Assembly: GCA_945787885.1 (NCBI GenBank)
Contig: CALZJF010000006.1
Coordinates: forward strand, 28,377-92,376
Origin: an uncultured Bacteroidales bacterium
GTDB taxonomy: Bacteria > Bacteroidota > Bacteroidia > Bacteroidales > Bacteroidaceae
Length of the DNA: 64,000 bases
Direction of reading: 5' to 3'
Shown: in pieces, positions 1-64,000 of the stretch
Layout of the letters: each line of letters begins with the position of its first letter
Position numbering within the stretch: the stretch's first letter is position 1
Translations under genes and position numbers: made by a program
Notes under the pieces: model-generated
What the model was told of the DNA's origin: nothing
Databases searched by the model: none
What the model saw: only the letters and a program-made list of their open reading frames with translations

Positions 1-773
1 GACTGCGGCAACACATGGCTGCGCCAATACGTGGGATAGTGGCTGAGCAGCACATGGAAGCCCTGCTGCCCCACGCCCTCATACGATTTCTTCAGCAGCC
101 GCTCGTAGTGGCTGATTTCCAGCCCATCGCCGTTGCTCTCCGTCCCGACGATGACGATGCTGTCTGCCCCGCGGTGTATGCAGACATGGTCGTTGAGGAG
201 CAGCCGCCAGCCCATGCGCCGCTGAAGCTGCTGCAGCCGCTCCACGTTCGCCTGCCGTTCGCGCCTTGAGAACTGCGGATTGTACATCATATAGTCGTGG
301 TTGCCCATCACGCTGACCACACCGTCGGCAGCCCGCAGCCTGCTGAGCACGTCTTCAAAGGCTTCAGCCTCCTCGGCGGAATGATTGACGAGGTCGCCCG
401 TGAAGACGATGAGGTCGGGCTTCAGGGCATTCACGCGCTCCACCACGCGTTCCACCCTCTCGCGGCGGCTGGCAAAGGTGCCCACGTGCCAGTCGCTGAG
501 CTGCACGATGCGGTAGCCGTCGAAGTTCGGCGGCACTTCGCAGTGGGCGTAGGTGTAGGAGGTGGTCACTAAGCGGTCAGGCCCTCGGAGAAGCCCATAG
601 CAGAGGGCTGCGACGACTGCCGCGCTGGCAGCACAGCCCGCTGCGCGCCATGAAATCGTCCACCAGGCTGACGAGCGTTGCAGGGCAGCCACGCCCCAGC
701 CAATGCCTAAGGGGAGCAGGCAGACTATGAGAATGAGCAGGATGAGGACGGCGATGAAGAGTATGCGCATCAT
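1..773 (-). CDS. Membrane-anchored metallophosphoesterase (YkuE/YaeI-like), 3' end outside window
   Basis: Reading the minus strand from the ATG pair at 773/770 gives about 256 residues, open to the window edge. Two hydrophobic segments (about residues 4-27 and 43-62) are followed by a calcineurin-like phosphoesterase domain. The metal-binding signatures appear in order: LSDWHVG (D94, H96), FTGDLVNH, MGNHDYMM and VLLSHYP. This is the layout of the YkuE/YaeI group of membrane-associated phosphoesterases, some of which act on lipid-linked pyrophosphates; the substrate here cannot be inferred. A TAATTTTG box (minus strand, 794-801) lies about 20 bp upstream. The C-terminus with the last GHxH-type histidines is not in the window. 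Confidence 0.85.
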   Translation of the reverse strand, partial: MMRILFIAVLILLILIVCLLPLGIGWGVAALQRSSAWWTISWRAAGCAASAAVVAALCYGLLRGPDRLVTTSYTYAHCEVPPNFDGYRIVQLSDWHVGTFASRRERVERVVERVNALKPDLIVFTGDLVNHSAEEAEAFEDVLSRLRAADGVVSVMGNHDYMMYNPQFSRRERQANVERLQQLQRRMGWRLLLNDHVCIHRGADSIVIVGTESNGDGLEISHYERLLKKSYEGVGQQGFHVLLSHYPTYWRSHVLPQ

Positions 774-793
774 GAGTCTTGATAATCAGGAAG

Positions 794-801
794 CAAAATT
801 A
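794..801 (-). promoter_or_regulatory. Bacteroidota -7 box TAATTTTG for the metallophosphoesterase
   Basis: Matches the phylum's TAnnTTTG -7 element on the minus strand, about 20 bp before the ATG. No clear -33 TTTG is visible. Confidence 0.5.
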
Positions 802-900
802 CGCTTTTCTGCTGAATGATAGCCCCTTCCTGCCGTGATTTATGGGGAGCAGCCGCCGGGATATGGAGATTTTGGCAGAGGGAGGGCCTCGCAGCCCTCA

Positions 901-949
901 GGCTTTTGCCCTCAGTCGCTGGCTTTTGCCCTCAGTCGCCGACTGAGAG
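901..949. repeat. 20-bp tandem duplication ending in the CTCAGTCG palindrome
   Basis: A 20-bp unit (GGCTTTTGCC plus CTCAGTCGCY) is repeated at 901 and 921. The second copy runs into a palindrome (CTCAGTCG-C-CGACTGAG, with flanks, 929-949) that recurs at 33765, 41436 and 63086. A related 20-bp duplication is at 12501-12540. Confidence 0.7.
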
Positions 950-1045
950 GACGGCGGTGGGCTGGGCTTTTGAGCGCGGCGGGCTGGGCGGCGGGCCTTT
1001 ACCGGGGAGCTTCTGCCGCGGCTATATGGGAAATGGAGTCCAGTG

Positions 1046-1152
1046 TGGCCGTTTTCAGCTCCGGTGTGGCCATTTTGGGGCTGGAAATGGCCATATTCGA
1101 GGCTGGAAATGGCCGCTTTCGGGGCGGGAATGGCCACTTCTGTCGTGCATCG
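1046..1152. repeat. Phased 21-22-bp intergenic array A (5 units)
   Basis: Units beginning TGGCC start at 1046, 1067, 1088, 1110 and 1131, so spacing is 21, 21, 22 and 21 bp. Each has the shape TGGCCRYTTT/TGGCCATATT followed by a G/C-rich stretch and a short A run. The 774-1359 gap holds no credible gene, only this array, the palindrome and the GH85 terminator. Confidence 0.7.
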
Positions 1153-1222
1153 TCAGTGGGCCTTTTCGGCGCGCCAATGAAGGGGCAGGAGGCGGGCAGC
1201 ATGGGCAGGCGCGGGGGAGCAC

Positions 1223-1259
1223 AAAAAAAGGAGGGTGCGCCAAGATGGGCGCACCCTCC
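1223..1259 (-). terminator. Rho-independent terminator of the GH85 gene
   Basis: A 12-bp perfect stem (1230-1241 with 1248-1259, GGAGGGTGCGCC arm) is followed on the minus strand by seven T (1229-1223). It lies 100 bp after the GH85 stop codon. Confidence 0.85.
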
Positions 1260-1359
1260 GGATGGGGGAATCCGTATGGGATTGTCAGGTGTTATCGTGG
1301 GGAATGCCCCGTCGCCTGCGTCAGGGCGTCAGGCCGGCAAGGGCACATGCCTGACGGAT

Positions 1360-4300
1360 TTACTTGATGACCTTCTTGCCATTGACGATGTAGAGACCCT
1401 GACGAGCCTGCTGCACGCGGCGGCCTTGGAGATCGTAGGTGGCGGCAGGCTGCGATTCGATGGTCTCCATGTTGCTGATGCCATCGGCGGCCTCATTGAC
1501 GCGTACGTCCACGGTCTTCGTAGCCGAGCCCCAGCTGTTCGTGGCCGTGACGGTGACGGGCTGCGTGCCCTCTGCGCGGAACACGAGCGAGGTGCGGTCG
1601 GCAGCGTTCGACTTCACGAGGAAGTTGCCCTCCCACGTCGCGCCGTTGTAAACCACGGGGAAGCTACCCGTCAGAGCGGGAGTTCCGAGGGCGGTGGTCA
1701 GCTGGTTCTGCTTGTCGTCATATACCTTGGAGTTCTCTTCGCGGCGTGAGGTCATGTAACCGCCGTTGACGGCCTTGGCATTACCCTTGTTGGGGAAGTA
1801 GATGTAGCCGTCAGCATCCGTGGCCTGCTCCTCGAAGGTGAAGTAGCCGCGCAGAGCATCGGGCACCTTGCCTTCGGCATAGCCGTTCATGGCCTCGCGG
1901 ACTTCATCGCCGGTGAGGGCTTTGTTCCAGATCTGCACCTCGTCGATCCAGCCGGTGAAGGAGGCGAGGTTCGTCATCGAGCCTCCCACGTAGAAGGGCG
2001 CGCCATTCCAGTATTTCGGGTCGGCACCGCGGCTGATGGCGGTGGCCACGGATTTGCCGTTCAGATAGAGCGTGATGTTGCGGCCGTTGCAGACGACGGC
2101 GGCGTGATACCATACGCCGGGGCGGAGAGAATAGCCATCGGTGAGGAGATCGACATCATTGTTGTGCTCGTAGTTGTACGTTCCGGCGCGCGGACCGTGG
2201 ATGCAGACGGACATTTCATTGTCAGCATTGTCGCGCTTGAGGTTGTTGTTCTTGGCATAGCCGGCAGGACGGATGGCGGTCCACATCTCGCCCCAGACGC
2301 TCTCAGTCCAAGTTCCGCCGTAGTTACGGTTCACCTTGGTCATAAGCAGTGTGCCGAGACTCTGATGGCTGAACTCCTGCACCTTGAACCAGAGGGCATA
2401 GGAGACGTTGTTGTACTCCGAAGAGGTGAGAACATCGCTTCCGACGGTGAACTGATAGGGGCTCTGCATATAGAGCGAGCGGCTGACGGAGCATTCCTTG
2501 CCGTTGTAGGTGTCGCCCGTGCTGACCTCTGCGCGGAAGTCGGCAGGCTCGCCGGCGCGGACGAGGTCAGAAAGCTGCGTGACGCCGTTCACCTCAGGCA
2601 TGCGGCCCGTCTCTTCCTTGGAAACGAGGATGATGTCGCGGTGCATGTCAGTGCCCTTTGCGGTCTTCACCTCCACGTCGTAGCTTCCCGTGCTGGGGAG
2701 TGAGGCGGTGAGCTGGAGCACCTGCTTGGCGCTTGCCATTTCCTTGCCCGTCATGTTGTCGAGGATGCGGATGTCGGCAGGGAGATGATTGGGGTCTTCA
2801 AAGCCGATGGTGAAGGTTTCGTTGGGCTTGATGACGGGTTTGTCCACGTTGATGTTGTCGATGACGGAGAGTTCGCTCTCAAGCTTCTCGCTCCAGGTGA
2901 TGGGGCTCTTTGTCTTGCCATCGCGTCCGACGGTGCGAACGCCGATCTGATAAGTGTCTTCCGTTCCGCTGAGGGGAGCCTCCACGACGTAGTGTGCCCA
3001 GGAAGTGGTGGTGGCAACGAGGGTTTCCACGTCGCCTTGGCGGAGCCAGATTTCATAGTACCATGCGCCGACTTCCTCGTTGTAGATGGGGCGTCCCTCG
3101 TAGGCTTCGGGGCGTTGGCCGCTGAAGGGGAGGTCGAACACCACCTTGAAGTCCGTGCGGTTATAGTAGCGCTTCATGATTTCCGTGTGCGTGATGACGG
3201 GCTGCACGGGCACTTCGCTGAAGTTGGCAGGCACGTAGCTCATCTCGCCGAGGAGGGTCTTGAAGTCTGCGGGAGTGTTGCGGAAGGAGAGTCCTACGCA
3301 GGCCACGACGTCGCCGGCAGCAAGGCCGAGGTCGGAAGCCTTGAGGTTCACGTGGTTCCACTGTCCGAGTTCCAATTTTCCCTCGGGTTTGAGATCTACG
3401 TACGTGAAGGTGTTCTCCGAGCCTTCCTTGCTGACCATGAGTTGCATGGTGCCTTCGGACGACGTAGGCTTGTAGGTGAGGGAGAAGGCATCGTCCGTGG
3501 CCGAGACGGTCCATTTCGTTTCGAAGAGGCGAACGTCGGAGCGAGTGGTAGCGCCATACGCTTGGAGGCAAGAACCGCCGAACCAAGCATCGTCGAATGT
3601 AAATTCGAGCTGGATGGCATCAGCGGCAGCCGTCTTGCCATCGCCGTTGTCTATCCACCAGCGCCACGTCGGCAGGAGGTCCTGCATACCGAGGTTGTAC
3701 CACTTGTGGGGATTGGTGGTGACGCCCTCATTGTTCAGCATGGCACCGTTGCCCAGGTTGAAACGCGTGACGAAGGGGAGCTCCGTGAGTGTGCTTTGCT
3801 CGATGACGGCAGAGCTGTAGCCGTGCCACTTACTGAGAGAGGAATAGCTGGCAGTGATGTTGTCGTCGGTGATAGCCGGACGGCTGAGCACGTTGCGCGT
3901 ACCGCCGGTGAAGAGCATTTCCTGCTTCTTCTGGTATTCAGTCTGGATGGCTTTGTCAGACGTTCCGCCCTCGGTGCTGGAGGTATAGAGCTGGCTGCGG
4001 TCATGCGCACCCCAGACGCAGATGCTGACGGGATATTTCATGAGCGTGGTCCATCCCGCATTGCCGTAGCGGCCGTAGCCGCGGCCCTGCTGGTCGAAGC
4101 CTGCATAGACGTCGAAGCTGTTTCCGCCTGCCGCCTTTGCCGTTTCCACGGAAGTCTTCAGGCCGCTCTCGCTCCAGTTGTAGTTGAGCATATAGACATC
4201 GGTGACGGGCGTTTTCGTGTCTTTCTCCATGAACCAAGTGTCGCAGTTCGACGTCAGCGCGCTGCCGCTGTCGGTCAGTGCGCCCGTGTTGCTGACGAAG

Positions 4301-5052
4301 GCATACCAATCCACATGGAAGGGCCAGCCTTTCTTTTCTGCTACGCGGTGGCATTCAGCGAGGAAGCCTTTCACCTGCATCTGTAGCGAATTTTGCCAAG
4401 TGCCTTCAGGGTTGAAGCCGATGCCATCGATACCGTAGTAGCGGAGATATTCCACGAACTTCTCGGCATATTTGTATTTCCCGCCGCTCTTGGAAGAGAG
4501 CTGATAGAGATAGTAGCCGATGTTGCCTTGCTGGTTGTTCACGGCAGCTCCCCAGTCGATGAAGAGGAGGCAACCCGTGCGGACGCCATTTTTATGAGCG
4601 ACATCGTTGAACGAGCCAGGCACTCTCCACCAAGAGTTCGACCAGTTGCCGTGGATGTTGATGTACTGCCACATGTTGAAGTTGTCGCCGTCGAAGTTCC
4701 AACGGGGCAGTGGGCCCCACTTCTTGGTGAGTTCGCCGATGGGAGCCCACCAGCAGAGGTTTTTGGCATTCTCTCCAGCCACGAGGTCAGGGTTTGCCTG
4801 CTGAGCGGGGCGTGAGAAACGTTCTTTGAGCGGCACGCGCGAGATGAAGAAATTGTCGTCGGTGTAGGCATCGCCTTTGTCGCTGGCCATGCCGGAAGCC
4901 TTTCCGGGCTCCCATGTAGGCAGGACGTTCATCATTTTCTCCAAGCCTACATAACCGAAATCAACGTACATTTCGTGCGTCGGCACGCTCTGCGCGCTGC
5001 TTTGCAGACCAATGGCTGCCGTGAGCGCCAGTAGGGAGTAGCGTAATTTCAT
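1360..5052 (-). CDS. Secreted GH85-like endo-beta-N-acetylglucosaminidase, T9SS cargo
   Basis: The protein is 1230 residues from the ATG at 5052. I prefer this to the in-frame ATG at 5079 because a signal peptide starts there (MKLRYSLLALTAAIGLQSSAQ). The catalytic region spans about residues 30-440. It contains YYGIDGIGFNPEGTW, whose N-x-E pair (about N214/E216) matches the Asn/Glu pair of family GH85, which cuts the chitobiose core of N-glycans. Next come a galactose-binding-like beta domain (about 470-620), Fn3/PKD-like domains (about 640-840) and a LamG/concanavalin-like domain ending GWIDEVQIWNKAL. The C-terminus (YDLQGRRV...GLYIVNGKKVIK) is a T9SS sorting signal. It therefore probably feeds on host glycoproteins at the cell surface. 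The family call rests on motif recognition only. Confidence 0.8.
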   Translation of the reverse strand: MKLRYSLLALTAAIGLQSSAQSVPTHEMYVDFGYVGLEKMMNVLPTWEPGKASGMASDKGDAYTDDNFFISRVPLKERFSRPAQQANPDLVAGENAKNLCWWAPIGELTKKWGPLPRWNFDGDNFNMWQYINIHGNWSNSWWRVPGSFNDVAHKNGVRTGCLLFIDWGAAVNNQQGNIGYYLYQLSSKSGGKYKYAEKFVEYLRYYGIDGIGFNPEGTWQNSLQMQVKGFLAECHRVAEKKGWPFHVDWYAFVSNTGALTDSGSALTSNCDTWFMEKDTKTPVTDVYMLNYNWSESGLKTSVETAKAAGGNSFDVYAGFDQQGRGYGRYGNAGWTTLMKYPVSICVWGAHDRSQLYTSSTEGGTSDKAIQTEYQKKQEMLFTGGTRNVLSRPAITDDNITASYSSLSKWHGYSSAVIEQSTLTELPFVTRFNLGNGAMLNNEGVTTNPHKWYNLGMQDLLPTWRWWIDNGDGKTAAADAIQLEFTFDDAWFGGSCLQAYGATTRSDVRLFETKWTVSATDDAFSLTYKPTSSEGTMQLMVSKEGSENTFTYVDLKPEGKLELGQWNHVNLKASDLGLAAGDVVACVGLSFRNTPADFKTLLGEMSYVPANFSEVPVQPVITHTEIMKRYYNRTDFKVVFDLPFSGQRPEAYEGRPIYNEEVGAWYYEIWLRQGDVETLVATTTSWAHYVVEAPLSGTEDTYQIGVRTVGRDGKTKSPITWSEKLESELSVIDNINVDKPVIKPNETFTIGFEDPNHLPADIRILDNMTGKEMASAKQVLQLTASLPSTGSYDVEVKTAKGTDMHRDIILVSKEETGRMPEVNGVTQLSDLVRAGEPADFRAEVSTGDTYNGKECSVSRSLYMQSPYQFTVGSDVLTSSEYNNVSYALWFKVQEFSHQSLGTLLMTKVNRNYGGTWTESVWGEMWTAIRPAGYAKNNNLKRDNADNEMSVCIHGPRAGTYNYEHNNDVDLLTDGYSLRPGVWYHAAVVCNGRNITLYLNGKSVATAISRGADPKYWNGAPFYVGGSMTNLASFTGWIDEVQIWNKALTGDEVREAMNGYAEGKVPDALRGYFTFEEQATDADGYIYFPNKGNAKAVNGGYMTSRREENSKVYDDKQNQLTTALGTPALTGSFPVVYNGATWEGNFLVKSNAADRTSLVFRAEGTQPVTVTATNSWGSATKTVDVRVNEAADGISNMETIESQPAATYDLQGRRVQQARQGLYIVNGKKVIK

Positions 5053-5198
5053 GCTTTTCTCTTTTTGGATGGTTAACAAATATGAAGTAGTGAATGAGAT
5101 TCAAGGGGGAAGCAGGCGGGAACCGGAGTAGCCGGCTGTGAAAATCCGGGCGGGCACTGCGTGAGCCTGCTGCATGGAGGGCGAAATCTGACGGGGAG

Positions 5199-6782
5199 TC
5201 AGAAGGGCCAGAAGAGGGGGACGAGCCAAACGCTGAGCAGCAGGCAGAGAATGTTCAGCGGAAGGCCTATTTTGATGAAATCGCCAAAGCGGTATCCGCC
5301 CAGACCCTGCACGATGAGGTTCGTCTGATAGCCGATGGGGGTGCAGAAACTGCAGGAGGCTGCAATGCAGATGACGACGATGAAGGGCATGGGGCTCACG
5401 CCGAGATGGTTCGCCACGCTGATGGAGATGGGGAATATCAGTGCGGCGGCGGCATTGTTCGTCATCAGTTCGGTGAAGATGCTGCAGAGGATGAAAACAA
5501 GGGCGAGCAGCAGATACGGACTGCTGTTATGGCTCATCCCTACTGCCCATGCGGCGATGGCATCAGCCATGCCCGAGTTTTGCATGGCTTTGGAAATGGC
5601 AAACGCCATGGCGATGGTGATCAGCACATCCCAAGAGAAGTATTTGGTATATTTCCGCGCATTGAAGATGTTGAGCAAAGCCATGATGACCGTGACGATG
5701 CAGACCCAGAAGAACATGTCGAACTTCATGCCGAAGCGGTTTTCTGCCCAGACGCGCATGGCGGGCAGCTCGCCGATGGCGGCTCCGAAGATCATTATAA
5801 AGAGGAGTATGACGGTGAACCAGCGTTTCGTGGGGCTCAGCGCGTTGTCTTTCTGCGGCTTCGAGGCATCAACCATGAGGAAGAACGACGAATCGCCCCA
5901 GTTCGCCATGAAATTGTCGTCGGCAAGCAATACGAGGCGGTCGCCCTCCTGATAGATTTCCTTGCGCAAGTCGTGGATGACGTAGCAAACACCGCCGCGA
6001 TGCAGCTCAAACACTGAGGCTCCGTATTTCTGCTGGAAGTTGTAGTCGCGGATTTTCTTGCCGATGGCAGGAAAACGTGGGCCCAATACGACATCCACGC
6101 GGTAGAAACGCCCGTCTTCCCCGCTCAGCGTCGGCGAGGTGTTCTCTGAAATCCGGCGTTCGGGCAGGAGCCAGCGCGTGGTGATGATGATGTAGAGGAG
6201 TCCGACGACAGCGATGAAGATGCCCACCTTGCCCAGCTCGAACATCGACAGCCCGCGCACGGCGGGGTTTACTGCCGACTCTTCTATCGCCATGCCATGT
6301 ACGACGAGGTTCGTAGAAGTGCCGATGAGCGTACACATGCCGCCGAGAATCGTGGCAAAGCTCAGGGGAATCAGAAATTTCGTGGGAGAAAGGTTGTGGC
6401 GCTCTGCCCAGCGTTTGATCATAGGTCCGAAGATGACGACCATCGGCGTGTTGTTGAGGAAGGCAGAGAGGGCGGCAATGATGGGAAGTAGCCTGATTTG
6501 CACCCTTTCGATAGTGGAATCGCCTTCGGGCAGCAGACGGCTGAAAAGCTGTTCAAGCAGACCGCTGCGGCGAACGCCCTCGCTGACGAGAAAAAGCAAG
6601 GCGACGGTCACCATGCCCTTGTTCGACAGGCCCTCTAAAAACTCTTTCGGATTGATGATTCCTGCACACAAAAACACAACAGCACCGGAGAAAAGTATCA
6701 ATCCGGGGCGCATCTTCTCCTTCATCAAGGCGATGAGCAGGACGATGACAACGAGGGTGGTGAATATGGCTGGGGCTGGCAT
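5199..6782 (-). CDS. SLC13/DASS-family anion permease with TrkA-C domain
   Basis: A 527-residue polytopic membrane protein from the ATG at 6782. An upstream in-frame start would add 35 hydrophilic residues and is less likely. The N-terminal transmembrane block carries the ion-transporter sequence LNNTPMVVIFGPMI. A cytoplasmic RCK/TrkA-C-like segment (about residues 215-300, GPRFPAIGKKIRDYN) is followed by a second membrane block with TNNAAAALIFPI and a conserved ending CTPIGYQTNLIVQG. Family members carry sulfate, dicarboxylates or other anions. cysQ lies 390 bp upstream on the same strand, so sulfate is a reasonable inference; in many Bacteroidota the cysQ/SLC13 pair sits with cysDN. Confidence 0.85.
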   Translation of the reverse strand: MPAPAIFTTLVVIVLLIALMKEKMRPGLILFSGAVVFLCAGIINPKEFLEGLSNKGMVTVALLFLVSEGVRRSGLLEQLFSRLLPEGDSTIERVQIRLLPIIAALSAFLNNTPMVVIFGPMIKRWAERHNLSPTKFLIPLSFATILGGMCTLIGTSTNLVVHGMAIEESAVNPAVRGLSMFELGKVGIFIAVVGLLYIIITTRWLLPERRISENTSPTLSGEDGRFYRVDVVLGPRFPAIGKKIRDYNFQQKYGASVFELHRGGVCYVIHDLRKEIYQEGDRLVLLADDNFMANWGDSSFFLMVDASKPQKDNALSPTKRWFTVILLFIMIFGAAIGELPAMRVWAENRFGMKFDMFFWVCIVTVIMALLNIFNARKYTKYFSWDVLITIAMAFAISKAMQNSGMADAIAAWAVGMSHNSSPYLLLALVFILCSIFTELMTNNAAAALIFPISISVANHLGVSPMPFIVVICIAASCSFCTPIGYQTNLIVQGLGGYRFGDFIKIGLPLNILCLLLSVWLVPLFWPF

Positions 6783-7033
6783 GGCAAAGTGATGTTCTGT
6801 ATTCGCCTGCGGGGGATGTTTTTCCAGAAAGCCATGTGGCTTCTCCCCGTGGAATACATGAATGGGCCGTGTGGTGGTGTTGCCCACCGCGAAATGTGTT
6901 TTTCAAATGGCGCGTCCGTCTCTCCCATTCTTCAGGCGGTGCGCTGTTTTGTTCTGTGAAAAGGGGGGCAGCAGCTCTTTTCTCTGACGTTTTGGCAAAG
7001 ATAATAGAGCCAACCTCCAAGATGAGGGAGCTA

Positions 7034-7139
7034 ATTTTCTATATAATAGAACTCCTCCTATATATAATAGAGCACCTCCTATATATAATGGAGTATCTCC
7101 TATATATAATAGAACCCCTCCTATATATATAATAGGGCA
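7034..7139. repeat. AT-rich array with exact 21-bp period
   Basis: Units CTCCTATATATAATAGA start at 7055, 7076, 7097 and 7118, exactly 21 bp apart, after one degenerate unit at about 7034. The array is bracketed by direct repeats CCAAGATGAGGGAGCT at about 7017 and 7146. It fills most of the 390-bp gap between the SLC13 permease and cysQ. The same unit in reverse occurs at 14057-14119. Confidence 0.75.
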
Positions 7140-7173
7140 AGCTGCCAAGATGAGGGAGCTTTTGCTCAGGCCA

Positions 7174-7977
7174 TCATTCCGCCTTGACGAGGAAGTAGGG
7201 GTTGAGCAAATCTTCGCGGTTATAGCGCAGGGGTTCGCCATTGGCTTGGCAGACGCACGCCCCTGCGGCTTGGCAGATGGCATGGCCCGCTGCCGTGTCC
7301 CACTCCATCGTTGGGGCGAAGCGGGGATAAAAGTCTGCCTTTCCCTCGGCGACGAGGCAGAATTTCAGGCTGGAACCCGCGCTGACCACATCAATTCCTT
7401 CAGGATGCTGGGCTTCGAGGTCCTGAATGAACGCCTCGGTGTCGGCATTCAGATGCGACCTGCTCGCCACGACGGCTGGGCGTTCGAGCCGCGCCGCATG
7501 GATGGGAGTGGCGGCGAGGGCGTTTATCTCGTATGCTCCTGCTGCCACGACGGCGCGCCATGCTCCTGCCGGACTGCCGACATAGAGCGTCCGCGAAACG
7601 GGCACGAAGATGACACCCAAAACAGGGTCGCCCTGACGAACGAGGGCGATATTGACCGTAAATTCGCCATTGCGCTTGATAAATTCCTTAGTGCCATCGA
7701 GCGGATCGACTATCCACAGTTCGCTCCAGCTCCGTCGTTCGGCATAAGGCGTCTTGCTGCCCTCTTCGCTGAGCAGGGGAATCCCCGTGCTGGCAAGGGC
7801 GCGTGCGATGACTTCATGGCTGCGGCGGTCAGCGAGCGTAAGCGGACTGTTGTCAGCCTTTCGTTCCACCTCCCATTCCGTCTGGGGGCTGTCATAGATT
7901 TCCATGATGGCCTCGCCAGCCTCGATGGCGGTGCGGACGACGAGCGGTAAGAGAAGTTCGATAGGGGTAGTGGTCAT
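7174..7977 (-). CDS. cysQ: 3'(2'),5'-bisphosphate nucleotidase CysQ
   Basis: The protein is 267 residues, normal for CysQ. It is an inositol-monophosphatase-fold enzyme that hydrolyses PAP, the by-product of sulfate reduction and sulfotransfer, to AMP and phosphate. The two metal-site motifs are complete: SEEGSKTPYAERRSW with WIVDPLDGTKEFI (about residues 65-103) and WDTAAGHAICQAAG (about 225-238). It sits upstream of a permease of the sulfate/dicarboxylate class. Sulfur genes cysN and metY are elsewhere in the window. Confidence 0.93.
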   Translation of the reverse strand: MTTTPIELLLPLVVRTAIEAGEAIMEIYDSPQTEWEVERKADNSPLTLADRRSHEVIARALASTGIPLLSEEGSKTPYAERRSWSELWIVDPLDGTKEFIKRNGEFTVNIALVRQGDPVLGVIFVPVSRTLYVGSPAGAWRAVVAAGAYEINALAATPIHAARLERPAVVASRSHLNADTEAFIQDLEAQHPEGIDVVSAGSSLKFCLVAEGKADFYPRFAPTMEWDTAAGHAICQAAGACVCQANGEPLRYNREDLLNPYFLVKAE

Positions 7978-8029
7978 GATGTTTCAGAAGGGTGGAAGGA
8001 GGGAAAATGCCAGTCTGTCTGGACGATGG

Positions 8030-8092
8030 CTATGACGTTCGCGGCAATCAGTGATGTTCGTGGCAATCAGTGACGTTCGCGGCGTACGGAAA
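8030..8092. repeat. 19-bp tandem repeats across the gldN stop codon
   Basis: GAYGTTCGYGGCAATCAGT is repeated at about 8033 and 8052, with a third, partial copy at about 8071. The third copy encodes the last residues (RRERH) and the stop of gldN, so the repeat runs from coding into non-coding DNA. Confidence 0.65.
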
Positions 8093-9641
8093 GCGTGCCC
8101 GATTTTGCGCCCGATGCCTTCGTCTTGGGTGTCTTTGAAGCCTTTGCGGGTTTCGATGTCTTCACCTTCGAGGTCGAAGTCTTTGACTTGCTCGCGGATT
8201 TCGCCGTCGAAGTTCTTGCCGATGAAGCCGAAGAGCGTCGGGCAACACTGCTGTTTGTGGTGCGGCGCGTGGTGGAAGAAGCCTTTCGCGAGGCCTTCTC
8301 GTCTTCCTTGACATTCGGCCCCTCCACTCCCTCAGGCGTTGGGTATTCGTAGGATATTTGCAGGGGGCGGCCCTCATGGTCAAGCAGGGGTTCGCCCTTG
8401 TCGTTTACGGCAAAACCTCTCTCGTTTACGAGCACAGGCACTACGCGCGTCTCCGATTTGAGGTTGTCCGGCGATGCCACTGCCACGCTGTCCGCCACGG
8501 CAAATGCTATGCGTCTGCCCTCTCCGTCGATGAGTTGCCCCTCGGCATTGCGCGTGATGACCTCGCCTGCCCCATCCATGACGAGCTGTCCGAAGGCATT
8601 TCTGACAGAATCTTGGGCGTGACCCCACACCTGATCCTCAAAGCGTTTCAGCTCGTTCTCAATGCGTTCGCGCTCCTTGGCTTGTCCCGCCTCGTCTTCG
8701 GCATACTGGGCGATGATGCGGTCTTGCAGATTCGTGGTCTTGTAGATGTCGCCCTTGTAGCGATTCATTGTGAAATAGTCGTCGGCACTGATGACGGAGG
8801 CATTGTTGATACTCGACCCCATCAGCGAGAGCTTTGCCAAATAGGGCGCAGCCTCTTCATAGTTCACCCAAAAGAGGGGGATTCGCTGGTTCTCCTCCTC
8901 GCCAAATTCGCTCATTCCGCTCACCATGACGGGGCAGAGCGCTGTCACTTTCGTGCGGAAGGTAGCCGTATGCTGGTCGTAGCATACGCTCTCCTTGACG
9001 AAATAGAGCTTCACGTCTTCCGAAGGCAAGTCGGCATCGTTCACGCGTATCTTCCCGTCGTTGTTTTCGTAGTAGATTTTATGCGTGTCCATGATCTTCT
9101 TGCCCTTCACGATGTGGTCTTCGTCGAAATGCTCGTTGGCATCGAGGGTATATTCGTACGCCTTGATGTTTCCACGGAGAATCTGCCTGAAGAGATAGAC
9201 GAAAAGGTTTTGTCGCCCGTTGGCAGGAACGACGGGATAGTAGAGCACGGCATTTTCCTCCTTCGTGAGGTCAATGCTCCTGTAGATGTCGCGTCGCCAC
9301 GCAGCATCGTCAGGCACGTTGGCAGCCGTTGGAAATTCTCTGGTAAAGCTTTTCGCAGCAGCGTCAGCGGCGCTGTTCGCCGTTCTCCGTGCCTGCGGTC
9401 GTGCCGCAGTGCGGTTGGCAGTCTTGGCAGGAGTTATGGCAGGCTTGCTGGCAGGCTTCTCCTCGTCAGTGTCCTGTTCGGCGTTGCGTTCGCGAGCCGT
9501 CGGGACGTTCGTCTCCTTGTCCGGTTTGACGGTTTCAGTCTGGCTTTTCCTGGAGTTCATCGTGCGTCGTGCCGGCATCTGTGCGGAAGCCGTGAGAGTG
9601 CCGAGGAGCAGGGCGAGAAGGAACAAACGGGTAGGTTTCAT
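8067..9641 (-). CDS. gldN: T9SS protein GldN/PorN with an added basic C-terminal tail
   Basis: The protein is 524 residues from the ATG at 9641, which begins a signal peptide (MKPTRLFLLALLLGTLTASAQ). The GldN domain follows: RDIYRSIDLTKEENAVLYYP, then FVYLFRQILRGNIKAYEYT, then PLFWVNYEEAAPYLAKL. GldN/PorN is a periplasmic partner of the GldK ring and of GldM. It is the last gene of porP-gldK-gldL-gldM-gldN. The C-terminal 80 or so residues are almost only Ser, Thr, Lys, Arg and Ala. I do not know such a tail from well-studied GldN or PorN, which makes this protein longer than usual. Confidence 0.92.
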   Translation of the reverse strand: MKPTRLFLLALLLGTLTASAQMPARRTMNSRKSQTETVKPDKETNVPTARERNAEQDTDEEKPASKPAITPAKTANRTAARPQARRTANSAADAAAKSFTREFPTAANVPDDAAWRRDIYRSIDLTKEENAVLYYPVVPANGRQNLFVYLFRQILRGNIKAYEYTLDANEHFDEDHIVKGKKIMDTHKIYYENNDGKIRVNDADLPSEDVKLYFVKESVCYDQHTATFRTKVTALCPVMVSGMSEFGEEENQRIPLFWVNYEEAAPYLAKLSLMGSSINNASVISADDYFTMNRYKGDIYKTTNLQDRIIAQYAEDEAGQAKERERIENELKRFEDQVWGHAQDSVRNAFGQLVMDGAGEVITRNAEGQLIDGEGRRIAFAVADSVAVASPDNLKSETRVVPVLVNERGFAVNDKGEPLLDHEGRPLQISYEYPTPEGVEGPNVKEDEKASRKASSTTRRTTNSSVARRSSASSARTSTAKSASKSKTSTSKVKTSKPAKASKTPKTKASGAKSGTLSVRRERH

Positions 9642-9759
9642 TGTATTGCAGTGAGGTGCAGGCGCTATGGGGCTCCGCACCAAAGAGGGGGTTGATGAAT
9701 AAAGGGGGAATGGCGGTCAGGGCAGTCGCCGATGGGCGTGGGGGCTTTTCGGGGCAGCT

Positions 9760-11313
9760 TTAGTTGATGATGACCTCCAGCGAGCCCGGCAGCGTGCGCT
9801 CAATGCCGTCCGGACCGATGGCGCGCACGGAACTGATGTAGAAGCGCTTGCCCTTGTTGAGCGTGCGCATCAGCTCGCGCTGTGAGTCGGTGAAGTTGGG
9901 GCCAGCGGATTTTTCGGGGCGCACATTGCCGACGCGGTCGAAGAATACGCATTCAAAGGAAAGCACGCGGAAGGGAATGTTCAGCAAGCCGTCGTCGATG
10001 GCGGCTGCCAATGCCTTTGCACCGATGATACTGCCCTTGGCGATGCGTCCGCCTCGGAACATATCGTCGCCCACCTGTATGTATGCCGTCGGATCAGGGA
10101 GCTTCCGCACCTTGAACGATAGGTTTCCCATGGGCTGCGACTTTCCGTTTACGATGCCCGTAATGCTGAAGTTCACGTCTTGCCCCACCTTTTCCGGGCG
10201 TGCCACATAATGTCCGTCGCCTTTGGCCGTGAGCGTGCCTCCCGTCATGCTGACGCTGATCTTGTCGCTGCTCACGCCCGATGCGCTGACCGATACGGGA
10301 TTGTCGTAGCCCGCATAGAGCACATTCATCAGGTCAGCCGCCACGGTGGCTCCCGTAGGCGGAGCGATGACGTTGTAATGTTGCTTGAAGTCGCGGCGTA
10401 TGATTTCGCCCGCCGCGTTCGGCATCATGATGTAGCCGGAGAAGTCATATTCGCCCGGCGCGCCCACGCGGAAGTTGTACGTGCCATCCGGGGCGATGCG
10501 CTTGCCATTGACGAAAATCTCCGGCCGCTGCGTCGTATCTACCGCCGCCATGAAGATATGGCTCCTGAACTCATCGCCGGGGAAGAGCGTGGTCTGTTCG
10601 GGCAGGCAGTATGCTCCCAGTTCATTGACGCGGATGTCCCTGACATCGATGTTCGAGATTAGGCTTCTCAGCACCTCGCTCTCCGCCTTTCTCACATCGC
10701 TCTGAAGTTTTGAAAGCATCGTCACTGCGGCGATGGCGGGCATCGTCTCAAACATATACTCCTGCCATTGCTTGTCGCGGTTTTCAGCCGTCTTCGGCAC
10801 CTCGGTCGATAGGTTGGAGGCGATGATGGCCCGTTGCCGTGGGTCGGTTATATGTTTAAGTATAAATTCGCGGTAGTGGTTGACCTCCTCGAAGAGTCGT
10901 CGTCCGTGTTTCTTGGGGCCGTTGAGCATGACGGCATCCGAGGCGTTGAGGTCATCCTTGTTCTCCAACGCCAGAGGAGTCCCCTCCTTGCCGTCGGCTT
11001 CGCGTGCGATGGCCCATTTCAGCACATCTGCATAATTGCAGAGGCTATCGGAAGCAGCCTTCACCTCGCGTGCTTTGGCAAACCAAGGCCCCACCTTCGT
11101 CGGGTTGGCCTTCATCTGTTGCTGGAAATCCTCATAGATAGCCGTATTCTCCTTCTCGGCGTTCGATGTGCTCCGCTCCAGACTGTCGCTGACGACTGCC
11201 AGACCTTTCAGCACGTCGGTCGAAACGTTCAGTGCCAGCATGGCAGTCAGCACGACGTACATCAGGTTGATCATCTTCTGGCGTGGGGAGACCGGGTTTT
11301 TCTTTATTGCCAT
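9760..11313 (-). CDS. gldM: T9SS motor/energy-transducing protein GldM
   Basis: The protein is 517 residues, usual for GldM. The start MAIKKNPVSPRQKMINLMYVV leads into one N-terminal transmembrane helix (about residues 15-35), followed by a long periplasmic part of helical and beta domains reaching to GldK/GldN. GldM pairs with GldL in the inner membrane and uses proton-motive force to drive T9SS export. Its start is 125 bp after the gldL stop. Confidence 0.95.
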   Translation of the reverse strand: MAIKKNPVSPRQKMINLMYVVLTAMLALNVSTDVLKGLAVVSDSLERSTSNAEKENTAIYEDFQQQMKANPTKVGPWFAKAREVKAASDSLCNYADVLKWAIAREADGKEGTPLALENKDDLNASDAVMLNGPKKHGRRLFEEVNHYREFILKHITDPRQRAIIASNLSTEVPKTAENRDKQWQEYMFETMPAIAAVTMLSKLQSDVRKAESEVLRSLISNIDVRDIRVNELGAYCLPEQTTLFPGDEFRSHIFMAAVDTTQRPEIFVNGKRIAPDGTYNFRVGAPGEYDFSGYIMMPNAAGEIIRRDFKQHYNVIAPPTGATVAADLMNVLYAGYDNPVSVSASGVSSDKISVSMTGGTLTAKGDGHYVARPEKVGQDVNFSITGIVNGKSQPMGNLSFKVRKLPDPTAYIQVGDDMFRGGRIAKGSIIGAKALAAAIDDGLLNIPFRVLSFECVFFDRVGNVRPEKSAGPNFTDSQRELMRTLNKGKRFYISSVRAIGPDGIERTLPGSLEVIIN

Positions 11314-11380
11314 ATCAGTGTGTGGGGGGCTTTGCAGAATTTTGCCCTTGATGTGTGAGGCGGCAGCATGGGGGCGTCTG

Positions 11381-11425
11381 CCTCCCCTCTATGATTCTGC
11401 CTCCCCTATATATATATATAAGATG
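11381..11425. repeat. CTCCCC/TATA element between gldM and gldL
   Basis: TGCCTCCCCT appears twice, 19 bp apart, the second running into an eight-step TA tract. It resembles the AT-rich 21-bp units at 7034 and 14057 but is shorter and not in phase with them. Confidence 0.45.
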
Positions 11426-11437
11426 AGTGCCTTGCCG

Positions 11438-12445
11438 TTAAGCCTGCTCATTGGCGGCAGGCGCGGCAGAATGTCCCATGGGGTTGGTCATGACAGAGAG
11501 CTGCTGCATCATGCGCGCATAGATGTTGTTCACCTCCTCAATCTTCGCAGCCAGTTGTCGCGTCTGCTCGTTGATGTCTTCGATGGTCGTCACCTGACGG
11601 CTGATGCTGGCGAAGTGCAAGTCATATACCTTGTTGATGCCGATGAGCGTGCGGTTGAGGTTCTCCATCTCTTGCGAGTCGCGCGTGAGTCGTGCGCTCT
11701 GCTCGTCCACCTTGGCCAGCGTGTCGGTGAGTGCTTGGAGTTTTTCGATATAATCCTTCGTTGCTCCCTCCATCTCAGGCGAAAGCACCGCCTGCGCACG
11801 GCGAAGGAGCTCATCGTTGGCAAGGCGGATGATCGTGGCAAGCTTGTCTGCCTGTCGCTCCACGCTCTCCTCGCCCTCCGGCGTGTCGTAAAATTCGTCG
11901 AGAGCCTGCTGTATGGGGTCGTTCGTTGCAGGAGCCGCCTTCGCAGCATCAGGCTGTGCGGCAGTGCCTTGCTGTGCGGCAGTGCCCGTCTGCATGGTGA
12001 TTCCCGTCTGCTGCATGGCGATGCCCTGCTGTGCCACTGCGCCCTGCTGCACGCCGCCACCCATGACGATGACGCCGCCTGACACCACCGTTGCGCCCTC
12101 AGCCGAACCATCGGCATCGGCAGCGTGCATCTCCGCTCCGCCTACGACGTGAAGCCCGGCTTCGGCACGCTCCATCTCCTCCTCCGTCTCGAAGTCATCG
12201 GGGAGCTCCTTGCCGACGGAGTTCTTGTCGAAGGGACGGTCGAAGGCAGCCAGGAAGAATACGAAAGCCTCCGTGCCCATGCCGAGGAAGAGCATGAGGT
12301 TTCCGCCCGGCAGGTGGGTCAGTTTGAAGAGGGCGCCAAGGATAACGACGGAGGCACCCCACGAATAGGCATAGTTCAGGAAGGTTTGACCGGGCACACT
12401 GTCCATCCAGTGCTGCATCTTGGTCACAAAATTGAGCTTGGGCAT
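11438..12445 (-). CDS. gldL: T9SS motor protein GldL
   Basis: The protein is 335 residues from the ATG at 12445 (MPKLNFVTKMQHWMDSVPGQ). Two transmembrane helices (about residues 22-42 and 48-66) contain the charged residues expected for proton conduction, in LPGGNLMLFLGMGTEAFVFF. A cytoplasmic helical domain fills about residues 180-320. Between them is a low-complexity Gln/Thr/Ala/Met stretch (about 115-155) with repeated QQG/QTG units that looks like a local expansion. It works with GldM. Confidence 0.94.
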   Translation of the reverse strand: MPKLNFVTKMQHWMDSVPGQTFLNYAYSWGASVVILGALFKLTHLPGGNLMLFLGMGTEAFVFFLAAFDRPFDKNSVGKELPDDFETEEEMERAEAGLHVVGGAEMHAADADGSAEGATVVSGGVIVMGGGVQQGAVAQQGIAMQQTGITMQTGTAAQQGTAAQPDAAKAAPATNDPIQQALDEFYDTPEGEESVERQADKLATIIRLANDELLRRAQAVLSPEMEGATKDYIEKLQALTDTLAKVDEQSARLTRDSQEMENLNRTLIGINKVYDLHFASISRQVTTIEDINEQTRQLAAKIEEVNNIYARMMQQLSVMTNPMGHSAAPAANEQA

Positions 12446-12500
12446 AAGCGTTTTTCTTTTTTTCGTTGTAAAGGGGGAGGGCGGAGGCTCAGCCTGCGGC

Positions 12501-12540
12501 AAAAGCTCTCAGCCGCCGGCAAAAGCTCTCAGCCGCCGGC
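12501..12540. repeat. 20-bp tandem duplication upstream of gldL
   Basis: AAAAGCTCTCAGCCGCCGGC occurs twice in direct succession, with a partial third copy before it. It resembles the GGCTTTTGCC/CTCAGTCGC duplication at 901-940. It lies in the 130-bp gldK-gldL gap. Confidence 0.7.
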
Positions 12541-12575
12541 TTGGAGAACAAGCAATCAGCGCGGGCAGCGGGCTG

Positions 12576-14024
12576 CTATTTGCCCTTTCGCGTAGTCGCC
12601 GTATTGCTGGTGGAGGCTGCCTTTGAGCGCACGCACCTGAATCCGATGAAGGAGCGCGGCTGGTTCTGATATTCATAGCTGCGCCACGCCGAGCGGATGA
12701 GGGAGATGGGGTCCTTCCACGAGCCTCCGCGCACGCTCTTGCGCTTCAGGAAGTAAGGGTCCTCCAGTGCAGCATCGTAGCGCAGCTCAGGGTTTACGTC
12801 CGACATCGATACGACGCCCGCCTCCGTATATACCGTGTTCGTCCATTCCGCCACATTGCCCGCCATGTCGAAGAGGCCATTGCTGTTGGCGCCGTAGATG
12901 CCCACCTTCGAGGTGATGAGGTTGCCGTCCTCCGTATAGTTTCCGCGGTCAGGCTTGAAGTTGGCGAGGAAGCATCCCTTGTCGCTCGTCGAGGCATCGC
13001 CCTCCCAGGGGTAGGGATTCCCATTTGCTCCGCGCGCCGCAAACTCCCATTCTATCTCGGAGGGCAGGCGATAGCGCTGCACGTAGCGAGCCTGCGGGCC
13101 GAGGCCGCGCAGCAGATATTCCGTGCGCCAGGCGCAGAAGGCCTGAGCCTGCTCCCACGTCACTCCCACCACGGGGTAATCATTGTACGCCGGTGCGGAG
13201 AAATAGTTTTTCATATATACCTCGTTGTGGGCATTCGGGAAATCGTTCACCCAGCACGTCGTGTCGGGATATACGGGCACGATGTACGTGTTCACGAAAT
13301 CATAGAGCGACGAGAGCGGGCGGTTAATGGTTTCGCGCACGATGCGCCCATCATCGTCTATGTAAGCCGTGTCCTTGCTGATCATCACCACCTCGTCGGG
13401 GTCAGTCTGCACATCCGTGTTGAGGTTTCGCTCAGCAGGGTCGAGGCGGTATTTCCGCAGCGCCGCCTTCTCATAGTCGAATATTTCATAGCGGAAGTTG
13501 AGCTGGGCGGCGTCGAGCATCTTCGTCCCGTCGATGGGATGATATTTATAGACGCTCTCAATGGCATTGCGCTGCTCCTCCGAGGGCTTTCTCCAAGGTA
13601 TGGGCTTATTCCAGTTGAGGTGGGGCGTGACGGGGTCGCCATATTTGTCCACCTCGATCTTGTACGTCTCGTCGCCTCCGAACGAAGGGTCGGCCAGACG
13701 TTCGCGGATGATGCTGTCGCGCACCCACTCCACAAACTGGCGATACATCGAGTTCGTCACCTCCGTCTGGTCCATCCAGAATCCGTCCACCGAGATTTCC
13801 TTCTCCGGCACGCTGTTTCCCCACAGGGAATCCTGATTGCTGATGCCCACTTTGAGGAATCCGCGTTTCACCTCTATCATCCCGAAGGGCTGAGGTTCCA
13901 TCATCGATGCCGAGCGTTGTCCGGTCACCTCGCCGCCGTTCGACATGGCATGGCTGCTGCCCATACACGACACGATGGCTGCCGTCAGGACGATGCTGAA
14001 AATAAAGGGAAGTATCTTCTTCAT
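12576..14024 (-). CDS. gldK: T9SS outer-membrane ring lipoprotein GldK/PorK
   Basis: The protein is 482 residues with a lipoprotein signal (MKKILPFIFSIVLTAAIVSC, Cys at about 20). It has the formylglycine-generating-enzyme (sulfatase-modifying factor) fold typical of GldK: VDGFWMDQTEVTNSMYRQF near the start, VVGVTWEQAQAFCAWR, LPSEIEWEFAARG, GLFDMAGNVAEWT and SVRGGSWKDPISLIRSAWR near the end. GldK and GldN form the large periplasmic ring of T9SS. The fold is structural here, and no enzyme activity is implied. Confidence 0.95.
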   Translation of the reverse strand: MKKILPFIFSIVLTAAIVSCMGSSHAMSNGGEVTGQRSASMMEPQPFGMIEVKRGFLKVGISNQDSLWGNSVPEKEISVDGFWMDQTEVTNSMYRQFVEWVRDSIIRERLADPSFGGDETYKIEVDKYGDPVTPHLNWNKPIPWRKPSEEQRNAIESVYKYHPIDGTKMLDAAQLNFRYEIFDYEKAALRKYRLDPAERNLNTDVQTDPDEVVMISKDTAYIDDDGRIVRETINRPLSSLYDFVNTYIVPVYPDTTCWVNDFPNAHNEVYMKNYFSAPAYNDYPVVGVTWEQAQAFCAWRTEYLLRGLGPQARYVQRYRLPSEIEWEFAARGANGNPYPWEGDASTSDKGCFLANFKPDRGNYTEDGNLITSKVGIYGANSNGLFDMAGNVAEWTNTVYTEAGVVSMSDVNPELRYDAALEDPYFLKRKSVRGGSWKDPISLIRSAWRSYEYQNQPRSFIGFRCVRSKAASTSNTATTRKGK

Positions 14025-14050
14025 AGGGATTGCTGGGGGTTGTTGCTTGC

Positions 14051-14119
14051 TTTATATATATAAATAGAGGAGTAGGCTATATAAATAGAGGAGTGAGCTA
14101 TATGAACAGGGGGGGTAAG
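14051..14119. repeat. AT-rich 21-bp array between gldK and porP
   Basis: TATATAAATAGAGGAG units start at 14057, 14078 and 14099, exactly 21 bp apart. This is the reverse-complement form of the 7034-7139 array. Confidence 0.65.
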
Positions 14120-14142
14120 GGATGTGCAGGGGAAGCCGGGGG

Positions 14143-15111
14143 CTACAGCCATCTGACGGATTTATGCACATTCCTGCCCTTCTTCCCGAGGTCGATGGGC
14201 ATTCTGTAGCCCAGCGTCACCTCGTGCTGCCCGAACTGCATGCCTATTCCCGCCGTGTTCGCCTCATAGCTATAGCAGAGGTCGATGCCGTGGAACGTTC
14301 CGCCGACGAAGATGCCCACGCTGCGTTGCGGAGCATAGTTCAGTCCGCCGTACATCCGCCGTTTCTCATATTCATACTGCAGGCGGCAGGTGATGTCCGT
14401 GCGGTAGTCTGCGAAGTCCGTGCGGAACATCACGGAGGGGGTTATAGTGTATAACGGCGATTTCAGGCGTATATTGTATGAAGAGCTGAAATTCAGCTGT
14501 CTTTTTATCGAAAATTCATTCGTTTCCCCCATCGAGACGACGGGTGCCATCAAATGTTGCGCCGAGAGCCCGATGAGGAGGTTGCGCCGCGCATAGTAGA
14601 GCCCCGCTCCGAGGTCGAAGGTGTTGCCCGTCAGGTCCGTCGTCGGGAAGGCAGGGTCAGAGCCGTCCGCCAGGTCGGCATCGCTGCCGCTGAGCTCCTC
14701 AGAGAGCAGGTCGGCAGCGAGGCCGAAGGAGAGCGTGCCGCTCCAGAGCTTGAGGTGATAGGCATACTGCACGCAGAAGAGCTTCTGCGAGAAGAGTCCG
14801 AAGACATCGTTGACGAATGCCGCTCCCACGCCGTGGCGCGTCTTTCCAATCTTGAAAGCCATGTCTACTCCAGCATAGAGCGTCGAGCCGGCATCTTCAA
14901 ATCCCGCGGCGTGGCTTTGGAAGGCAGCGTTGATGGCCAGTTCGGGCGTGCGTCCCACTGCGGCAGGACACCATTGCGGCTCAATCTTCCAGTATTGCTG
15001 AAACGCAGCATCCTGCTGCCCATGCGCAGGCATCGCCGTCAGCAGCAGTGCGGCTGCCGCTGCGAGGTGTGCGAGCAGGGAAGGGCGGAGATGGCTATGC
15101 TTTCTACTCAT
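14143..15111 (-). CDS. porP: T9SS outer-membrane protein PorP (PorP/SprF family)
   Basis: The protein is 322 residues with a signal peptide ending at about AHGQ. The family opening QQDAAFQQYWKIEPQWCPAA is a variant of the common PQ..Y..N....PA.AG start. It is followed by alternating strands of an outer-membrane barrel and a C-terminal EVTLGYRMPID strand. PorP is the barrel that anchors the GldK/GldN ring and is conventionally first in porPKLMN operons, as here. A good promoter lies at 15176-15207. A 193-bp fold-back element sits further upstream at 15266-15458. Confidence 0.92.
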   Translation of the reverse strand: MSRKHSHLRPSLLAHLAAAAALLLTAMPAHGQQDAAFQQYWKIEPQWCPAAVGRTPELAINAAFQSHAAGFEDAGSTLYAGVDMAFKIGKTRHGVGAAFVNDVFGLFSQKLFCVQYAYHLKLWSGTLSFGLAADLLSEELSGSDADLADGSDPAFPTTDLTGNTFDLGAGLYYARRNLLIGLSAQHLMAPVVSMGETNEFSIKRQLNFSSSYNIRLKSPLYTITPSVMFRTDFADYRTDITCRLQYEYEKRRMYGGLNYAPQRSVGIFVGGTFHGIDLCYSYEANTAGIGMQFGQHEVTLGYRMPIDLGKKGRNVHKSVRWL

Positions 15112-15175
15112 CTGCGTGTTTCGTTTTTATGGCAATCAGTAGGTTGGCAAGTAGCCAACACGGGTAATCTGTGTG

Positions 15176-15207
15176 CAAAATTAGAGTTTTCTTTGCGTGT
15201 GGGCAAA
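15176..15207 (-). promoter_or_regulatory. Promoter of the porP-gldKLMN operon
   Basis: On the minus strand, TTTG (15207-15204), a 20-bp spacer and TAATTTTG (15183-15176) match the Bacteroidota -33/-7 consensus, about 65 bp before the porP start codon. Confidence 0.75.
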
Positions 15208-15265
15208 AAAATACAGGAAGAAATGCCGGCATCGTGCTGCATTTCTTCCTTTTGGGGGCTCATTA

Positions 15266-15458
15266 TAGGTAGGTTCTATCAATTAGTTTTCAATGCAAGG
15301 CAGTGTTTCTGTTTTACTTGGATGTCTTCACGCCTCTCGCACCGTATCTTTTTGTCTTTCATTCAGTCACGTAGCCCGCTACGCTCCCTCGTGAAAAACA
15401 AAAACCTACGGTACGATAGTCGCAAATACATCGCAAGCTAATTTATAGAACCTACCTA
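15266..15458 (-). mobile_element. 193-bp fold-back element, copy 1
   Basis: The ends are perfect 14-bp inverted repeats (TAGGTAGGTTCTAT and its complement). The whole element is an imperfect inverted repeat that could fold into one long hairpin whose tip is CGTAG-CGGG-CTACG. Other copies are at 33929, 35711, 59617 and 62194. This copy is in reverse orientation, which is the same sense as porP downstream of it. It has no credible ORF and no transposase. Confidence 0.85.
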
Positions 15459-15465
15459 TATATAA

Positions 15466-15486
15466 TTTGCGTGCGCGCGCACGTGA
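15466..15486. repeat. Alternating purine-pyrimidine tract next to fold-back copy 1
   Basis: GCGTGCGCGCGCACGTG follows directly after the element. Similar tracts occur at 33894-33926, 37395-37422 and 56960-56992. Such tracts can adopt Z-DNA. Confidence 0.5.
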
Positions 15487-15620
15487 GGCGGTGTGAATGT
15501 GCCGCCCATTTTCTATTAAATGTGCCGCGCCTTCAGGGCGTGCCGTGCGGTTTGCGTCATGTGGACAATTGTAGGTTTCGTGGCCCATTCAAATTTCCGA
15601 CATCGTTTCTTGGTTGCATG

Positions 15621-15707
15621 TAATCACTTCGAGGGGTGAAAATGATTGTTTTAGGGGTCAATGTGATTATTTTTTGGGTGGAAAATGGTCACTTGTGAGC
15701 GCGAAGC
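15621..15707. repeat. Phased 22-bp intergenic array B (4 units)
   Basis: Units TAATCACTT, TGATTGTTT, TGATTATTT and TGGTCACTT start at 15621, 15643, 15664 and 15686 (22, 21 and 22 bp apart). G-rich middles and A runs make them reverse-type relatives of arrays D, E and F. They lie between the divergent porP and fimbrial operons. Confidence 0.65.
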
Positions 15708-15929
15708 TCAGGCGTTGGCAAACGTTGCACCCCGAATCGTGGTCAATCCGCATGGCGCAATGCCCCAATCACATCGTTTTCCCTCCGCTTCCCCTGTGCT
15801 ATGATTTTTTTCCGTTGTCGCGCTTGTTAAATTTGATTTAACATTCTTTTTGTTTCGCAGCGCGTTATGTTTCTGATACGTCATTTCTGCATTGCAACTA
15901 ATGTGGGAATGTCGTTAATAGACACAAAA

Positions 15930-15960
15930 AAATTCAGATTTCTTGGGAAGAAATCTGAAT
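15930..15960 (-). terminator. Orphan minus-strand terminator hairpin
   Basis: A 14-bp perfect stem (AATTCAGATTTCTT arm, 3-nt loop) is followed on the minus strand by a run of T (from about 15931 down to 15925). No gene precedes it on the minus strand, so it suggests a short unannotated minus transcript starting between 15960 and 16300. Its core ATTTCTT-GGG-AAGAAAT recurs at 16201. Confidence 0.55.
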
Positions 15961-16084
15961 TGATGCCCAAAGGAACGGCTAAGTGCTGAATCCTCCAAAC
16001 AATTTGCCGTTTTTTTTCAGAATTTCTTTCATTTTTCCCCATTTTGCTCTCCAAAAGCCCCCAAATTGACATTGTTTTAGATAC

Positions 16085-16128
16085 GCCGTCGCATGGAATC
16101 GTATCGGCCGTCGCATGGAATCGCAACG
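16085..16128. repeat. 22-bp tandem duplication
   Basis: GCCGTCGCATGGAATCG plus five bases is present twice in succession at 16085 and 16107. It lies in the 15112-16299 intergenic region, which otherwise holds the fold-back element, array B and two ATTTCTT palindromes, and no supported gene. Confidence 0.6.
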
Positions 16129-16200
16129 GCTGCGGAGGGGATTTTCGGGGAAAATGGGGGTGGAGGTAGGAGAAATGTGTAGTAAACACAAGGGTTTAAG

Positions 16201-16217
16201 ATTTCTTCCCAAGAAAT
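16201..16217. promoter_or_regulatory. Palindrome ATTTCTT-CCC-AAGAAAT upstream of the fimbrial operon
   Basis: Perfect 7-bp arms about a 3-base centre, roughly 85 bp before the first fimbrial start codon. The same core with the centre inverted (GGG) is inside the hairpin at 15930-15960. It could be an operator; no binding protein is known. Confidence 0.4.
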
Positions 16218-16299
16218 ATAGCGTTGATGAACCTTAATTCTACGAAATCTTTGACCCGGAAACACCTCTAATTTACCTTGGCGAATGAGACGAAGCGGC

Positions 16300-17562
16300 A
16301 TGAAATACCTCATCTTTCTGATCCTTTTCCTCGCAGGCAGTGGAGCATTGTCGGCACAGGAGGCGGAAACCGACTCTATCGAGTTTCGGTTCGTCTTTCG
16401 TCAGGGCGTGTCAGACATCGACCTCAACTATCTCGACAATCGCCGGCTGCTGAATGAATATATGAGTAGGCTCCGCGCGCTCCTCGATGATACCGCCATC
16501 CACGTGAAGCGCATCAACGTCGAGTGCTCCGCGTCGCCCGAAGGCCCTATCGAGCGGAACCATCTCCTTGCTGCCGAGCGCGCATGGAACTTGCGGAATT
16601 ATCTCATCAACGCCGAAGGCCTGGCGCCGGGCATGGTGAAGACGCGAGTGGTAGGCATCAACTGGGACGGACTCGTGCGGTGGCTTGAGCAAAAGGAGCA
16701 TCCGCGGAAGGACGACATCATTTGCCTCATACAAACCTTCAAGACCACGAGCGACCTCGTCCTCGTCACGAAGCTCCGCGAGTTCTCCGACGGAAAAGTT
16801 TGGGAGTGGCTGCTGAAGGATGCCTTCCCCGAGCTGCGCAACGGCGTCGTCACCACCGTCTATTTCGACAAGCGCCGCCAGCCGCGTTGCCCCGAGCCGC
16901 CCCCCGCGCCGACTCCGAAGCCCGAGCCGCAGCCTGAGCTTCCGCCCCCCGCACAGCCCGACACGGTGGCTCCGCCCCCGCCGCCCCCGCCCCTTCCGCC
17001 CTACGATGCCGTGGCGGTGAAGACGAACCTCCTCTTCGATGCCCTCCTCGTGCCCAACCTCGGGCTGGAGATGAGCTTCGCCCGGCATTGGTCGGCAGGC
17101 GTGAGTGTGGATTTTGCCTGGTGGGATGATGCGAAGCGTCACAAATACTATCGGATATACGGTGCGGAGGTGGAGGGAAAATATTGGCTCCGCCCCCACG
17201 GCGCGCGCCCGATGTCAGGGCATCACTTCGGCGTCTATGCCCAGGCAGCCATCTACGACTTCGAGAATGGCGGGCGCGGATATATGGGCGGACGCCCCGG
17301 AGCTGCCATCTGGAAGGAGGCGAACTATGGCGTGGGCGTCAGCTACGGCTATTCCTGGCGCATCGTCCGCCATCTGCGTCTCGACTTCGTGGTCGGAGCA
17401 GGCTATTTCGGTGGCAAGATGAGGGAATATCATCCTGACGAGGAGTGCTACGTCTATGACCGCACGCGGCAGCTGCGCTTTTTCGGACTGACGAAGGCGG
17501 AGGTTTCCATCGTCTGGCAGTTCCCCTATGGTAAAAGAAGAAAGGAGGTGGGCCATGAGTAA
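16300..17562 (+). CDS. OmpA-like/DUF3575 outer-membrane protein of the fimbrial operon
   Basis: The protein is 420 residues from the ATG at 16300, which starts the signal peptide (MKYLIFLILFLAGSGALSAQ). Residues of about 25-190 resemble an OmpA-like periplasmic domain (ECSASPEGPIERNHLLAAER). A proline-rich linker (about 195-245) leads to a DUF3575-type beta-barrel domain, VAVKTNLLFDALLVPNLGLE to the end. Such proteins commonly open fimbrillin loci in Bacteroidales and may anchor or help assemble the fimbriae. The stop overlaps the start of the next gene (ATGAGTAA), so the two are translationally coupled. Confidence 0.8.
   Translation: MKYLIFLILFLAGSGALSAQEAETDSIEFRFVFRQGVSDIDLNYLDNRRLLNEYMSRLRALLDDTAIHVKRINVECSASPEGPIERNHLLAAERAWNLRNYLINAEGLAPGMVKTRVVGINWDGLVRWLEQKEHPRKDDIICLIQTFKTTSDLVLVTKLREFSDGKVWEWLLKDAFPELRNGVVTTVYFDKRRQPRCPEPPPAPTPKPEPQPELPPPAQPDTVAPPPPPPPLPPYDAVAVKTNLLFDALLVPNLGLEMSFARHWSAGVSVDFAWWDDAKRHKYYRIYGAEVEGKYWLRPHGARPMSGHHFGVYAQAAIYDFENGGRGYMGGRPGAAIWKEANYGVGVSYGYSWRIVRHLRLDFVVGAGYFGGKMREYHPDEECYVYDRTRQLRFFGLTKAEVSIVWQFPYGKRRKEVGHE
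17546..17562 (+). promoter_or_regulatory. Strong Shine-Dalgarno with stop/start overlap
   Basis: AAAGGAGG lies a few bases before the overlapping ATGAGTAA. Strong Shine-Dalgarno sequences are rare in Bacteroidota, so this one fixes the DUF5119 start at 17555. Confidence 0.7.
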
Positions 17563-18541
17563 CGCATTTCAATCTCTCCGCCGCCTCGGCGTCGTAGCGG
17601 CGTCAGTGGTGGCGATGGTCTCCTGCGAGGAGAAGGAGCTCTGCTTCGAGCATCCCCACGCCGCCAACATATCCGTGCGTGCGGACTGGACAGACTTTGC
17701 GGCGTGCGAAGAGCCCACGGGCATGACGGTGCGCTTCTATCCGCGCCATCTGGACTATGTCCGCACTGTGACGACGAACGACATCACGTATGCCGAGACG
17801 TATCTCCGCCGCGATGTGTATGACATTCTCGTCTTCAATCAGAGTCCGTCGGAGTTCGGCACCATCACCTTCGCCGACTTCGACCATTTCGACAGGGCGA
17901 CGGCCTATGCCTCGCCGCGCACTTCGGCTTGGTATGTGACGAAAGCCACGGAGCAGCTCGTACACAACCCTGAATGGCTGGGCATCGACACAAGCATGGG
18001 CCACAACGTGACGCAGGAAATGCTCGACGATGGCAAGGTGCATCAGATAGCCACCCTGCACCCCACGCCGCTGACGAAGCGCGTGCGCATCATCGTCCAT
18101 CTGAAGAATATCTACAACCTCGCTTCCACGCGTGCCTCCTTGGGCGGCTTGGCTGCCGGATGCCTGCTGAGCAAGCGGACACCGACTGCGGCTGCGGCGA
18201 CGCAGCTGTTTGAAAGCTGGAGCATCAGCTATGATAAGGATAATTTCAACAATGGTGTCATCACGGGCGAAGCCCTCAGTTTCGGATTGCCGCAGGGACA
18301 TGGCGGCTATGCCGGCTCGAATCAGCTCAGCCTCTCCTTCCTTCTGGTGGACCAGAAGACGGTGGTGAACGAAGACCTCTATGTCGGCAATCTCTTCAAA
18401 TATGATGCTGAGAAAGACGAATATACGGTGGAGGTGAGCATCGCGAAGCCTTTACCCGATGTCGATGCCGCTGGCGGCAGCGGCTTTGATGCCTCCGTGG
18501 ATGAATGGGGCGAAAACGTGAACATCGATTTGGAATTCTAA
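17555..18541 (+). CDS. DUF5119 lipoprotein (Mfa2/FimB-like fimbrial anchor or assembly protein)
   Basis: The protein is 328 residues from the ATG at 17555. A signal sequence with lipobox leads to Cys at about 25 (VVAMVSCEEKELC). The DUF5119 region ISVRADWTDFAACEEPTGMTVRFYP is followed by VYDILVFNQSPSEFGTITF and a transthyretin-like beta fold. It sits between the DUF3575 gene and the fimbrillin, the usual position for an anchor subunit. The exact role is inferred from synteny. Confidence 0.8.
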   Translation: MSNAFQSLRRLGVVAASVVAMVSCEEKELCFEHPHAANISVRADWTDFAACEEPTGMTVRFYPRHLDYVRTVTTNDITYAETYLRRDVYDILVFNQSPSEFGTITFADFDHFDRATAYASPRTSAWYVTKATEQLVHNPEWLGIDTSMGHNVTQEMLDDGKVHQIATLHPTPLTKRVRIIVHLKNIYNLASTRASLGGLAAGCLLSKRTPTAAAATQLFESWSISYDKDNFNNGVITGEALSFGLPQGHGGYAGSNQLSLSFLLVDQKTVVNEDLYVGNLFKYDAEKDEYTVEVSIAKPLPDVDAAGGSGFDASVDEWGENVNIDLEF

Positions 18542-18585
18542 GCGACAACAACAATTTATTTCTTAATCACTAAATCTTTATTATT

Positions 18586-19797
18586 ATGAAGAAGAATCTT
18601 ACAATGATGGCGTTCGTCGCCTGCGCAGCTCTGACTATCGTGAGCTGCTCGAATGACGAAGTGGCAGACTCCGCAGTAAAGCAGAAGGAGCAGGCAATTG
18701 AGTTCGGAACGTACGTAGGACGTGACGTTCAGAGCAGAGGTGCAGTAACTGACCTTGACGCCTTGAAGCAATCTACTGGAAAATTCGGCGTTTTTGCACA
18801 CTATACGCAGAATGCTGATTATTCAGCAGGTGCTACTGCTGCGAACTTCATGTATAACCAAGAGGTATCTTGGGATGGTGCTGCTTGGACTTATAGCCCT
18901 GTGAAGTACTGGCCGAACAATGGCTATTATCAGGCAGGTGTTGGTGAAGCACAGTACACAGATAAAATATCGTTCTTTGCATATGGTCCCTATCAGGATC
19001 ATAATGCTTATGGAGCAGCGGGAGTAATTGGAATGACATCTAACGCTGTTACCAGCGATCCTTGCCTTACTTTCACCACAGCAGCTGCGGTAAAAGATCA
19101 GGTTGACCTCGTTGCAGCACAGTTGATGAACCAGAAGAAGAAGGCACACGATGCCCAGATTAAATTCCCGTTTGAGCACGTTCTCTCCAGAGTTGGCTTT
19201 ACTGTAACGGCTATTGTGGATAATGCAACGGAACCTGATAACGTTGCAGGTGGTGGAGTTTTGGGTACAACTGGTATGCTTGACGCTAATACAAAGATTT
19301 ATGTGACGCAAGTAGATCTCATTGGCGATTTTGATACTGAGGCTACCTATAACCTCTACTCTAAAGCTTGGGGTGACAACGACACTCGTACCGAGCAAAC
19401 CTATTCTTGGACAGCTGCTGCTGATAACTTTGCGCAATACACGGCAAGTGCTGGTGTAAGTGCGTCTGATAATAAGCAAATTGTACTTGCATCAGGCGAA
19501 AATGCTCAGAAGAAAGTCAATGCAGACGATTCTTATGCAATGATTATTCCGCAGGCTGCAAAAAATGTGAGAATAAAAGTTACCTATAATGTTGTTACAG
19601 AAGATACTAATTTGAGTGGTGGTAAGAGTACTGTTTCAAACGTGGTTACTTCTAATCAGTTTGACATGACTTTTAATCAGGGCAAGGCTTATATGTTCAA
19701 CATTCGTCTGGGTATGACTTCTGTGAAGGTTGATGCTGCAGTTGCTGACTGGTCAGCTGATGAAGATGAGTTTGTAAATATTCCCTCGAACTACTAA
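18586..19797 (+). CDS. Fimbrillin family lipoprotein (major subunit candidate)
   Basis: The protein is 403 residues with a lipoprotein signal (MKKNLTMMAFVACAALTIVSC). The fimbrillin N-terminal pattern IEFGTYVGRDVQSRGAVTD contains Arg at about residue 45, near where FimA/Mfa1-type precursors are cut. Next are GKFGVFAHYTQ and WTYSPVKYWPNNG. The DNA is visibly more AT-rich than its neighbours, with many GCT/GTT/GAT codons, which fits either high expression or separate origin. A hairpin at 19839-19870 follows, which suggests this is the abundant structural subunit. Confidence 0.85.
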   Translation: MKKNLTMMAFVACAALTIVSCSNDEVADSAVKQKEQAIEFGTYVGRDVQSRGAVTDLDALKQSTGKFGVFAHYTQNADYSAGATAANFMYNQEVSWDGAAWTYSPVKYWPNNGYYQAGVGEAQYTDKISFFAYGPYQDHNAYGAAGVIGMTSNAVTSDPCLTFTTAAAVKDQVDLVAAQLMNQKKKAHDAQIKFPFEHVLSRVGFTVTAIVDNATEPDNVAGGGVLGTTGMLDANTKIYVTQVDLIGDFDTEATYNLYSKAWGDNDTRTEQTYSWTAAADNFAQYTASAGVSASDNKQIVLASGENAQKKVNADDSYAMIIPQAAKNVRIKVTYNVVTEDTNLSGGKSTVSNVVTSNQFDMTFNQGKAYMFNIRLGMTSVKVDAAVADWSADEDEFVNIPSNY

Positions 19798-19838
19798 TTC
19801 GGCTATCAATTTTCTTCATAACATAACTTAAATTAAAT

Positions 19839-19870
19839 GCGGGAGGTGCCGCATGATGGGCACCTCCCGC
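19839..19870 (+). terminator. Hairpin after the first fimbrillin gene
   Basis: 12-bp perfect stem (GCGGGAGGTGCC with GGCACCTCCCGC) and 8-nt loop, 42 bp after the stop. There is only a weak T run, so it may be a partial terminator or mRNA stabiliser before the second fimbrillin. Confidence 0.6.
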
Positions 19871-19926
19871 TACTTTCTACACGACTATTCACCACTGCGG
19901 CGTGGGCCGCATGGAATTTTCATATT

Positions 19927-20853
19927 ATGTTGAAGCACTTCCACCTTTCGCTATCTCTCCTTCTGCTACTCCTCGCTGGCGGACTCACTGCCTGCATGAA
20001 CGAGGGGAATGATGATTGTGGGGCTGAACAGGGAAAGCCCATCGAATTTTCCGCCGCCGCGGAAGAAGGTTGGCAAACGCGCGTCAGTGGAACCACCTTC
20101 AGCAGTGGCGACAAATTCGGCATTTTCGCTTTCTATGGCAGTAGCACTGAGCCGAACTTCATGAACAATCAGAAGGTGGAGTACGACGGCACGGCGTGGA
20201 CCTATTCCCCCATCAAATATTGGCCCACGAGCAACTATGCCGAGCTGACGTTCTATGCCTACTATCCCTACAAAGCGTCGACGACTCTGACGACTGAAAA
20301 AAAACTTACGTTTACCATGCCCGATGATGCTGACACAGACTTCCTCGTGGCAAGGAATACGCAATCGCGCGGTGCGATAACGCTGAATTTCACGCATCTG
20401 CTGGGCAAGGTGGTGTTCAAAATCATGCGCGCCCCCGCTGTTTCCTCATTCAACATCACTGGCATCACAGGGTTCAGCGTCACGGCAAATAGGACGCTTA
20501 CCTACGACTTTGCCCATCTCACCTCTACTTCTGAATCTTCTCCTGAAAATCCTTCTCTCCACACCTATACCCTCCAGCCCACGTTCACCTCTTCGCTCAC
20601 CGTCGGAGAGACGGAATCGGAAGTAGCCACGGGCTATTTCGTCCCCGGCGAACTGACGGGCGGCACTCTCATTCTCACCCGCGAAGGCGGCTCAACACCG
20701 ATGGCGATAACGATTCCGGCGAAAACCGTCGAGGCAGGGAAAACCTTGACCTACCACATCACCGTGACTCCCTCCTCCTCAGGGTCTTCTGCCGGACGGC
20801 GCGGAAACATCGCCACGGAATATGGCGTGAGGGTGGAAACGACGGCAGAATAG
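19927..20853 (+). CDS. Second fimbrillin family lipoprotein (minor or tip subunit candidate)
   Basis: The protein is 308 residues from the ATG at 19927, which begins the lipoprotein signal (LSLSLLLLLLAGGLTAC). An upstream in-frame ATG at 19837 would lie inside the hairpin and is rejected. It shares the fimbrillin pattern GDKFGIFAFYG, WTYSPIKYWPTSNYAELTFYAYYP, but has neighbour-like GC-rich codon use, unlike the first fimbrillin. The C-terminus is Ser-rich. It probably forms a minor or tip component. The 20854-21101 gap after it shows no gene. Confidence 0.8.
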   Translation: MLKHFHLSLSLLLLLLAGGLTACMNEGNDDCGAEQGKPIEFSAAAEEGWQTRVSGTTFSSGDKFGIFAFYGSSTEPNFMNNQKVEYDGTAWTYSPIKYWPTSNYAELTFYAYYPYKASTTLTTEKKLTFTMPDDADTDFLVARNTQSRGAITLNFTHLLGKVVFKIMRAPAVSSFNITGITGFSVTANRTLTYDFAHLTSTSESSPENPSLHTYTLQPTFTSSLTVGETESEVATGYFVPGELTGGTLILTREGGSTPMAITIPAKTVEAGKTLTYHITVTPSSSGSSAGRRGNIATEYGVRVETTAE

Positions 20854-21074
20854 CCCCCGCCGCCGCAGGGCAGCAGTGCGAGCGGCAGCGGCGGAGCGGA
20901 AAACGTCAGTCAGGCATAATCGTTCCCCCTTTTCCCTTTTTCATATTTATATTTTTTTGTTGTTTCTCGTCCCCTATAAGTCTTCTGGAAGCGGCTTCTT
21001 TCCGAATATGGCTTATAGGGGCTTTTCGTGGCGCGTTGCGGCGTGCGGCTTTTCCGCAGCATCGCCCTCCGCCT

Positions 21075-21146
21075 GCTCCTCAGCCTCGGGCGGCAGCCTC
21101 CTCAGCCTCTGGCGGCAGGCTCCTCAGCCTCTGGCGGCAGGCACTC
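21075..21146. repeat. About 22-bp tandem repeats over the rmuC 3' end
   Basis: CCTCAGCCTCTGGCGGCAGG-type units recur three times with a 21-24-bp period. They encode the PPEAEEPAARG end of RmuC and continue past its stop codon at 21102. Confidence 0.65.
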
Positions 21147-22574
21147 CTCGTCTGTGCGCGGCAGGCGCTTGCGCTTGGAGAGGTTAGAGTCGTCTTCGCG
21201 CGCACCGCATTTCAGCAGCTTCTGGGCAGAGGTGATGATGCTGCGGCCGGATGGCGAAATGGAGACGTTGAGCTGATCGAACGCCTTGCGCGCCTCGTCG
21301 AACTTCTTCTCCACAGCCTGCATCCGCGTGTAGAAGTCCTGCACGCGCTGGATGATGACGTTTGCTTCGCGGATAATCTGCTGCGTGTTCTCCGTCTGTC
21401 TGAGACGCTCCCAGCTCATCTGCGCGATGCGGAGGAGCATATAGAGGTTGTGGCTGCCCGTGATGAGCACGTTGCGCTGCGCAGCGTATTGCCAGAGCTG
21501 CGGATCGGCAGCCAGGGCGTGCTCCAGCATATTGTCGAAGGGAATGAACATGACGACGAAATCCACCGTCTCGCGCTTGCCCGTGATGAAACGATAGTAC
21601 TTCTTCTCGCTCAGCTCATCGACGTGTCGCCTCACGCTCTCCACATGGCGTTTCAGCGCAGCCTTGCGCTCCGCCTCGTCGGTGGCGTTGGCATAGTCGG
21701 CATAGGCTTTCAGGCTCATCTTCGAGTCGATGATGATGTCGCGCCCCTCGGGGAAGTGGATGACCGTGTCGGGGATGAGCCGTTGCCCCGTCTCATCGTG
21801 CGTAATGGGCGTTCCCGTCTCATCGCGCAAGAGGTATTGCTCCTCAAACTCCTCGCCTTCCTTCATGCCCATGCTTTCGAGGAGCGTCCGCAGGCGCAGT
21901 TCTCCGAAGTTTCCCTGCACCTTGTTCTCCGCCGTCAGTGCGTTGGCCAGCTTCTCCGCGCTCGCCTTGACGTGGTCAGCCTGCTGGAGCGTGGCGCGAA
22001 TGGTGGAATCGAGGTGCGCCATCTTCTCAATCTGCTCCGTCCGTGCCCTCTCCACCTGTTCGCGCATATTGCGCAGATTGTCGTTGAGGGGATGCAGTAT
22101 GCTCTCCAGCTCCTTGCGGTTGCGGTCGAACTGTTCGCCGTTCGCCGCCTTCAGCTGTTCGCTGCGCTGTTCGAGCATTTGCTGAGTGATATTCAGTAGC
22201 TCCGCCTTGAGTTGCTCAGTCTGCTGCGTGAGCTGCCGCTCCTGCTGTTGCTGCATCTCCGCGATGCGTCGTTCGTGTTCCGCTCGCGTCTCGGCCATTC
22301 TGCGCTCATGTGCAGCCTGCATCTCCTGCAGTCGCTCAGCCTGCTGCAGGCGTTCGGCCTCGGCGTGCTTGCGGAGCATTTCGCATTCCGTCTGCGCGGC
22401 AGCCAGGCGGTTGGAAGTCTCCGTCAGGAGTGCCTGCACGGCCTGCCTGCCCTGCTGCTCGCCGTCGCTCCGCGCCTGAAGGGCGGCGCGCGAACTGCGG
22501 GCGGAGAGGAGAATATAGCCGACGGCGAGGCCCACGGCCACGCCCGCAAGGAACAAAAGGATATACGTACTCAT
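21102..22574 (-). CDS. rmuC: DNA recombination protein RmuC
   Basis: The protein is 490 residues. An N-terminal transmembrane helix (about residues 3-23) and a long Gln/Glu-rich coiled coil (about 30-190) precede the RmuC nuclease-like domain: QGNFGELRLRTLLESMGMKEG, DTVIHFPEGRDIIIDSKMSL, VDFVVMFIPFDNMLEHAL. RmuC limits inversions at short repeats, which is of interest in a genome this rich in short repeats. The C-terminus lies inside tandem repeats. Confidence 0.93.
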   Translation of the reverse strand: MSTYILLFLAGVAVGLAVGYILLSARSSRAALQARSDGEQQGRQAVQALLTETSNRLAAAQTECEMLRKHAEAERLQQAERLQEMQAAHERRMAETRAEHERRIAEMQQQQERQLTQQTEQLKAELLNITQQMLEQRSEQLKAANGEQFDRNRKELESILHPLNDNLRNMREQVERARTEQIEKMAHLDSTIRATLQQADHVKASAEKLANALTAENKVQGNFGELRLRTLLESMGMKEGEEFEEQYLLRDETGTPITHDETGQRLIPDTVIHFPEGRDIIIDSKMSLKAYADYANATDEAERKAALKRHVESVRRHVDELSEKKYYRFITGKRETVDFVVMFIPFDNMLEHALAADPQLWQYAAQRNVLITGSHNLYMLLRIAQMSWERLRQTENTQQIIREANVIIQRVQDFYTRMQAVEKKFDEARKAFDQLNVSISPSGRSIITSAQKLLKCGAREDDSNLSKRKRLPRTDEECLPPEAEEPAARG

Positions 22575-22639
22575 ATATATATATAGTGGGGAACAAAATT
22601 ATAATAAGGACTGAACCTGATGACAGGCACGCAGTAAGA

Positions 22640-22692
22640 AAAACGGCGGCTGTGCTGGCGTGGGCGGTGCGCGTCGCCCTCCAGCACAGCCG
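22640..22692 (-). terminator. Terminator of cysN
   Basis: A 12-bp stem (CGGCTGTGCTGG, 22647-22658, with 22681-22692) is followed on the minus strand by a T-rich run (22643-22638). It lies 42 bp after the cysN stop. Confidence 0.75.
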
Positions 22693-22733
22693 TCGCGGTT
22701 GTGGCGTGAAAGCCTGATGTTTCAGAAACTGCC

Positions 22734-24218
22734 TTACGAACGGACAATCTTCACCTCTACGCCCTGCCGCTGCAAGTCGGCCACGGCTGTGCGGATAGCC
22801 TCGTCGTGCTCGGGGGCAATGCCGAGGGCAGTCAGGTTGAGGGTGGGGACGGCCAGGTCGGCAGAGAGCAAGTCTTTCTCCTCCACGGGGCGGACAATCA
22901 TGCCCACGGCCGCCGTATTGTTCGTGATGGGGTCGATGATGATGAATGCGCCCGTCTGCTTGTTGCGGGCATAGGCATCGTAGAGAAACTCCTTCGCCGT
23001 GGTGATGACGACGCGGCCAATCTCGTTGAGCGTCAGACGTTCCACCTCGCTGCGTTCCAGCGTGTTCACGTCCACCTTGTATTTGATGCTGTCAATGCGG
23101 CAGCGGCTCGTGTTGGTGGTCTGCTTGATGAAGAAACTCTTGGAGCGGTCCATCGCTTCCTCATCCATCCAGACGAGGTGCGCCTCGAAATGCCGTCCGA
23201 CGGTGGGCTGCTGCGCCTCGTCGGCCTTCACGATCATCTCGCCTCGCGAGATGTCGATCTCATCTTCGAGTGTGAGCGTGACGCACTGCGGAGGGAAGGC
23301 GTAGTCAAGCTCTCCCTCGTAGGTGACGATGCTCTTCACGCGGCTCGTCTTCCCGCTGGGCAAAGCCATGACGGCATCGCCTCTGCGGATGACGCCGCTC
23401 GCCACCTTGCCGCAGAAACCGCGGAAGTCGAGGTTCGGGCGCAGGACGTACTGCACGGGGAAACGGAAGTCCGTCAGGTTGTGCTCATTGCCCGTGTCCA
23501 CCGTCTCCAGCCAGTCGAGCAGCGCGGGGCCGTCGTACCACGGCGTGCGAGGGCTGCGCTCCACGACATTGTCGCCTTCCTTGGCGCTGAGGGGGAAGCA
23601 TTTCACCTCGATGGGCTGTGCGCCGGCAGTGATTTCGCCGACAAATTCCTGATAGTCGCTGACGATTCGTTCGTACGTGTCGCGGTCGAAGTCCACGAGG
23701 TCCATCTTGTTCACCGCCAGCGCAATGCGCTTGATGCCGAGCAGTGAGCAGAGGAAGGTGTGGCGGCGTGTCTGCGTGATGACGCCGGTGCGTGCATCGA
23801 CGAGGAGGATGGCCAAATGCGCCGTGGAGCCTCCCGTGATCATGTTGCGCGTATATTGCTCGTGGCCCGGCGTGTCGGCGATGATGAATTTTCGGCGGTT
23901 CGTGGAGAAATAGCGATAGGCGACATCGATGGTGATGCCCTGTTCGCGCTCCGCCTTCAAGCCGTCGAGCAGCAGGGCATAGTCAATCTCGCCCGCTCCC
24001 GCATTGCCCACGCGCTTGGAGTCGCGTTCGAGGGCTGAGAGCTGGTCTTCATAGAGCTTTTTGGAGTCGAAGAGCAGACGTCCGATGAGCGTGCTTTTGC
24101 CGTCATCCACGCTGCCCGCCGTCAGGAGTCGCAGCAAATCCTTCTTCTCGTCCTGATCCAGGTATTCTTCGATAGAGAGTCCTCCTTCGATGCCAGAGGG
24201 ATTGTTTTTCAGTTCCAT
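22734..24218 (-). CDS. cysN: Sulfate adenylyltransferase subunit 1 CysN, without adjacent cysD
   Basis: The protein is 494 residues from the ATG at 24218. It is an EF-Tu-like GTPase with complete G motifs: [18 protein letters not shown] and NKMDLVDF, with the CysN-specific [11 protein letters not shown]. CysN hydrolyses GTP to help CysD form APS from sulfate and ATP. The usual partner cysD is not upstream: the preceding 540 bp is non-coding and ends at the divergent yfhO-like gene. No APS-kinase domain is fused at the C-terminus. A TAATTTTG box lies at about 24327-24334, and a terminator follows the gene, so it looks monocistronic. Confidence 0.93.
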
Positions 24219-24326
24219 AGTCAAAATGGGGGAAATATGGTCGTTGTATGTGTTTTGCCCGTGCGGACACGGATGTTTTGCCCATGCTTATATGCTGTTT
24301 TGCAGCGGCATAGCGGCTTACGACTG

Positions 24327-24334
24327 CAAAATTA
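24327..24334 (-). promoter_or_regulatory. -7 box TAATTTTG upstream of cysN
   Basis: Matches TAnnTTTG on the minus strand, about 110 bp before the start codon. The -33 element is unclear. Confidence 0.5.
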
Positions 24335-24489
24335 CAAGTTACTTTCCATATAAGAACGGTTTTTTTGTTAATTTTGCCGCATATTGTCCGTTTGCAGTGG
24401 CTTTTCCAAAGGGCAAGTAGTAATTGCCACACCGCTTCCCGACAATCATCCGGCATGTCGGCCCGGGCGTTTGCCCATCAGGCCGCATT

Positions 24490-24533
24490 CCATGTATATG
24501 TCAGGCTGCGCCCATGTACATGTCAGGCCGCGC
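24490..24533. repeat. 22-bp tandem duplication in the cysN-yfhO gap
   Basis: CCATGTAYATGTCAGGCYGC is repeated at 24490 and 24512, exactly 22 bp apart, about 70 bp before array C. Confidence 0.6.
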
Positions 24534-24603
24534 CCAGTCAGCAGGCAATGTAAGCCAGTTCGCAGCAAGATGCCTTGCTTCCACGGTGCTTTTCGCCCGG
24601 AAG

Positions 24604-24690
24604 TGACCATTTTCCGGTTCAGGATGACCATTTTCCAGGGTCAAAACAATCACTTTGAGGGGCGAAAATGATCACTTGCAAGGCCGGACT
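24604..24690. repeat. Phased 22-bp intergenic array C (4 units)
   Basis: Units TGACCATTTTCC, TGACCATTTTCC, CAATCACTTTGA and TGATCACTTGCA start at 24604, 24625, 24647 and 24669 (21, 22 and 22 bp apart). They lie in the divergent cysN/yfhO region. Confidence 0.65.
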
Positions 24691-24758
24691 TCAGCAGCAG
24701 GCCTGCCAGGCACGGCGTTTCGCCACGGTTACACTATAGTGATACCACAATTCATTTA

Positions 24759-27452
24759 ATGATACCAACACACATGCAACAGTTTTTCAAGAAATCATGG
24801 CCCGATGCCCTCGTCGTCGCAGGCTTTCTGCTCCTCGGCGTGCTTTATTTCTTCACGCCGCTGAGCCAAGGATTGGTGCTCGGCGGGCACGACACCGTGG
24901 CAGGCATGGGGCAAGGCCATGAGCAGGAGCTCTTCCAGCAGGCAACGGGCGAGACCACGCGCTGGACAAACAGCATCTTTTCAGGCATGCCCACCTATCA
25001 GATTTCGCCATCCTACGGGCCAACGTCGCTCCTGGGCAAGGTGGGCTGGGCCATCGGACTCTTCACGACGGGTCCGTTGCGCTACGTTTTCCTCTATCTC
25101 TTAGGCTTCTATCTGCTGATGCGCAGTCTTTCCGTCCGCCCCGCCCTGAGCGCGTTCGGCAGTGTTGCATGGGCATTCAGCAGCTACTTCTTCATCATCA
25201 TCGCCGCCGGTCATATCTGGAAGGTGAACACGCTGGGCTACATACCCCCCACGATAGCAGGACTCGTGCTCGCCTACCGCGGAAAATACCTCTGGGGATG
25301 CCTCGTCACCGCCCTTTTCACTGCGCTGCAAGTGCTGTCGAACCATATTCAGATGAGCTACTACTTTGCTTTCCTGATGTGCTTCATAGTCGTGGCGTAC
25401 GGCGTGAGCGCGCTGAGGACGGGCGCGCTGAAGCACTGGGGCAAGGCCACGGCAGCCATCATCGTCGGAGGGCTTCTGGGCATCGCTGCCAACCTGCCGA
25501 ACATGTACCACACGTGGGAGTATTCCAAATATTCCATGCGCGGCCCATCGGAACTCACGGCCGGCGCGCAGGATAATGCCCAGCAACGGCCCACCGACGG
25601 ACTGGACCGCGACTACATCACGGCATGGAGCTACGGCGTGGACGAGACGATGACGCTCCTCATCCCTATGTACAAGGGCGGCGGCAGCACGAACCTCTTC
25701 GACCGCCCCGATGTGGAAGACCTGAAAGGCTTTGACGAACTGAACCAGCACTGCGGAGCCCTCTATCAGGCGATGGGCGGACAGGGCAGCTATCTGCCTG
25801 GCACTTCGCAATATTGGGGCGACCAACCCATGACCGTTGGCCCCGTTTATGTGGGAGCCATCATTTGCTTCCTCTTCTTCCTCGGCATCTTCCTCGTGCG
25901 CGGCCCGCTGAAGTGGGCCCTCGCCTGCGCCACCATCCTCTCCCTCCTCTTCTCATGGGGCAGAAACATCATGCCGCTGACGGACTTCTTCATCGACCAT
26001 CTGCCGATGTACAGCAAGTTCCGCACGGTGAGTTCAGCCCTCGTCGTGGCAGAATTTACCATGCCGCTGCTGGCAGCGTTAGGGCTTGCAGAAGTTTTGA
26101 GCCGTCCCGGGCAGCTCCTCACCACGCTCCGCGGCAAGGTGGGACTGGGAGTGAGCTTCCTCCTCACAGGCGGAAGTTGCCTGCTCTTTGCCCTCGTCCC
26201 CTCGCTCGCCGACTGCATCAGCGGGCAGGACATGAACGTCTTGTACCAACTGCGCACGATGGGCGTCCCGGCAGAGTTCACCGACAGCTATCGCAGTGCC
26301 ATCATCGCCGTCCATGAGGGCATACTTTCTCAGAGCGCATGGCGCAGCTTCGCGCTCATCGCCGTCGCCGCACTCGTCGTCGTGACGTTCGCCGTGAAGT
26401 TCCGCGTCGCCGCGCCCTCCCGCTGGACTGCGCTGAGCGTCGTCGCCGTGCTGCTCACGCTGACGCTCATGGACATGTGGGACGTGAACCGCCATTATCT
26501 CAACGACGACAACTTCGAGACGGAGAACGTGCGCTATCAGAACTTCGAGAAGACGCCTGCCGACGAGGTGGTGCTCGCCGACAAGACGCCGGACTACCGC
26601 GTGCTGAACCTCACCGCAGGAAACCCCTTCAACGAATCGACTAACGCCACGGCCTTCTACCATAAGAGCGTGGGCGGATACCATGCTGCCAAGCTGCGCC
26701 GCTATCAAGACCTCATAGACCGCTATCTGAACGCCGAGTCGAACAAAGTCTATCAGGCCGCGCAGCAAGCCTACTTCTCGATGCCCGACAGTGCTACCTA
26801 CGTGAAACTCCTGGCCGGGCGCGTGGATGCCGATGCCGATGAGGCCGCCTGGCAGGCCGCCGATGCCGAACTGACACGCGAGCTGACGGCCGAGGCCATG
26901 CACCTTGACTCCGTGGCCCCCGTGCTCTGCATGCTCAACACACGCTGGATCATCATGGGCCGCCTTCCCCAGACCGCCATCTTCAACCGCTCGGCGAACG
27001 GCAACGGCTGGTTCGTGACTGACCTGCAGTATGTGGAGAATGCCGATGCAGAGCTGTCAGCCCTGCGGACGCTGAATCTTCGCAAAGCCGCCGTGGCCGA
27101 CCGCCGTTTTGAGGCTACCTTGGGCCAGGCCGGGGGCGATGGCCGTGTGGAACTGACGTCGTATCAGCCCAACGAGCTGCACTACAGCGTAGAAAGCCCG
27201 CAAGGCGGAGTGGTGGCACTGAGCGAAATCTACTATCCGGGCTGGACGGCGACGGTAGATGGCAAGCCCGTAGAACTCGGACGCGTGAACTATGTGCTGC
27301 GTGCCCTGCGCGTGGAGGCAGGACGGCACGAAGTGGTGCTGGAGTTCCGTCCTGCTTCCGTGACGGTCACGTCCTCCATTGCCTACGCCAGCATCTTCCT
27401 GCTCTTCGCGGGCTTCGGCTTCGTGATTTTCCGCAGCGTACGGAAGAAATAA
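24759..27452 (+). CDS. YfhO-family polytopic membrane protein (putative glycosyltransferase-like)
   Basis: The protein is 897 residues with about a dozen transmembrane helices, mostly before residue 550, then a soluble part (about 570-860) and a last helix near the end. Features typical of the Bacteroidota YfhO family are HDTVAGMGQGHEQELFQQ near the N-terminus, WTNSIFSGMPTYQ, and YYPGWTATVDGKPV in the late domain. YfhO proteins are GT-C-like and linked to cell-surface glycan or teichoic-acid modification in Gram-positives; the substrate here is unknown. A start at 24774 (MQQFFKKSW) is also possible. Confidence 0.82.
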   Translation: MIPTHMQQFFKKSWPDALVVAGFLLLGVLYFFTPLSQGLVLGGHDTVAGMGQGHEQELFQQATGETTRWTNSIFSGMPTYQISPSYGPTSLLGKVGWAIGLFTTGPLRYVFLYLLGFYLLMRSLSVRPALSAFGSVAWAFSSYFFIIIAAGHIWKVNTLGYIPPTIAGLVLAYRGKYLWGCLVTALFTALQVLSNHIQMSYYFAFLMCFIVVAYGVSALRTGALKHWGKATAAIIVGGLLGIAANLPNMYHTWEYSKYSMRGPSELTAGAQDNAQQRPTDGLDRDYITAWSYGVDETMTLLIPMYKGGGSTNLFDRPDVEDLKGFDELNQHCGALYQAMGGQGSYLPGTSQYWGDQPMTVGPVYVGAIICFLFFLGIFLVRGPLKWALACATILSLLFSWGRNIMPLTDFFIDHLPMYSKFRTVSSALVVAEFTMPLLAALGLAEVLSRPGQLLTTLRGKVGLGVSFLLTGGSCLLFALVPSLADCISGQDMNVLYQLRTMGVPAEFTDSYRSAIIAVHEGILSQSAWRSFALIAVAALVVVTFAVKFRVAAPSRWTALSVVAVLLTLTLMDMWDVNRHYLNDDNFETENVRYQNFEKTPADEVVLADKTPDYRVLNLTAGNPFNESTNATAFYHKSVGGYHAAKLRRYQDLIDRYLNAESNKVYQAAQQAYFSMPDSATYVKLLAGRVDADADEAAWQAADAELTRELTAEAMHLDSVAPVLCMLNTRWIIMGRLPQTAIFNRSANGNGWFVTDLQYVENADAELSALRTLNLRKAAVADRRFEATLGQAGGDGRVELTSYQPNELHYSVESPQGGVVALSEIYYPGWTATVDGKPVELGRVNYVLRALRVEAGRHEVVLEFRPASVTVTSSIAYASIFLLFAGFGFVIFRSVRKK

Positions 27453-27520
27453 GGCTGAAAGATAAGAAAAGAAGTGCCCCGACGCTCCGTCGGGGCACTT
27501 CTTTTCTTATCTTTCAGCCT
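27452..27520. terminator. 33-bp perfect-stem bidirectional terminator
   Basis: The two arms (27452-27484 and 27488-27520) are exactly complementary with a 3-nt loop. The outer part is A-rich on one side and T-rich on the other, so it can end both convergent transcripts. The left arm begins with the last base of the yfhO-like stop codon. Confidence 0.9.
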
Positions 27521-27567
27521 GTTTCTGAGGCGCTCGCAGTCTCCGCCGGATAGAACAGGCCCGGGGG

Positions 27568-30141
27568 CTAAATGCTCTTCTCGTGGCGATGGAGGATATG
27601 GCGCAGGTCGGCCTGCTCGGTGCGGAGGGCTTCGATTTCAACGATGATGGCGGCCTGCTGCTGCTCCAGAGCCTGGGGAGATTCCGACGGGGAGTTGCTG
27701 GCGGGGCAACGCGGGTCGGACTGCAATGCCATATAGCGTTCCTCTGCCATCTTCATGCGTTCCGTCGCCACGATGAGGGCATGGCGACACTCCTCTATAG
27801 TGTGGCGGAGGAGCATCCAATCTCGTGTGTCGGAATAAAGTGCTTTCAGTTCTGCATTCTGAATGGCGCTGTGGGTCAGATTGTAGCGAGCGATGGCATG
27901 ATCGAGCGCAGTGGAGGTCTCGCGCAACTTCTCCTCCTGCTCTTTCCGACAGTTGGCCAGGCATACGAGTTCGCCTTCGAGCGCCGCCAGTGCCGCCTCC
28001 GCCGCATGAAGTTCGTTGTTCGTCGTCTCCAGTGCCTCACGCGCCGTCTGCACAGTCTCATGTAGCATGTTGTGCTGCTCCTGCGGTGTGGTGACGCCGA
28101 AGTCCTTGCGCAGCTGTTCGCGCTTAGACGCCAGGACCTCGCGCAGGCGGTCGCGTTCCTCGCGGTCAGCCTCCACCTTCTGCTTGCGCAGGCGCTGCTG
28201 CCGCTCTGCCGTCTCGACGCGGAGCATGAGCATGTCGTACTGATGCTGGCAGAGGGTCACCTGCTTGTTTGTCTGCGTCCAATCGTTGTAGAGCTCGGCG
28301 AGGTTCTTCATATAGTCGTCGGGAAGTTCGTCGCGCCATCCGCTGAGCGTGACGGTGTCGTCAAGGTCCTTGTAGAGATGCTCCAGCGTGGCGTCGCTCT
28401 CCGTCATGGCCTTTCTGAACATTTCTACGCGCTCATGGACGAGTTGGAGCTCGGTATCGATGTTCCAGTATTGTTGTTGCAGCTCATCAACGCGCTTCTC
28501 CGCCCTCTCCACCTCTCCGCTGACGGAGTAAAGCTGCTTCGTCTGGAACTCATAGACACGGATTTTCTGTTCCAAATCCTTGACGTGGCGGTCTTCCGAG
28601 TCGATAATCATCTCGATGGTAGTGCGTCGCGCCTCGCGATTGACATAGGGCGAGCATCCGGCGAATGAGGCATCGAGCTTTTCGAATCGTTTCCACTCCT
28701 CCACGAGAGCTTGCTGCGCCTCCATCATGCGCTGCAACATCAGGCGTTCAGCCTCAAGATGCCCTGCGAAGAGCTGTGCTTCTGCCGCCACCTCGCTGCT
28801 CGCCGCTCGCTGCGCATTGTAGGCATCGCGGGCTTCGAGGTAGTTTTTCTCGAGCTGCGTCTGCGTTTCGCCCAGTTCCTGCTCCACCTCCGTATGGTAA
28901 GGATGGTGTGCGCTGCCGCAGACAGGGCAGGGCACCCCCTCTTTCAGCCCTTCGCGGAGCTTCCGCGTCTGTTCGATTTGCAGGAGGATATACGCCTTGT
29001 TCAGCCGGAGATAGCGTTCTTCGAGCCGTCGCGTGTCGCGGTCAGCCACGTCAGCCTCCGCGCAGCGCTGCTCATATTGCCGCGTGAGGCGTTCGATAGT
29101 GGCGCGCTGCGTTTCGATGCCGCTGTAGCCCTCCATGATATTCTTCCATGCCGCGCGCGCCGATAGGAGCTGCACGCAGCGGTTCTGGTGTTCGGCATAG
29201 CTGTTGTAGAGGCGTGCGCTGTCCACCTCGTCGATTGTCTTTTCCAGTACTCGGAGGTCAGCGCGCAAGGCTTTCAGGCGTTCGTGCGCCGTCTGAAATT
29301 CCTTCTTGAGCCGCTCGTGCTGCAGCGTCACCTCATTCTGCCGCAGATTGTTCGCCGTGAAGTTCTGATGCAGCAGCTCGTTTGCCTTCGCCTCCGTGTT
29401 GTAGAGCTGGAGCTTGTCTTTGACGGCGTGGAAATGTTCGAAGAGGAGCTGATGTACATCGAGTGTCTGCTTCTTGAGTTTGAGAGCTTCGAGGCGTTTC
29501 TTCTCCTGTTCCGCCTCATTGCCTCTGGAGCGCAGGTCGGCCTCCGCCTCTGCCGCCATCCTGATGCTCTCGGCCAGAGCGTCCTCCATGTTGATAAGGT
29601 CGGCAGTGAGTTGCTGGATTTCGCCGTTCAGGATGAGTCCGGCGACGATGGTCTCCTGCTGCCGCGCCTGCTGTGCCTCAGAATCGCTCAGGCGTTCCTG
29701 TGCGATGCAGCACCGTTTCTTCAGGTCGGCAGCCCGATGCCGCGCCTCTTCGATACGCTGCGCAAGGGCATTCTCCTGCGCCTGTATGGAAGCGATGACG
29801 TTGCGGCGTTCGCCGATGCGCTCGTAGAGCGGCCGAAGCTCCTGCACATTGTCAGAGAGTTCGAGCCGCATCTCCTCGCCCCTCAGGGCGAGATATTGTT
29901 TGTTCACCTGCCCATGGTGGTGCGTGGCATCCTCCAGAAGTTCCGTAGCCTTCTGGTTCTCCTTGTACCATTCGAGCATTCCGTTGACGGTCTGCAACCT
30001 CTGCCGGCAGTTGGCGATGCAGACCGCCACATGGTGTTCGCGTTCGCGCGCCGTCTTGAGGTCAGCATCGCTGAGCTGCGGCGATGCAGCTGCATCCTGG
30101 CGCGCCATGAGGTCTGCGGTGATAGGACTGTTCTGTTGCAT
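27568..30141 (-). CDS. Zinc-hook coiled-coil protein, SbcC/Rad50-like without ATPase head
   Basis: The protein is 857 residues of almost unbroken coiled coil. A canonical SbcC/Rad50 zinc hook sits in the middle: EGVPCPVCGSAHHP, Cys 405 and 408, with about 400 residues before and 445 after. SbcC has an N-terminal Walker A lobe and a C-terminal lobe with the LSGG signature and Walker B; neither motif is present. There is no room for them: nrdG ends 15 bp upstream and the terminator begins 47 bp downstream. It is therefore either a decayed SbcC or a distinct headless structural protein dimerising through zinc. The frame is clean and long, which favours function. It is probably co-transcribed with nrdG. 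Confidence 0.8.
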   Translation of the reverse strand: MQQNSPITADLMARQDAAASPQLSDADLKTAREREHHVAVCIANCRQRLQTVNGMLEWYKENQKATELLEDATHHHGQVNKQYLALRGEEMRLELSDNVQELRPLYERIGERRNVIASIQAQENALAQRIEEARHRAADLKKRCCIAQERLSDSEAQQARQQETIVAGLILNGEIQQLTADLINMEDALAESIRMAAEAEADLRSRGNEAEQEKKRLEALKLKKQTLDVHQLLFEHFHAVKDKLQLYNTEAKANELLHQNFTANNLRQNEVTLQHERLKKEFQTAHERLKALRADLRVLEKTIDEVDSARLYNSYAEHQNRCVQLLSARAAWKNIMEGYSGIETQRATIERLTRQYEQRCAEADVADRDTRRLEERYLRLNKAYILLQIEQTRKLREGLKEGVPCPVCGSAHHPYHTEVEQELGETQTQLEKNYLEARDAYNAQRAASSEVAAEAQLFAGHLEAERLMLQRMMEAQQALVEEWKRFEKLDASFAGCSPYVNREARRTTIEMIIDSEDRHVKDLEQKIRVYEFQTKQLYSVSGEVERAEKRVDELQQQYWNIDTELQLVHERVEMFRKAMTESDATLEHLYKDLDDTVTLSGWRDELPDDYMKNLAELYNDWTQTNKQVTLCQHQYDMLMLRVETAERQQRLRKQKVEADREERDRLREVLASKREQLRKDFGVTTPQEQHNMLHETVQTAREALETTNNELHAAEAALAALEGELVCLANCRKEQEEKLRETSTALDHAIARYNLTHSAIQNAELKALYSDTRDWMLLRHTIEECRHALIVATERMKMAEERYMALQSDPRCPASNSPSESPQALEQQQAAIIVEIEALRTEQADLRHILHRHEKSI

Positions 30142-30156
30142 GATTTTTCAGGTTTG

Positions 30157-30645
30157 CTATAGCGTGCTTTTAAGGCCTTTCTTCCAGAATCTCTCCGTGA
30201 TGTCCAGCCGTGAGCCGTCGGGGAGGCAGCGATACATGCGCTGATTCGTAGAAGGCGATGAGAGCGGCCCGCACTCCTCACGCCAAGGGCCAATCTTCAC
30301 ATAGTCCGGGGCGGGATAGTCATCGAAGCAGCGCGGCAGGGAGGCGTGGCCGGAGTACCATCCCGTGCGGATGCCCGGCATGGCGCGCCGCAGTTCGCTC
30401 AGGATGAGCAGTACGCTCTCCGGGTCGTTGTCGCCGCCCATGAGCGCGACGCACGTGATTTCGCCCGCGTATGCCTCTGCCATGGCGCGCAGTCGCGAAA
30501 GACTGAGGCGTTCGCCCTCGTCGCCCCAGAGATACATGCTGTGGCAGCCGGGGCAGGCGTTGGGGCATTGTGAAAGATTGACGGCGAGCGTCACCTCGTC
30601 GGGAAATTCCTGAAAGACAATATCGTGGTTTACGTATTTCAGCAT
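30157..30645 (-). CDS. nrdG: Anaerobic ribonucleotide reductase activating protein NrdG
   Basis: The protein is 162 residues from the ATG at 30645. It is a radical-SAM enzyme that puts the glycyl radical on NrdD. The CX3CX2C cluster motif is SQCPNACPGCHS (about residues 25-36), followed by the SAM-site GGDNDPE and DYVKIGPW. It has its own TAACTTTG box (30679-30686) and is separated from nrdD upstream by a terminator, so it can be expressed independently of nrdD. Confidence 0.93.
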   Translation of the reverse strand: MLKYVNHDIVFQEFPDEVTLAVNLSQCPNACPGCHSMYLWGDEGERLSLSRLRAMAEAYAGEITCVALMGGDNDPESVLLILSELRRAMPGIRTGWYSGHASLPRCFDDYPAPDYVKIGPWREECGPLSSPSTNQRMYRCLPDGSRLDITERFWKKGLKSTL

Positions 30646-30678
30646 TCTGTAAGATAAAGAAAATAGGGAAAACTCGCA

Positions 30679-30686
30679 CAAAGTTA
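30679..30686 (-). promoter_or_regulatory. -7 box TAACTTTG for nrdG
   Basis: Matches TAnnTTTG on the minus strand, 34 bp before the nrdG start codon and after the nrdD terminator. Confidence 0.55.
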
Positions 30687-30752
30687 CGACAAGCCCTGCG
30701 CTTCTGCAACATTCCGCGGCGAAAAGTCGTCATCCCGCGTGGCAGAAGTGGC

Positions 30753-30798
30753 AAAAAGCGGGAGGATATTGGCCGTCTGATGGTCAATATTCTCCCGC
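30753..30798 (-). terminator. Terminator of nrdD
   Basis: Stem from GCGGGAG-ATATTG arms (about 30758-30772 with 30784-30798, one mismatch) followed on the minus strand by five T. It lies between nrdD and nrdG. Confidence 0.8.
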
Positions 30799-30837
30799 TC
30801 TTTCGTGGGGGACGATGCCGTTCCGGGTGGCTCGCGG

Positions 30838-32934
30838 TTATCCTGCGGCGTGGGCGTAATAGCGGCGAGCAGCCTCCTTCTGACGGTCGAGCGAGAAGTT
30901 GCTCACGCGCTTGAGATAGCCGATGATGCGCGTCAGATAGTCGAGGTCTTCAGCACCGCACTTCGGGCACTTCTTCAGATACTGCTTCGTGATGTGTCCG
31001 CACTGGTTGCAGAGCGTGTTGGGGATGTTGAAGGTGAAATAGTTGCATCCCTCCTTGGCAGCGATGCGCAGGAGCTGTGCATACTGCGCCTTCGAGAGGT
31101 GCTCGTCGAGATTCATGTGCAGCGCAGAGCCGCCCGTGAGGTGTTCGATGTATTTGCGCCCGTGGAGGCGGAACTTCTCGATGGGATCGACGTTCGTGTC
31201 CTCCACGACGTAGAAGTAGCTGTTGTAGCAGTCGCGCGGCACGTAGTAGCCGTCCTCGCGGTCCCAGCGCGCATGCTTCACGCCGACATTCTCGGCAGGA
31301 ATCATCTCGCAGTTGAAGAGGAGCTTCTTCGAGCGATAGAGCTTGTTGTACTTCTCCACGGCGCCGAGGATGTTCTGCACGAACTGCGCATACTCCTCAT
31401 TGTCGCTGATGGTGAGCCCCAGGCTTTCAGCCGCCTCTACGATGCCATTGACGCCGACAGTGAGATATTGGCGCGTGATGTCGATGTAGCCCGCATCGAA
31501 GAGTGGCAGGAGGCCCTTGCGGCGCAGCTCGTCGAGGTTTTCGTTGTAGGCCATCTGCACCTTGTGTACGAGGTCGATGATATCCTCAAGGTATTCCACG
31601 TAATTCTTGCCCTCGCGCGTGGCCTGCTGCACGCAGCGGTTGATGTTGATGGTGAGCACGCTCTTCGACCCCGTGCTCACGCCGCCCGCTCCGAGAGTGT
31701 ATGAGAATCCGTTGTCTTGAATTTCATTGCGGAGGCGGCAGCAGCTGGCCAGGGAGTCGGCATTGTCGCTCATATAGGTGAAGAAGCTGTGGCCCGCGGC
31801 ATACATCTCCGCCGTCCAGTCGCCATACTCCTTGTCCTTGCACTCATTGTTCTCCGTGAGGAGGGCCATCGTCTCGACGGGGAACGTGAGCACCGTCTTC
31901 GTTCGCTCAGCGTTGAACCACGTCATGAAGCGTTTCTGCAGCCAGTTGAGGCCGTCCCAGTCAGGCTGCGAGCCGTCGGGGAAGTAGAAATTGCCGAAGA
32001 TGCTCTGGAAATAGTAGCGGTCGTAGTAGGAAATGTTCCAGAACACGCTCTGGAAGTTCCTTGCGCCCGTGGGCTGATTGATGGAATAGACGATTTGCTC
32101 GAAGCAGTCGGTGATGACCTTGTCGATGGTGCGCTTTCTGAGTGAGAGGTCGGCCTGCTGGTCAGCACGCTGCCAATAGTCGAGGCCATACTCCTTGCCG
32201 AGGAAGTAGTTCATGTACATGAGGAACTCCGGCGTGGCGCACGCGCCGCTGAGCATGGAGCTGACGATGAAGACCATATTGACGAATCCTCCGCAGAAGC
32301 TCTTCAGGTTCGTCGGGGCGGTGCTGTTGCCGCCAATGCTCTTGGTGCCCTCGTTGAGCCAAGGGTACATGGTGATGCTGGCGCAATAGTTGGCGAGCGA
32401 GGTCTCGTCGTTCTTGTAGATGAAGTGATTGTTGAGCAGGTATAGGTAGCGCTCAGCCGTCTCGCGTCCGTACATCTTCTTGATGCGGTCGCAGAGGAGG
32501 CGGCGGTTGAGGCGGATGAAGTCGCCCTTTGGAATCTCGCCGATGAGCGTGGCGAGGTTCTTGTTTTCCACATTGGCGTTGGAGTCGAACTTAGAGCCCG
32601 TGGCAGCATTGTTGGCATTGCAATAGTCCGTCAGGAACTGCAGCTTGGCGGCCGTCTCGCGGTCTTCGCTGTGCTGATGGCGATAGACGATGAAGGCCTT
32701 GGCAGCCTTGTAGTGGCGCTCTGCCATCAGTGCCACTTCCACCTGATTCTGGATGTCCTCGACGCTCATGCGGTTGCAGAACTTGAGGTGGCTGATGATT
32801 TCCTGCAGCTGTGTGGATTGCAGGTTGTCGCCGACGGCGGCGCAGGCTTTGATGATGGCGCTCTTTATCTTGTCGAGGGAGAAAGGCTCGGTGGAGCCGT
32901 CGCGCTTGGTGATGATGAAGTTCTCGGTGCTCAT
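30838..32934 (-). CDS. nrdD: Anaerobic ribonucleoside-triphosphate reductase NrdD (class III)
   Basis: The protein is 698 residues from the ATG at 32934. The longer in-frame extension lacks an ATP-cone start and is rejected. An N-terminal ATP-cone (FIITKRDGSTEPFSLDKIKSAI, about residues 5-95) gives allosteric control. The catalytic domain contains TFNIPNTLCNQCGHI. The C-terminus has the zinc ribbon (CNQCGH...CPKCGAED) and the glycyl-radical loop LTRIIGYLKRV. It makes dNTPs from NTPs under anaerobic conditions, using NrdG for activation, and marks an anaerobic lifestyle. A TAATTTTG promoter box is at 33037-33044. Confidence 0.95.
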   Translation of the reverse strand: MSTENFIITKRDGSTEPFSLDKIKSAIIKACAAVGDNLQSTQLQEIISHLKFCNRMSVEDIQNQVEVALMAERHYKAAKAFIVYRHQHSEDRETAAKLQFLTDYCNANNAATGSKFDSNANVENKNLATLIGEIPKGDFIRLNRRLLCDRIKKMYGRETAERYLYLLNNHFIYKNDETSLANYCASITMYPWLNEGTKSIGGNSTAPTNLKSFCGGFVNMVFIVSSMLSGACATPEFLMYMNYFLGKEYGLDYWQRADQQADLSLRKRTIDKVITDCFEQIVYSINQPTGARNFQSVFWNISYYDRYYFQSIFGNFYFPDGSQPDWDGLNWLQKRFMTWFNAERTKTVLTFPVETMALLTENNECKDKEYGDWTAEMYAAGHSFFTYMSDNADSLASCCRLRNEIQDNGFSYTLGAGGVSTGSKSVLTININRCVQQATREGKNYVEYLEDIIDLVHKVQMAYNENLDELRRKGLLPLFDAGYIDITRQYLTVGVNGIVEAAESLGLTISDNEEYAQFVQNILGAVEKYNKLYRSKKLLFNCEMIPAENVGVKHARWDREDGYYVPRDCYNSYFYVVEDTNVDPIEKFRLHGRKYIEHLTGGSALHMNLDEHLSKAQYAQLLRIAAKEGCNYFTFNIPNTLCNQCGHITKQYLKKCPKCGAEDLDYLTRIIGYLKRVSNFSLDRQKEAARRYYAHAAG

Positions 32935-33036
32935 GGGGTTCCTATGGGTGCGTAAGGGAGTGGGGGTGAATAGAGGGGATGTCTGAAGGGCGCAGGCATG
33001 ACGTTTCAGCGTCGGCCCGCAGCGTTGTTTCGGGTG

Positions 33037-33044
33037 CAAAATTA
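33037..33044 (-). promoter_or_regulatory. -7 box TAATTTTG for nrdD
   Basis: Matches TAnnTTTG on the minus strand, about 100 bp before the nrdD start codon. Confidence 0.5.
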
Positions 33045-33448
33045 CGAACCGAAATTTAGACTGGGAAATTTCTGCCAAACAATTTCAGACAGCCATACGC
33101 AAAACATTTTTCATAGCCAAAAATATCGGATGGAATTTTCTGAAATTTATGTTTTGGTAAACTTTTGCTCTATCATGAAAAGGCTAAACTTCTGACAAAT
33201 AATGATATAACACTGAGAAACGGTAAACTTTTGCATTTTCTGAGCCTGTTTTGCTCGCTGTTTTGAAAACTTTTCTTTTTAGTTCGGGTTTCGGGGAAGG
33301 GAGGAAAAACCGTGGCGCAAAGCCTCGGAGAAGCGGCTGCGAGAGGGGGAGCTTGGCAGAGCCCAGTGGGGCGGAGCGGGCGCACGCGGCGTGGCGGCAG
33401 TTCCCCCGAGTCGATGCCGCTGCTGCGCCAGAGGTTGGAGCCTCCCGT

Positions 33449-33558
33449 CATGCTGCTTTCGGCTCCCCAGTGGTCATTTTCCACCCCAATAGTGATTGCT
33501 TTCGCCCCTCAAAATGGCCACATTGCCCCCTCAAAGTCGCCACATGGAAGCAAAAGCT
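33449..33558. repeat. Phased 22-bp intergenic array D (4-5 units)
   Basis: Units start at 33471, 33493, 33515 and 33537, exactly 22 bp apart, with a weaker one at 33449. They follow TGGTCATTTT/TGGCCACATT, then CCCC, then CAAAA. This is the cleanest array, and it fills part of the 1.2-kb gap between nrdD and the CotH-like gene, where I see no gene. Confidence 0.8.
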
Positions 33559-33570
33559 GAGGCAGAAAAT

Positions 33571-33770
33571 GCCAGGCCCTCCGTCGTCGCCGTTCTCTCA
33601 TGATGGCAGGCCGCTTCCCCGTCGCTGTTCTTGGAAATGCCAGGCCCTGCGCCGTCGCTGTTCCTCATGAAAGCAGGCCGCTTCGCCGTCGCCGTTCTTG
33701 GAAATGCCAGGCCCTGCGCCGTCGTCGTTCTCTCATGATGGCAGGCCGCTTCTCCGTCGCTGTTCTCTCA
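33571..33770. repeat. 68-bp tandem repeat, three copies
   Basis: Units beginning GCCAGGCCCT start at 33571, 33639 and 33706 (68 and 67 bp). Each unit is itself a doubled 33-bp half (GCCAGGCCCTGCGCCGTCG and GCAGGCCGCTTCGCCGTCG). The last unit ends in the palindrome at 33765. Confidence 0.8.
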
Positions 33771-33785
33771 GTCGGCGACTGAGAG
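33765..33785. repeat. Palindrome CTCTCAGTCG-N-CGACTGAGAG, copy
   Basis: 10-bp perfect arms around one base. Identical arms occur at 41436-41456 and 63086-63106, and a shorter form at 929-949. All are intergenic, three of the four close to a 22-bp array. Confidence 0.8.
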
Positions 33786-33859
33786 CCATAAATCTCCCCC
33801 TTCCAGCTGCATCCAAAGATAAAACGCGGCGCGATGCCCCACTTATTCAGAAAAAATCG

Positions 33860-33867
33860 TAATTTTG
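33860..33867 (+). promoter_or_regulatory. -7 box TAATTTTG upstream of fold-back copy 2 and the CotH-like gene
   Basis: Plus-strand TAnnTTTG match. If used, the transcript would carry the whole fold-back element in its leader before the CotH-like start at 34160. Confidence 0.45.
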
Positions 33868-33893
33868 CGCCGTCGGCGTTCTGCCCTTCCTCG

Positions 33894-33926
33894 CGTGCGT
33901 GCGCGTGTGTGTATGCGCGCGTATAT
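33894..33926. repeat. Alternating purine-pyrimidine tract before fold-back copy 2
   Basis: A (GC/GT/AT) alternating run lies immediately upstream of the element, as a similar tract lies beside copy 1. Confidence 0.5.
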
Positions 33927-33928
33927 TA

Positions 33929-34121
33929 TAGGTAGGTTCTATAAATTAGCTTGTGATGTATTTGCGACTATCGTGCCGTAGGTTTTTGTTTTTCATGAGG
34001 GAGCGTAGCGGGCTACGTGACTGAATGAAAGACAAAAAGATACGGTGCGAGAGGCGTGAAGACATCCAAGTAAAACAGAAGCACTGCCTTACATTGAAAA
34101 CTAATTTATAGAACCTACCTA
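33929..34121 (+). mobile_element. 193-bp fold-back element, copy 2
   Basis: Same 14-bp inverted ends and same length as copy 1, opposite orientation. It ends 38 bp before the CotH-like start codon and is in the same sense as that gene. Confidence 0.85.
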
Positions 34122-34159
34122 ATAGGAGTGGCGGGAGGCAGCGCCCAAAAAAAATCCTT

Positions 34160-35689
34160 ATGATGCCTTCACTGAAATCCCTTTGCCTCATGCCCATCGC
34201 GCTCCTCGCTGCCCATCGCGCCGCAGGAGCCTTGCCCGACACCTTGCAGGTGGGCGGACGCTGCGCCGTGGCAGATGCTTCAGCGCTGCGCCTGCTGGTC
34301 AGCGTGGCAGATGAAGCCGAAGCCCGGCGAATGCCAGCCCACATCGAGCGCGACGGAAAGACGTGGAACGTGGAGACGACGCTGCTGCCCATCGTCAGTC
34401 TGCACCACGATGTCCTCAATGCCAAGGAGTTCGGGCGCGGCGACATCACCGTGGCTGCGCCTGACGGCACGGCGGCGGCATACGGCATACTGGTGCGGTA
34501 TCGTGGAGGGTCGTCGTTGAAATATGAGAAGAAGAACTATGCCGTGAAGCTCCTTGATGACCACGGCGCAGACATGGACGCCTCCATCCTCGGCATGCGG
34601 TCTGACAATTCGTGGATTCTCGATGCCATGGCGTGCGATGTGGCGCGTATGCGCAACCGCGTCAGTACGGACATTTGGCTCGACTTCTCCCAAAAGCCCT
34701 ATCATGCCGCCTCGGAGCCCGCCCTCGTGAACGGCACGCGCGGACGCTTCGTGGAGCTGTTCGTAGGCGGACGCTATTGGGGGCTCTACTGCCTGACGGA
34801 GAAAGTCGATAGGAAACAGCTGCGGCTGAAGAAGTTCGTGGGCGACCGCGTGAGGGGCGTGGGCTACAAATCGTTCGCTTACGACACCCTGCGCCAGCCC
34901 ACCGATGAGCCCGGCCCTGCGGATTCCGTCTGGATGGGATGGGAAACGCTCTATCCCGACCCTGAGAAGGGAGAGCCCTGGACGTGGGAGCCGCTCTACG
35001 CCCTGGCGCAGTTCCTCAGCCAGCCTGAGGGGAGTGCTGACGTGGCGGCACATTTGGCAGAACACGTTGATTTGCCCGTGTGGAACGACTATTCCCTCTT
35101 CGTCGATCTCATGCACGGCGACGACAACGCTGCGAAGAACCTGATTGTCTATTATCCCGACATCACTGCCCCCGATGCCCGCGCCACCATCTGCCCTTGG
35201 GATATGGACGCTACGTGGGGACGCTCGTACCAGGCAGACCCCGTGGGAGCCGAGACGAACTGCGGCGTCGTCCACGGCGTGAACTACCACGTGTTTCTCA
35301 CGCTCCCCGACGGATTCGCGGAGCAGTGCAGGCGCTGGAGGGAACTGCGCGCGACGTTCTTCACGCAGCAGACGCTCTGGCCCTACTTTGAGCGATATTT
35401 CGAACTCTTCCGGAAATCGGGGGCTGCGCAACGCGAGGTGGAACGCTGGAATGGGGCAGACGGATTCTGCCTTGACTTTGAGGCCGAGGAGGCATATCTG
35501 AAAGAATGGATAGGGCGCAGGCTCGTCTATCTCGATGCCGACTATATGGCTGGAGCGGGCATGGCTGACGCAGAGTCAGCCCCTGCATCGACGCTTGTCT
35601 ATACGCTCGATGGCAGGCTGGCAGGAAATGTCTGGGAAAGTCTTCCTCACGGCATCTATATCATCAATGGCAAAAAGGTGGTGCGCTGA
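34160..35689 (+). CDS. CotH-like kinase family protein, T9SS cargo
   Basis: The protein is 509 residues with a signal peptide ending near AGALPD (about residue 24). CotH-family signatures are RYRGGSSLKYEKKNYAVKL (about residues 114-132), the catalytic-site-like HGDDNAAKNLIVYYP and ICPWDMDATWG. CotH enzymes are kinase-fold proteins; secreted bacterial members phosphorylate or bind surface proteins. The end HGIYIINGKKVVR is a T9SS sorting signal nearly the same as that of the GH85 protein. The gene is bracketed by two fold-back elements in the same orientation (33929 and 35711). Confidence 0.85.
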   Translation: MMPSLKSLCLMPIALLAAHRAAGALPDTLQVGGRCAVADASALRLLVSVADEAEARRMPAHIERDGKTWNVETTLLPIVSLHHDVLNAKEFGRGDITVAAPDGTAAAYGILVRYRGGSSLKYEKKNYAVKLLDDHGADMDASILGMRSDNSWILDAMACDVARMRNRVSTDIWLDFSQKPYHAASEPALVNGTRGRFVELFVGGRYWGLYCLTEKVDRKQLRLKKFVGDRVRGVGYKSFAYDTLRQPTDEPGPADSVWMGWETLYPDPEKGEPWTWEPLYALAQFLSQPEGSADVAAHLAEHVDLPVWNDYSLFVDLMHGDDNAAKNLIVYYPDITAPDARATICPWDMDATWGRSYQADPVGAETNCGVVHGVNYHVFLTLPDGFAEQCRRWRELRATFFTQQTLWPYFERYFELFRKSGAAQREVERWNGADGFCLDFEAEEAYLKEWIGRRLVYLDADYMAGAGMADAESAPASTLVYTLDGRLAGNVWESLPHGIYIINGKKVVR

Positions 35690-35710
35690 GGAGGGGGAGG
35701 TTTTTCACTA

Positions 35711-35904
35711 CAGGAAGGTGCTATCAGTTAGCTTGCGATGTGTTCGCGGCTATCATGCCGTAGGTTTTAGGTCTTCATGGGGGAGCATGGCGGGCTATGT
35801 GGCCGGATGAAAACCAAAAACCTATGGTGCGAGAGGCATGAAGACATCCAGGTAAGACATGAACACTGCCTTCCCTTGAAAGCTAATTGATGGAATCTGC
35901 CTAC
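35711..35904 (+). mobile_element. Fold-back element, diverged copy 3
   Basis: Full length but many substitutions relative to the other copies. Its ends are degenerate (AGGAAGGTGCTATC and GGAATCTGCCTA). The stem is kept: the tip reads CATGG-CGGG-CTATG in place of CGTAG-CGGG-CTACG, a paired change. It starts 22 bp after the CotH-like stop. Confidence 0.8.
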
Positions 35905-35942
35905 AAAAATGTGGGGTTCAACAAACTGTTTGCCGTCAGGGC

Positions 35943-36006
35943 AAAAAAAAATGGGATACCGCTGTACCCCAATCTTGTTAACCTTAAATCTAATACTATG
36001 AAAAAC
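35943..36006 (-). ncRNA. Putative compact small RNA (about 64 nt) with own promoter and terminator
   Basis: A minus-strand promoter (TTG, 20-bp spacer, TACCTTTG at 36020-36013) predicts a start near 36006. The transcript contains AGTATTAGATTTAAGG and then a hairpin, GGGGTAC-AGCG-GTATCCC (7 bp with one G-U), followed by nine T (35951-35943). No ORF fits. The rest of the 35690-36196 gap holds fold-back copy 3 and no gene. The phrase looks like a recurrent Prevotella intergenic sequence, but I cannot name an Rfam family. Confidence 0.6.
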
Positions 36007-36012
36007 ACGATG

Positions 36013-36043
36013 CAAAGGTACGGCGATTTCGATGTTTTTGCAA
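36013..36043 (-). promoter_or_regulatory. Promoter of the putative small RNA
   Basis: TTG-N20-TACCTTTG on the minus strand, a near-perfect Bacteroidota promoter directed away from the 36197 gene. Confidence 0.65.
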
Positions 36044-36196
36044 CCATTTCGTCAGGGAATGCCCCATATTTCTTTCTTTTTTGCAAATTTTGAACAGACA
36101 ACTTGACAGATTGTTAGCCATTGGCAGACCGTATGTCGCCTTTTTTCTTGCACAGCGATGCCTGAGCGTGTGCATTTTTCTACTAAACAGACCGCA

Positions 36197-36775
36197 ATGA
36201 ACCGCGAAAACCGTCTCTCTACCCGCTTTTTCCGCTGGCTGCGCCGCTGGCGCCACCGTTGTGGCTATGGCGTACACTCTCCCTTCGCCTTCAGTCTGAT
36301 TTCGGGCGTCATCTATGAGTCGGCACCGTATTATGCCTACGCCGCGCTGCGGAAAGGCGTCCGCGCGCGCACTCCCTATGGAGCGGCCTACGATGTCGGG
36401 AGCGGGATGCTGGAGAAAGACCTCCGGCTGCTCTTCCGCCTCGCCAACTTCTGCCATCCTCACCGCATCGTCGTGCAGGGTGGGGCAGGAATGGTGGAGG
36501 CGTATCTTCGGGCTGCCGGGCTGAGGCGGCAGGAGGGCGGAGACGAGGTGGTGCTCGTATATGCCGATGCGCCCGCCATGGCTCAGGCTGATGAACTGAC
36601 GGACGGGAGCATGTTGATAGTGAGGAATATCCACCGCGATGCCGAAGCTCTTGACTGCTGGAAATGCCTTGCCGAGCGCGCGGACGTCACGCTTACATTT
36701 GACTTGGGAAGATTCGGATTGGCAATCAGAAATGACAAATTGAACAAGCAGGGCTACATCGTGGACTTTTTTTGA
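36197..36775 (+). CDS. Short methyltransferase-like protein of the GYGVHSPFAF type
   Basis: The protein is 192 residues from the ATG at 36197. The N-terminus (RRCGYGVHSPFAFSLISGVIYE) is typical of a Bacteroidales family annotated as class I SAM-dependent or O-methyltransferases. The middle region (RIVVQGGAGMVEAYLRAAGL) stands where the nucleotide-binding glycine loop would be, but a clear GxGxG motif is missing, and the protein seems shorter than its relatives. Function is uncertain; it may be a degenerate member. No close operon partner. Confidence 0.6.
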   Translation: MNRENRLSTRFFRWLRRWRHRCGYGVHSPFAFSLISGVIYESAPYYAYAALRKGVRARTPYGAAYDVGSGMLEKDLRLLFRLANFCHPHRIVVQGGAGMVEAYLRAAGLRRQEGGDEVVLVYADAPAMAQADELTDGSMLIVRNIHRDAEALDCWKCLAERADVTLTFDLGRFGLAIRNDKLNKQGYIVDFF

Positions 36776-36839
36776 CATTATTTGGCGTGGTATCCCGTAT
36801 TTCCTTTGTATAAACCCGCGCGAAACATATATTTTTCTG

Positions 36840-36847
36840 TAATTTTG
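36840..36847 (+). promoter_or_regulatory. -7 box TAATTTTG for the DUF2795 gene
   Basis: Plus-strand TAnnTTTG match about 170 bp before the start at 37021. Confidence 0.5.
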
Positions 36848-37020
36848 CGCGCTGTAAAGTGTGAGCCACCCCCGTGGCCTGCACTATAGCTCAGGGATGT
36901 TCTGCAGATGGGCATGGGCCATCGCTGGCATGGCATCCGCTTCGCGGCAGACTGCCAGTCGCTCCCCGCCAATCCATGGAAATCCCTCTCACATTATCAA
37001 CCTTTTATTATATATACCAG

Positions 37021-37242
37021 ATGTATTGGACTCTTGAATTAGCATCGAAATTGGAAGATGCTCCCTGGCCCGCAACGAAAGATGAACTGATTGACTACGC
37101 TATGCGTTCTGGCGCACCCATGGAGGTGGTGGAGAATCTTCAGGAACTGGAAGACGAGGGTGAAATCTATGAGACCATCGAGGATGTATGGCCTGATTAT
37201 CCCACGAAGGAAGACTTCCTCTTCAACGAAGATGAATATTGA
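37021..37242 (+). CDS. DUF2795 family small acidic protein
   Basis: The protein is 73 residues from the ATG at 37021 (MYWTLELASKLEDAPWPATK). An upstream in-frame extension is improbable. LIDYAMRSGAPMEVVENLQELEDEGEIYETIEDVW is the DUF2795 helical region, split here for reading: LIDYAMRSGAP then MEVVENLQELED. Function unknown; the family is common in Bacteroidota. The C-terminal FNEDEY plus stop is one unit of a 21-bp tandem repeat that continues downstream. Confidence 0.8.
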   Translation: MYWTLELASKLEDAPWPATKDELIDYAMRSGAPMEVVENLQELEDEGEIYETIEDVWPDYPTKEDFLFNEDEY

Positions 37243-37305
37243 TTCAGCGAAGATGAATATTGTTTAGGCGACAAAGAGTATTGATTGAATGCCGATGAGC
37301 AATTA
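37222..37305 (+). repeat. 21-bp tandem repeat spanning the DUF2795 stop codon
   Basis: Four in-frame 21-bp units each encode a variant of F-x-E-D-E-Y followed by TGA, TGT, TGA or TTA. The gene stops at the first TGA, and the following units look like decayed or latent C-terminal extensions. Confidence 0.65.
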
Positions 37306-37360
37306 GCAGGGGCGTTCTGCTCAGGGTCAGAAGATTTTTGCAGCCCACCCCTTTGCATGG

Positions 37361-37454
37361 CAGACGGCAGGGGCGGCAAAAGGCAACATTGCGGCACACA
37401 TATATATATACGTGCGCGCGCGAAGCAATTGCCTTTTGCCGCCCCTGCCGTCTG
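37361..37454. repeat. 26-bp inverted repeat with alternating Pu-Py loop
   Basis: Arms 37361-37386 and 37429-37454 are perfectly complementary. The 42-nt loop contains a TA tract joined to a CG tract (about 37395-37422). It sits between DUF2795 and DUF4294 in a gap with no gene. The arms lack a T tail, so it is not an ordinary terminator. Confidence 0.8.
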
Positions 37455-37556
37455 TCTGGATGAAAAATGGGAGGGACGTTCGGAAAAACACAGGGTAAGG
37501 CTGTTGTTCCCGTGGTGGTGTGTAAGGAAAAACCTTCTGCGCAGGATGATTTTGCC

Positions 37557-38177
37557 TCAGATTTGTCCGCTCTCTACCAGTCGTACCACTCGCTCCGTAT
37601 AGCGGTCGTCGCCTTCGGGGTCGTATTTCTTGTTCAGGTTGAGGCCAAAAATGAAAGCGATGCCTTGGTAGAAGTTGGCACGGAAGGAGCCGATGAAAGC
37701 CTGAGCTATGTTGTAGCCCGACATGTTGCACTCCCGGTCAACAAGTTTGACGAGCAATCGCCCTTGCGAACGTGTCATTTTTTTCAGCACCGGGGTGTAT
37801 TCACGCTTTAGTCCGCGCTCAACGGCACTGATATGCTGGCGCCGCGCCTCGTCGTTGGGGAGGGTGCCCAGATATTCGTAGGTCTCAACGATGGTCATCC
37901 TCACCATTTTTGCCAGCGGCAACACCTTCTTCACGTTTCTTACGAGGCGATTGTAGTTCTCGCGCTCCTTCTCGTTCTTGAAGGTGAGGGGCGGATATTT
38001 GTAGAGAGTGGGCATGATGATGTGTGGGATACTGTCGCCTTCATAGTAGGCCTTGCGTACGCGCAGTTTCATCGGGACGGCGGCATCAGGCAGGCCATCG
38101 TCTTTCTCCGTCTGCCCCAATGCCGGCAGAACGGATAGGGCGAGTAGCAATAGCGATAGGATAGAGGTTTTCATCAT
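37557..38177 (-). CDS. DUF4294 family exported protein
   Basis: The protein is 206 residues from the ATG at 38177, beginning a signal peptide (MMKTSILSLLLLALSVLPALG). The DUF4294 pattern YYEGDSIPHIIMPTLYKYPP is followed by NYNRLVRNVKKVLPLAKM and GFNRANFYQGI-like SFRANFYQGIAFIFG. It is a conserved Bacteroidota periplasmic protein of unknown function. A TACCTTTG box lies at 38222-38229, so it has its own promoter. Confidence 0.85.
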   Translation of the reverse strand: MMKTSILSLLLLALSVLPALGQTEKDDGLPDAAVPMKLRVRKAYYEGDSIPHIIMPTLYKYPPLTFKNEKERENYNRLVRNVKKVLPLAKMVRMTIVETYEYLGTLPNDEARRQHISAVERGLKREYTPVLKKMTRSQGRLLVKLVDRECNMSGYNIAQAFIGSFRANFYQGIAFIFGLNLNKKYDPEGDDRYTERVVRLVESGQI

Positions 38178-38221
38178 TTTCAGGCGCAAATATACAATCT
38201 TTTCTTCGTTTTGTCTTTCTG

Positions 38222-38229
38222 CAAAGGTA
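38222..38229 (-). promoter_or_regulatory. -7 box TACCTTTG for the DUF4294 gene
   Basis: Minus-strand TAnnTTTG match 45 bp before the start. Confidence 0.5.
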
Positions 38230-38347
38230 TAAAAAATCCTATCTTTCACACCATTTAACACTACCTACTGCCGTGGTGTGCGTCTGGGTGCAGGAGGGCC
38301 GCTGTATCTCAATGCCCGGCGCTGACGTCGGTCAGAGGCAGAAGCAT

Positions 38348-38402
38348 GAAAACGACGACTCTGGCAACCGCCTTCGAGGGGGCTGGTTGCCAGAGTCGTC
38401 GT
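38348..38402 (-). terminator. Terminator of the AAA/PD-(D/E)XK gene
   Basis: An 18-bp perfect stem (38352-38369 with 38385-38402, ACGACGACTCTGGCAACC arm) and 15-nt loop, followed on the minus strand by TTTT. Confidence 0.8.
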
Positions 38403-38439
38403 AGTTTCCGTCGTTTTCTGATAGGGACGAGCCATTGGC

Positions 38440-40017
38440 TCATGGTGCATCGTTCGTAATCCTCCAATCTTCAATCGTTCGGCTATGCAGATTGAAATTG
38501 ATGCCCACCTTGACGATGGGGAGCTGGCAGAGGGCGAAGCGAGAGGGATAGTCCTTGAGGTCAATCTGCGCTATAGCCGTCTCGGCGGAGGCATTTAGTT
38601 TCAGCTCGAAGATATACAGCCGTCTGTCGGTTCGCATGACCATATCCACGCGCCCCGTAGGAGTGCGGACTTCGACGTCAATGCTGTCGTATTGTGCCAA
38701 CAGCGAGAAGATGATGTACAGCATCTGCTGGTAGTGCCCCTCGCTTGAAGTATTTTCGCAGTAAGGCACGGTGAGCAGGAATGCACGCAGGAGTTTTAGT
38801 GCGCCATCGAGGTCTTCACGTTTCAGAAGTACGCTCATTTTTGCCACCATCGTCATGCCGCGTCCGGAAAGACGCTGCACATACAGCGGGAGCAGGCTAT
38901 TCATGAGTCCTGTCCGCACCTCAGTGTTCGGAATATCAAGCGTAAACAACCGAGAATCCTTGTCCCACCGCTTAATAGTCAGGTAGCCGCTTTGATAGAG
39001 GAGTGGAATGATGGAGTTCATGCCCTCTGTCGGTGCATCAAACTCTTCGGCGAGAGCATCCATTGCTCCGATGTCCGATGGCAGAACGTCAAACTTTCTC
39101 AGCATTTCAATGAGGTAAGTGGGCGTTCCGCTTGCGAACCAATAGTTGTTCAGCCTTCTGTCCTGAAGCGCATTGAGCAGGCTGAAAGGATTCAGAATGC
39201 CGGGCGATGGCCATGTGAAGTGGTAGCCATCGTACAGTTCCTTCAGTCGGCTCACAGCTTCATCGCGACTTATCGTGAGTGCCTCGGCAAAGCCATCCAG
39301 TTCTGCCGACATCTGCGTCAGCATCTCATCCGTGGTGATGCCGCAGACGGCGGAAAAGTCAGGATTCATGCTGATATTCTTCAGGTTGTTCAGTTCGCTG
39401 AAGATGCTCAGCTGCGAAAATTTCGTAATGCCCGTGATGAAGACGAACTTCAGATAGGGGTCGCAATCTTTTAGCGGGCTGTAGAAGTTGCGCATCACCT
39501 GTCGCAGTATCGGTAGCTGCGTGTCTTCATGCACCACGTCCAGCAGTGGGGCATCGTATTCGTCGATGAGCACCACAGCCTGCTTGCCGGTTTTTTCAGA
39601 AACGTGCTGAATCAGTTCGCTAAGACGAATGTTGGGGTCGATTTTGTCAGAGGAAATTCCGAATCGTCTTTCGTTCTCGGCAAGTATGTACAGCAGATAC
39701 CGCTCCAATTGTTCCTTGTCCAGATGCTTTCCTGCGGCGAGGCTGAACGTCAGCACGGGATATTCCGTCCATTCCGTCTCAAGTTTTTCGATGTCGAGCC
39801 CTTTGAAGAGTTCCTTCCTCCCCTCGAAATAGCTTTGGAGCATGGAAACGAGCAACGACTTCCCAAAGCGTCGGGGCCGACTCAGAAAGATGTAGCTACT
39901 CGCACGTAGCATCTTCTGAATAAACGCCGTCTTATCGACATAGAGATACCCGCCCTTGATGATTTTCTCAAAGGTCTGTATGCCCACGGGCAGCAGTCTT
40001 GGTTGCTTCGTTTCCAT
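38440..40017 (-). CDS. AAA-ATPase-like / PD-(D/E)XK nuclease domain protein
   Basis: The protein is 525 residues. The N-terminal AAA-like domain has VGIQTFEKIIKGGYLYVDKT, the P-loop variant FLSRPRRFGKSLLVSML (about residues 45-61) and the Walker B-like AVVLIDEYDAPLLDV. The C-terminal PD-(D/E)XK domain has the core RVDMVMRTDRRLYIFELKLN (about 465-484; D, then E-x-K). This is a large paralogous family in Bacteroidales, often near mobile DNA; its role is not established. A lone sequence like one end of the fold-back element lies just upstream at 40039-40060. Confidence 0.88.
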   Translation of the reverse strand: METKQPRLLPVGIQTFEKIIKGGYLYVDKTAFIQKMLRASSYIFLSRPRRFGKSLLVSMLQSYFEGRKELFKGLDIEKLETEWTEYPVLTFSLAAGKHLDKEQLERYLLYILAENERRFGISSDKIDPNIRLSELIQHVSEKTGKQAVVLIDEYDAPLLDVVHEDTQLPILRQVMRNFYSPLKDCDPYLKFVFITGITKFSQLSIFSELNNLKNISMNPDFSAVCGITTDEMLTQMSAELDGFAEALTISRDEAVSRLKELYDGYHFTWPSPGILNPFSLLNALQDRRLNNYWFASGTPTYLIEMLRKFDVLPSDIGAMDALAEEFDAPTEGMNSIIPLLYQSGYLTIKRWDKDSRLFTLDIPNTEVRTGLMNSLLPLYVQRLSGRGMTMVAKMSVLLKREDLDGALKLLRAFLLTVPYCENTSSEGHYQQMLYIIFSLLAQYDSIDVEVRTPTGRVDMVMRTDRRLYIFELKLNASAETAIAQIDLKDYPSRFALCQLPIVKVGINFNLHSRTIEDWRITNDAP

Positions 40018-40038
40018 TTCTGTTTTTTTAAGGTGGGT

Positions 40039-40060
40039 TATAGGCAGGTTCTATAAATAC
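40039..40060 (+). repeat. Solitary end-like fragment of the fold-back element
   Basis: TATAGGCAGGTTCTATAAATAC matches one terminal repeat (one change in the TAGGTAGGTTCTAT core) with no body or second end. It may be a relic left by excision or deletion. Confidence 0.5.
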
Positions 40061-40115
40061 TATAGATTCCCGCCGTGTCATAAGTAGTTCAGGATGATGT
40101 GTACAAGGATGCTCC

Positions 40116-41393
40116 TTATGCACGATCCATCGCCTGCCGTAAGTCGGCAATGATGTCCTCAACGTTTTCGATGCCCACCGACAGGCGAATGAGGTCAGGC
40201 GCTACGCCCGCTTCCCGAAGTTGTTCGTCGGAAAGTTGGCGATGAGTGTGGCTTGCCGGATGCAGGACGCAGGTTCGGGCATCAGCCACATGCGTCACGA
40301 TGGAGATGAACTCCAGATTGTCCATGAATCTGATGGCATCTTCGCGCGTGCCTTTCAGTCCGAAGGCGATGACGCCACACGAACCGTTCGGCAGATACTT
40401 CTGCCCCAGAGCATAGTATTTGTCGGAAGGGAGACCGCAATAGTTCACCCAGCTGACGCGCTCATTCGCTTCCAGCCATTCCGCCACAGCCTGCGCGTTG
40501 GCACAGTGTTGGCGCATACGGAGATGCAGGGTTTCGAGTCCGATGTTGAGCAGGAAAGAGTTCTGCGGAGCAGGGATGCTGCCCAAGTCGCGCATGAGTT
40601 GGCTGACGAGTTTTGTGCAGTATGCCATCGGTCCGAAGCGTTCGGTATATCGCAATCCATGGTAAGAATCATCGGGCTCCGTAAGTCCGGGGAAGCGTTC
40701 GGCATGCGCCTCCCAGTCAAAGTGGCCAGAATCCACCACACATCCTCCCACCTGCATGGCGTGTCCGTCCATGTATTTTGTGGTGGAGTGAGTCACAATG
40801 TCGCATCCCCACTCGAAGGGCCGGCAGTTGATAGGCGTGGCAAACGTGTTGTCCACTATGAGAGGCACCCCATGTCGATGTGCCATGTTAGCGAAACGTT
40901 CGATGTCGAACACCTTTCCGCCAGGGTTTGAGATGGTTTCGCCGAAGAAACACTTCGTGTTCGGGCGAAATTCCCGTTCGATGCGCTCGTCGTCCCATTC
41001 AGGATCTATGAAGGTACACTCGATTCCGAGCTTCTTCATCGTCACGCCGAACAGGTTGAATGTTCCGCCATAGATGGTGTTGCTGGTGATGAAATGGTCG
41101 CCCGCGCCGCAGATGTTAGTTATGGCATAGAAGTTTGCCGCCTGTCCGGACGATGTCAAGACGGCCCCCACGCCCCCTTCCAGTGCAGCAATCTTGCGTG
41201 CCACGGCATCATTCGTGGGATTCGCCAGTCGGGTATAGAAATATCCCTCATCTTCCAGGTCAAACAGCTTAGCCATTTGTTCGCTGGTCTCATATTTGAA
41301 GGTGGTGCTTTGATAGATAGGCAATTGCTGAGGCTCGCCCTTTCCTGCCTTCCATCCTCCGTGTATGCAGAGGGTTTCAAGATTTTTCTTCAT
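40116..41393 (-). CDS. metY: O-acetylhomoserine sulfhydrylase MetY (PLP enzyme)
   Basis: The protein is 425 residues, normal for the family. It is a Cys/Met-metabolism PLP enzyme that adds sulfide to O-acetylhomoserine to give homocysteine. The N-terminus ETLCIHGGWKAGKGEPQQLP, the substrate-phosphate segment YFYTRLANPTNDA, the PLP-ring TSSGQAANF and the PLP-lysine site THSTTKYMDGHAMQVGG (Lys at about 210) are all present. The C-terminal part with HPASHTHRQLSDEQL is also typical. It is the end point of sulfide assimilation that cysN and cysQ would feed. Confidence 0.92.
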   Translation of the reverse strand: MKKNLETLCIHGGWKAGKGEPQQLPIYQSTTFKYETSEQMAKLFDLEDEGYFYTRLANPTNDAVARKIAALEGGVGAVLTSSGQAANFYAITNICGAGDHFITSNTIYGGTFNLFGVTMKKLGIECTFIDPEWDDERIEREFRPNTKCFFGETISNPGGKVFDIERFANMAHRHGVPLIVDNTFATPINCRPFEWGCDIVTHSTTKYMDGHAMQVGGCVVDSGHFDWEAHAERFPGLTEPDDSYHGLRYTERFGPMAYCTKLVSQLMRDLGSIPAPQNSFLLNIGLETLHLRMRQHCANAQAVAEWLEANERVSWVNYCGLPSDKYYALGQKYLPNGSCGVIAFGLKGTREDAIRFMDNLEFISIVTHVADARTCVLHPASHTHRQLSDEQLREAGVAPDLIRLSVGIENVEDIIADLRQAMDRA

Positions 41394-41435
41394 TGTTGGT
41401 GTGTTTGAATTTTTTGTAGTTGCTTTTAGGGTTTG

Positions 41436-41456
41436 CTCTCAGTCGCCGACTGAGAG
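41436..41456. repeat. Palindrome CTCTCAGTCG-N-CGACTGAGAG, copy
   Basis: Same 10-bp arms as at 33765 and 63086, here without a nearby 22-bp array but next to an AT-rich repeat. Confidence 0.8.
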
Positions 41457-41519
41457 AACAGAGCTGCGGAGCGGGCGCACTCTGAAGTAGGGCAGAGGGC
41501 TCCTCGTTTTCTAATCCTT

Positions 41520-41656
41520 ACATAAGCGTTCTCTCATCCTTACATAAGTTCTCTAATCCTTATATATATAGATGAGAAGAAATAATATATAGATTTCTCA
41601 TCCTTATATATATAGATGAGAGAAGATAATATATATATGAGGGAGGAGCGTATATA
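41520..41656. repeat. AT-rich repeat with CTCATCCTTATATATATAG units
   Basis: Three to four imperfect copies of a TCTCATCCTTATATATATAG unit alternate with reverse forms (ATAGATGAGA). It lies between metY and miaB and relates in composition to the arrays at 7034 and 14057. Confidence 0.6.
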
Positions 41657-41682
41657 TGGAAAACGGTGGAACCGGGCCGCCT

Positions 41683-43032
41683 TTAATTTTTGCAGACCTC
41701 GCCCTTGAGCGTCGCACTCGAGGCTTCGAGAATGCGTACGCGGAGCGTCTGCCCGATATGTAGCGTCTGCGTGTTGCCATCTGCGTCCGTAAAACATCTC
41801 GGCACGATGACCACCTTGTTTTGCTCCGTCCGTCCGAACAGCTCCTCGCGGCTTCGCTTGCTCACCCCTTCGATGAGAATATCCGCCTCACGTCCCACCC
41901 AAGCCAAGTTCGCCGTGAGCGAAAGCTCGTTCTGCACCGCAATCAGTTCGTTAAGGCGGCGAATCTTCACCTCTTCAGGAATGTCGTCGGGGAAATGCCG
42001 TGAGGCAAACGTGCCAGGGCGTTCTGAATATTTGAACATGAACGCCGAGTCATAGCCCACCTCGCGCATGAGGCTGAGTGATAGCTCGTGGTCAGCCTCC
42101 GTCTCTCCGCAGTAGCCTACGAATATATCGGTCGATATGGCACAGTCTGGCACGATGTTGCGTATCGCAGCCACTCGCTCAAGATACCATTCGCGCGTAT
42201 ATTTCCTGTTCATGCGTTCCAGCACGGCATTGCTGCCGCTCTGCACGGGCAGATGGATATGTCGGCAGACATTCGGCTCCTCGGCAATCACGCGCAGTGT
42301 CTCGTCGCTCATGTCTTTAGGGTGCGAAGTGGAAAACCTGATACGCATTTCCGGCACAGCCTGCGCCACGGTGCGAAGCAGTTCGGGGAAACGTATCATC
42401 TCGCCCTCCGGTGTCTCAAACTGGTAGGAATTGACGTTCTGCCCCAGCAGCGTCACCTCCCGGCATCCATGCTGCATCAAATCCTTCACCTCGGCGATGA
42501 TGCTCTGCACATCCCTGCTGCGCTCCCGTCCGCGTGTGTAAGGCACGATGCAGTAATGGCAGAAGTTGTTGCATCCGCGCATGATGCTGACGAATCCACT
42601 GATCTTCGTGCCATGCAGACGTTGCGGCATGATGTCGCGATAGGTCTCCGTCAGCGAAAGTTCGATGTTGATGGCCTTATGTCCCATCTCCGCCTGCGCG
42701 ATGAGGTCAGGCAGCGAAAGATAGGCATCAGGTCCGGCCACGAGGTCGCAGTGGTGGTTCTCGAGTAAATCCTCCTTGACGCGTTCTGCCATACATCCCA
42801 GCACACCGATGATGAGCGGACGCTTGCGCCGCACGGCGTTGAGTGCTTCCAGCCGGTGGAAAATCTTCTGCTCAGCATTGTCGCGTACGGAGCACGTGTT
42901 GAGGAAGACGGCGTCAGCCTCATCAATTTTTTCTACCGTGTCGTAGCCCGCCATTTTCATCACGCTTGCCACGACCTCAGAGTCTGCCACGTTCATCTGG
43001 CAGCCGTATGTTTCGATATAGAGTTTCTTCAT
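41683..43032 (-). CDS. miaB: tRNA methylthiotransferase MiaB
   Basis: The protein is 449 residues. The UPF0004 domain starts YIETYGCQMNVADSEVV and holds the three cysteines of the auxiliary cluster (in YGCQMN, NTCSVRDNA and VLGCMAERV). The radical-SAM site is RGCNNFCHYCIVPYTRGRE (CX3CX2C, about residues 155-173). A C-terminal TRAM domain ends the protein. It methylthiolates i6A37 in tRNAs. aroQ lies about 20 bp upstream on the same strand, so the two are probably one operon (aroQ-miaB). Confidence 0.95.
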   Translation of the reverse strand: MKKLYIETYGCQMNVADSEVVASVMKMAGYDTVEKIDEADAVFLNTCSVRDNAEQKIFHRLEALNAVRRKRPLIIGVLGCMAERVKEDLLENHHCDLVAGPDAYLSLPDLIAQAEMGHKAINIELSLTETYRDIMPQRLHGTKISGFVSIMRGCNNFCHYCIVPYTRGRERSRDVQSIIAEVKDLMQHGCREVTLLGQNVNSYQFETPEGEMIRFPELLRTVAQAVPEMRIRFSTSHPKDMSDETLRVIAEEPNVCRHIHLPVQSGSNAVLERMNRKYTREWYLERVAAIRNIVPDCAISTDIFVGYCGETEADHELSLSLMREVGYDSAFMFKYSERPGTFASRHFPDDIPEEVKIRRLNELIAVQNELSLTANLAWVGREADILIEGVSKRSREELFGRTEQNKVVIVPRCFTDADGNTQTLHIGQTLRVRILEASSATLKGEVCKN

Positions 43033-43053
43033 AATTCTTTTTAAGGTCAGCCT

Positions 43054-43497
43054 TTACAGAGTCGTCGTGCGCCCTGCCAGGGCCTCAATGGCCAAGCGAT
43101 AGGAGAGCGTTCCGAATCCGCAGATGACGCCGCAGCATGCCGCGCTGATGAGCGAGGTATGGCGGAAGTCTTCGCGCTGATGGACATTGCTGATATGCAC
43201 CTCAACGACGGGCAGGGGTGCGATGGCGCGGATGGCATCGTGCAGTGCGATGGAGGTATGCGTGTAAGCCCCGGCGTTCAGCACAGCCCCGTCGTAGCCC
43301 TCGCGCCAAGCTCGGTGCAGGCAGTCGATGAGGTCGCCCTCGTGGTTCGACTGGTAACAAGCAATCTCCACGCCCTGCGGCGCAAAGCGCTGGCGCAGCT
43401 CTTCCACCACGCTCTCCATGTTCGTGTTCCCATAGATGCCGGGCTCGCGCTGTCCCAGCAAATTGAGGTTAGGCCCATTGATAATGATGTATTTCAT
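43054..43497 (-). CDS. aroQ: 3-dehydroquinate dehydratase type II AroQ
   Basis: The protein is 147 residues from the ATG at 43497 (MKYIIINGPNLNLLGQREPG). Longer in-frame starts would overlap xerD and its promoter. Key parts are INGPNLNLLG (substrate pocket with Arg/Tyr in REPGIYG), YQSNHEGDLID, LNAGAYTHTSIALHDAI and VEVHISNVHQREDFRHTS. It catalyses the third step of the shikimate pathway. xerD diverges upstream, a pairing frequent in Bacteroidota. Confidence 0.95.
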   Translation of the reverse strand: MKYIIINGPNLNLLGQREPGIYGNTNMESVVEELRQRFAPQGVEIACYQSNHEGDLIDCLHRAWREGYDGAVLNAGAYTHTSIALHDAIRAIAPLPVVEVHISNVHQREDFRHTSLISAACCGVICGFGTLSYRLAIEALAGRTTTL

Positions 43498-43538
43498 AAT
43501 GTATGTACATAGATAACGTGTGCCACGGTGGCAACAGG

Positions 43539-43546
43539 CAAAAGTA
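43539..43546 (-). promoter_or_regulatory. -7 box TACTTTTG for aroQ
   Basis: Minus-strand TAnnTTTG match 42 bp before the start, back to back with the xerD box. Confidence 0.5.
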
Positions 43547-43621
43547 GCTGAAAATTTCAGAACAGCCAAGCATTTCCTGACTTTCTGCACATAAAACTGG
43601 GGGGGAAGAGGGCATTTGTCG

Positions 43622-43629
43622 TAACTTTG
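43622..43629 (+). promoter_or_regulatory. -7 box TAACTTTG for xerD
   Basis: Plus-strand TAnnTTTG match 52 bp before the xerD start. Confidence 0.55.
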
Positions 43630-43681
43630 CGCCACCATATTTCTTTTCGCAAACAAACCTTCAGCACCCACACATAGCACG

Positions 43682-44587
43682 ATGAATCCCGCCAACCAGA
43701 CCTTGTACGACCGCTACCGGCAGTATATCCTGCTCGAGCAGGGCCTTTCTGCCAACACCCGCGATGCCTATGAGCATGACGTGGAGCGTTTTACGGAATG
43801 GTGTGAGAGCGAAGGGTGCGATGTGCTGACCACCGACCTCGCCCTCCTCCATCAATACACCGAAGCCCTCTACGCCACCGATGCCGCCGCCAGTTCGATA
43901 GCGCGGATGCTCTGCGGCGTGCGCTCCTTCTTCCGTTTTCTCCAGCTCGACGGCATGATAGAGCAAGACCCCTCCGAGCTGCTCGAAAGTCCGCGCCTGC
44001 CGCGCCATCTTCCCACGGTGCTGACCGTGGAGGAAATTGACCGCATCAAGGCAGCCATCAATCTCGAAAAGCCCGAAGGCCAGCGCGACCATTGCATCAT
44101 CGAGGTGCTCTACAGCTGCGGACTTCGCGTCAGCGAGGTCTGCTCCCTGCGGCTCAGCGACCTCTTCCTCACCGAAGGCTTCATCCGCGTCATCGGCAAG
44201 GGCAACAAGCAGCGCATCGTCCCCATCTCGCCTGCGGCGATAGAGGAGATAGGCTGGTGGCTGGATATTCGCCGCACGGTGGATGTCATCCCGGAGGATG
44301 AAGACATCCTCTTCGTCTCCCTCACGCGCCGCAAGCATCTGACGCGGATGGCCGTCTTCCGCAATATCCGCCTCTATGCCGAGCGTGCAGAAATCAGCAA
44401 GGAAGTCTCGCCGCACACCTTCCGCCATAGTTTCGCCACGCATCTGCTTGAGGGCGGAGCCTCGCTGCGCGCCATACAGATGATGCTGGGCCACGAGAAA
44501 ATCTCGACGACGGAGATATACACGCACCTTGATCGCCGCTTCCTCCGCGAGCAAGTGCTCCACTATTTCCCCAGAAACCGCCGCTGA
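43682..44587 (+). CDS. xerD: Site-specific tyrosine recombinase XerD
   Basis: The protein is 301 residues, right for XerC/XerD. An N-terminal SAM-like core-binding domain (YRQYILLEQGLSANTRDAYE) precedes the catalytic domain. That domain has Arg in YSCGLRVSEVCSL, Lys in GKGNKQRIVP, HxxR in SPHTFRHSFATHLL, His in MMLGHEKIS and Tyr nucleophile in TTEIYTHLD. It resolves chromosome dimers at dif. The aroQ-xerD neighbourhood suggests a housekeeping copy rather than an integrase; XerD versus XerC is judged from context and overall similarity. Confidence 0.9.
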   Translation: MNPANQTLYDRYRQYILLEQGLSANTRDAYEHDVERFTEWCESEGCDVLTTDLALLHQYTEALYATDAAASSIARMLCGVRSFFRFLQLDGMIEQDPSELLESPRLPRHLPTVLTVEEIDRIKAAINLEKPEGQRDHCIIEVLYSCGLRVSEVCSLRLSDLFLTEGFIRVIGKGNKQRIVPISPAAIEEIGWWLDIRRTVDVIPEDEDILFVSLTRRKHLTRMAVFRNIRLYAERAEISKEVSPHTFRHSFATHLLEGGASLRAIQMMLGHEKISTTEIYTHLDRRFLREQVLHYFPRNRR

Positions 44588-44616
44588 CCCTTCGCCGTGC
44601 AGGGCGGAAAACACAC

Positions 44617-44653
44617 TGAGGGTGCGTCAGAACATTGTCTGACGCACCCTCAT
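44617..44653. terminator. Bidirectional terminator between xerD and pckA
   Basis: A 14-bp stem (GAGGGTGCGTCAGA with TCTGACGCACCCTC) with a short loop, followed by a T-rich run, between convergent genes. Confidence 0.8.
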
Positions 44654-44717
44654 TATTTCTGTGGCAAGCAGGCCATGAAGCTAAATGCCACTGCCTGCTC
44701 TGCGGTACAAGCAAGGA

Positions 44718-46322
44718 TTAGAGCTTCGGACCAGCAGCTACGAGAGCCTTGCCAGCCTCGTTCGTGGTGTACTTGGCGAAGTTCTTGATGAAGCGTGCAG
44801 CGAGGTCCTTAGCCTTCTCTTCCCAAACGCTGGCATCAGCATAGGTGTCGCGGGGATCGAGGATAGCGGGATTCACGTGGGGGAGTGCGGTGGGCACCTC
44901 GAAGTTGAACATAGGAATCATCTTCGTCTCAGCCTTGAGGATGGAGCCATCGAGGATGGCGTCGATGATACCGCGCGTATCGGGGATGGAGATACGCTTG
45001 CCCGTGCCGTTCCAGCCCGTGTTCACGAGATAAGCCTTGGCGCCGCTCTTCTCCATCTTCTTCACGAGCTCTTCAGCATACTTCGTGGGGTGGAGCTCCA
45101 AGAAAGCCTGGCCGAAGCAAGCCGAGAAGGTGGGAGTGGGCTCAGTGATGCCACGCTCCGTGCCGGCGAGCTTGGCGGTGAAGCCGCTGAGGAAGTAGTA
45201 CTGCGTCTGCTCAGGAGTGAGGATGGACACGGGAGGCAGCACACCGAAAGCATCGGCGCTGAGGAAGATGACATTCTTTGCAGCGGGAGCCGAGCTGACG
45301 GGCTTCACGATGTTCGTGATGTGGTTGATGGGGTAAGAGACGCGAGTGTTCTCCGTCACGCTCTTGTCGTTGAAGTCGATGGTGCCGTCTTCAGCCACGG
45401 TGACGTTCTCAAGGAGAGCGTTGCGCTTGATGGCGTTGAAGATGTCGGGCTCGTTCTCCTTGGAGAGACCGATGACCTTGGCGTAGCATCCACCTTCAAA
45501 GTTGAATACGCCATTGTCGTCCCATCCATGCTCGTCGTCGCCGATGAGGAGACGCTTGGGGTCGGTGGAGAGGGTGGTCTTTCCCGTACCGGAGAGTCCG
45601 AAGAAGATGGCTGTATTCTCGCCGTTCATGTCAGCGTTGGCAGAGCAGTGCATGGAGGCGATGCCCTGGAGAGGCAGATAGTAGTTCATCATGGAGAACA
45701 TGCCCTTCTTCATTTCACCGCCATACCAAGTGTTGATGATGACCTGCTCGCGGCTGGTGACGTTGAATGCCACGCAGGTTTCGCTGTTGAGGCCGAGCTC
45801 CTTGTAGTTCTCCACCTTAGCCTTCGAAGCATTGTAGATGACGAAGTTGGGCTCGAAGTTCTCCAGTTCCTCAGCGGTGGGCTGGATGAACATGTTGGTG
45901 ACGAAGTGAGCCTGCCATGCTACTTCCACGATGAAGCGCACAGCCATGCGGGTGTCCTTGTTGGCGCCGCAGAAGGCATCCACCACGTAGAGGTTCTTGT
46001 TGCAGAGCTCCTTCTTGGCAATGTCCTTGACGGTAGCCCAAACCTCCTCGCTCATGGGGTGGTTGTCGTTCTTATATTCTTCAGAAGTCCACCATACGGT
46101 ATCCTTGCTGTTCTCGTCCATTACGATGTACTTATCCTTGGGCGAGCGACCGGTGTAGATACCAGTCATGACGTTGACGGCGCCGAGTTCGGTCTGCTGT
46201 CCTACTTCAAAGCCTTCGAGGCCGGCCTTGGTCTCTTCTGCGAAGAGCTGCTCGTACGTGGGGTTGTGGAAAAGCACGGTCGAACCCGTGATACCATACT
46301 GGGTAAGATCTAAATTAGCCAT
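44718..46322 (-). CDS. pckA: ATP-dependent phosphoenolpyruvate carboxykinase PckA
   Basis: The protein is 534 residues from the ATG at 46322 ([20 protein letters not shown]). The longer in-frame ORF has no conserved extension. ATP-PEPCK motifs are [32 protein letters not shown], the kinase-1a loop [16 protein letters not shown] and metal-site [20 protein letters not shown]. In Bacteroidales it mainly fixes CO2 by making oxaloacetate in the succinate/propionate fermentation route. It appears monocistronic. Confidence 0.96.
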
Positions 46323-47448
46323 TGGAGTAAAAAGTATTAAAAGGGTTTGTATTTCGGTTGTAGTGGGTTCAGCCGCCTCGTGGCAGATGGTTGCTGCGGC
46401 AGTGCCTGTCCGGACTGCGGAAAGCTCCGCCCGTGGCAGACGCGCGCGAGGCACACTGTTTTCCGCTGACAAAGATACGAAACATTTTCTCTCTTGTCGT
46501 CAAAATATTCTTCCTTCTTTCGTCTGTTGCATAGATTTTTAACACTTTTGCCACTTCTGATTGCAATATTGTCAAGGTAATGAAAGGTGGGTTTTCGCCA
46601 CATATATAAAAGATGAGTGCAGGCGAATGCGGCGCCCCTGACTGTGCGGGGCAGGCTCCCCCTCTCACGCCGTTTGCGCGGCAGGGCGGCAGTTGGGCAA
46701 AAAGGCATTGCGGGCGGCTCGCATCCACCCTCCTTGCCGCCGAAGTGCAGTGGCTGCCGATGCTGTGTGTTAAGCGATGTTAATATTTGTCCCCGCAATC
46801 CTCCGTTCCTCCATTCAGACCCCCGGAAATCCCCATCGTTCCAGAAAATTTTTTCTGCGCCCGCATTTGAGGCCGTGCTGAGCCATCGGCAATTGGCACG
46901 GGAAGCCCTGGCTGATTTCCATGAGCTTGCCGTTCCCTGAAAAGCCCGTTTCACCCCTCAGTTTGCTATCTGCCACCCCCGAAAACCCCTGTTTCGGGCA
47001 GGCAGGAAGCGTGAGGATGGCGTGAAAGCCCTGAGCCGAGCAGTCGTCCGGCAGAGACTTTACGCTGAAAATGACCACATTGCCCCCTCAAAGTCATCAC
47101 TTCTGCCCCGAAAAGTAGTCAGTTTCGCCCCTCCAAATGATTGCTTTTTGGCAAAAACTGCTGTGGAAACATGGAAAGCCTCGCCCGAAAAGGAGGGAAA
47201 ACAGGGCGAAAATGCCCGTTTTGAAGCCAAAACTGGGGGCGATGCTCCGTGCTTTCTGCCGTGAACGCCTGTTTTGCACGGTGCAGATGCCAAGGCGAGC
47301 CACGTTTTCCGCTGTTTTCGGGAGCAAATCCGTCATGGATTCTCCTCTCGGAAATTTCACATTCTTTAAGCAATATTCAGACGTTTTGGCGCGCGAAGAT
47401 GCACGCGCGAAGTCCGGAACGGCAGCCCGATGCCCCTGCCGCATGTCC
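46323..47448. other. 1.1-kb intergenic region
   Basis: No gene found. It holds a minus-strand TATCTTTG box (46468-46475) that may serve pckA, array E (47072) and GC-rich filler. Short ORFs here have no recognisable domain or start signal. Confidence 0.5.
47072..47160. repeat. Phased 22-bp intergenic array E (4 units)
   Basis: Units TGACCACATTG, TCATCACTTCT, TAGTCAGTTTC and TGATTGCTTTT start at 47072, 47094, 47116 and 47138, exactly 22 bp apart. Most carry CCCC then a C/A run. Nearly the same as array D. Confidence 0.8.
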
Positions 47449-47497
47449 AAAAAAACGCCCTGAGTACGCAGCGGTGCTTGCCGCGTACTCAGGGCGT
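47449..47497 (-). terminator. Terminator of the C1 peptidase gene
   Basis: A 15-bp perfect stem (ACGCCCTGAGTACGC, 47455-47469, with 47483-47497) is followed on the minus strand by six T. Confidence 0.88.
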
Positions 47498-47521
47498 CGG
47501 TAAGGGTCAGGGAAGTCGGAA

Positions 47522-48742
47522 TCAGATGCCGAGCTTCTTGCGGATGTCGGCAGGGATGGCGTTCTTGTTGATGACGATGTTCATCGTCTTGTAAGCCACG
47601 TAGGGCTTGCTGACGTACCAGAATCCCTTGTAGGGTCCATAGTCGCCCCAAGAGTTCTTCATCATGAAGTATTCCTTGCCGTTCTGGTCTTTGGCGATAC
47701 CGTAGATTTGCATGCCGTGGTCGTCAGTGGTCGTCCAGTTGTCGTAGCCCTCTTGGCGCATTTCCTGCGTGATGGTCTTCTCGCCGGCATTGTCGGACGT
47801 CTGGTAGGTCACGCCCTGTTTCTCGCCCGTCCAGCGGCTCTGGTCGCTGCCGACGGCTTCCGTGCCATCGTCCACGGGCACGGTGGCCACGCATTTGTTC
47901 TTGCCCGTGCGGCGTGAGAAGCCGTTTTCGCTCACATCGGCACCCCAAGCGAAGGTCCAGCCATTGCGAACCGACTCTTCCATGACACGCATAAACTCAT
48001 CGAGGGGGAGGTTGTAGCTGCTGCCCCAGCGCCAGTTGTCCTGAATCTCAAGGATGAACTGGCTGTAGAAGGGGTGGTGCGTATAGCTCGTGAGCGACAC
48101 ATAGTCAGCGGGGTCAAGCGTCAGGTAGTCCTTGACGAAGGATTTCGGGGTGTACTTCTTGCCCTTGTAGGTAAACTCGGTGGGGCATACGCCGAAATAG
48201 TTGTCGAGCATGTGCTGCACGTCCTTCTTCCAGATGGGGTTGATCTTTCCGGCGTCGCTCTTTGCGATTGCCTTGAGGTAAGCCTCCATGGGCGGGAAGA
48301 AGTTGGTGAAGTTGAAGAGCGAGTCGCCGTAGTTCGTGATGGGGTAGGGCATGCCGGCGCCTTCGGGGATGAGGCCATAGTGGTCCATGCAGTAGATGGC
48401 ATCGTAGAAGCTGCCGCCCTGGCTGAAGCTGGCATCGCCATGCGTACGCACGTGGCGGTCAGCGCGGTCGGTGTAAGTCTTGCTGACGAGGAAGCTCTCG
48501 CAGAGGTCGATGTCCGTCATCTCAGGGTGCTTCTTCAGCACTTCGCTCTCCAGGAAGGCGAGGCTGGAGTAGCTCCAGCAGGTTCCGCTGTTCTTCTGGT
48601 TCTTGATGCTCGTGACAGGATTCTCCTGCACTGTGGTGAAGATGAGGGTGTCCTTGGGCAGTTCCTTCTTCTTGGGCTTAGCTGCCATGGCAGTGCCTGC
48701 CGCAAGCAGTGCGGCGAGGCCGATAATCAGAGTTTTTTTCAT
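47522..48742 (-). CDS. Exported C1-family cysteine peptidase (bleomycin-hydrolase/PepC-like)
   Basis: The protein is 406 residues with a signal peptide (MKKTLIIGLAALLAAGTAMA). Papain-fold catalytic residues are visible: Gln and Cys in NQKNSGTCWSYSSLAFLESE (Cys at about 54), His in DDHGMQIYGIAKDQNGK and Asn in MMKNSWGDYGPYKGF. Length and insertions fit the C1B aminopeptidase C/bleomycin hydrolase branch as found in Bacteroidales, where exported forms help digest peptides. It is monocistronic with its own terminator. Confidence 0.9.
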   Translation of the reverse strand: MKKTLIIGLAALLAAGTAMAAKPKKKELPKDTLIFTTVQENPVTSIKNQKNSGTCWSYSSLAFLESEVLKKHPEMTDIDLCESFLVSKTYTDRADRHVRTHGDASFSQGGSFYDAIYCMDHYGLIPEGAGMPYPITNYGDSLFNFTNFFPPMEAYLKAIAKSDAGKINPIWKKDVQHMLDNYFGVCPTEFTYKGKKYTPKSFVKDYLTLDPADYVSLTSYTHHPFYSQFILEIQDNWRWGSSYNLPLDEFMRVMEESVRNGWTFAWGADVSENGFSRRTGKNKCVATVPVDDGTEAVGSDQSRWTGEKQGVTYQTSDNAGEKTITQEMRQEGYDNWTTTDDHGMQIYGIAKDQNGKEYFMMKNSWGDYGPYKGFWYVSKPYVAYKTMNIVINKNAIPADIRKKLGI

Positions 48743-48811
48743 GAAAAATTAGTATGGAAGTTTGTTGATTATTCAGGAAGCAGAGTTGCTGCCAGCGAGG
48801 TGGCGGAGGCT

Positions 48812-50212
48812 TTATCCTGCTATGTAGGCCTCCACGTCGTCGGCATGATAGGGGATGCGCTCGTCGCCGAGGAATCGGCAGCCATCCGGCGTGATGAGCA
48901 CATCGTCTTCGATGCGAATGCCGCCGAAGTCGCGGTATTCGTCAATCTTGTCGAAGTTGAGGAACGCCGCATTCGTGCCTTCGCGCCGCCAAAGGTCGAT
49001 GAGGTCAGGGATGAAGTAAATGCCCGGCTCATCGGTTACCACATGGCCCACCTCCAGACGTCTGCCGAAGCGCAGGGCATTCGTGCCGAACTGGTCAAGG
49101 CGCGGCCGCGTCTCCTCGTCGAAGCCCACATGGATTTGGCCCAGGCCCTCCATGTCGTGCACGTCCATTCCCATCATGTGGCCCAGGCCGTGAGGGAGGA
49201 AGAGGGCGTGGGCGCCATGCTGCACAGCCTCCTCCGTATCGCCCTTCATCAGGCCCAAGGCCTTGAGGCGCTCCGTCATGAGGCGGCAGACATCGAGGTG
49301 AACGTCCATATACTTCACGCCCGGCTTGGCATGGGTGAGTGCCAAGTCGTGACAATCGACGACGATGTCATAGATTTCGCGCTGGCGAGTAGTGAACCTT
49401 CCGCTGATGGGCGTGGTTCGCGTATGGTCAGAGCAGTAGTGCTCCACCGTTTCTGCGCCCGCATCGCAGAGGAGCAGGCGTCCGGCTTCGATGGGGCGTT
49501 GTGAGGGGTAGCCGTGGAGGATTTCGCCGTGCATCGATATGATGCTCTGGAAGCTCGTCGTACTGCCATGGCTGGCGGCTATGCCATCAAGCTGTCCGCC
49601 GATGTATGCCTCCGTGATGCCCGGCTGCACTGCCAGGCGCATGGCAGCAGTGTGCATCAGATAGCCAATATGCGAGGCGCGCTCCAGTTCGGCAATCTCC
49701 TCCGCCGTCTTGATGCTGCGCAGCTTCACCACGGCATGAATGAGCGGCAGGCTGGCAGCCTCCTTCTGCTGCGACGGATGGAGGGCGAGCAAGTCCATCA
49801 GCTGAATCTTATGGTCAGAGCGGTAGGGCGGCAGGAAGTGGACTGTGCGGCCCTGCGCCTTCGCATGGCTGCAGAGCTCTGACAGCCACGCCGTGGGGCG
49901 CACGTGAGCGATTCCCGTCTCCTTCGCCATCTCGGCGACGCTCGTCACGCTGCCGTACCAGACGATGTCGTCAATGTCAATCTCATCGCCGACGAGGGTC
50001 TCCGCGCCGCTCTCGCAGTCGATGACGAGGGCGAGGCCATCGCGGTGCTGGCCGGTGAAATAGAGGAACGATGAATCCTGACGGAACTTATAGGCGTTGG
50101 CAGGATAGTTCATGGGCGAATCGTTGTTGCCAAGGAGCAAAATCAGACCGTTGCCCACCAATTCGCGTAGCGCATTGCGACGCTGTACGTATGTTTCTTG
50201 TGGAAAAAGCAT
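48812..50212 (-). CDS. pepP: Xaa-Pro aminopeptidase (PepP, M24B)
   Basis: The protein is 466 residues from the ATG at 50212. An N-terminal AMP_N domain (YVQRRNALRELVGNGLILL, NDSPMNYPANAYKFRQDSSF) precedes the pita-bread metallopeptidase domain. Metal ligands lie in LLLCDAGAETVEHYCSDHTRT (two Asp), FLPHGLGHMMGMDVHD (His), VVTDEPGIYFIPD (Glu) and GGIRIEDDVLIT (Glu). It removes N-terminal residues before proline. A TACCTTTG box lies at 50235-50242. Confidence 0.93.
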   Translation of the reverse strand: MLFPQETYVQRRNALRELVGNGLILLLGNNDSPMNYPANAYKFRQDSSFLYFTGQHRDGLALVIDCESGAETLVGDEIDIDDIVWYGSVTSVAEMAKETGIAHVRPTAWLSELCSHAKAQGRTVHFLPPYRSDHKIQLMDLLALHPSQQKEAASLPLIHAVVKLRSIKTAEEIAELERASHIGYLMHTAAMRLAVQPGITEAYIGGQLDGIAASHGSTTSFQSIISMHGEILHGYPSQRPIEAGRLLLCDAGAETVEHYCSDHTRTTPISGRFTTRQREIYDIVVDCHDLALTHAKPGVKYMDVHLDVCRLMTERLKALGLMKGDTEEAVQHGAHALFLPHGLGHMMGMDVHDMEGLGQIHVGFDEETRPRLDQFGTNALRFGRRLEVGHVVTDEPGIYFIPDLIDLWRREGTNAAFLNFDKIDEYRDFGGIRIEDDVLITPDGCRFLGDERIPYHADDVEAYIAG

Positions 50213-50234
50213 AGATTTTAGGGTTTTTCGTCCG

Positions 50235-50242
50235 CAAAGGTA
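50235..50242 (-). promoter_or_regulatory. -7 box TACCTTTG for pepP
   Basis: Minus-strand TAnnTTTG match 23 bp before the start. A plus-strand TATATTTG (50264-50271) points the other way, about 320 bp before the ATP-grasp-like gene. Confidence 0.5.
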
Positions 50243-50593
50243 ACCATTTTTTATAGAAATGATTATATTTGCACGCAAAATCTCCCCTGTTTTGCGGAAA
50301 AAGTCCTATGTATCAGTGGTTTTTGAAAAGCACTGGCGGCAGGAACCGTTGTCGGGGAGAGCTAAATGGCGAAGCCTTAGCGCGTTAGGCGCGATGGCGA
50401 AGGCCAGTGGCGGCCCATTAGCCATATATTTCTTCATCTTAACTAAACTTTCCGTCCTCATCCTGCATCTCTTCCACACCTTTGGCACTCTGTTTCTTGC
50501 CAAGGGTGGGGCGTTTTTTCCTTTGTGTCCTTTATATATAAGGTGGCGCTCAGGGAGGCATCCTGCCCGGAAGAGGCGTTTTGCCCCACGATT

Positions 50594-51550
50594 ATGGTTC
50601 TCCACGTTTTCAATCCCAGTCACGATGAAGCCTTGGCCTTCGGGTCGGGCGCCTATTGCCCCAGTTCGGCGGCGCGCCGCATGGGGAGTGCCTTCTGGGA
50701 TATTGCCAAATGGTGGAAAGCCCCCGACGACCTGATTCTCCGCCTGCCCGACGATGGCTCGCTGAAAGGCGTTGCAGCGCCTGACTGGGAGCGCATAGAG
50801 CGCATAGAGCCTTGGGGATGGGATGCCCACATCGTCCGCGTGTTGCAGCGTCTGGGAGCCCCCGCCCGGCTCTTGCCCTCGGCAGGAGATTTGGCGCGCT
50901 GGCGGCAACTCTCTTCGCGGCGAACGGCGGTGGCACTGCTGGAAATGCTGCGGCAGGCCTCGGAGCCAGACCCCGCTTATGCCTTCCTCCTGAAAGCCGA
51001 AAGCCGATGGTGTACCACGATAGCCGAAGTGCGGCAGGCGATTGCCGACTATGGCGGTGCTGCCATGCTGAAAGCCCCGTGGAGCTGCAGCGGACGTGGC
51101 GTGTGGGCTGCCGCCGCCCACGATGCCCCTGCCCTGCAGCGAGCCGTCAAGGTGCTGGCGCGGCAAGGGGCCATCGAGGCAGAACCGCTCTACGAACGCC
51201 TGGCAGACTTCGCCATGGAATATGAAAGCGATGGGCGCGGCGGAGTGAGATTCGAGGGATATTCCCTCTTCGCCACCAGCGAAAGCGGTGGCTATCAGGG
51301 AAATGTCGTCGCGCCGCAGGCAGAACTGGAGGCGCGCATAGCCGCCTATGGCATCTGCACGGCAGCCGAACTGCAGCGCCTGAGCCAGATTGCAGGAAGC
51401 GCGTTGGCAGCACTGGTGGGGCATGGCTATTCCGGACCGTTGGGCATAGATATGATGCTGACGCCGCAGGGCGTACACCCCTGCATCGAGGTGAACCTGC
51501 GACTGACGATGGGGCGCGTGGCCATCTGGCAGGCGCAGCATAAAGCGTAA
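50594..51550 (+). CDS. ATP-grasp-like protein of the FNPSHDEALA type
   Basis: The protein is 318 residues from the ATG at 50594. The opening MVLHVFNPSHDEALAFGSGAY marks a Bacteroidota-specific conserved family. Later parts resemble ATP-grasp enzymes: AAMLKAPWSCSGRGVW (nucleotide-binding Lys), EAEPLYERLADFAMEY and the late metal-site-like HPCIEVNLRLTMG (E-x-N-x-R). The reaction is not known; ATP-dependent ligation of a carboxylate would be expected from the fold. An APC permease follows 40 bp later on the same strand, so they may share a transcript. Confidence 0.7.
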   Translation: MVLHVFNPSHDEALAFGSGAYCPSSAARRMGSAFWDIAKWWKAPDDLILRLPDDGSLKGVAAPDWERIERIEPWGWDAHIVRVLQRLGAPARLLPSAGDLARWRQLSSRRTAVALLEMLRQASEPDPAYAFLLKAESRWCTTIAEVRQAIADYGGAAMLKAPWSCSGRGVWAAAAHDAPALQRAVKVLARQGAIEAEPLYERLADFAMEYESDGRGGVRFEGYSLFATSESGGYQGNVVAPQAELEARIAAYGICTAAELQRLSQIAGSALAALVGHGYSGPLGIDMMLTPQGVHPCIEVNLRLTMGRVAIWQAQHKA

Positions 51551-51590
51551 TGCAGACATTATCAACACCAAACTAAATATCGACTAAACC

Positions 51591-53234
51591 ATGAACCTGT
51601 TTGTCAGAAAACCCATTGACGTCCTGCTGCGCGAAGCAGAGAACGAGGGAGGGAAAGGACTGAAGCGCGTGCTGGGACCGTTCGCCCTCATCTCGCTGGG
51701 AGTGGGCGTCATCATCGGTGCCGGACTGTTCAGCGTCACGGGCAGTGTGGCAGGTGCGCACGCCGGCCCCGCCATCACGATTTCTTTCGTCCTCGCCGCC
51801 ATCGCCTGTGGCCTGGCAGGACTCTGCTATGCCGAATTTGCCTCCATGCTCCCCGTGGCAGGCAGTGCCTACACCTATTCTTATGCCACGATGGGCGAAC
51901 TCGTGGCGTGGGTCATCGGATGGGACCTCGTGCTGGAATATGCCGTGGCAGCCGTCACGGTCAGCATATCCTGGAGCCAATACCTCGCCATCCTGATGCG
52001 CGATATTGGCCTGCCCCTTCCGCCTGAGCTTCTGTCGTGTCCGTCAGAGGGCGGCATCGTCTGCCTTCCTGCCATGGTGCTTGTAGTCTGCCTCAGTTTG
52101 CTCCTCGCACGCGGCACAGAGGGCAGCACCCGCTTCAACGACCTCATCGTGGCACTGAAAATCTTTGTCGTGGCAGCCTTCATCATCGTTGGATGGCAGT
52201 ACATCAAAGCCGAGAACTATGTGCCATACATCCCTGAGAATACGGGCAACTTCGGCGAGTTTGGCTGGAGCGGCATCCTGCGCGGTGCTGCCATCCTCTT
52301 CTTCGCCTACATCGGCTTCGACGCCGTCAGCACCGCAGCGCAGGAGACCATCAATCCGCGCAGGAATATGCCCATCGGCATCCTCGGAAGCCTCGTGGTC
52401 TGCACCGTCATCTATTGCCTCTTTGCCCATGTCATGACGGGCGTGGCGCCCTATACCGCCTACAGCAGCAGCGATATGGCACCCGTGGCCACCGCCGTAC
52501 ACGCCATGGGCGATGCCGACAATCCGCTGATAGACATCGTCATGTACAAGGGCACCACCATCGCCGTCCTACTGGGATATGCCAGTGTCGTCCTCGTCAT
52601 GCTGATGGGGCAGAGCCGCGTCTTCTATTCCATGAGTCGCGACGGCCTGCTTCCGCCCTTCTTCTCCCACCTCCACGCCCGCTATCACACGCCCGCCCGT
52701 TCCAATATCCTCTTTATGGTCGTCATAGCCATACTGGCAGGACTGGTGCCCGCAGACGTGGCAGGCGAAATGGTGAGCATAGGCACGCTCTTCGCCTTCA
52801 CGCTCGTCTGCACGGGCATTCTCGTCGTGCGACGCTCCATGCCCGATGCTCCGCGCGGATTCCGCACGCCGCTCGTGCCGTGGGTGCCGATGGCGGGCAT
52901 CATGTGCTGCGTAGGCATGATGCTCTTCCTCCCTGCCGACACATGGATTCGCCTCATCATCTGGATGATCATCGGGCTCGATCTCTACTCCGTCTATGGC
53001 GTGCGCCACTCCCTGCTGGCGAACAATGCTGAGGGACACCGCTCGGGGCAGACGGTGCTCAGCGTAGTGGGCGTATTCCTCTCCTTCCTCTGCCTGATTC
53101 TTGCCTCGTGGCATCAGGAGACCATCGGGTGGAACCACGTCGGGGTGCTCTTCGTCTTCACCGCCATCTTTGGCATTCTCCACGCCGGCTACTTCATTAC
53201 CCGCCTTTCGTGGAAGAAAAAGGATCGAAATTAA
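51591..53234 (+). CDS. APC-superfamily amino acid permease (CAT type)
   Basis: The protein is 547 residues with about 14 transmembrane helices. The first helix holds the APC substrate motif LGVGVIIGAGLFSVTG (about residues 37-52), followed by GPAITISFVLAAIACGLAGLCYAEFASMLP-type helices, then GSAYTYSYATMGELVAWVIG. The late FFAYIGFDAVSTAAQE and QSRVFYSMSRDGLLP are typical of cationic amino acid transporters. Substrate cannot be told. Placed downstream of the ATP-grasp-like gene. Confidence 0.9.
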   Translation: MNLFVRKPIDVLLREAENEGGKGLKRVLGPFALISLGVGVIIGAGLFSVTGSVAGAHAGPAITISFVLAAIACGLAGLCYAEFASMLPVAGSAYTYSYATMGELVAWVIGWDLVLEYAVAAVTVSISWSQYLAILMRDIGLPLPPELLSCPSEGGIVCLPAMVLVVCLSLLLARGTEGSTRFNDLIVALKIFVVAAFIIVGWQYIKAENYVPYIPENTGNFGEFGWSGILRGAAILFFAYIGFDAVSTAAQETINPRRNMPIGILGSLVVCTVIYCLFAHVMTGVAPYTAYSSSDMAPVATAVHAMGDADNPLIDIVMYKGTTIAVLLGYASVVLVMLMGQSRVFYSMSRDGLLPPFFSHLHARYHTPARSNILFMVVIAILAGLVPADVAGEMVSIGTLFAFTLVCTGILVVRRSMPDAPRGFRTPLVPWVPMAGIMCCVGMMLFLPADTWIRLIIWMIIGLDLYSVYGVRHSLLANNAEGHRSGQTVLSVVGVFLSFLCLILASWHQETIGWNHVGVLFVFTAIFGILHAGYFITRLSWKKKDRN

Positions 53235-53298
53235 GCACTTGCGGATGGCATTCGAGCCTTATGATAAGGTGAGAGTGAGACTTTTTCGGGAGAAAACC

Positions 53299-53328
53299 TT
53301 GCGGAAGTGACGAAATAGCGTAACTTTG
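53299..53328 (+). promoter_or_regulatory. Promoter of rpsO
   Basis: TTG (53299-53301), a 19-bp spacer and TAACTTTG (53321-53328) on the plus strand, 64 bp before rpsO. The leader contains a small hairpin (TCTCCC-TT-GGGAGA) where S15 autoregulation could act, though this is only a guess. Confidence 0.65.
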
Positions 53329-53392
53329 CACGCGGTTTCTCCCTTGGGAGACTCCATCCTTTTATCTTTTATTCTATTCTTTCATTCACACC

Positions 53393-53662
53393 ATGTACTT
53401 AGATTCTGCTAAGAAGACTGAGATCTTTGGAACGTACGGAAAGTCTAACACCGACACGGGTTCTGCTGAGAGCCAGGTGGCTTTGTTCTCCTACCGTATC
53501 TCCCATCTGACGGAACACATGAAGCGCAACCGTAAAGATCATACTACTGAACGCGCACTTGTAAAACTCGTAGGTAAGCGCCGCGCGCTGCTCCGTTATC
53601 TCAAGGAGCGCGACATCGAGCGTTATCGCGCCATCGTGAAGAGCCTCGGCCTCCGCAAGTAA
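53393..53662 (+). CDS. rpsO: Ribosomal protein uS15
   Basis: The protein is 89 residues, the standard length. GTYGKSNTDTGSAESQVALF and HLTEHMKRNRKDHTTERALV, then VGKRRALLRYLKERD are classic S15 sequence. It binds the 16S rRNA three-way junction at an early step of 30S assembly. Own promoter and terminator. Confidence 0.98.
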   Translation: MYLDSAKKTEIFGTYGKSNTDTGSAESQVALFSYRISHLTEHMKRNRKDHTTERALVKLVGKRRALLRYLKERDIERYRAIVKSLGLRK

Positions 53663-53694
53663 ATTGCCGGACTACGATTTGCAATCAAAACAAG

Positions 53695-53740
53695 AAATCC
53701 CGATACCGACACATGTGGTCAGTATCGGGATTTTTCGGCT
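53695..53740 (+). terminator. Terminator of rpsO
   Basis: A 16-bp stem (AAATCCCGATACYGAC, 53695-53710, with 53719-53734; one mismatch) ending in a T run. Confidence 0.9.
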
Positions 53741-53885
53741 TTCTGCTATCGCCTCCCCCCTACTTAAGGCGTGATAGTCAAGGGCTTTCTATGACCCGCT
53801 CCCAGCAAATTTTCAAGTTACTCCTTGATATTCACCGTTTTTTCAGTGTAATATCTACATGGGAAAGGTAAAAAGTTCTGTAAAA

Positions 53886-53917
53886 TTTGTGCCTTCACCT
53901 ATTGATTTGTAAATTTG
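53886..53917 (+). promoter_or_regulatory. Promoter of leuS
   Basis: TTTG (53886-53889), a 20-bp spacer and TAAATTTG (53910-53917) on the plus strand, about 120 bp before leuS. Confidence 0.75.
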
Positions 53918-54035
53918 CAACCTCTTTTTAGCCAATTCTGCTGCAGCCCACGGGCGAGAAAATGCTGGCAGACTCGGCATACAGCCAACGAACACTATAG
54001 AAAGACAAACACTGACAGACAAATACTGACAGAAA

Positions 54036-56888
54036 ATGGAATACAATTTCAGAGACATTGAGGCCCGCTGGCGAAAACAGTGGGCAGACGAAGGAACCTA
54101 CCGCGTCAGCGAATGCAGCAGCAAGCCGAAATTCTACGTCCTCAACATGTTTCCCTATCCTTCGGGAGCAGGACTGCACGTAGGACACCCACTCGGATAC
54201 ATTGCCAGCGATATCTATGCGCGCTACAAACGGCTGAAAGGCTTCAATGTGCTCGACCCTATGGGATATGATGCCTACGGACTCCCCGCTGAGCAGTATG
54301 CCATTCAGACCGGACAGCATCCTGAAAAGACGACTACGCAGAACATTGCACGGTATCGCGAGCAGCTCGACAAGATAGGATTCTGCTTCGACTGGAGCCG
54401 TGAGGTGCGCACTTGCGACCCGGCCTACTACAAATGGACGCAGTGGGCTTTCCAAAAGATGTTCAACAGTTTCTTCTGCAACCGTTGCCAGCAGGCACAG
54501 CCCATTGAGCAGCTCGTAGAGCATTTCTGCGAAAAGGGTACGGAAGGACTGGATGCTGCCTGCGGCGAGGAGCTTTGTTTCACTGCGGAAGAGTGGAAGG
54601 CGATGGACGAGCAGCAGCAGTATGATGTGCTGATGAACTATCGAATCGCTTATCTCGGCGAGACCATGGTGAACTGGTGTGCTGAGCTCGGCACCGTGCT
54701 GGCAAACGATGAGGTGGTGGAAGGCGTCAGCGTGCGCGGCGGATACCCCGTGGAGCAGAAAAAGATGAGGCAGTGGTGCCTCAGAGTGAGCGCATATTGC
54801 CAGCGACTCCTCGACGGACTCGACACGCTGCAGTGGACTGACAGCATCAAGGAGACACAGCGCAACTGGATTGGACGTTCGGAGGGTACGGAGATGAAGT
54901 TCCGCCTGAAGGATTCTGACGAGACGTTCACCATCTTCACGACTCGCGCTGACACCATCTTCGGCGTCACCTTCATGGTGCTTGCTCCTGAGAGCGAACT
55001 CGTGAAGAAGTTTACGACGAAGGAGCAGCGCGAGGCTGTGGAAGAATACGTCAGATATGTGAAGGGGCGCACCGAGCGTGAGCGCATGATAGACCACAAG
55101 GTGACGGGTGTTTTCACGGGAAGCTATGCCGTCAATCCCTTCACGGGTGCTGATGTGCCCATTTGGGTGAGTGAATATGTGCTGGCAGGCTATGGCACGG
55201 GTGCCATCATGGCAGTGCCGGCACACGACAGCAGAGACTATGCCTTCGCACGCCACTTCAATCTGCCCATCATTCCTCTTATAGAAGGAGCCGATGTCAG
55301 TGAGCAGAGTTTCGATGCGAAGGAGGGAATCGTGGGCAATTCTCCCGCCGAGGGCGTGGAGACGCTGGCAGGATTCTCCCTTAACGGGCTGACCGTCAAG
55401 GAGGCTATTGCCCGCACGAAGGCTTTCGTCACAGAACAGGGACTTGGCAGAGTGAAGGTGAACTATCGTCTGCGCGATGCCATCTTCAGTCGTCAGCGTT
55501 ATTGGGGCGAGCCCTTCCCCGTATATTATAAGAACGGGCGTGCCACGATGATTCCCGAAGAGTGCCTGCCGCTGGAATTGCCGCAGGTGGCCGACTTCAA
55601 GCCGACGGCCACGGGCGAGCCGCCATTGGGCAACGCTCAGCTTTGGGCGTGGGACGAGGAGAAGCGCGAAGTGGTGGATAAGGCGCTCATTGATAACTGC
55701 CGCGTGTTCCCCATTGAGCTTTATACGATGCCAGGATTCGCAGGCTCCAGTGCGTACTTCCTGAGATATATGGATCCGCACAACAGTGAGGCACTCGTAG
55801 GGAAGACGGCAAATGAATACTGGAAGAATGTCGATTTGTACGTCGGCGGCAGCGAACATGCTACGGGTCACCTCATCTATTCCCGCTTCTGGAATAAATT
55901 CCTCTACGACCTCGGAGTGGCTTGTATGGAAGAGCCGTTCCAGAAACTCGTGAACCAGGGTATGATTCAGGGACGTTCGAATTTCGTCTATCGCGTGAAG
56001 GAGTCAAACACCTTCGTTACGCTGGGCAAGAGTGGCGATTACGATGTGACACCGATACATGTGGATGTGAACATCGTGAAGAATGATGTCCTCGACGTGG
56101 AAGCCTTCAAGCAGTGGAGACCGGAGTATGCTACGGCAGAGTTTATTCTGGAAGACGATGGTCGCTACGTCTGCGGATGGGCGGTAGAGAAGATGTCGAA
56201 GTCGATGTACAACGTGGTGAATCCGGATGTCATCGTCGAAAAATATGGGGCTGACACCCTCCGCCTCTATGAGATGTTCCTCGGCCCCGTAGAGCAGAGT
56301 AAGCCTTGGGATACCAATGGCATCGACGGGTGCTTCCGATTCTTGAAAAAAGCATGGGGACTCTTCTGGGTAAAGGATGCTGATACTCTGAGCGTCAATG
56401 ACGATGAGCCTACGCGCGATAACCTCAAGACCTTGCACCGCCTTATCAAAAAGGTGGGCGAAGACATCGAGGCTTTCTCCTACAATACCAGCATTCCCGC
56501 TTTCATGGTCGCCGTAGGCGAACTGCAGCAGCAGAAGTGCCATAGTCGCAAGGTGTTGGAGCAGTTGGTAGTGCTGATGGCACCATTCACACCTCATTTC
56601 AGCGAGGAGCTTTGGCGTGCCCTCGGCCACGACACTACCGTCTGCGATGCTCCTTGGCCTGAGCTTTGCGAGGAATATCTCAAGGAAGACAGCGTGATGC
56701 TCGGTGTGCAGTTCAACGGCAAGGTGCGTTTCAGCATGGAGTTTCCGGCTGAGGCTACCCCTGAGCAAATGCGCGAGATGGCAGAGGCTGCCCCCGAGGC
56801 TGCAAAATATCTGGAAGGTATGCAGGTGGTGAAGGTGGTTGCCGTGCCGAAACGCATTGTCAACTTCGTTGTGAAGCCTGCCAAATAG
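54036..56888 (+). CDS. leuS: Leucyl-tRNA synthetase
   Basis: The protein is 950 residues, somewhat longer than E. coli LeuRS (860), as is common in Bacteroidota. Class I motifs are [18 protein letters not shown] (HIGH as HVGH, about residues 42-59) and [15 protein letters not shown] (KMSKS). The editing domain includes the conserved threonine-rich [17 protein letters not shown]. It attaches leucine to tRNA-Leu. It is first in a run leuS-yitT-glycosyltransferase-rdgB-porZ. Confidence 0.97.
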
Positions 56889-56959
56889 ACTATGCTTGGG
56901 CACTGGAGTCGCTGTGTTGCCCGTCGAGCAGACAGCGACTCCTCGTGGCCAGACTCTTG

Positions 56960-56992
56960 TTCGCGCGCGTACACGCGCACGCGTAATATATA
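56960..56992. repeat. Alternating purine-pyrimidine tract after leuS
   Basis: CGCGCGCGTACACGCGCACGCG-type alternation joined to a TA tract. It is the fourth such tract in the window. Confidence 0.5.
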
Positions 56993-57080
56993 TGTAGGTG
57001 TCTGTGGCGGATAAAATAGATAATCTTGCTGCAGTGCTTTCTCTTCCTATCATCCATCAACTATTGTCTGTTGAGAGAAT

Positions 57081-58091
57081 ATGACATTTTCCATCAAGAC
57101 GAGTCTGTCAAGAGACATCGCTGACTATTCAGTCATCACCATCGGTCTGCTTCTTTACGCCGTTGGCTTTAATTGTTTTCTCCTTCCCTTTGAGGTCGCA
57201 ACGGGTGGCTTAGCGGGTGCTGGTGCGATTATCTTCTATGCCACTGGCTTTTGGAAGGTGCAGTACACCTATTTCCTTTGCAACATCCTCCTGCTCGTAG
57301 CAGCTGTGAAGATTTTGGGATGGAAATTCTGTATCAAGACCATCTTTGCCGTCTTTATGCTCACCTTCCTGCTCTCGGCTACGGAGGGGTTGATGCAATG
57401 GTTCTACAGGCTGAGCCCTGATTTCTTTCCCAGTTTCAACGAGCATGTACGGCTGCCGCAGCTCACGGACAATGCTTTCATGAGCACCATCTTCGGCGCT
57501 GCCCTCTGCGGTTTAGGCATTGCCCTTGTGTTCGGGCGTGGCGGTAGTACGGGCGGAACGGATATCATCGCTTCCATCACCCACAAATATCGCGACATCT
57601 CGCTCGGAACGGTGATGATGATTTGCGACGTCCTCATCATCACCTCATCCATGCTCTTGCCGGGAGCCAATCTTGTGCAACTTATCTATGGTTACACTAC
57701 GCTCCTCGTGACGAACCTGACGCTCGACTATGTGTATAACAGCAAACGACAGTCGGTGCAGTTCCTCATTATCTCCAAAAAGTATGAGGAAATAGCCACT
57801 GCCATCAATATCTATCACCGCGGAGTCACCGTGCTTGATGCCACAGGATGGTACACAAAGCAGCCAACAAAGGTGCTGATGGTGCTGACGCGGAAGAATG
57901 AGAGCAATCATATCTTTGCCATTATCCAGAGCATCGACCGTGCTGCCTTCGTCTCGCAGACGCGTGCTGCAGCCGTCTTCGGCGATGGCTTCGACACCAT
58001 GCGCCGTATGAAGGTGAAAGACCAGAAGGTGCAGGCTGCGCTGGCTGACTCGCACCATGACTTCGAGCAGAAGGAATGCAGCAAAAATTGA
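57081..58091 (+). CDS. YitT family membrane protein (DUF161/DUF2179)
   Basis: The protein is 336 residues. Five or six transmembrane helices (about residues 18-220) include the family phrases GFNCFLLPFEVATGGLAGAG and GIALVFGRGGSTGGTDIIA. A cytoplasmic DUF2179 domain follows (about 225-315: VQFLIISKKYEEIATAI, RGVTVLDATGWYTKQPTKVL). Function unknown; transport or sensing is suspected. Its 3' end overlaps the next gene by 16 bp. Confidence 0.92.
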   Translation: MTFSIKTSLSRDIADYSVITIGLLLYAVGFNCFLLPFEVATGGLAGAGAIIFYATGFWKVQYTYFLCNILLLVAAVKILGWKFCIKTIFAVFMLTFLLSATEGLMQWFYRLSPDFFPSFNEHVRLPQLTDNAFMSTIFGAALCGLGIALVFGRGGSTGGTDIIASITHKYRDISLGTVMMICDVLIITSSMLLPGANLVQLIYGYTTLLVTNLTLDYVYNSKRQSVQFLIISKKYEEIATAINIYHRGVTVLDATGWYTKQPTKVLMVLTRKNESNHIFAIIQSIDRAAFVSQTRAAAVFGDGFDTMRRMKVKDQKVQAALADSHHDFEQKECSKN

Positions 58092-58885
58092 CAGTCGTAC
58101 CGCAGGGGGGCTTGTGTAACCGCCTCAGACTCCTCTTCTCTATCATGGAGGCTGAAGCCTTCGGAGCACGAAATATCAGCATACATTGGGCGAAGAATGC
58201 TGAATGCAGGGCTTGGTTTGAAGAGCTTTTTGAGACGGTTGATACTGAAAATCTTCGCGTCGTACATAGAAAATGGTGGGCTATCCCAATACGTCGGCAG
58301 AACCTGTGGGTGCCTGGATTCATCAGAGGCTTGATGGGCTACGGCAGGCAGTATGTAAATTATCTGCCAGAGAGCGATGAAGCCTTCAAAAGCCTGCTCC
58401 AGCGTCAGCGACGCATCTACATCTCGTCGGGATTCAGCCTTTGCGAATATTCTCAACAGACGATGTCGCGCCTGAAGCCCTTGCCCGCTTTGCGAAGACG
58501 CATTGATGAACTCGTGGCCAGATGCGGGGAGCGAGCCATCGGCGTACACATCCGACGCACTGACAATGTGGTGTCCATGCAGCACAGTACGCCCGACGGA
58601 TTTCGACGCGCCATGTGGCGAGCCATGCAGCAGCATCCAGAAGCCCGGTTCTTCCTTGCTACGGACGATGCTGCATTGAAGGCTGAACTTCTCAGCGAGT
58701 TTGGTGAGCGAATCGTCACCCAGCAGACTGAAGTGAGGCGAGATACGGTTGAAGGTATGCGCGATGCCGTCGTTGACCTTTGGTGTCTCGCTGCCACACA
58801 ACGCATCATCGGCTCTTACTGGAGCTCCTTCACGGATATTGCTGCAGAATTGGGTGGCATATCAGCAGAAATCGTTATGGATTGA
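58076..58885 (+). CDS. Putative fucosyltransferase-superfamily glycosyltransferase
   Basis: The protein is 269 residues. The N-terminal QGGLCNRLRLLFSIMEAEAF is a variant of the GGLGNR start of GT11/GT23-like fucosyltransferases. The diagnostic GDP-fucose motif HxRRxD is present in AIGVHIRRTDNVVS (about residues 155-168), followed by RFFLATDDAALKAEL and DLWCLAATQRIIGSYWSSF. The gene overlaps yitT by 16 bp and stands between yitT and rdgB, which are usually adjacent in this order in relatives. It may be an added cargo gene. Donor and acceptor are unknown. Confidence 0.72.
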   Translation: MQQKLTVVPQGGLCNRLRLLFSIMEAEAFGARNISIHWAKNAECRAWFEELFETVDTENLRVVHRKWWAIPIRRQNLWVPGFIRGLMGYGRQYVNYLPESDEAFKSLLQRQRRIYISSGFSLCEYSQQTMSRLKPLPALRRRIDELVARCGERAIGVHIRRTDNVVSMQHSTPDGFRRAMWRAMQQHPEARFFLATDDAALKAELLSEFGERIVTQQTEVRRDTVEGMRDAVVDLWCLAATQRIIGSYWSSFTDIAAELGGISAEIVMD

Positions 58886-58995
58886 CGTGCAAGGAGGAGT
58901 AGGGCCTTGCGGCGGAAAAGATTTCTGCCTGCCAGGAAATACATAGCTTTAACGATGGGACTTATAGCCCCCACCTATACTTACAAAAAAGAAAC

Positions 58996-59574
58996 ATGAA
59001 ACTCGTAATTGCTACCAATAACGCTCATAAATTGTCTGAAATCAGAGACATCCTTGGGCAGAAGGTCGAACTGCTCAGTCTGGCAGACATTGATTGCTAC
59101 GACGATATCCCCGAGACATCAGACACGCTCGAAGGCAACGCATTGCAGAAGGCGCGCTATATCTATGAAAGATATGGATTAGACGTCTTTGCTGACGATA
59201 CGGGACTTGAGGTTACTGCGCTCAATGGGCGTCCTGGTGTCTTCACTGCTCGATATGCCTTCCCCGACAGACATGATACGGAGGCCAACACGACGAAGCT
59301 TCTCGGCGAGCTTGATGGCGTGGCTGACCGTACCGCACGTTTTCGTACGGCCATTGCCCTGATTTTGGATGGCAAAGAGCATGTCTTTGAAGGAATCGTC
59401 AATGGCGAGATTGCCACGGAGCGCAGAGGTACTGATGGCTTTGGCTACGACCCCGTCTTTATTCCAGAAGATACGGGCAAGACGTTTGCAGAATTGGGCG
59501 TAGAGCAGAAGAATCAGATGTCGCACCGCGCCAGAGCCGTGCGCAAACTCTGCGATTTTATTTTGGCACTCTGA
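58996..59574 (+). CDS. rdgB: dITP/XTP pyrophosphatase RdgB (HAM1)
   Basis: The protein is 192 residues. It opens [19 protein letters not shown]. Key parts are [34 protein letters not shown], the catalytic [16 protein letters not shown] and the family ending [11 protein letters not shown], where the common SHR is kept. It removes non-canonical purine nucleotides (dITP, XTP) before they enter DNA or RNA. Confidence 0.96.
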
Positions 59575-59616
59575 GTCTTTGCTGACCTTAGATGTTTCTT
59601 CATGTCAAGATAATAG

Positions 59617-59813
59617 TTAAGGTAGGTTCTATAAATTAGCTTGCGATGTATTTGCGACTATAGTGCCGTAGTTTTTTGTTTTTCACGAGGGAGCGTAGCG
59701 GGCTACGTGACTGAATGAAAGACAAAAAGATACGGTGCGAGAGGCGTGAAGACATCCAAGTGAAACAGAAACACTGCCTTACATTGAAAACTAATTTATA
59801 GAACCTACCTTAA
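59617..59813 (+). mobile_element. Fold-back element, copy 4
   Basis: The inverted ends extend to TTAAGGTAGG...CCTACCTTAA, 197 bp in all. Nearly identical body to copies 2 and 5. Ends 16 bp before the PorZ-like start codon and is in the same sense. Confidence 0.87.
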
Positions 59814-59828
59814 GTATAAATACTTTTT

Positions 59829-62195
59829 ATGAGCAGATTTATATTTATCCTGTTCCTCGTGTTCCTGCCTTTCGTCATTCCCGTTCAGGCAGCCCCCTAC
59901 GATGTATGGTCCTCATACTATAATCTCCGCTCTGCATCGCAAATTGTAGATGCGGGCGACCGTGTCTTTGCGCTGATGAATGACAATGTAGTGGTGTATG
60001 ATGTGAAGACGGGCGAGGTGAAGACCGTTGACAAGGTTTCGGAGGGATTGTCAGATGCCGGAGTGGCTTTCATTGGGTATAGCCGTAGCCAGAAGAGTCT
60101 CGTCATTGTCTATCAAAATGGCAATATCGACGTTTGGCGGGTTGATAGAGACGAGGTTGTCAATGTGCCGCAGTTTAAGGATAATCCTGATAATGTGTTC
60201 GGACTGAACAATCTCTTTGTCAACGACGATGATGCTGTCATCAGTACGGACGAGGGCGTTATATGGCTTTCCGTCAAAGATGCCGTCATCATCGGGCGCT
60301 ATGCCGTGGGTAAGTGTTCTTCAGGCGGTGTCTTCGGTGGATATATCTATGCAGGCACGACGGCTGATGGCACCAAACGCGCAGCTTTGTCAAGCAATCT
60401 CCTCGATAGCTCTGTCTGGCAGACTTTCGGTGGTGGTGAAGTCACGGATATGTGCGTCCTCGGCGACAGGATGTTCTATGTCATTGCCTATAGTTACAGT
60501 ACGAACAACTATAAGATCTATGGCCTTTGGTCAGTCTCACCCAAGGAGGGCAAGAAGCATGTGCTGATGGAAAAGTTCACAGACCTTACGGGCAATGAGC
60601 ATCGGGTAGTAGCATTGCGTGCGGGGAACATCCTTGAAATTTCAAAAGACGACATCACCAATCCTAAGCAGTATGATATTGCTGAAGACTATCAGGTCAT
60701 TACGCCCTGTGGAAAGGCGGACGGCTATTGGACTTCTACCATTTCGGCAGCATTGCAGCACTGCAACTATGCTCAGGCTTCTGGGCTTGTGCCCGACCAA
60801 ACGCCTATCGAAGGCGATGGGCCCTTCTGTGAATATCCCTACTTCATGAGATATTACAACGGAAAACTCTATGTGGCTGGTGGACGTACTGACCCTGACG
60901 ACAAGGAACACCATACCTACAACGCCATGTATATGACCGAAGATGGCGTTTGGCATGAGATGGAACGCCCCACCGAGGAAGGCGGATGGCTGAAGAAGCG
61001 TGTAGAGGTATTTCAGGATGCTACTTCCATCGTAGAAGATGTGGCTGACCCTACACACCATTTCGTCACCTCTGGTCGTCATGGTGTCTTCGAGTATCGC
61101 AATGATAAGCTTGTGGCACAATATACGCAGGGAAATTCGCCTATCGAGTCCTGCTCATCGAGCAAGAGTCATGACTTTGTGCGCACTGATGCTGCACTGA
61201 TGGACAGTCAGGGCAATCTTTTCGTTGCCAATGATGCACGAGACACGGTCATCTGGTGTCGAAAACCGTCAGGAAAATGGATTCCTTTCTATTATCCCAC
61301 TATCAGCAATGCGGGAAATATGGAGAAATCTATCATCGACAGCAAAGGGCGCCTATGGTTCGTCAACCGACGCTATGATGGCAACTGCCATGGTGGTGTC
61401 TTGCGCATTGATTATGGCGCGTCCGTTGATGATACCTCTGACGATGACTATGCCTTCGTCGAAAAATTCGTCAATCAGGACAATACTTCTTTCTCCTTCC
61501 AAGTGGCTAACTGTCTGGCGCAGGATAAGGACGACCGTATATGGATTGGTACCGACGGCGGACTGGTCGTTGTCGATGACCCTGACCAATGGAGTGAGAG
61601 CAGTAGTTTCCGCATCACGCAGGTGAAAGTGCCGCGCAACGATGGTACGAACTATGCCGACTATCTTCTTAGTGCAGTTAATATCACTGCCATTGCCATC
61701 GATGGAGCTAACCGTAAGTGGATTGGAACCGCCGGCGACGGCGTTTATTTCCTCTCTCCCGATGGTATCACCCAGTATCATCATTTCACCAAGGAGAATA
61801 GTCCGCTGATTTCAAACAATATCCATTCCATTGTCTGCCATCCTAAGTCTGGAGAGGTGTTCATTGCCACTGACCTCGGAATGCTTAGCTATCAGAGCGA
61901 TGCCTCCGAGGCTGAATCTGTCCTTTCCAGAGATAACCTGAGGGTTTACCCCAACCCTGTTCGTCCCGATTATAACGGTCCCATTGTTCTTGATGGGCTG
62001 GTCTATGACTGCGATGTCAAAGTTGTGGCAGTTGGAGGACAGGCTGTTGCCGCCGGCACCAGCAACGGCGGAACTTTCACCTGGGATGGTCGTGGCAGCA
62101 ACGGTCAGCGAGTGGCGAGCGGTGTCTATCATTTTATGATTACCACGTCAGACGGTAAAGAGACCGTAGCAGCGAAGGTTGCCGTCATCAGATAA
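59829..62195 (+). CDS. porZ: PorZ-like T9SS surface component (two beta-propellers, T9SS C-terminal domain)
   Basis: The protein is 788 residues with a signal peptide ending near VQAAPY (about residue 22), close to the length of P. gingivalis PorZ. The first propeller starts VWSSYYNLRSASQIVDAGDR and continues VFALMNDNVVVYDVKTGEV, then EGLSDAGVAFIGYS, IVYQNGNIDVWRV. Two-component-regulator-type propeller blades follow (DDRIWIGTDGGLVVVDDP, RKWIGTAGDGVYFLSPDG). The C-terminal beta domain (RVYPNPVRPDYNG ... SGVYHFMITTSDGKE) fits a T9SS sorting domain. PorZ delivers A-LPS to the attachment complex in P. gingivalis. A generic T9SS propeller cargo is the alternative. Fold-back elements flank the gene. 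Confidence 0.75.
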   Translation: MSRFIFILFLVFLPFVIPVQAAPYDVWSSYYNLRSASQIVDAGDRVFALMNDNVVVYDVKTGEVKTVDKVSEGLSDAGVAFIGYSRSQKSLVIVYQNGNIDVWRVDRDEVVNVPQFKDNPDNVFGLNNLFVNDDDAVISTDEGVIWLSVKDAVIIGRYAVGKCSSGGVFGGYIYAGTTADGTKRAALSSNLLDSSVWQTFGGGEVTDMCVLGDRMFYVIAYSYSTNNYKIYGLWSVSPKEGKKHVLMEKFTDLTGNEHRVVALRAGNILEISKDDITNPKQYDIAEDYQVITPCGKADGYWTSTISAALQHCNYAQASGLVPDQTPIEGDGPFCEYPYFMRYYNGKLYVAGGRTDPDDKEHHTYNAMYMTEDGVWHEMERPTEEGGWLKKRVEVFQDATSIVEDVADPTHHFVTSGRHGVFEYRNDKLVAQYTQGNSPIESCSSSKSHDFVRTDAALMDSQGNLFVANDARDTVIWCRKPSGKWIPFYYPTISNAGNMEKSIIDSKGRLWFVNRRYDGNCHGGVLRIDYGASVDDTSDDDYAFVEKFVNQDNTSFSFQVANCLAQDKDDRIWIGTDGGLVVVDDPDQWSESSSFRITQVKVPRNDGTNYADYLLSAVNITAIAIDGANRKWIGTAGDGVYFLSPDGITQYHHFTKENSPLISNNIHSIVCHPKSGEVFIATDLGMLSYQSDASEAESVLSRDNLRVYPNPVRPDYNGPIVLDGLVYDCDVKVVAVGGQAVAAGTSNGGTFTWDGRGSNGQRVASGVYHFMITTSDGKETVAAKVAVIR

Positions 62196-62385
62196 GGTAG
62201 GTTCTATCAATTAGCTTGCGATGTATTTGCGACTATCGTGCCGTAGGTTTTTGTTTTTCACGAGGGAGCGTAGCGTGCTACGTGACTGAATGAAAGACAA
62301 AAAGATACGGTGCGAGAGGCGTGAAGACATCCAAGTAAAACAGAAACACTGCCTTACATTGAAAACTAATTTATAGAACCTACCA
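62194..62385 (+). mobile_element. Fold-back element, copy 5
   Basis: About 192 bp with AAGGTAGGTTCTAT and ATAGAACCTACC ends. Its first bases overlap the PorZ-like stop codon (TAAGG), and it ends 46 bp before the HU start. Same orientation as copies 2, 3 and 4. Confidence 0.87.
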
Positions 62386-62431
62386 TAATTATATCGTAGA
62401 ATTTTTCTTTTTCAACTCAAAATTTGATATT

Positions 62432-62695
62432 ATGAACAAGACCAAACTCATCAGTCCCGTTGCAGAAGCAGCAGGAATCACTCATGCTCAGGCAAAGGCT
62501 GCTATTGATGCCGTATTCAATACGCTCGTCGATGCCATCAATCAGGGTGAAAGTGCCACACTTCTCGGCTTTGGCAGTTTCGTAGTCGTAGAGCGTCCCG
62601 AGCGTCAGGGTGTCAATCCCAAGACGGGCGAGAAAATTATGCTTCCTGCCAAGAAGGTCGTGAAGTTTAAGCCCAGCTCTCGTTTCGCGAAATAA
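62432..62695 (+). CDS. hup: HU-family DNA-binding protein
   Basis: The protein is 87 residues. MNKTKLISPVAEAAGITHAQ, the dimer core AIDAVFNTLVDAINQGE and the DNA-binding arm VERPERQGVNPKTGEKIMLP are standard HU. It is a nucleoid protein that bends DNA. It has a strong terminator, and the leader contains the end of fold-back copy 5. It is a natural candidate to bind the phased arrays, which is speculation. Confidence 0.97.
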   Translation: MNKTKLISPVAEAAGITHAQAKAAIDAVFNTLVDAINQGESATLLGFGSFVVVERPERQGVNPKTGEKIMLPAKKVVKFKPSSRFAK

Positions 62696-62756
62696 TTCTT
62701 TTTACCTATATATTCCTCTATTATATATAGCGTATTGCACATTCTTCCTTCTTAGA

Positions 62757-62801
62757 AAAGAGCAGGATTGCCTTCTTCCCCGAGGCAATCCTGCTTTTTT
62801 T
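62757..62801 (+). terminator. Terminator of the HU gene
   Basis: A 12-bp stem (AGCAGGATTGCC, 62761-62772, with 62784-62795) followed by a run of six or seven T. Confidence 0.92.
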
Positions 62802-62961
62802 GATAGTCATGTAGCCAATTTCCTTCCGTGGGTCTCATCCCCCTTGATCCTCTCCTCAGCCTCATCGTGGTCCTTCTGCAGTCTTTCTGTAGCTTCTGTG
62901 CTCTCCGTCACTGCCAGAAAGCCCCTGCCAAGCCCCATCCGCATAGCTTCAGCCTCCCGCA

Positions 62962-63058
62962 TGGCCACTTCCGCCCCCGGTTGTGGCCGTTTTCTCCCCC
63001 CAATGTGGCCATAATGCCCCCTCAAAGTCTTCACTTTGCCCCCCAAAAAAGGTCATCC
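62962..63058. repeat. Phased 22-bp intergenic array F (4-5 units)
   Basis: Units TGGCCACTTCC, TGGCCGTTTTC, TGGCCATAATG and TCTTCACTTTG start at 62962, 62984, 63006 and 63028 (22 bp each), with a degenerate TCATCC at about 63053. CCCC middles as in D and E. It lies in the 1-kb non-coding stretch before the rRNA genes. Confidence 0.78.
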
Positions 63059-63085
63059 TGAGCCTCCCCTCCCATAGCCTCCGTT

Positions 63086-63106
63086 CTCTCAGTCGGCGAC
63101 TGAGAG
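63086..63106. repeat. Palindrome CTCTCAGTCG-N-CGACTGAGAG, copy
   Basis: Same arms as at 33765 and 41436, 28 bp after array F. Confidence 0.8.
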
Positions 63107-63378
63107 CCTCATTCAGTCCTCTCCGCCGCCCCCAGCCATGCCCTTTTCTCCGTTTCCTCCCTCTTTTCCCTATTATATATATAGGAGCCCCCTCCCTTCC
63201 CCTTCATTTTCCTGCCCCTCCCAGCCCCTGGGAGCGCGTTTCTCCCGCTTTCCTGCCAAAAGCCCTGCGGAAAGCCCCGAAATGGCCCTGAAAACGGTGG
63301 TTTTGACAGGGTTTGCAAAGTCGGAATGCGAAATTGTGACCGCTTTTCACAAAAAAGTGTGGTTTTTTGTGCATTTCC

Positions 63379-63409
63379 TTGCGTGGTGCCGATATCCGCC
63401 GTACCTTTG
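63379..63409 (+). promoter_or_regulatory. rRNA operon promoter
   Basis: TTG (63379-63381), a 20-bp spacer and TACCTTTG (63402-63409) on the plus strand predict a start near 63416, about 300 bp before the 16S gene. Confidence 0.7.
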
Positions 63410-63640
63410 CACTCGCAATCGGGACGCAAGCAACACTTGCACTGACCGATACGCCCTTCACGCCTCCGAGGCGGCGATGCGGCGGAAGTCGGGAGGCCCG
63501 TTGCGATTGCTCATTGAAATGATTTCATAACTCTTTTGTAGAGATTAGTACAAGGAACAGAACAAGACAGTCAATGGACATGCCCATCGGCGACGATGGC
63601 GGTCCTTGGGTAAAAGTAATGTTTTTCGTACCGTTCGATT

Positions 63641-63649
63641 TCTTTAACA
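63641..63649 (+). promoter_or_regulatory. boxA-like antitermination motif in the rRNA leader
   Basis: TCTTTAACA resembles the boxA core (CTTTAACA) used by NusB/NusE, about 70 bp before 16S. Confidence 0.45.
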
Positions 63650-63716
63650 GGAATCCGGTCAGGCAAACGAATCGGCATTGTGAGTTTCTATAGTAAAAAA
63701 TATAGAACAAGATATT

Positions 63717-64000
63717 ACAATGAAGAGTTTGATCCTGGCTCAGGATGAACGCTAGCTACAGGCTTAACACATGCAAGTCGAGGGGCAGCATGGTCGAAGC
63801 TTGCTTCGACTGATGGCGACCGGCGCACGGGTGCGTAACGCGTATCGAACCTGCCCTATACACGGGGATAGCCTTGCGAAAGTAAGATTAATACCCGATG
63901 CCAAATGAGGATCGCATGATATTCATTTGAAAGAATTTCGGTATAGGATGACGATGCGTCTGATTAGGTAGATGGCGGGGTAACGGCCCACCATGCCGAC
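63717..64000 (+). rRNA. rrs: 16S ribosomal RNA, 5' end only
   Basis: AGAGTTTGATCCTGGCTCAG and GATGAACGCTAGCTACAGGC, followed by TTAACACATGCAAGTCGAGG, give the 16S start with a Bacteroidales signature. About 284 bases are present; the rest lies beyond the window. The V1-V2 part resembles Prevotellaceae, but genus cannot be set without a database comparison. Confidence 0.97.

What the first reader, a model, noticed from the sequence alone, without database searches (positions are those of the whole stretch)
15266..62385. Family of about 193-bp fold-back elements, five copies in 64 kb
Copies at 15266, 33929, 35711, 59617 and 62194 share 14-bp inverted ends and an imperfectly self-complementary body that could fold end to end into one hairpin. 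None carries a transposase. They could be MITEs or a family of structured leader RNAs. Four are nearly identical, which suggests recent spread or conversion.
Basis: seen in the sequence. Interest (0 to 1): 0.8.

Follow-up and report, generated by a model that had tools for sequence, protein, structure and literature searches.

The report
Mobile hairpin element with conserved core
The five repeats are copies of a tiny jumping DNA element present about 178 times in this gut bacterium's genome; relatives in other genera keep the same folded interior while carrying different transposon ends, which suggests that the folded RNA itself matters.

Summary
The window carries five copies of a 189-bp element (GGTAGGTTCT...AGAACCTACC), four of them with an exact 4-bp target duplication. 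The genome (2.70 Mb) holds about 178 copies. Of 73 copies examined, 58 have an exact 4-bp duplication (5.4 expected) and 71 overlap no predicted gene. It is a MITE: paired ends, target duplications, no transposase, no long reading frame. Prevotella sp. P5-108 has a single copy, identical to the local consensus over 189 of 189 bases, so the element moves between species.

The hairpin occurs in 29 of 301 genomes of the taxonomic family (12 of 30 genera). Base pairs covary strongly. One strand folds better in 34 of 34 diverged elements, and that strand is sense in 73 of 111 co-directional gene pairs (p = 0.0012). One end type shares its ends with an IS5-family insertion sequence. No partner was found for the window's own type.

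My reading: a MITE superfamily mobilised in trans, with an interior kept as RNA. The RNA's task is inferred.

The parts
15268..15456 (-). copy 1 of the 189-bp element, flanked by TATA/TATA
33931..34119 (+). copy 2 (query copy); flanks TATA/TAAT, so no exact duplication
35713..35901 (+). copy 3, 81% identical to copy 2, older; flanked by TACA/TACA
59621..59809 (+). copy 4, flanked by TTAA/TTAA
62196..62384 (+). copy 5, flanked by ATAA/ATAA
33931..33949 (+). left terminal inverted repeat of copy 2, GGTAGGTTCTATNAATTAG
34101..34119 (-). right terminal inverted repeat of copy 2
34000..34020 (-). apical hairpin TCACGTAGCCCGCTACGCTCC of copy 2; on the + strand GGAGCGTAGCGGGCTACGTGA, with room for tandem G.A/A.G pairs beside the stem
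   Evidence: position; conservation; the G.A pairing is read from the sequence
34070..34092 (+). side arm (short extra hairpin next to the right end) of copy 2
   Evidence: fold
15367..15387 (+). apical hairpin of copy 1
35782..35802 (-). apical hairpin of copy 3 (2 mismatches to the consensus)
59690..59710 (-). apical hairpin of copy 4
62265..62285 (-). apical hairpin of copy 5 (1 mismatch)

Best explanation
The five repeats are copies of a non-autonomous mobile element (MITE) of 189 bp. SHOWN: paired ends, 4-bp target duplications, about 178 copies in the genome, nearly all between genes, and passage to other species. SHOWN: it belongs to a superfamily of 170-209-bp elements across several genera that carry at least four kinds of ends but share one interior plan: a side arm on one side, a long imperfect stem and an apical hairpin, with strong pairwise covariation. 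INFERRED: each kind of end is cut and pasted in trans by a DDE transposase, of the IS5 family for the GARNCTGTTT-ended kind (shared ends shown) and by an unknown but probably similar enzyme for the window's kind. INFERRED: the interior is kept because the transcript of one strand (the + strand of copy 33931, 'short-arm-right') folds; read through from the gene upstream, it forms a compact hairpin in the mRNA. The use I think most likely is that this fold makes an insertion between co-transcribed genes tolerable, as an insulating or processing hairpin, so that lineages keeping the fold spread and those losing it are purged. That last step is a guess with little direct support (about 0.3).
For: MITE: exact 4-bp duplications in 58 of 73 copies, 5.4 expected from mismatched flank pairs; in other genomes 39 of 61 elements with the same kind of ends, 7.1 expected; about 178 copies, control 0; longest stop-to-stop frame 57 codons in the consensus; 71 of 73 copies overlap no predicted gene (home-made gene finder). 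Spread: P5-108's only copy is 189/189 identical to the local consensus; a copy in another genus (L222, genome G216) is 185/189 identical and flanked by TTAC/TTAC. Shared interior: apical hairpin in 29 of 301 genomes, 12 of 30 genera, reversed control 0 in the listed rows; among 29 non-redundant elements of 150 bp or more found by their ends alone, 25 carry the motif (up to 4 mismatches), 2 only an apical stem. Covariation on 34 representatives (median pairwise identity 0.66): 422 double-change cells against 171 shuffled and at most 184 slid; on 20 nearer ones 111 against 48 and at most 41. Strand: 'short-arm-right' strand folds better in 34 of 34, mean 14.9 kcal/mol; by parsimony on that strand 68 changes to G.U against 43 to A.C, p = 0.022, whereas recent mutations in the 73 local copies show no bias (48 against 43, p = 0.68). 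Orientation: that strand is sense in 36 of 52 co-directional pairs here (p = 0.008) and 37 of 59 elsewhere (p = 0.067), 73 of 111 together (p = 0.0012). Transposase: IS copies with an IS5-family transposase (NF033580, 198.6 bits, cut-off 110) in genome G276 share 22-23 end bases with the MITE in L361.
Against: No partner transposase for the window's end type: PF01609, PF13586 and the IS5 protein do not match the window's genome, and of the transposase loci read (L304-L335, L396-L425) only type-C ends flank a transposase; the assembly is 91% complete. Recent copies decay without regard to the fold, so selection on single copies is not seen. Counted by columns, the G.U/A.C bias is weak (31 against 23, p = 0.34), and in the side arm of the 20-sequence set it runs the other way (16 against 3). 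The orientation bias falls to 21 of 31 (p = 0.07) with stricter gene calls. The 34 elements share ancestry, so 34 of 34 is not 34 independent tests. The structures tested were derived from the same sequences. 2 of 29 elements found by ends lack the hairpin. No expression data.
Confidence: 0.62

Rival explanations
1. Ordinary MITEs: the interior is passive, inherited from one ancestral palindrome; arms stay matched because replication slips between the two arms (template switching repairs one arm from the other), so the covariation needs no selection on RNA.
For: All elements are long near-palindromes; double changes straight from one Watson-Crick pair to another are frequent in the tree (22, 70 and 22 in ends, stem and apex); one local copy (L049) has almost perfectly matched arms where the consensus has mismatches (read by eye); local copies decay without bias.
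Against: Template switching should not favour one strand, yet one strand folds better in 34 of 34 and sense orientation is enriched. It does not explain why the 21-base apical hairpin is the best conserved part in elements with different ends.
Confidence: 0.25
2. The apical hairpin is a DNA site (bound as duplex or extruded cruciform) for the transposase or a host factor that helps transposition, so the interior is kept for mobility, not as RNA.
For: The conserved block is short and its sequence, not only its pairing, is kept; lack of selection on settled copies fits a need only during movement.
Against: A duplex site would not prefer one strand's fold nor one orientation in operons. Small internal-deletion copies that lack the middle exist (L052, L053; 10 elements of 42-134 bp), so the middle may be dispensable for movement.
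Confidence: 0.2
3. A host-serving regulatory leader or trailer RNA that happens to sit in mobile ends.
For: Strand-specific fold and sense bias; elements lie close to both neighbours in sense co-directional pairs, medians 58.5 and 62 bases.
Against: No Rfam match; no Bacteroidetes-type promoter motif (TAnnTTTG) in the consensus; the site of insertion is set by short AT-rich targets, and settled copies drift.
Confidence: 0.08
4. REPIN-like elements moved by a RAYT (HUH) transposase.
For: GTAG occurs in two end types (GGTAGG, AGTAGG), recalling GTAG-tagged REPs (PMC3733652, abstract start in a listing).
Against: Clear 4-bp and 3-bp target duplications, which HUH transposition does not make (recalled); other end types have no GTAG. 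A RAYT gene was not searched for.
Confidence: 0.03

Closest known systems
Prokaryotic MITEs in general (review PMC10969869, passages read)
   Same: Short, intergenic, paired ends, target duplications, no transposase, stable stem-loop transcripts.
   Different: Here one interior fold with a conserved apical hairpin is shared by elements with different ends and duplication lengths, with strand-specific folding and covariation.
Porphyromonas gingivalis MITEs (BrickBuilt, MITE239, MITE464/PgRS) with IS5-family ends (PMC4596501, passages read)
   Same: Same order; ends matching IS5-family IS (ISPg1, ISPg4: GAGAC...), as for our GAGCCTGTTT type.
   Different: BrickBuilt and 464/PgRS carry tandem repeats inside; end sequences differ; the passages mention no counterpart of this interior.
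PINSR, 188-bp repeat of Prevotella intermedia, 177 and 184 copies in two strains (PMC4755523, abstract, sections 2.3 and 3.4 and passages read)
   Same: Almost the same length and copy number, intergenic, same broad group.
   Different: Its authors report no terminal inverted repeats and no relation to MITEs. Its sequence is only in a figure and a supplement that I could not see, so identity was not tested.
Correia elements / NEMIS of Neisseria (passages in PMC10969869)
   Same: Works alike: high-copy MITE that enters transcripts as a hairpin, cut by RNase III.
   Different: Different ends, host and interior; not a sequence relative as far as tested (no comparison was run).
IS5-family insertion sequences (NF033580)
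   Same: In genome G276 an IS has the same 22-23 end bases as a superfamily member; 3-bp TTA/TAA duplications in both kinds where exact.
   Different: The MITE interior does not derive from the IS copies read; for the window's end type no such IS was found.

Membership tests
MITE | terminal inverted repeats | tested here: met
MITE | target-site duplication | tested here: met
   58 of 73 exact 4-bp, 5.4 expected
MITE | no transposase gene, short length, multiple copies | tested here: met
   longest frame 57 codons; 178 pattern hits
MITE | ends shared with an autonomous transposon | tested here: inconclusive
   shown for the type-C relatives; not found for the window's type A
IS5-derived MITE (window's type A) | IS5-family transposase with matching ends in the genome | tested here: not met
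   no match of PF01609, PF13586 or the IS5 protein in G000; assembly 91% complete, so absence is not final. Not filed as IS5-derived.
IS5-derived MITE (type C relatives) | IS5-family IS with matching ends and 3-bp duplication in the same genome | tested here: met
   G276: 22-23 shared end bases; type-C MITEs TTA/TAA in 11 of 13, 5.6 expected; IS copies: exact in 2 of 4
PINSR | sequence identity to the 188-bp consensus | not testable with these tools
   consensus only in a figure; primers in a supplement
PINSR | no terminal inverted repeats (authors' statement) | tested here: not met
   our element has them; statement
REPIN/RAYT | no target duplication; RAYT gene present | tested here: not met
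   duplications present; the RAYT gene was not searched for
Any Rfam family | covariance-model score above gathering cut-off on the element | tested here: not met
   none on the element in the window nor on the elements in 20 relatives' loci

The most novel reading that the evidence does not exclude
The unit of selection is the interior: a mobile structured RNA module, defined by an apical hairpin with tandem G.A pairs and one folding strand, that has travelled through at least four different sets of transposon ends (different transposases) while keeping its fold, i.e. a selfish RNA domain that changes vehicles.
Probability: 0.33. Interest if true: 0.82.

Novelty: new variant of a known kind. 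Interest (0 to 1): 0.62.

Why it matters
MITEs are normally recognised by their ends, with interiors free to vary. Here a fold inside the element is kept across elements with different ends, in 12 of 30 sampled genera of a major gut family. If the fold acts as RNA, it gives a testable case of selection on a non-coding mobile element for how it behaves in the host's transcripts, and a handle on how small elements survive changes of transposase. At about 178 copies of 189 bp it also makes up about 1.2% of this genome (my arithmetic), so it will disturb assembly, annotation and RNA-seq of related strains.

Tried and rejected
Autonomous partner of the window's type: own-genome ends that do not continue into the known element gave 5 places; four proved to be short pairs or chimeras and one a lone end near a contig edge. 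Ends in 24 and 19 relatives' genomes: the pairs read were short; the lists were capped. PF01609 in the own genome 0, in 15 of 18 element-rich genomes, of which the 30 loci returned were read for ends. PF13586 in 2 of 12, both loci read. IS5 protein in 6 of 25 genomes, one of them marginal, loci read. Types A, B and D flanked no transposase in these.

Viral contigs: type-A ends 0, type-D ends 0, apical hairpin 1 contig, L224. Type-C ends 78 contigs: the spaced pairs looked at were chance matches, e.g. inside a long reading frame. Plasmids: no match. Phages: one weak 36-base match, E 0.2, in an unannotated record.

RNAalifold on A2 recovered only the outer stem, part of the side arm and the apex, because the sequence alignment blurs the long stem; I then used averaged pair probabilities, which makes the structures tested not independent of the sequences.

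Type B 'TA duplication': 10 of 11 and 3 of 3, but the control gives the same (10.0 and 3.0), so it shows only a TA target. Type D 3-bp duplication, 7 of 11 against 3.2, is modest.

Dropped rows: 20 partial BLAST pieces; 21 of 73 copies not in co-directional pairs; 53 of 112 elsewhere (9 gene overlaps, 14 divergent or convergent, 30 without both neighbours); 2 of 36 representatives with N runs. The 73 copies come from the window, 60 fetched regions and 4 search loci, chosen from the hits listed first, not from all 178.

Papers: six library searches listed no description of this element; the library lacks most subscription journals.
Full report
OBSERVATION. The window has five copies of a 189-bp element whose ends read GGTAGGTTCT...AGAACCTACC. 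Four are 97-100% identical to each other's reference copy at 33931; the copy at 35713 is 81% identical. Copy 33929-34121 folds at -91 kcal/mol, z -11.2. In the whole genome (G000, 2,700,494 bases in 96 contigs, 91% complete) a 24-base arm pattern with up to 3 mismatches gives 178 places (87 forward, 91 reverse), 0 for the reversed control.

IT IS MOBILE. From the window, 60 fetched regions and 4 search loci I took 73 near-complete copies (20 partial pieces set aside). The 4 bases on either side of GG...CC are identical in 58 of 73; pairing left and right flanks of different copies predicts 5.4. Favoured targets are TATA, TTTA, TAAA, TTAA. Four of the five window copies have an exact duplication; copy 33931 does not. 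Some copies sit inside other elements; closing such a site restores the other element, most clearly L072, whose joined flanks match an unbroken copy in L056 over 72 bases without a gap at 87.5%. With a simple codon-based gene finder of my own, 71 of 73 copies overlap no predicted gene. The genome of Prevotella sp. P5-108 (G058) has one copy by its ends; it is identical to the local consensus over all 189 bases, though without an exact duplication (ATTA/TTTA). A copy in a genome of another genus (G216, L222) is 185/189 identical and flanked by TTAC/TTAC. So the element has moved between species recently.

IT BELONGS TO A LARGER FAMILY. In 58 genomes of the genus (the own one included), 20 match the element's DNA. 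Elements found by their ends alone are mostly 175-209 bp long, and of 29 non-redundant ones of at least 150 bp, 25 carry the apical motif TCACRTAGCYCGCTAYGCTCC within 4 mismatches, 2 have only an apical stem with a C(C/T)CG loop, and 2 have neither. The motif, with at most 1 mismatch, is found in 29 of 301 genomes of the taxonomic family, 12 of 30 genera, often in many copies (67 in G012, 42 in G057); the reversed-pattern control is 0 in the listed rows. Around it lie elements with four kinds of ends: A, GGNNNGTTCTAWNAATT, 4-bp duplication (55 of 68 here, 5.1 expected; 39 of 61 elsewhere, 7.1 expected); B, AGTAGGT..., always at TA, where duplication cannot be told from target choice; C, GARNCTGTTTNAAATTT, 3-bp TTA or TAA (11 of 13, 5.6 expected); D, GTGAYG..TAAAAAATAA, 3-bp (7 of 11, 3.2 expected). 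Types A and B occur together in the window's genome, and two chimeras (beside L042 and in L077) join a half of each at the apical hairpin (by eye).

THE INTERIOR IS A CONSERVED FOLD. 36 representatives under 82% identical have a median pairwise identity of 0.66; 34 without N runs were aligned (A3). With a 69-pair structure, 73.4% of cells pair (shuffled 57.1, slid at most 46.3), 422 cells show changes on both sides with pairing kept (shuffled 171, slid at most 184) and the covariation score is 0.375 (shuffled 0.141, slid at most 0.159). The apical stem is paired in 99.4% of cells; note that A3 members were chosen by the motif, whereas A2 members were found by similarity or by their ends; there too covariation is strong (111 against 48) and the apical stem pairs in 97%. 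The structure was derived from the same sequences, which inflates the pairing percentage but not obviously the double changes.

ONE STRAND FOLDS. I call the + strand of copy 33931 'short-arm-right'. As RNA it is more stable than its complement in 34 of 34 representatives, by 14.9 kcal/mol on average. On that strand unpaired positions tend to be G.U or G.A where the other has A.C or C.U. By parsimony, 68 changes lead to G.U and 43 to A.C on that strand (p = 0.022); among recent mutations of the 73 local copies the split is even (43 and 48 on that strand, p = 0.68), so mutation bias is not the cause. Against this: by columns the split is 31 to 23 (p = 0.34), the side arm in A2 goes the other way, and the elements share ancestry. 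Next to the apical stem this strand has 5'-GGAGC...GUGAC-3', in which GA faces GA and could form tandem sheared G.A pairs (my reading of the sequence; not tested). Independently, this strand is sense in 36 of 52 co-directional gene pairs here (p = 0.008; 21 of 31, p = 0.07, with stricter calls) and in 37 of 59 elsewhere (p = 0.067): 73 of 111, p = 0.0012.

WHO MOVES IT. For type C, an IS of about 858-860 bp in genomes G276 and G126 (L332, L333) encodes an IS5-family transposase (NF033580, 198.6 bits against a cut-off of 110; PF01609 and PF13340). The right end of a shorter IS copy in G276 (L309) shares 23 and 22 bases with the two ends of the MITE in L361 of the same genome. Relatives of that transposase occur in 6 of 25 genomes tested: the four type-C genomes tested (G276, G126, G108, G129), G149, and marginally G171; in none of the 13 same-genus genomes nor in the window's own. 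For type A no partner was seen. The 4-bp duplication would suit the IS5 family, some of whose groups make 2-4-bp duplications (recalled), but the window's type is not filed there.

MECHANISM. Most likely: ends recognised by a DDE transposase in trans; insertion at short AT-rich targets between genes; read-through transcription; folding of the sense transcript. That the fold is selected is moderately supported; that it makes insertions in operons tolerable is a proposal. The main rival is a passive palindrome kept matched by template switching, which explains paired changes but not the strand preference.

NOVELTY. No Rfam family matches. Six paper searches listed no account of this element. The nearest print is PINSR of P. 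intermedia (188 bp, 177-184 copies), which its authors say lacks inverted ends (section 3.4); its sequence could not be compared. P. gingivalis MITEs with IS5-type ends are known (PMC4596501, passages). I class this as a new variant of a known kind.

Noticed in passing
window 35941-36008 (-): A FopS-family sRNA (RF04319, 76.6 bits) lies about 40 bases beyond the oldest copy (35713-35901).
   Followed up: partly
L042 and L077 (own genome), flanks of element copies: Chimeric elements with one half of type A and the other of type B, joined at the apical hairpin.
   Followed up: partly
L052, L053 (own genome): Short derivatives made of element bases 1-39 and 130-193, the middle missing; 10 elements of 42-134 bp also among relatives' type-A elements.
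   Followed up: no
flanks in L054, L041, L070, L073, L078, L082: Another repeat, runs like AAAATGACCATTTTNACCCCTCAAAGTGATCACT with small hairpins, often beside the elements.
   Followed up: no
L026 5105-6040 (-): A DDE_Tnp_1_3 transposase (PF13612), IS982-like to my eye, lies 330 bases from the only copy in P5-108.
   Followed up: partly
L217 1103-1137 (+): A DUF805b RNA (RF02914, 36.5 bits) about 100 bases beyond a type-D element.
   Followed up: no
L224 8659-8679: A type-A-like element with the apical hairpin in a viral contig (IMGVR_UViG_3300029972_000137), so phages or prophages may carry it.
   Followed up: no
window 63717-64000 (+): Start of a 16S rRNA gene at the window's edge.
   Followed up: no
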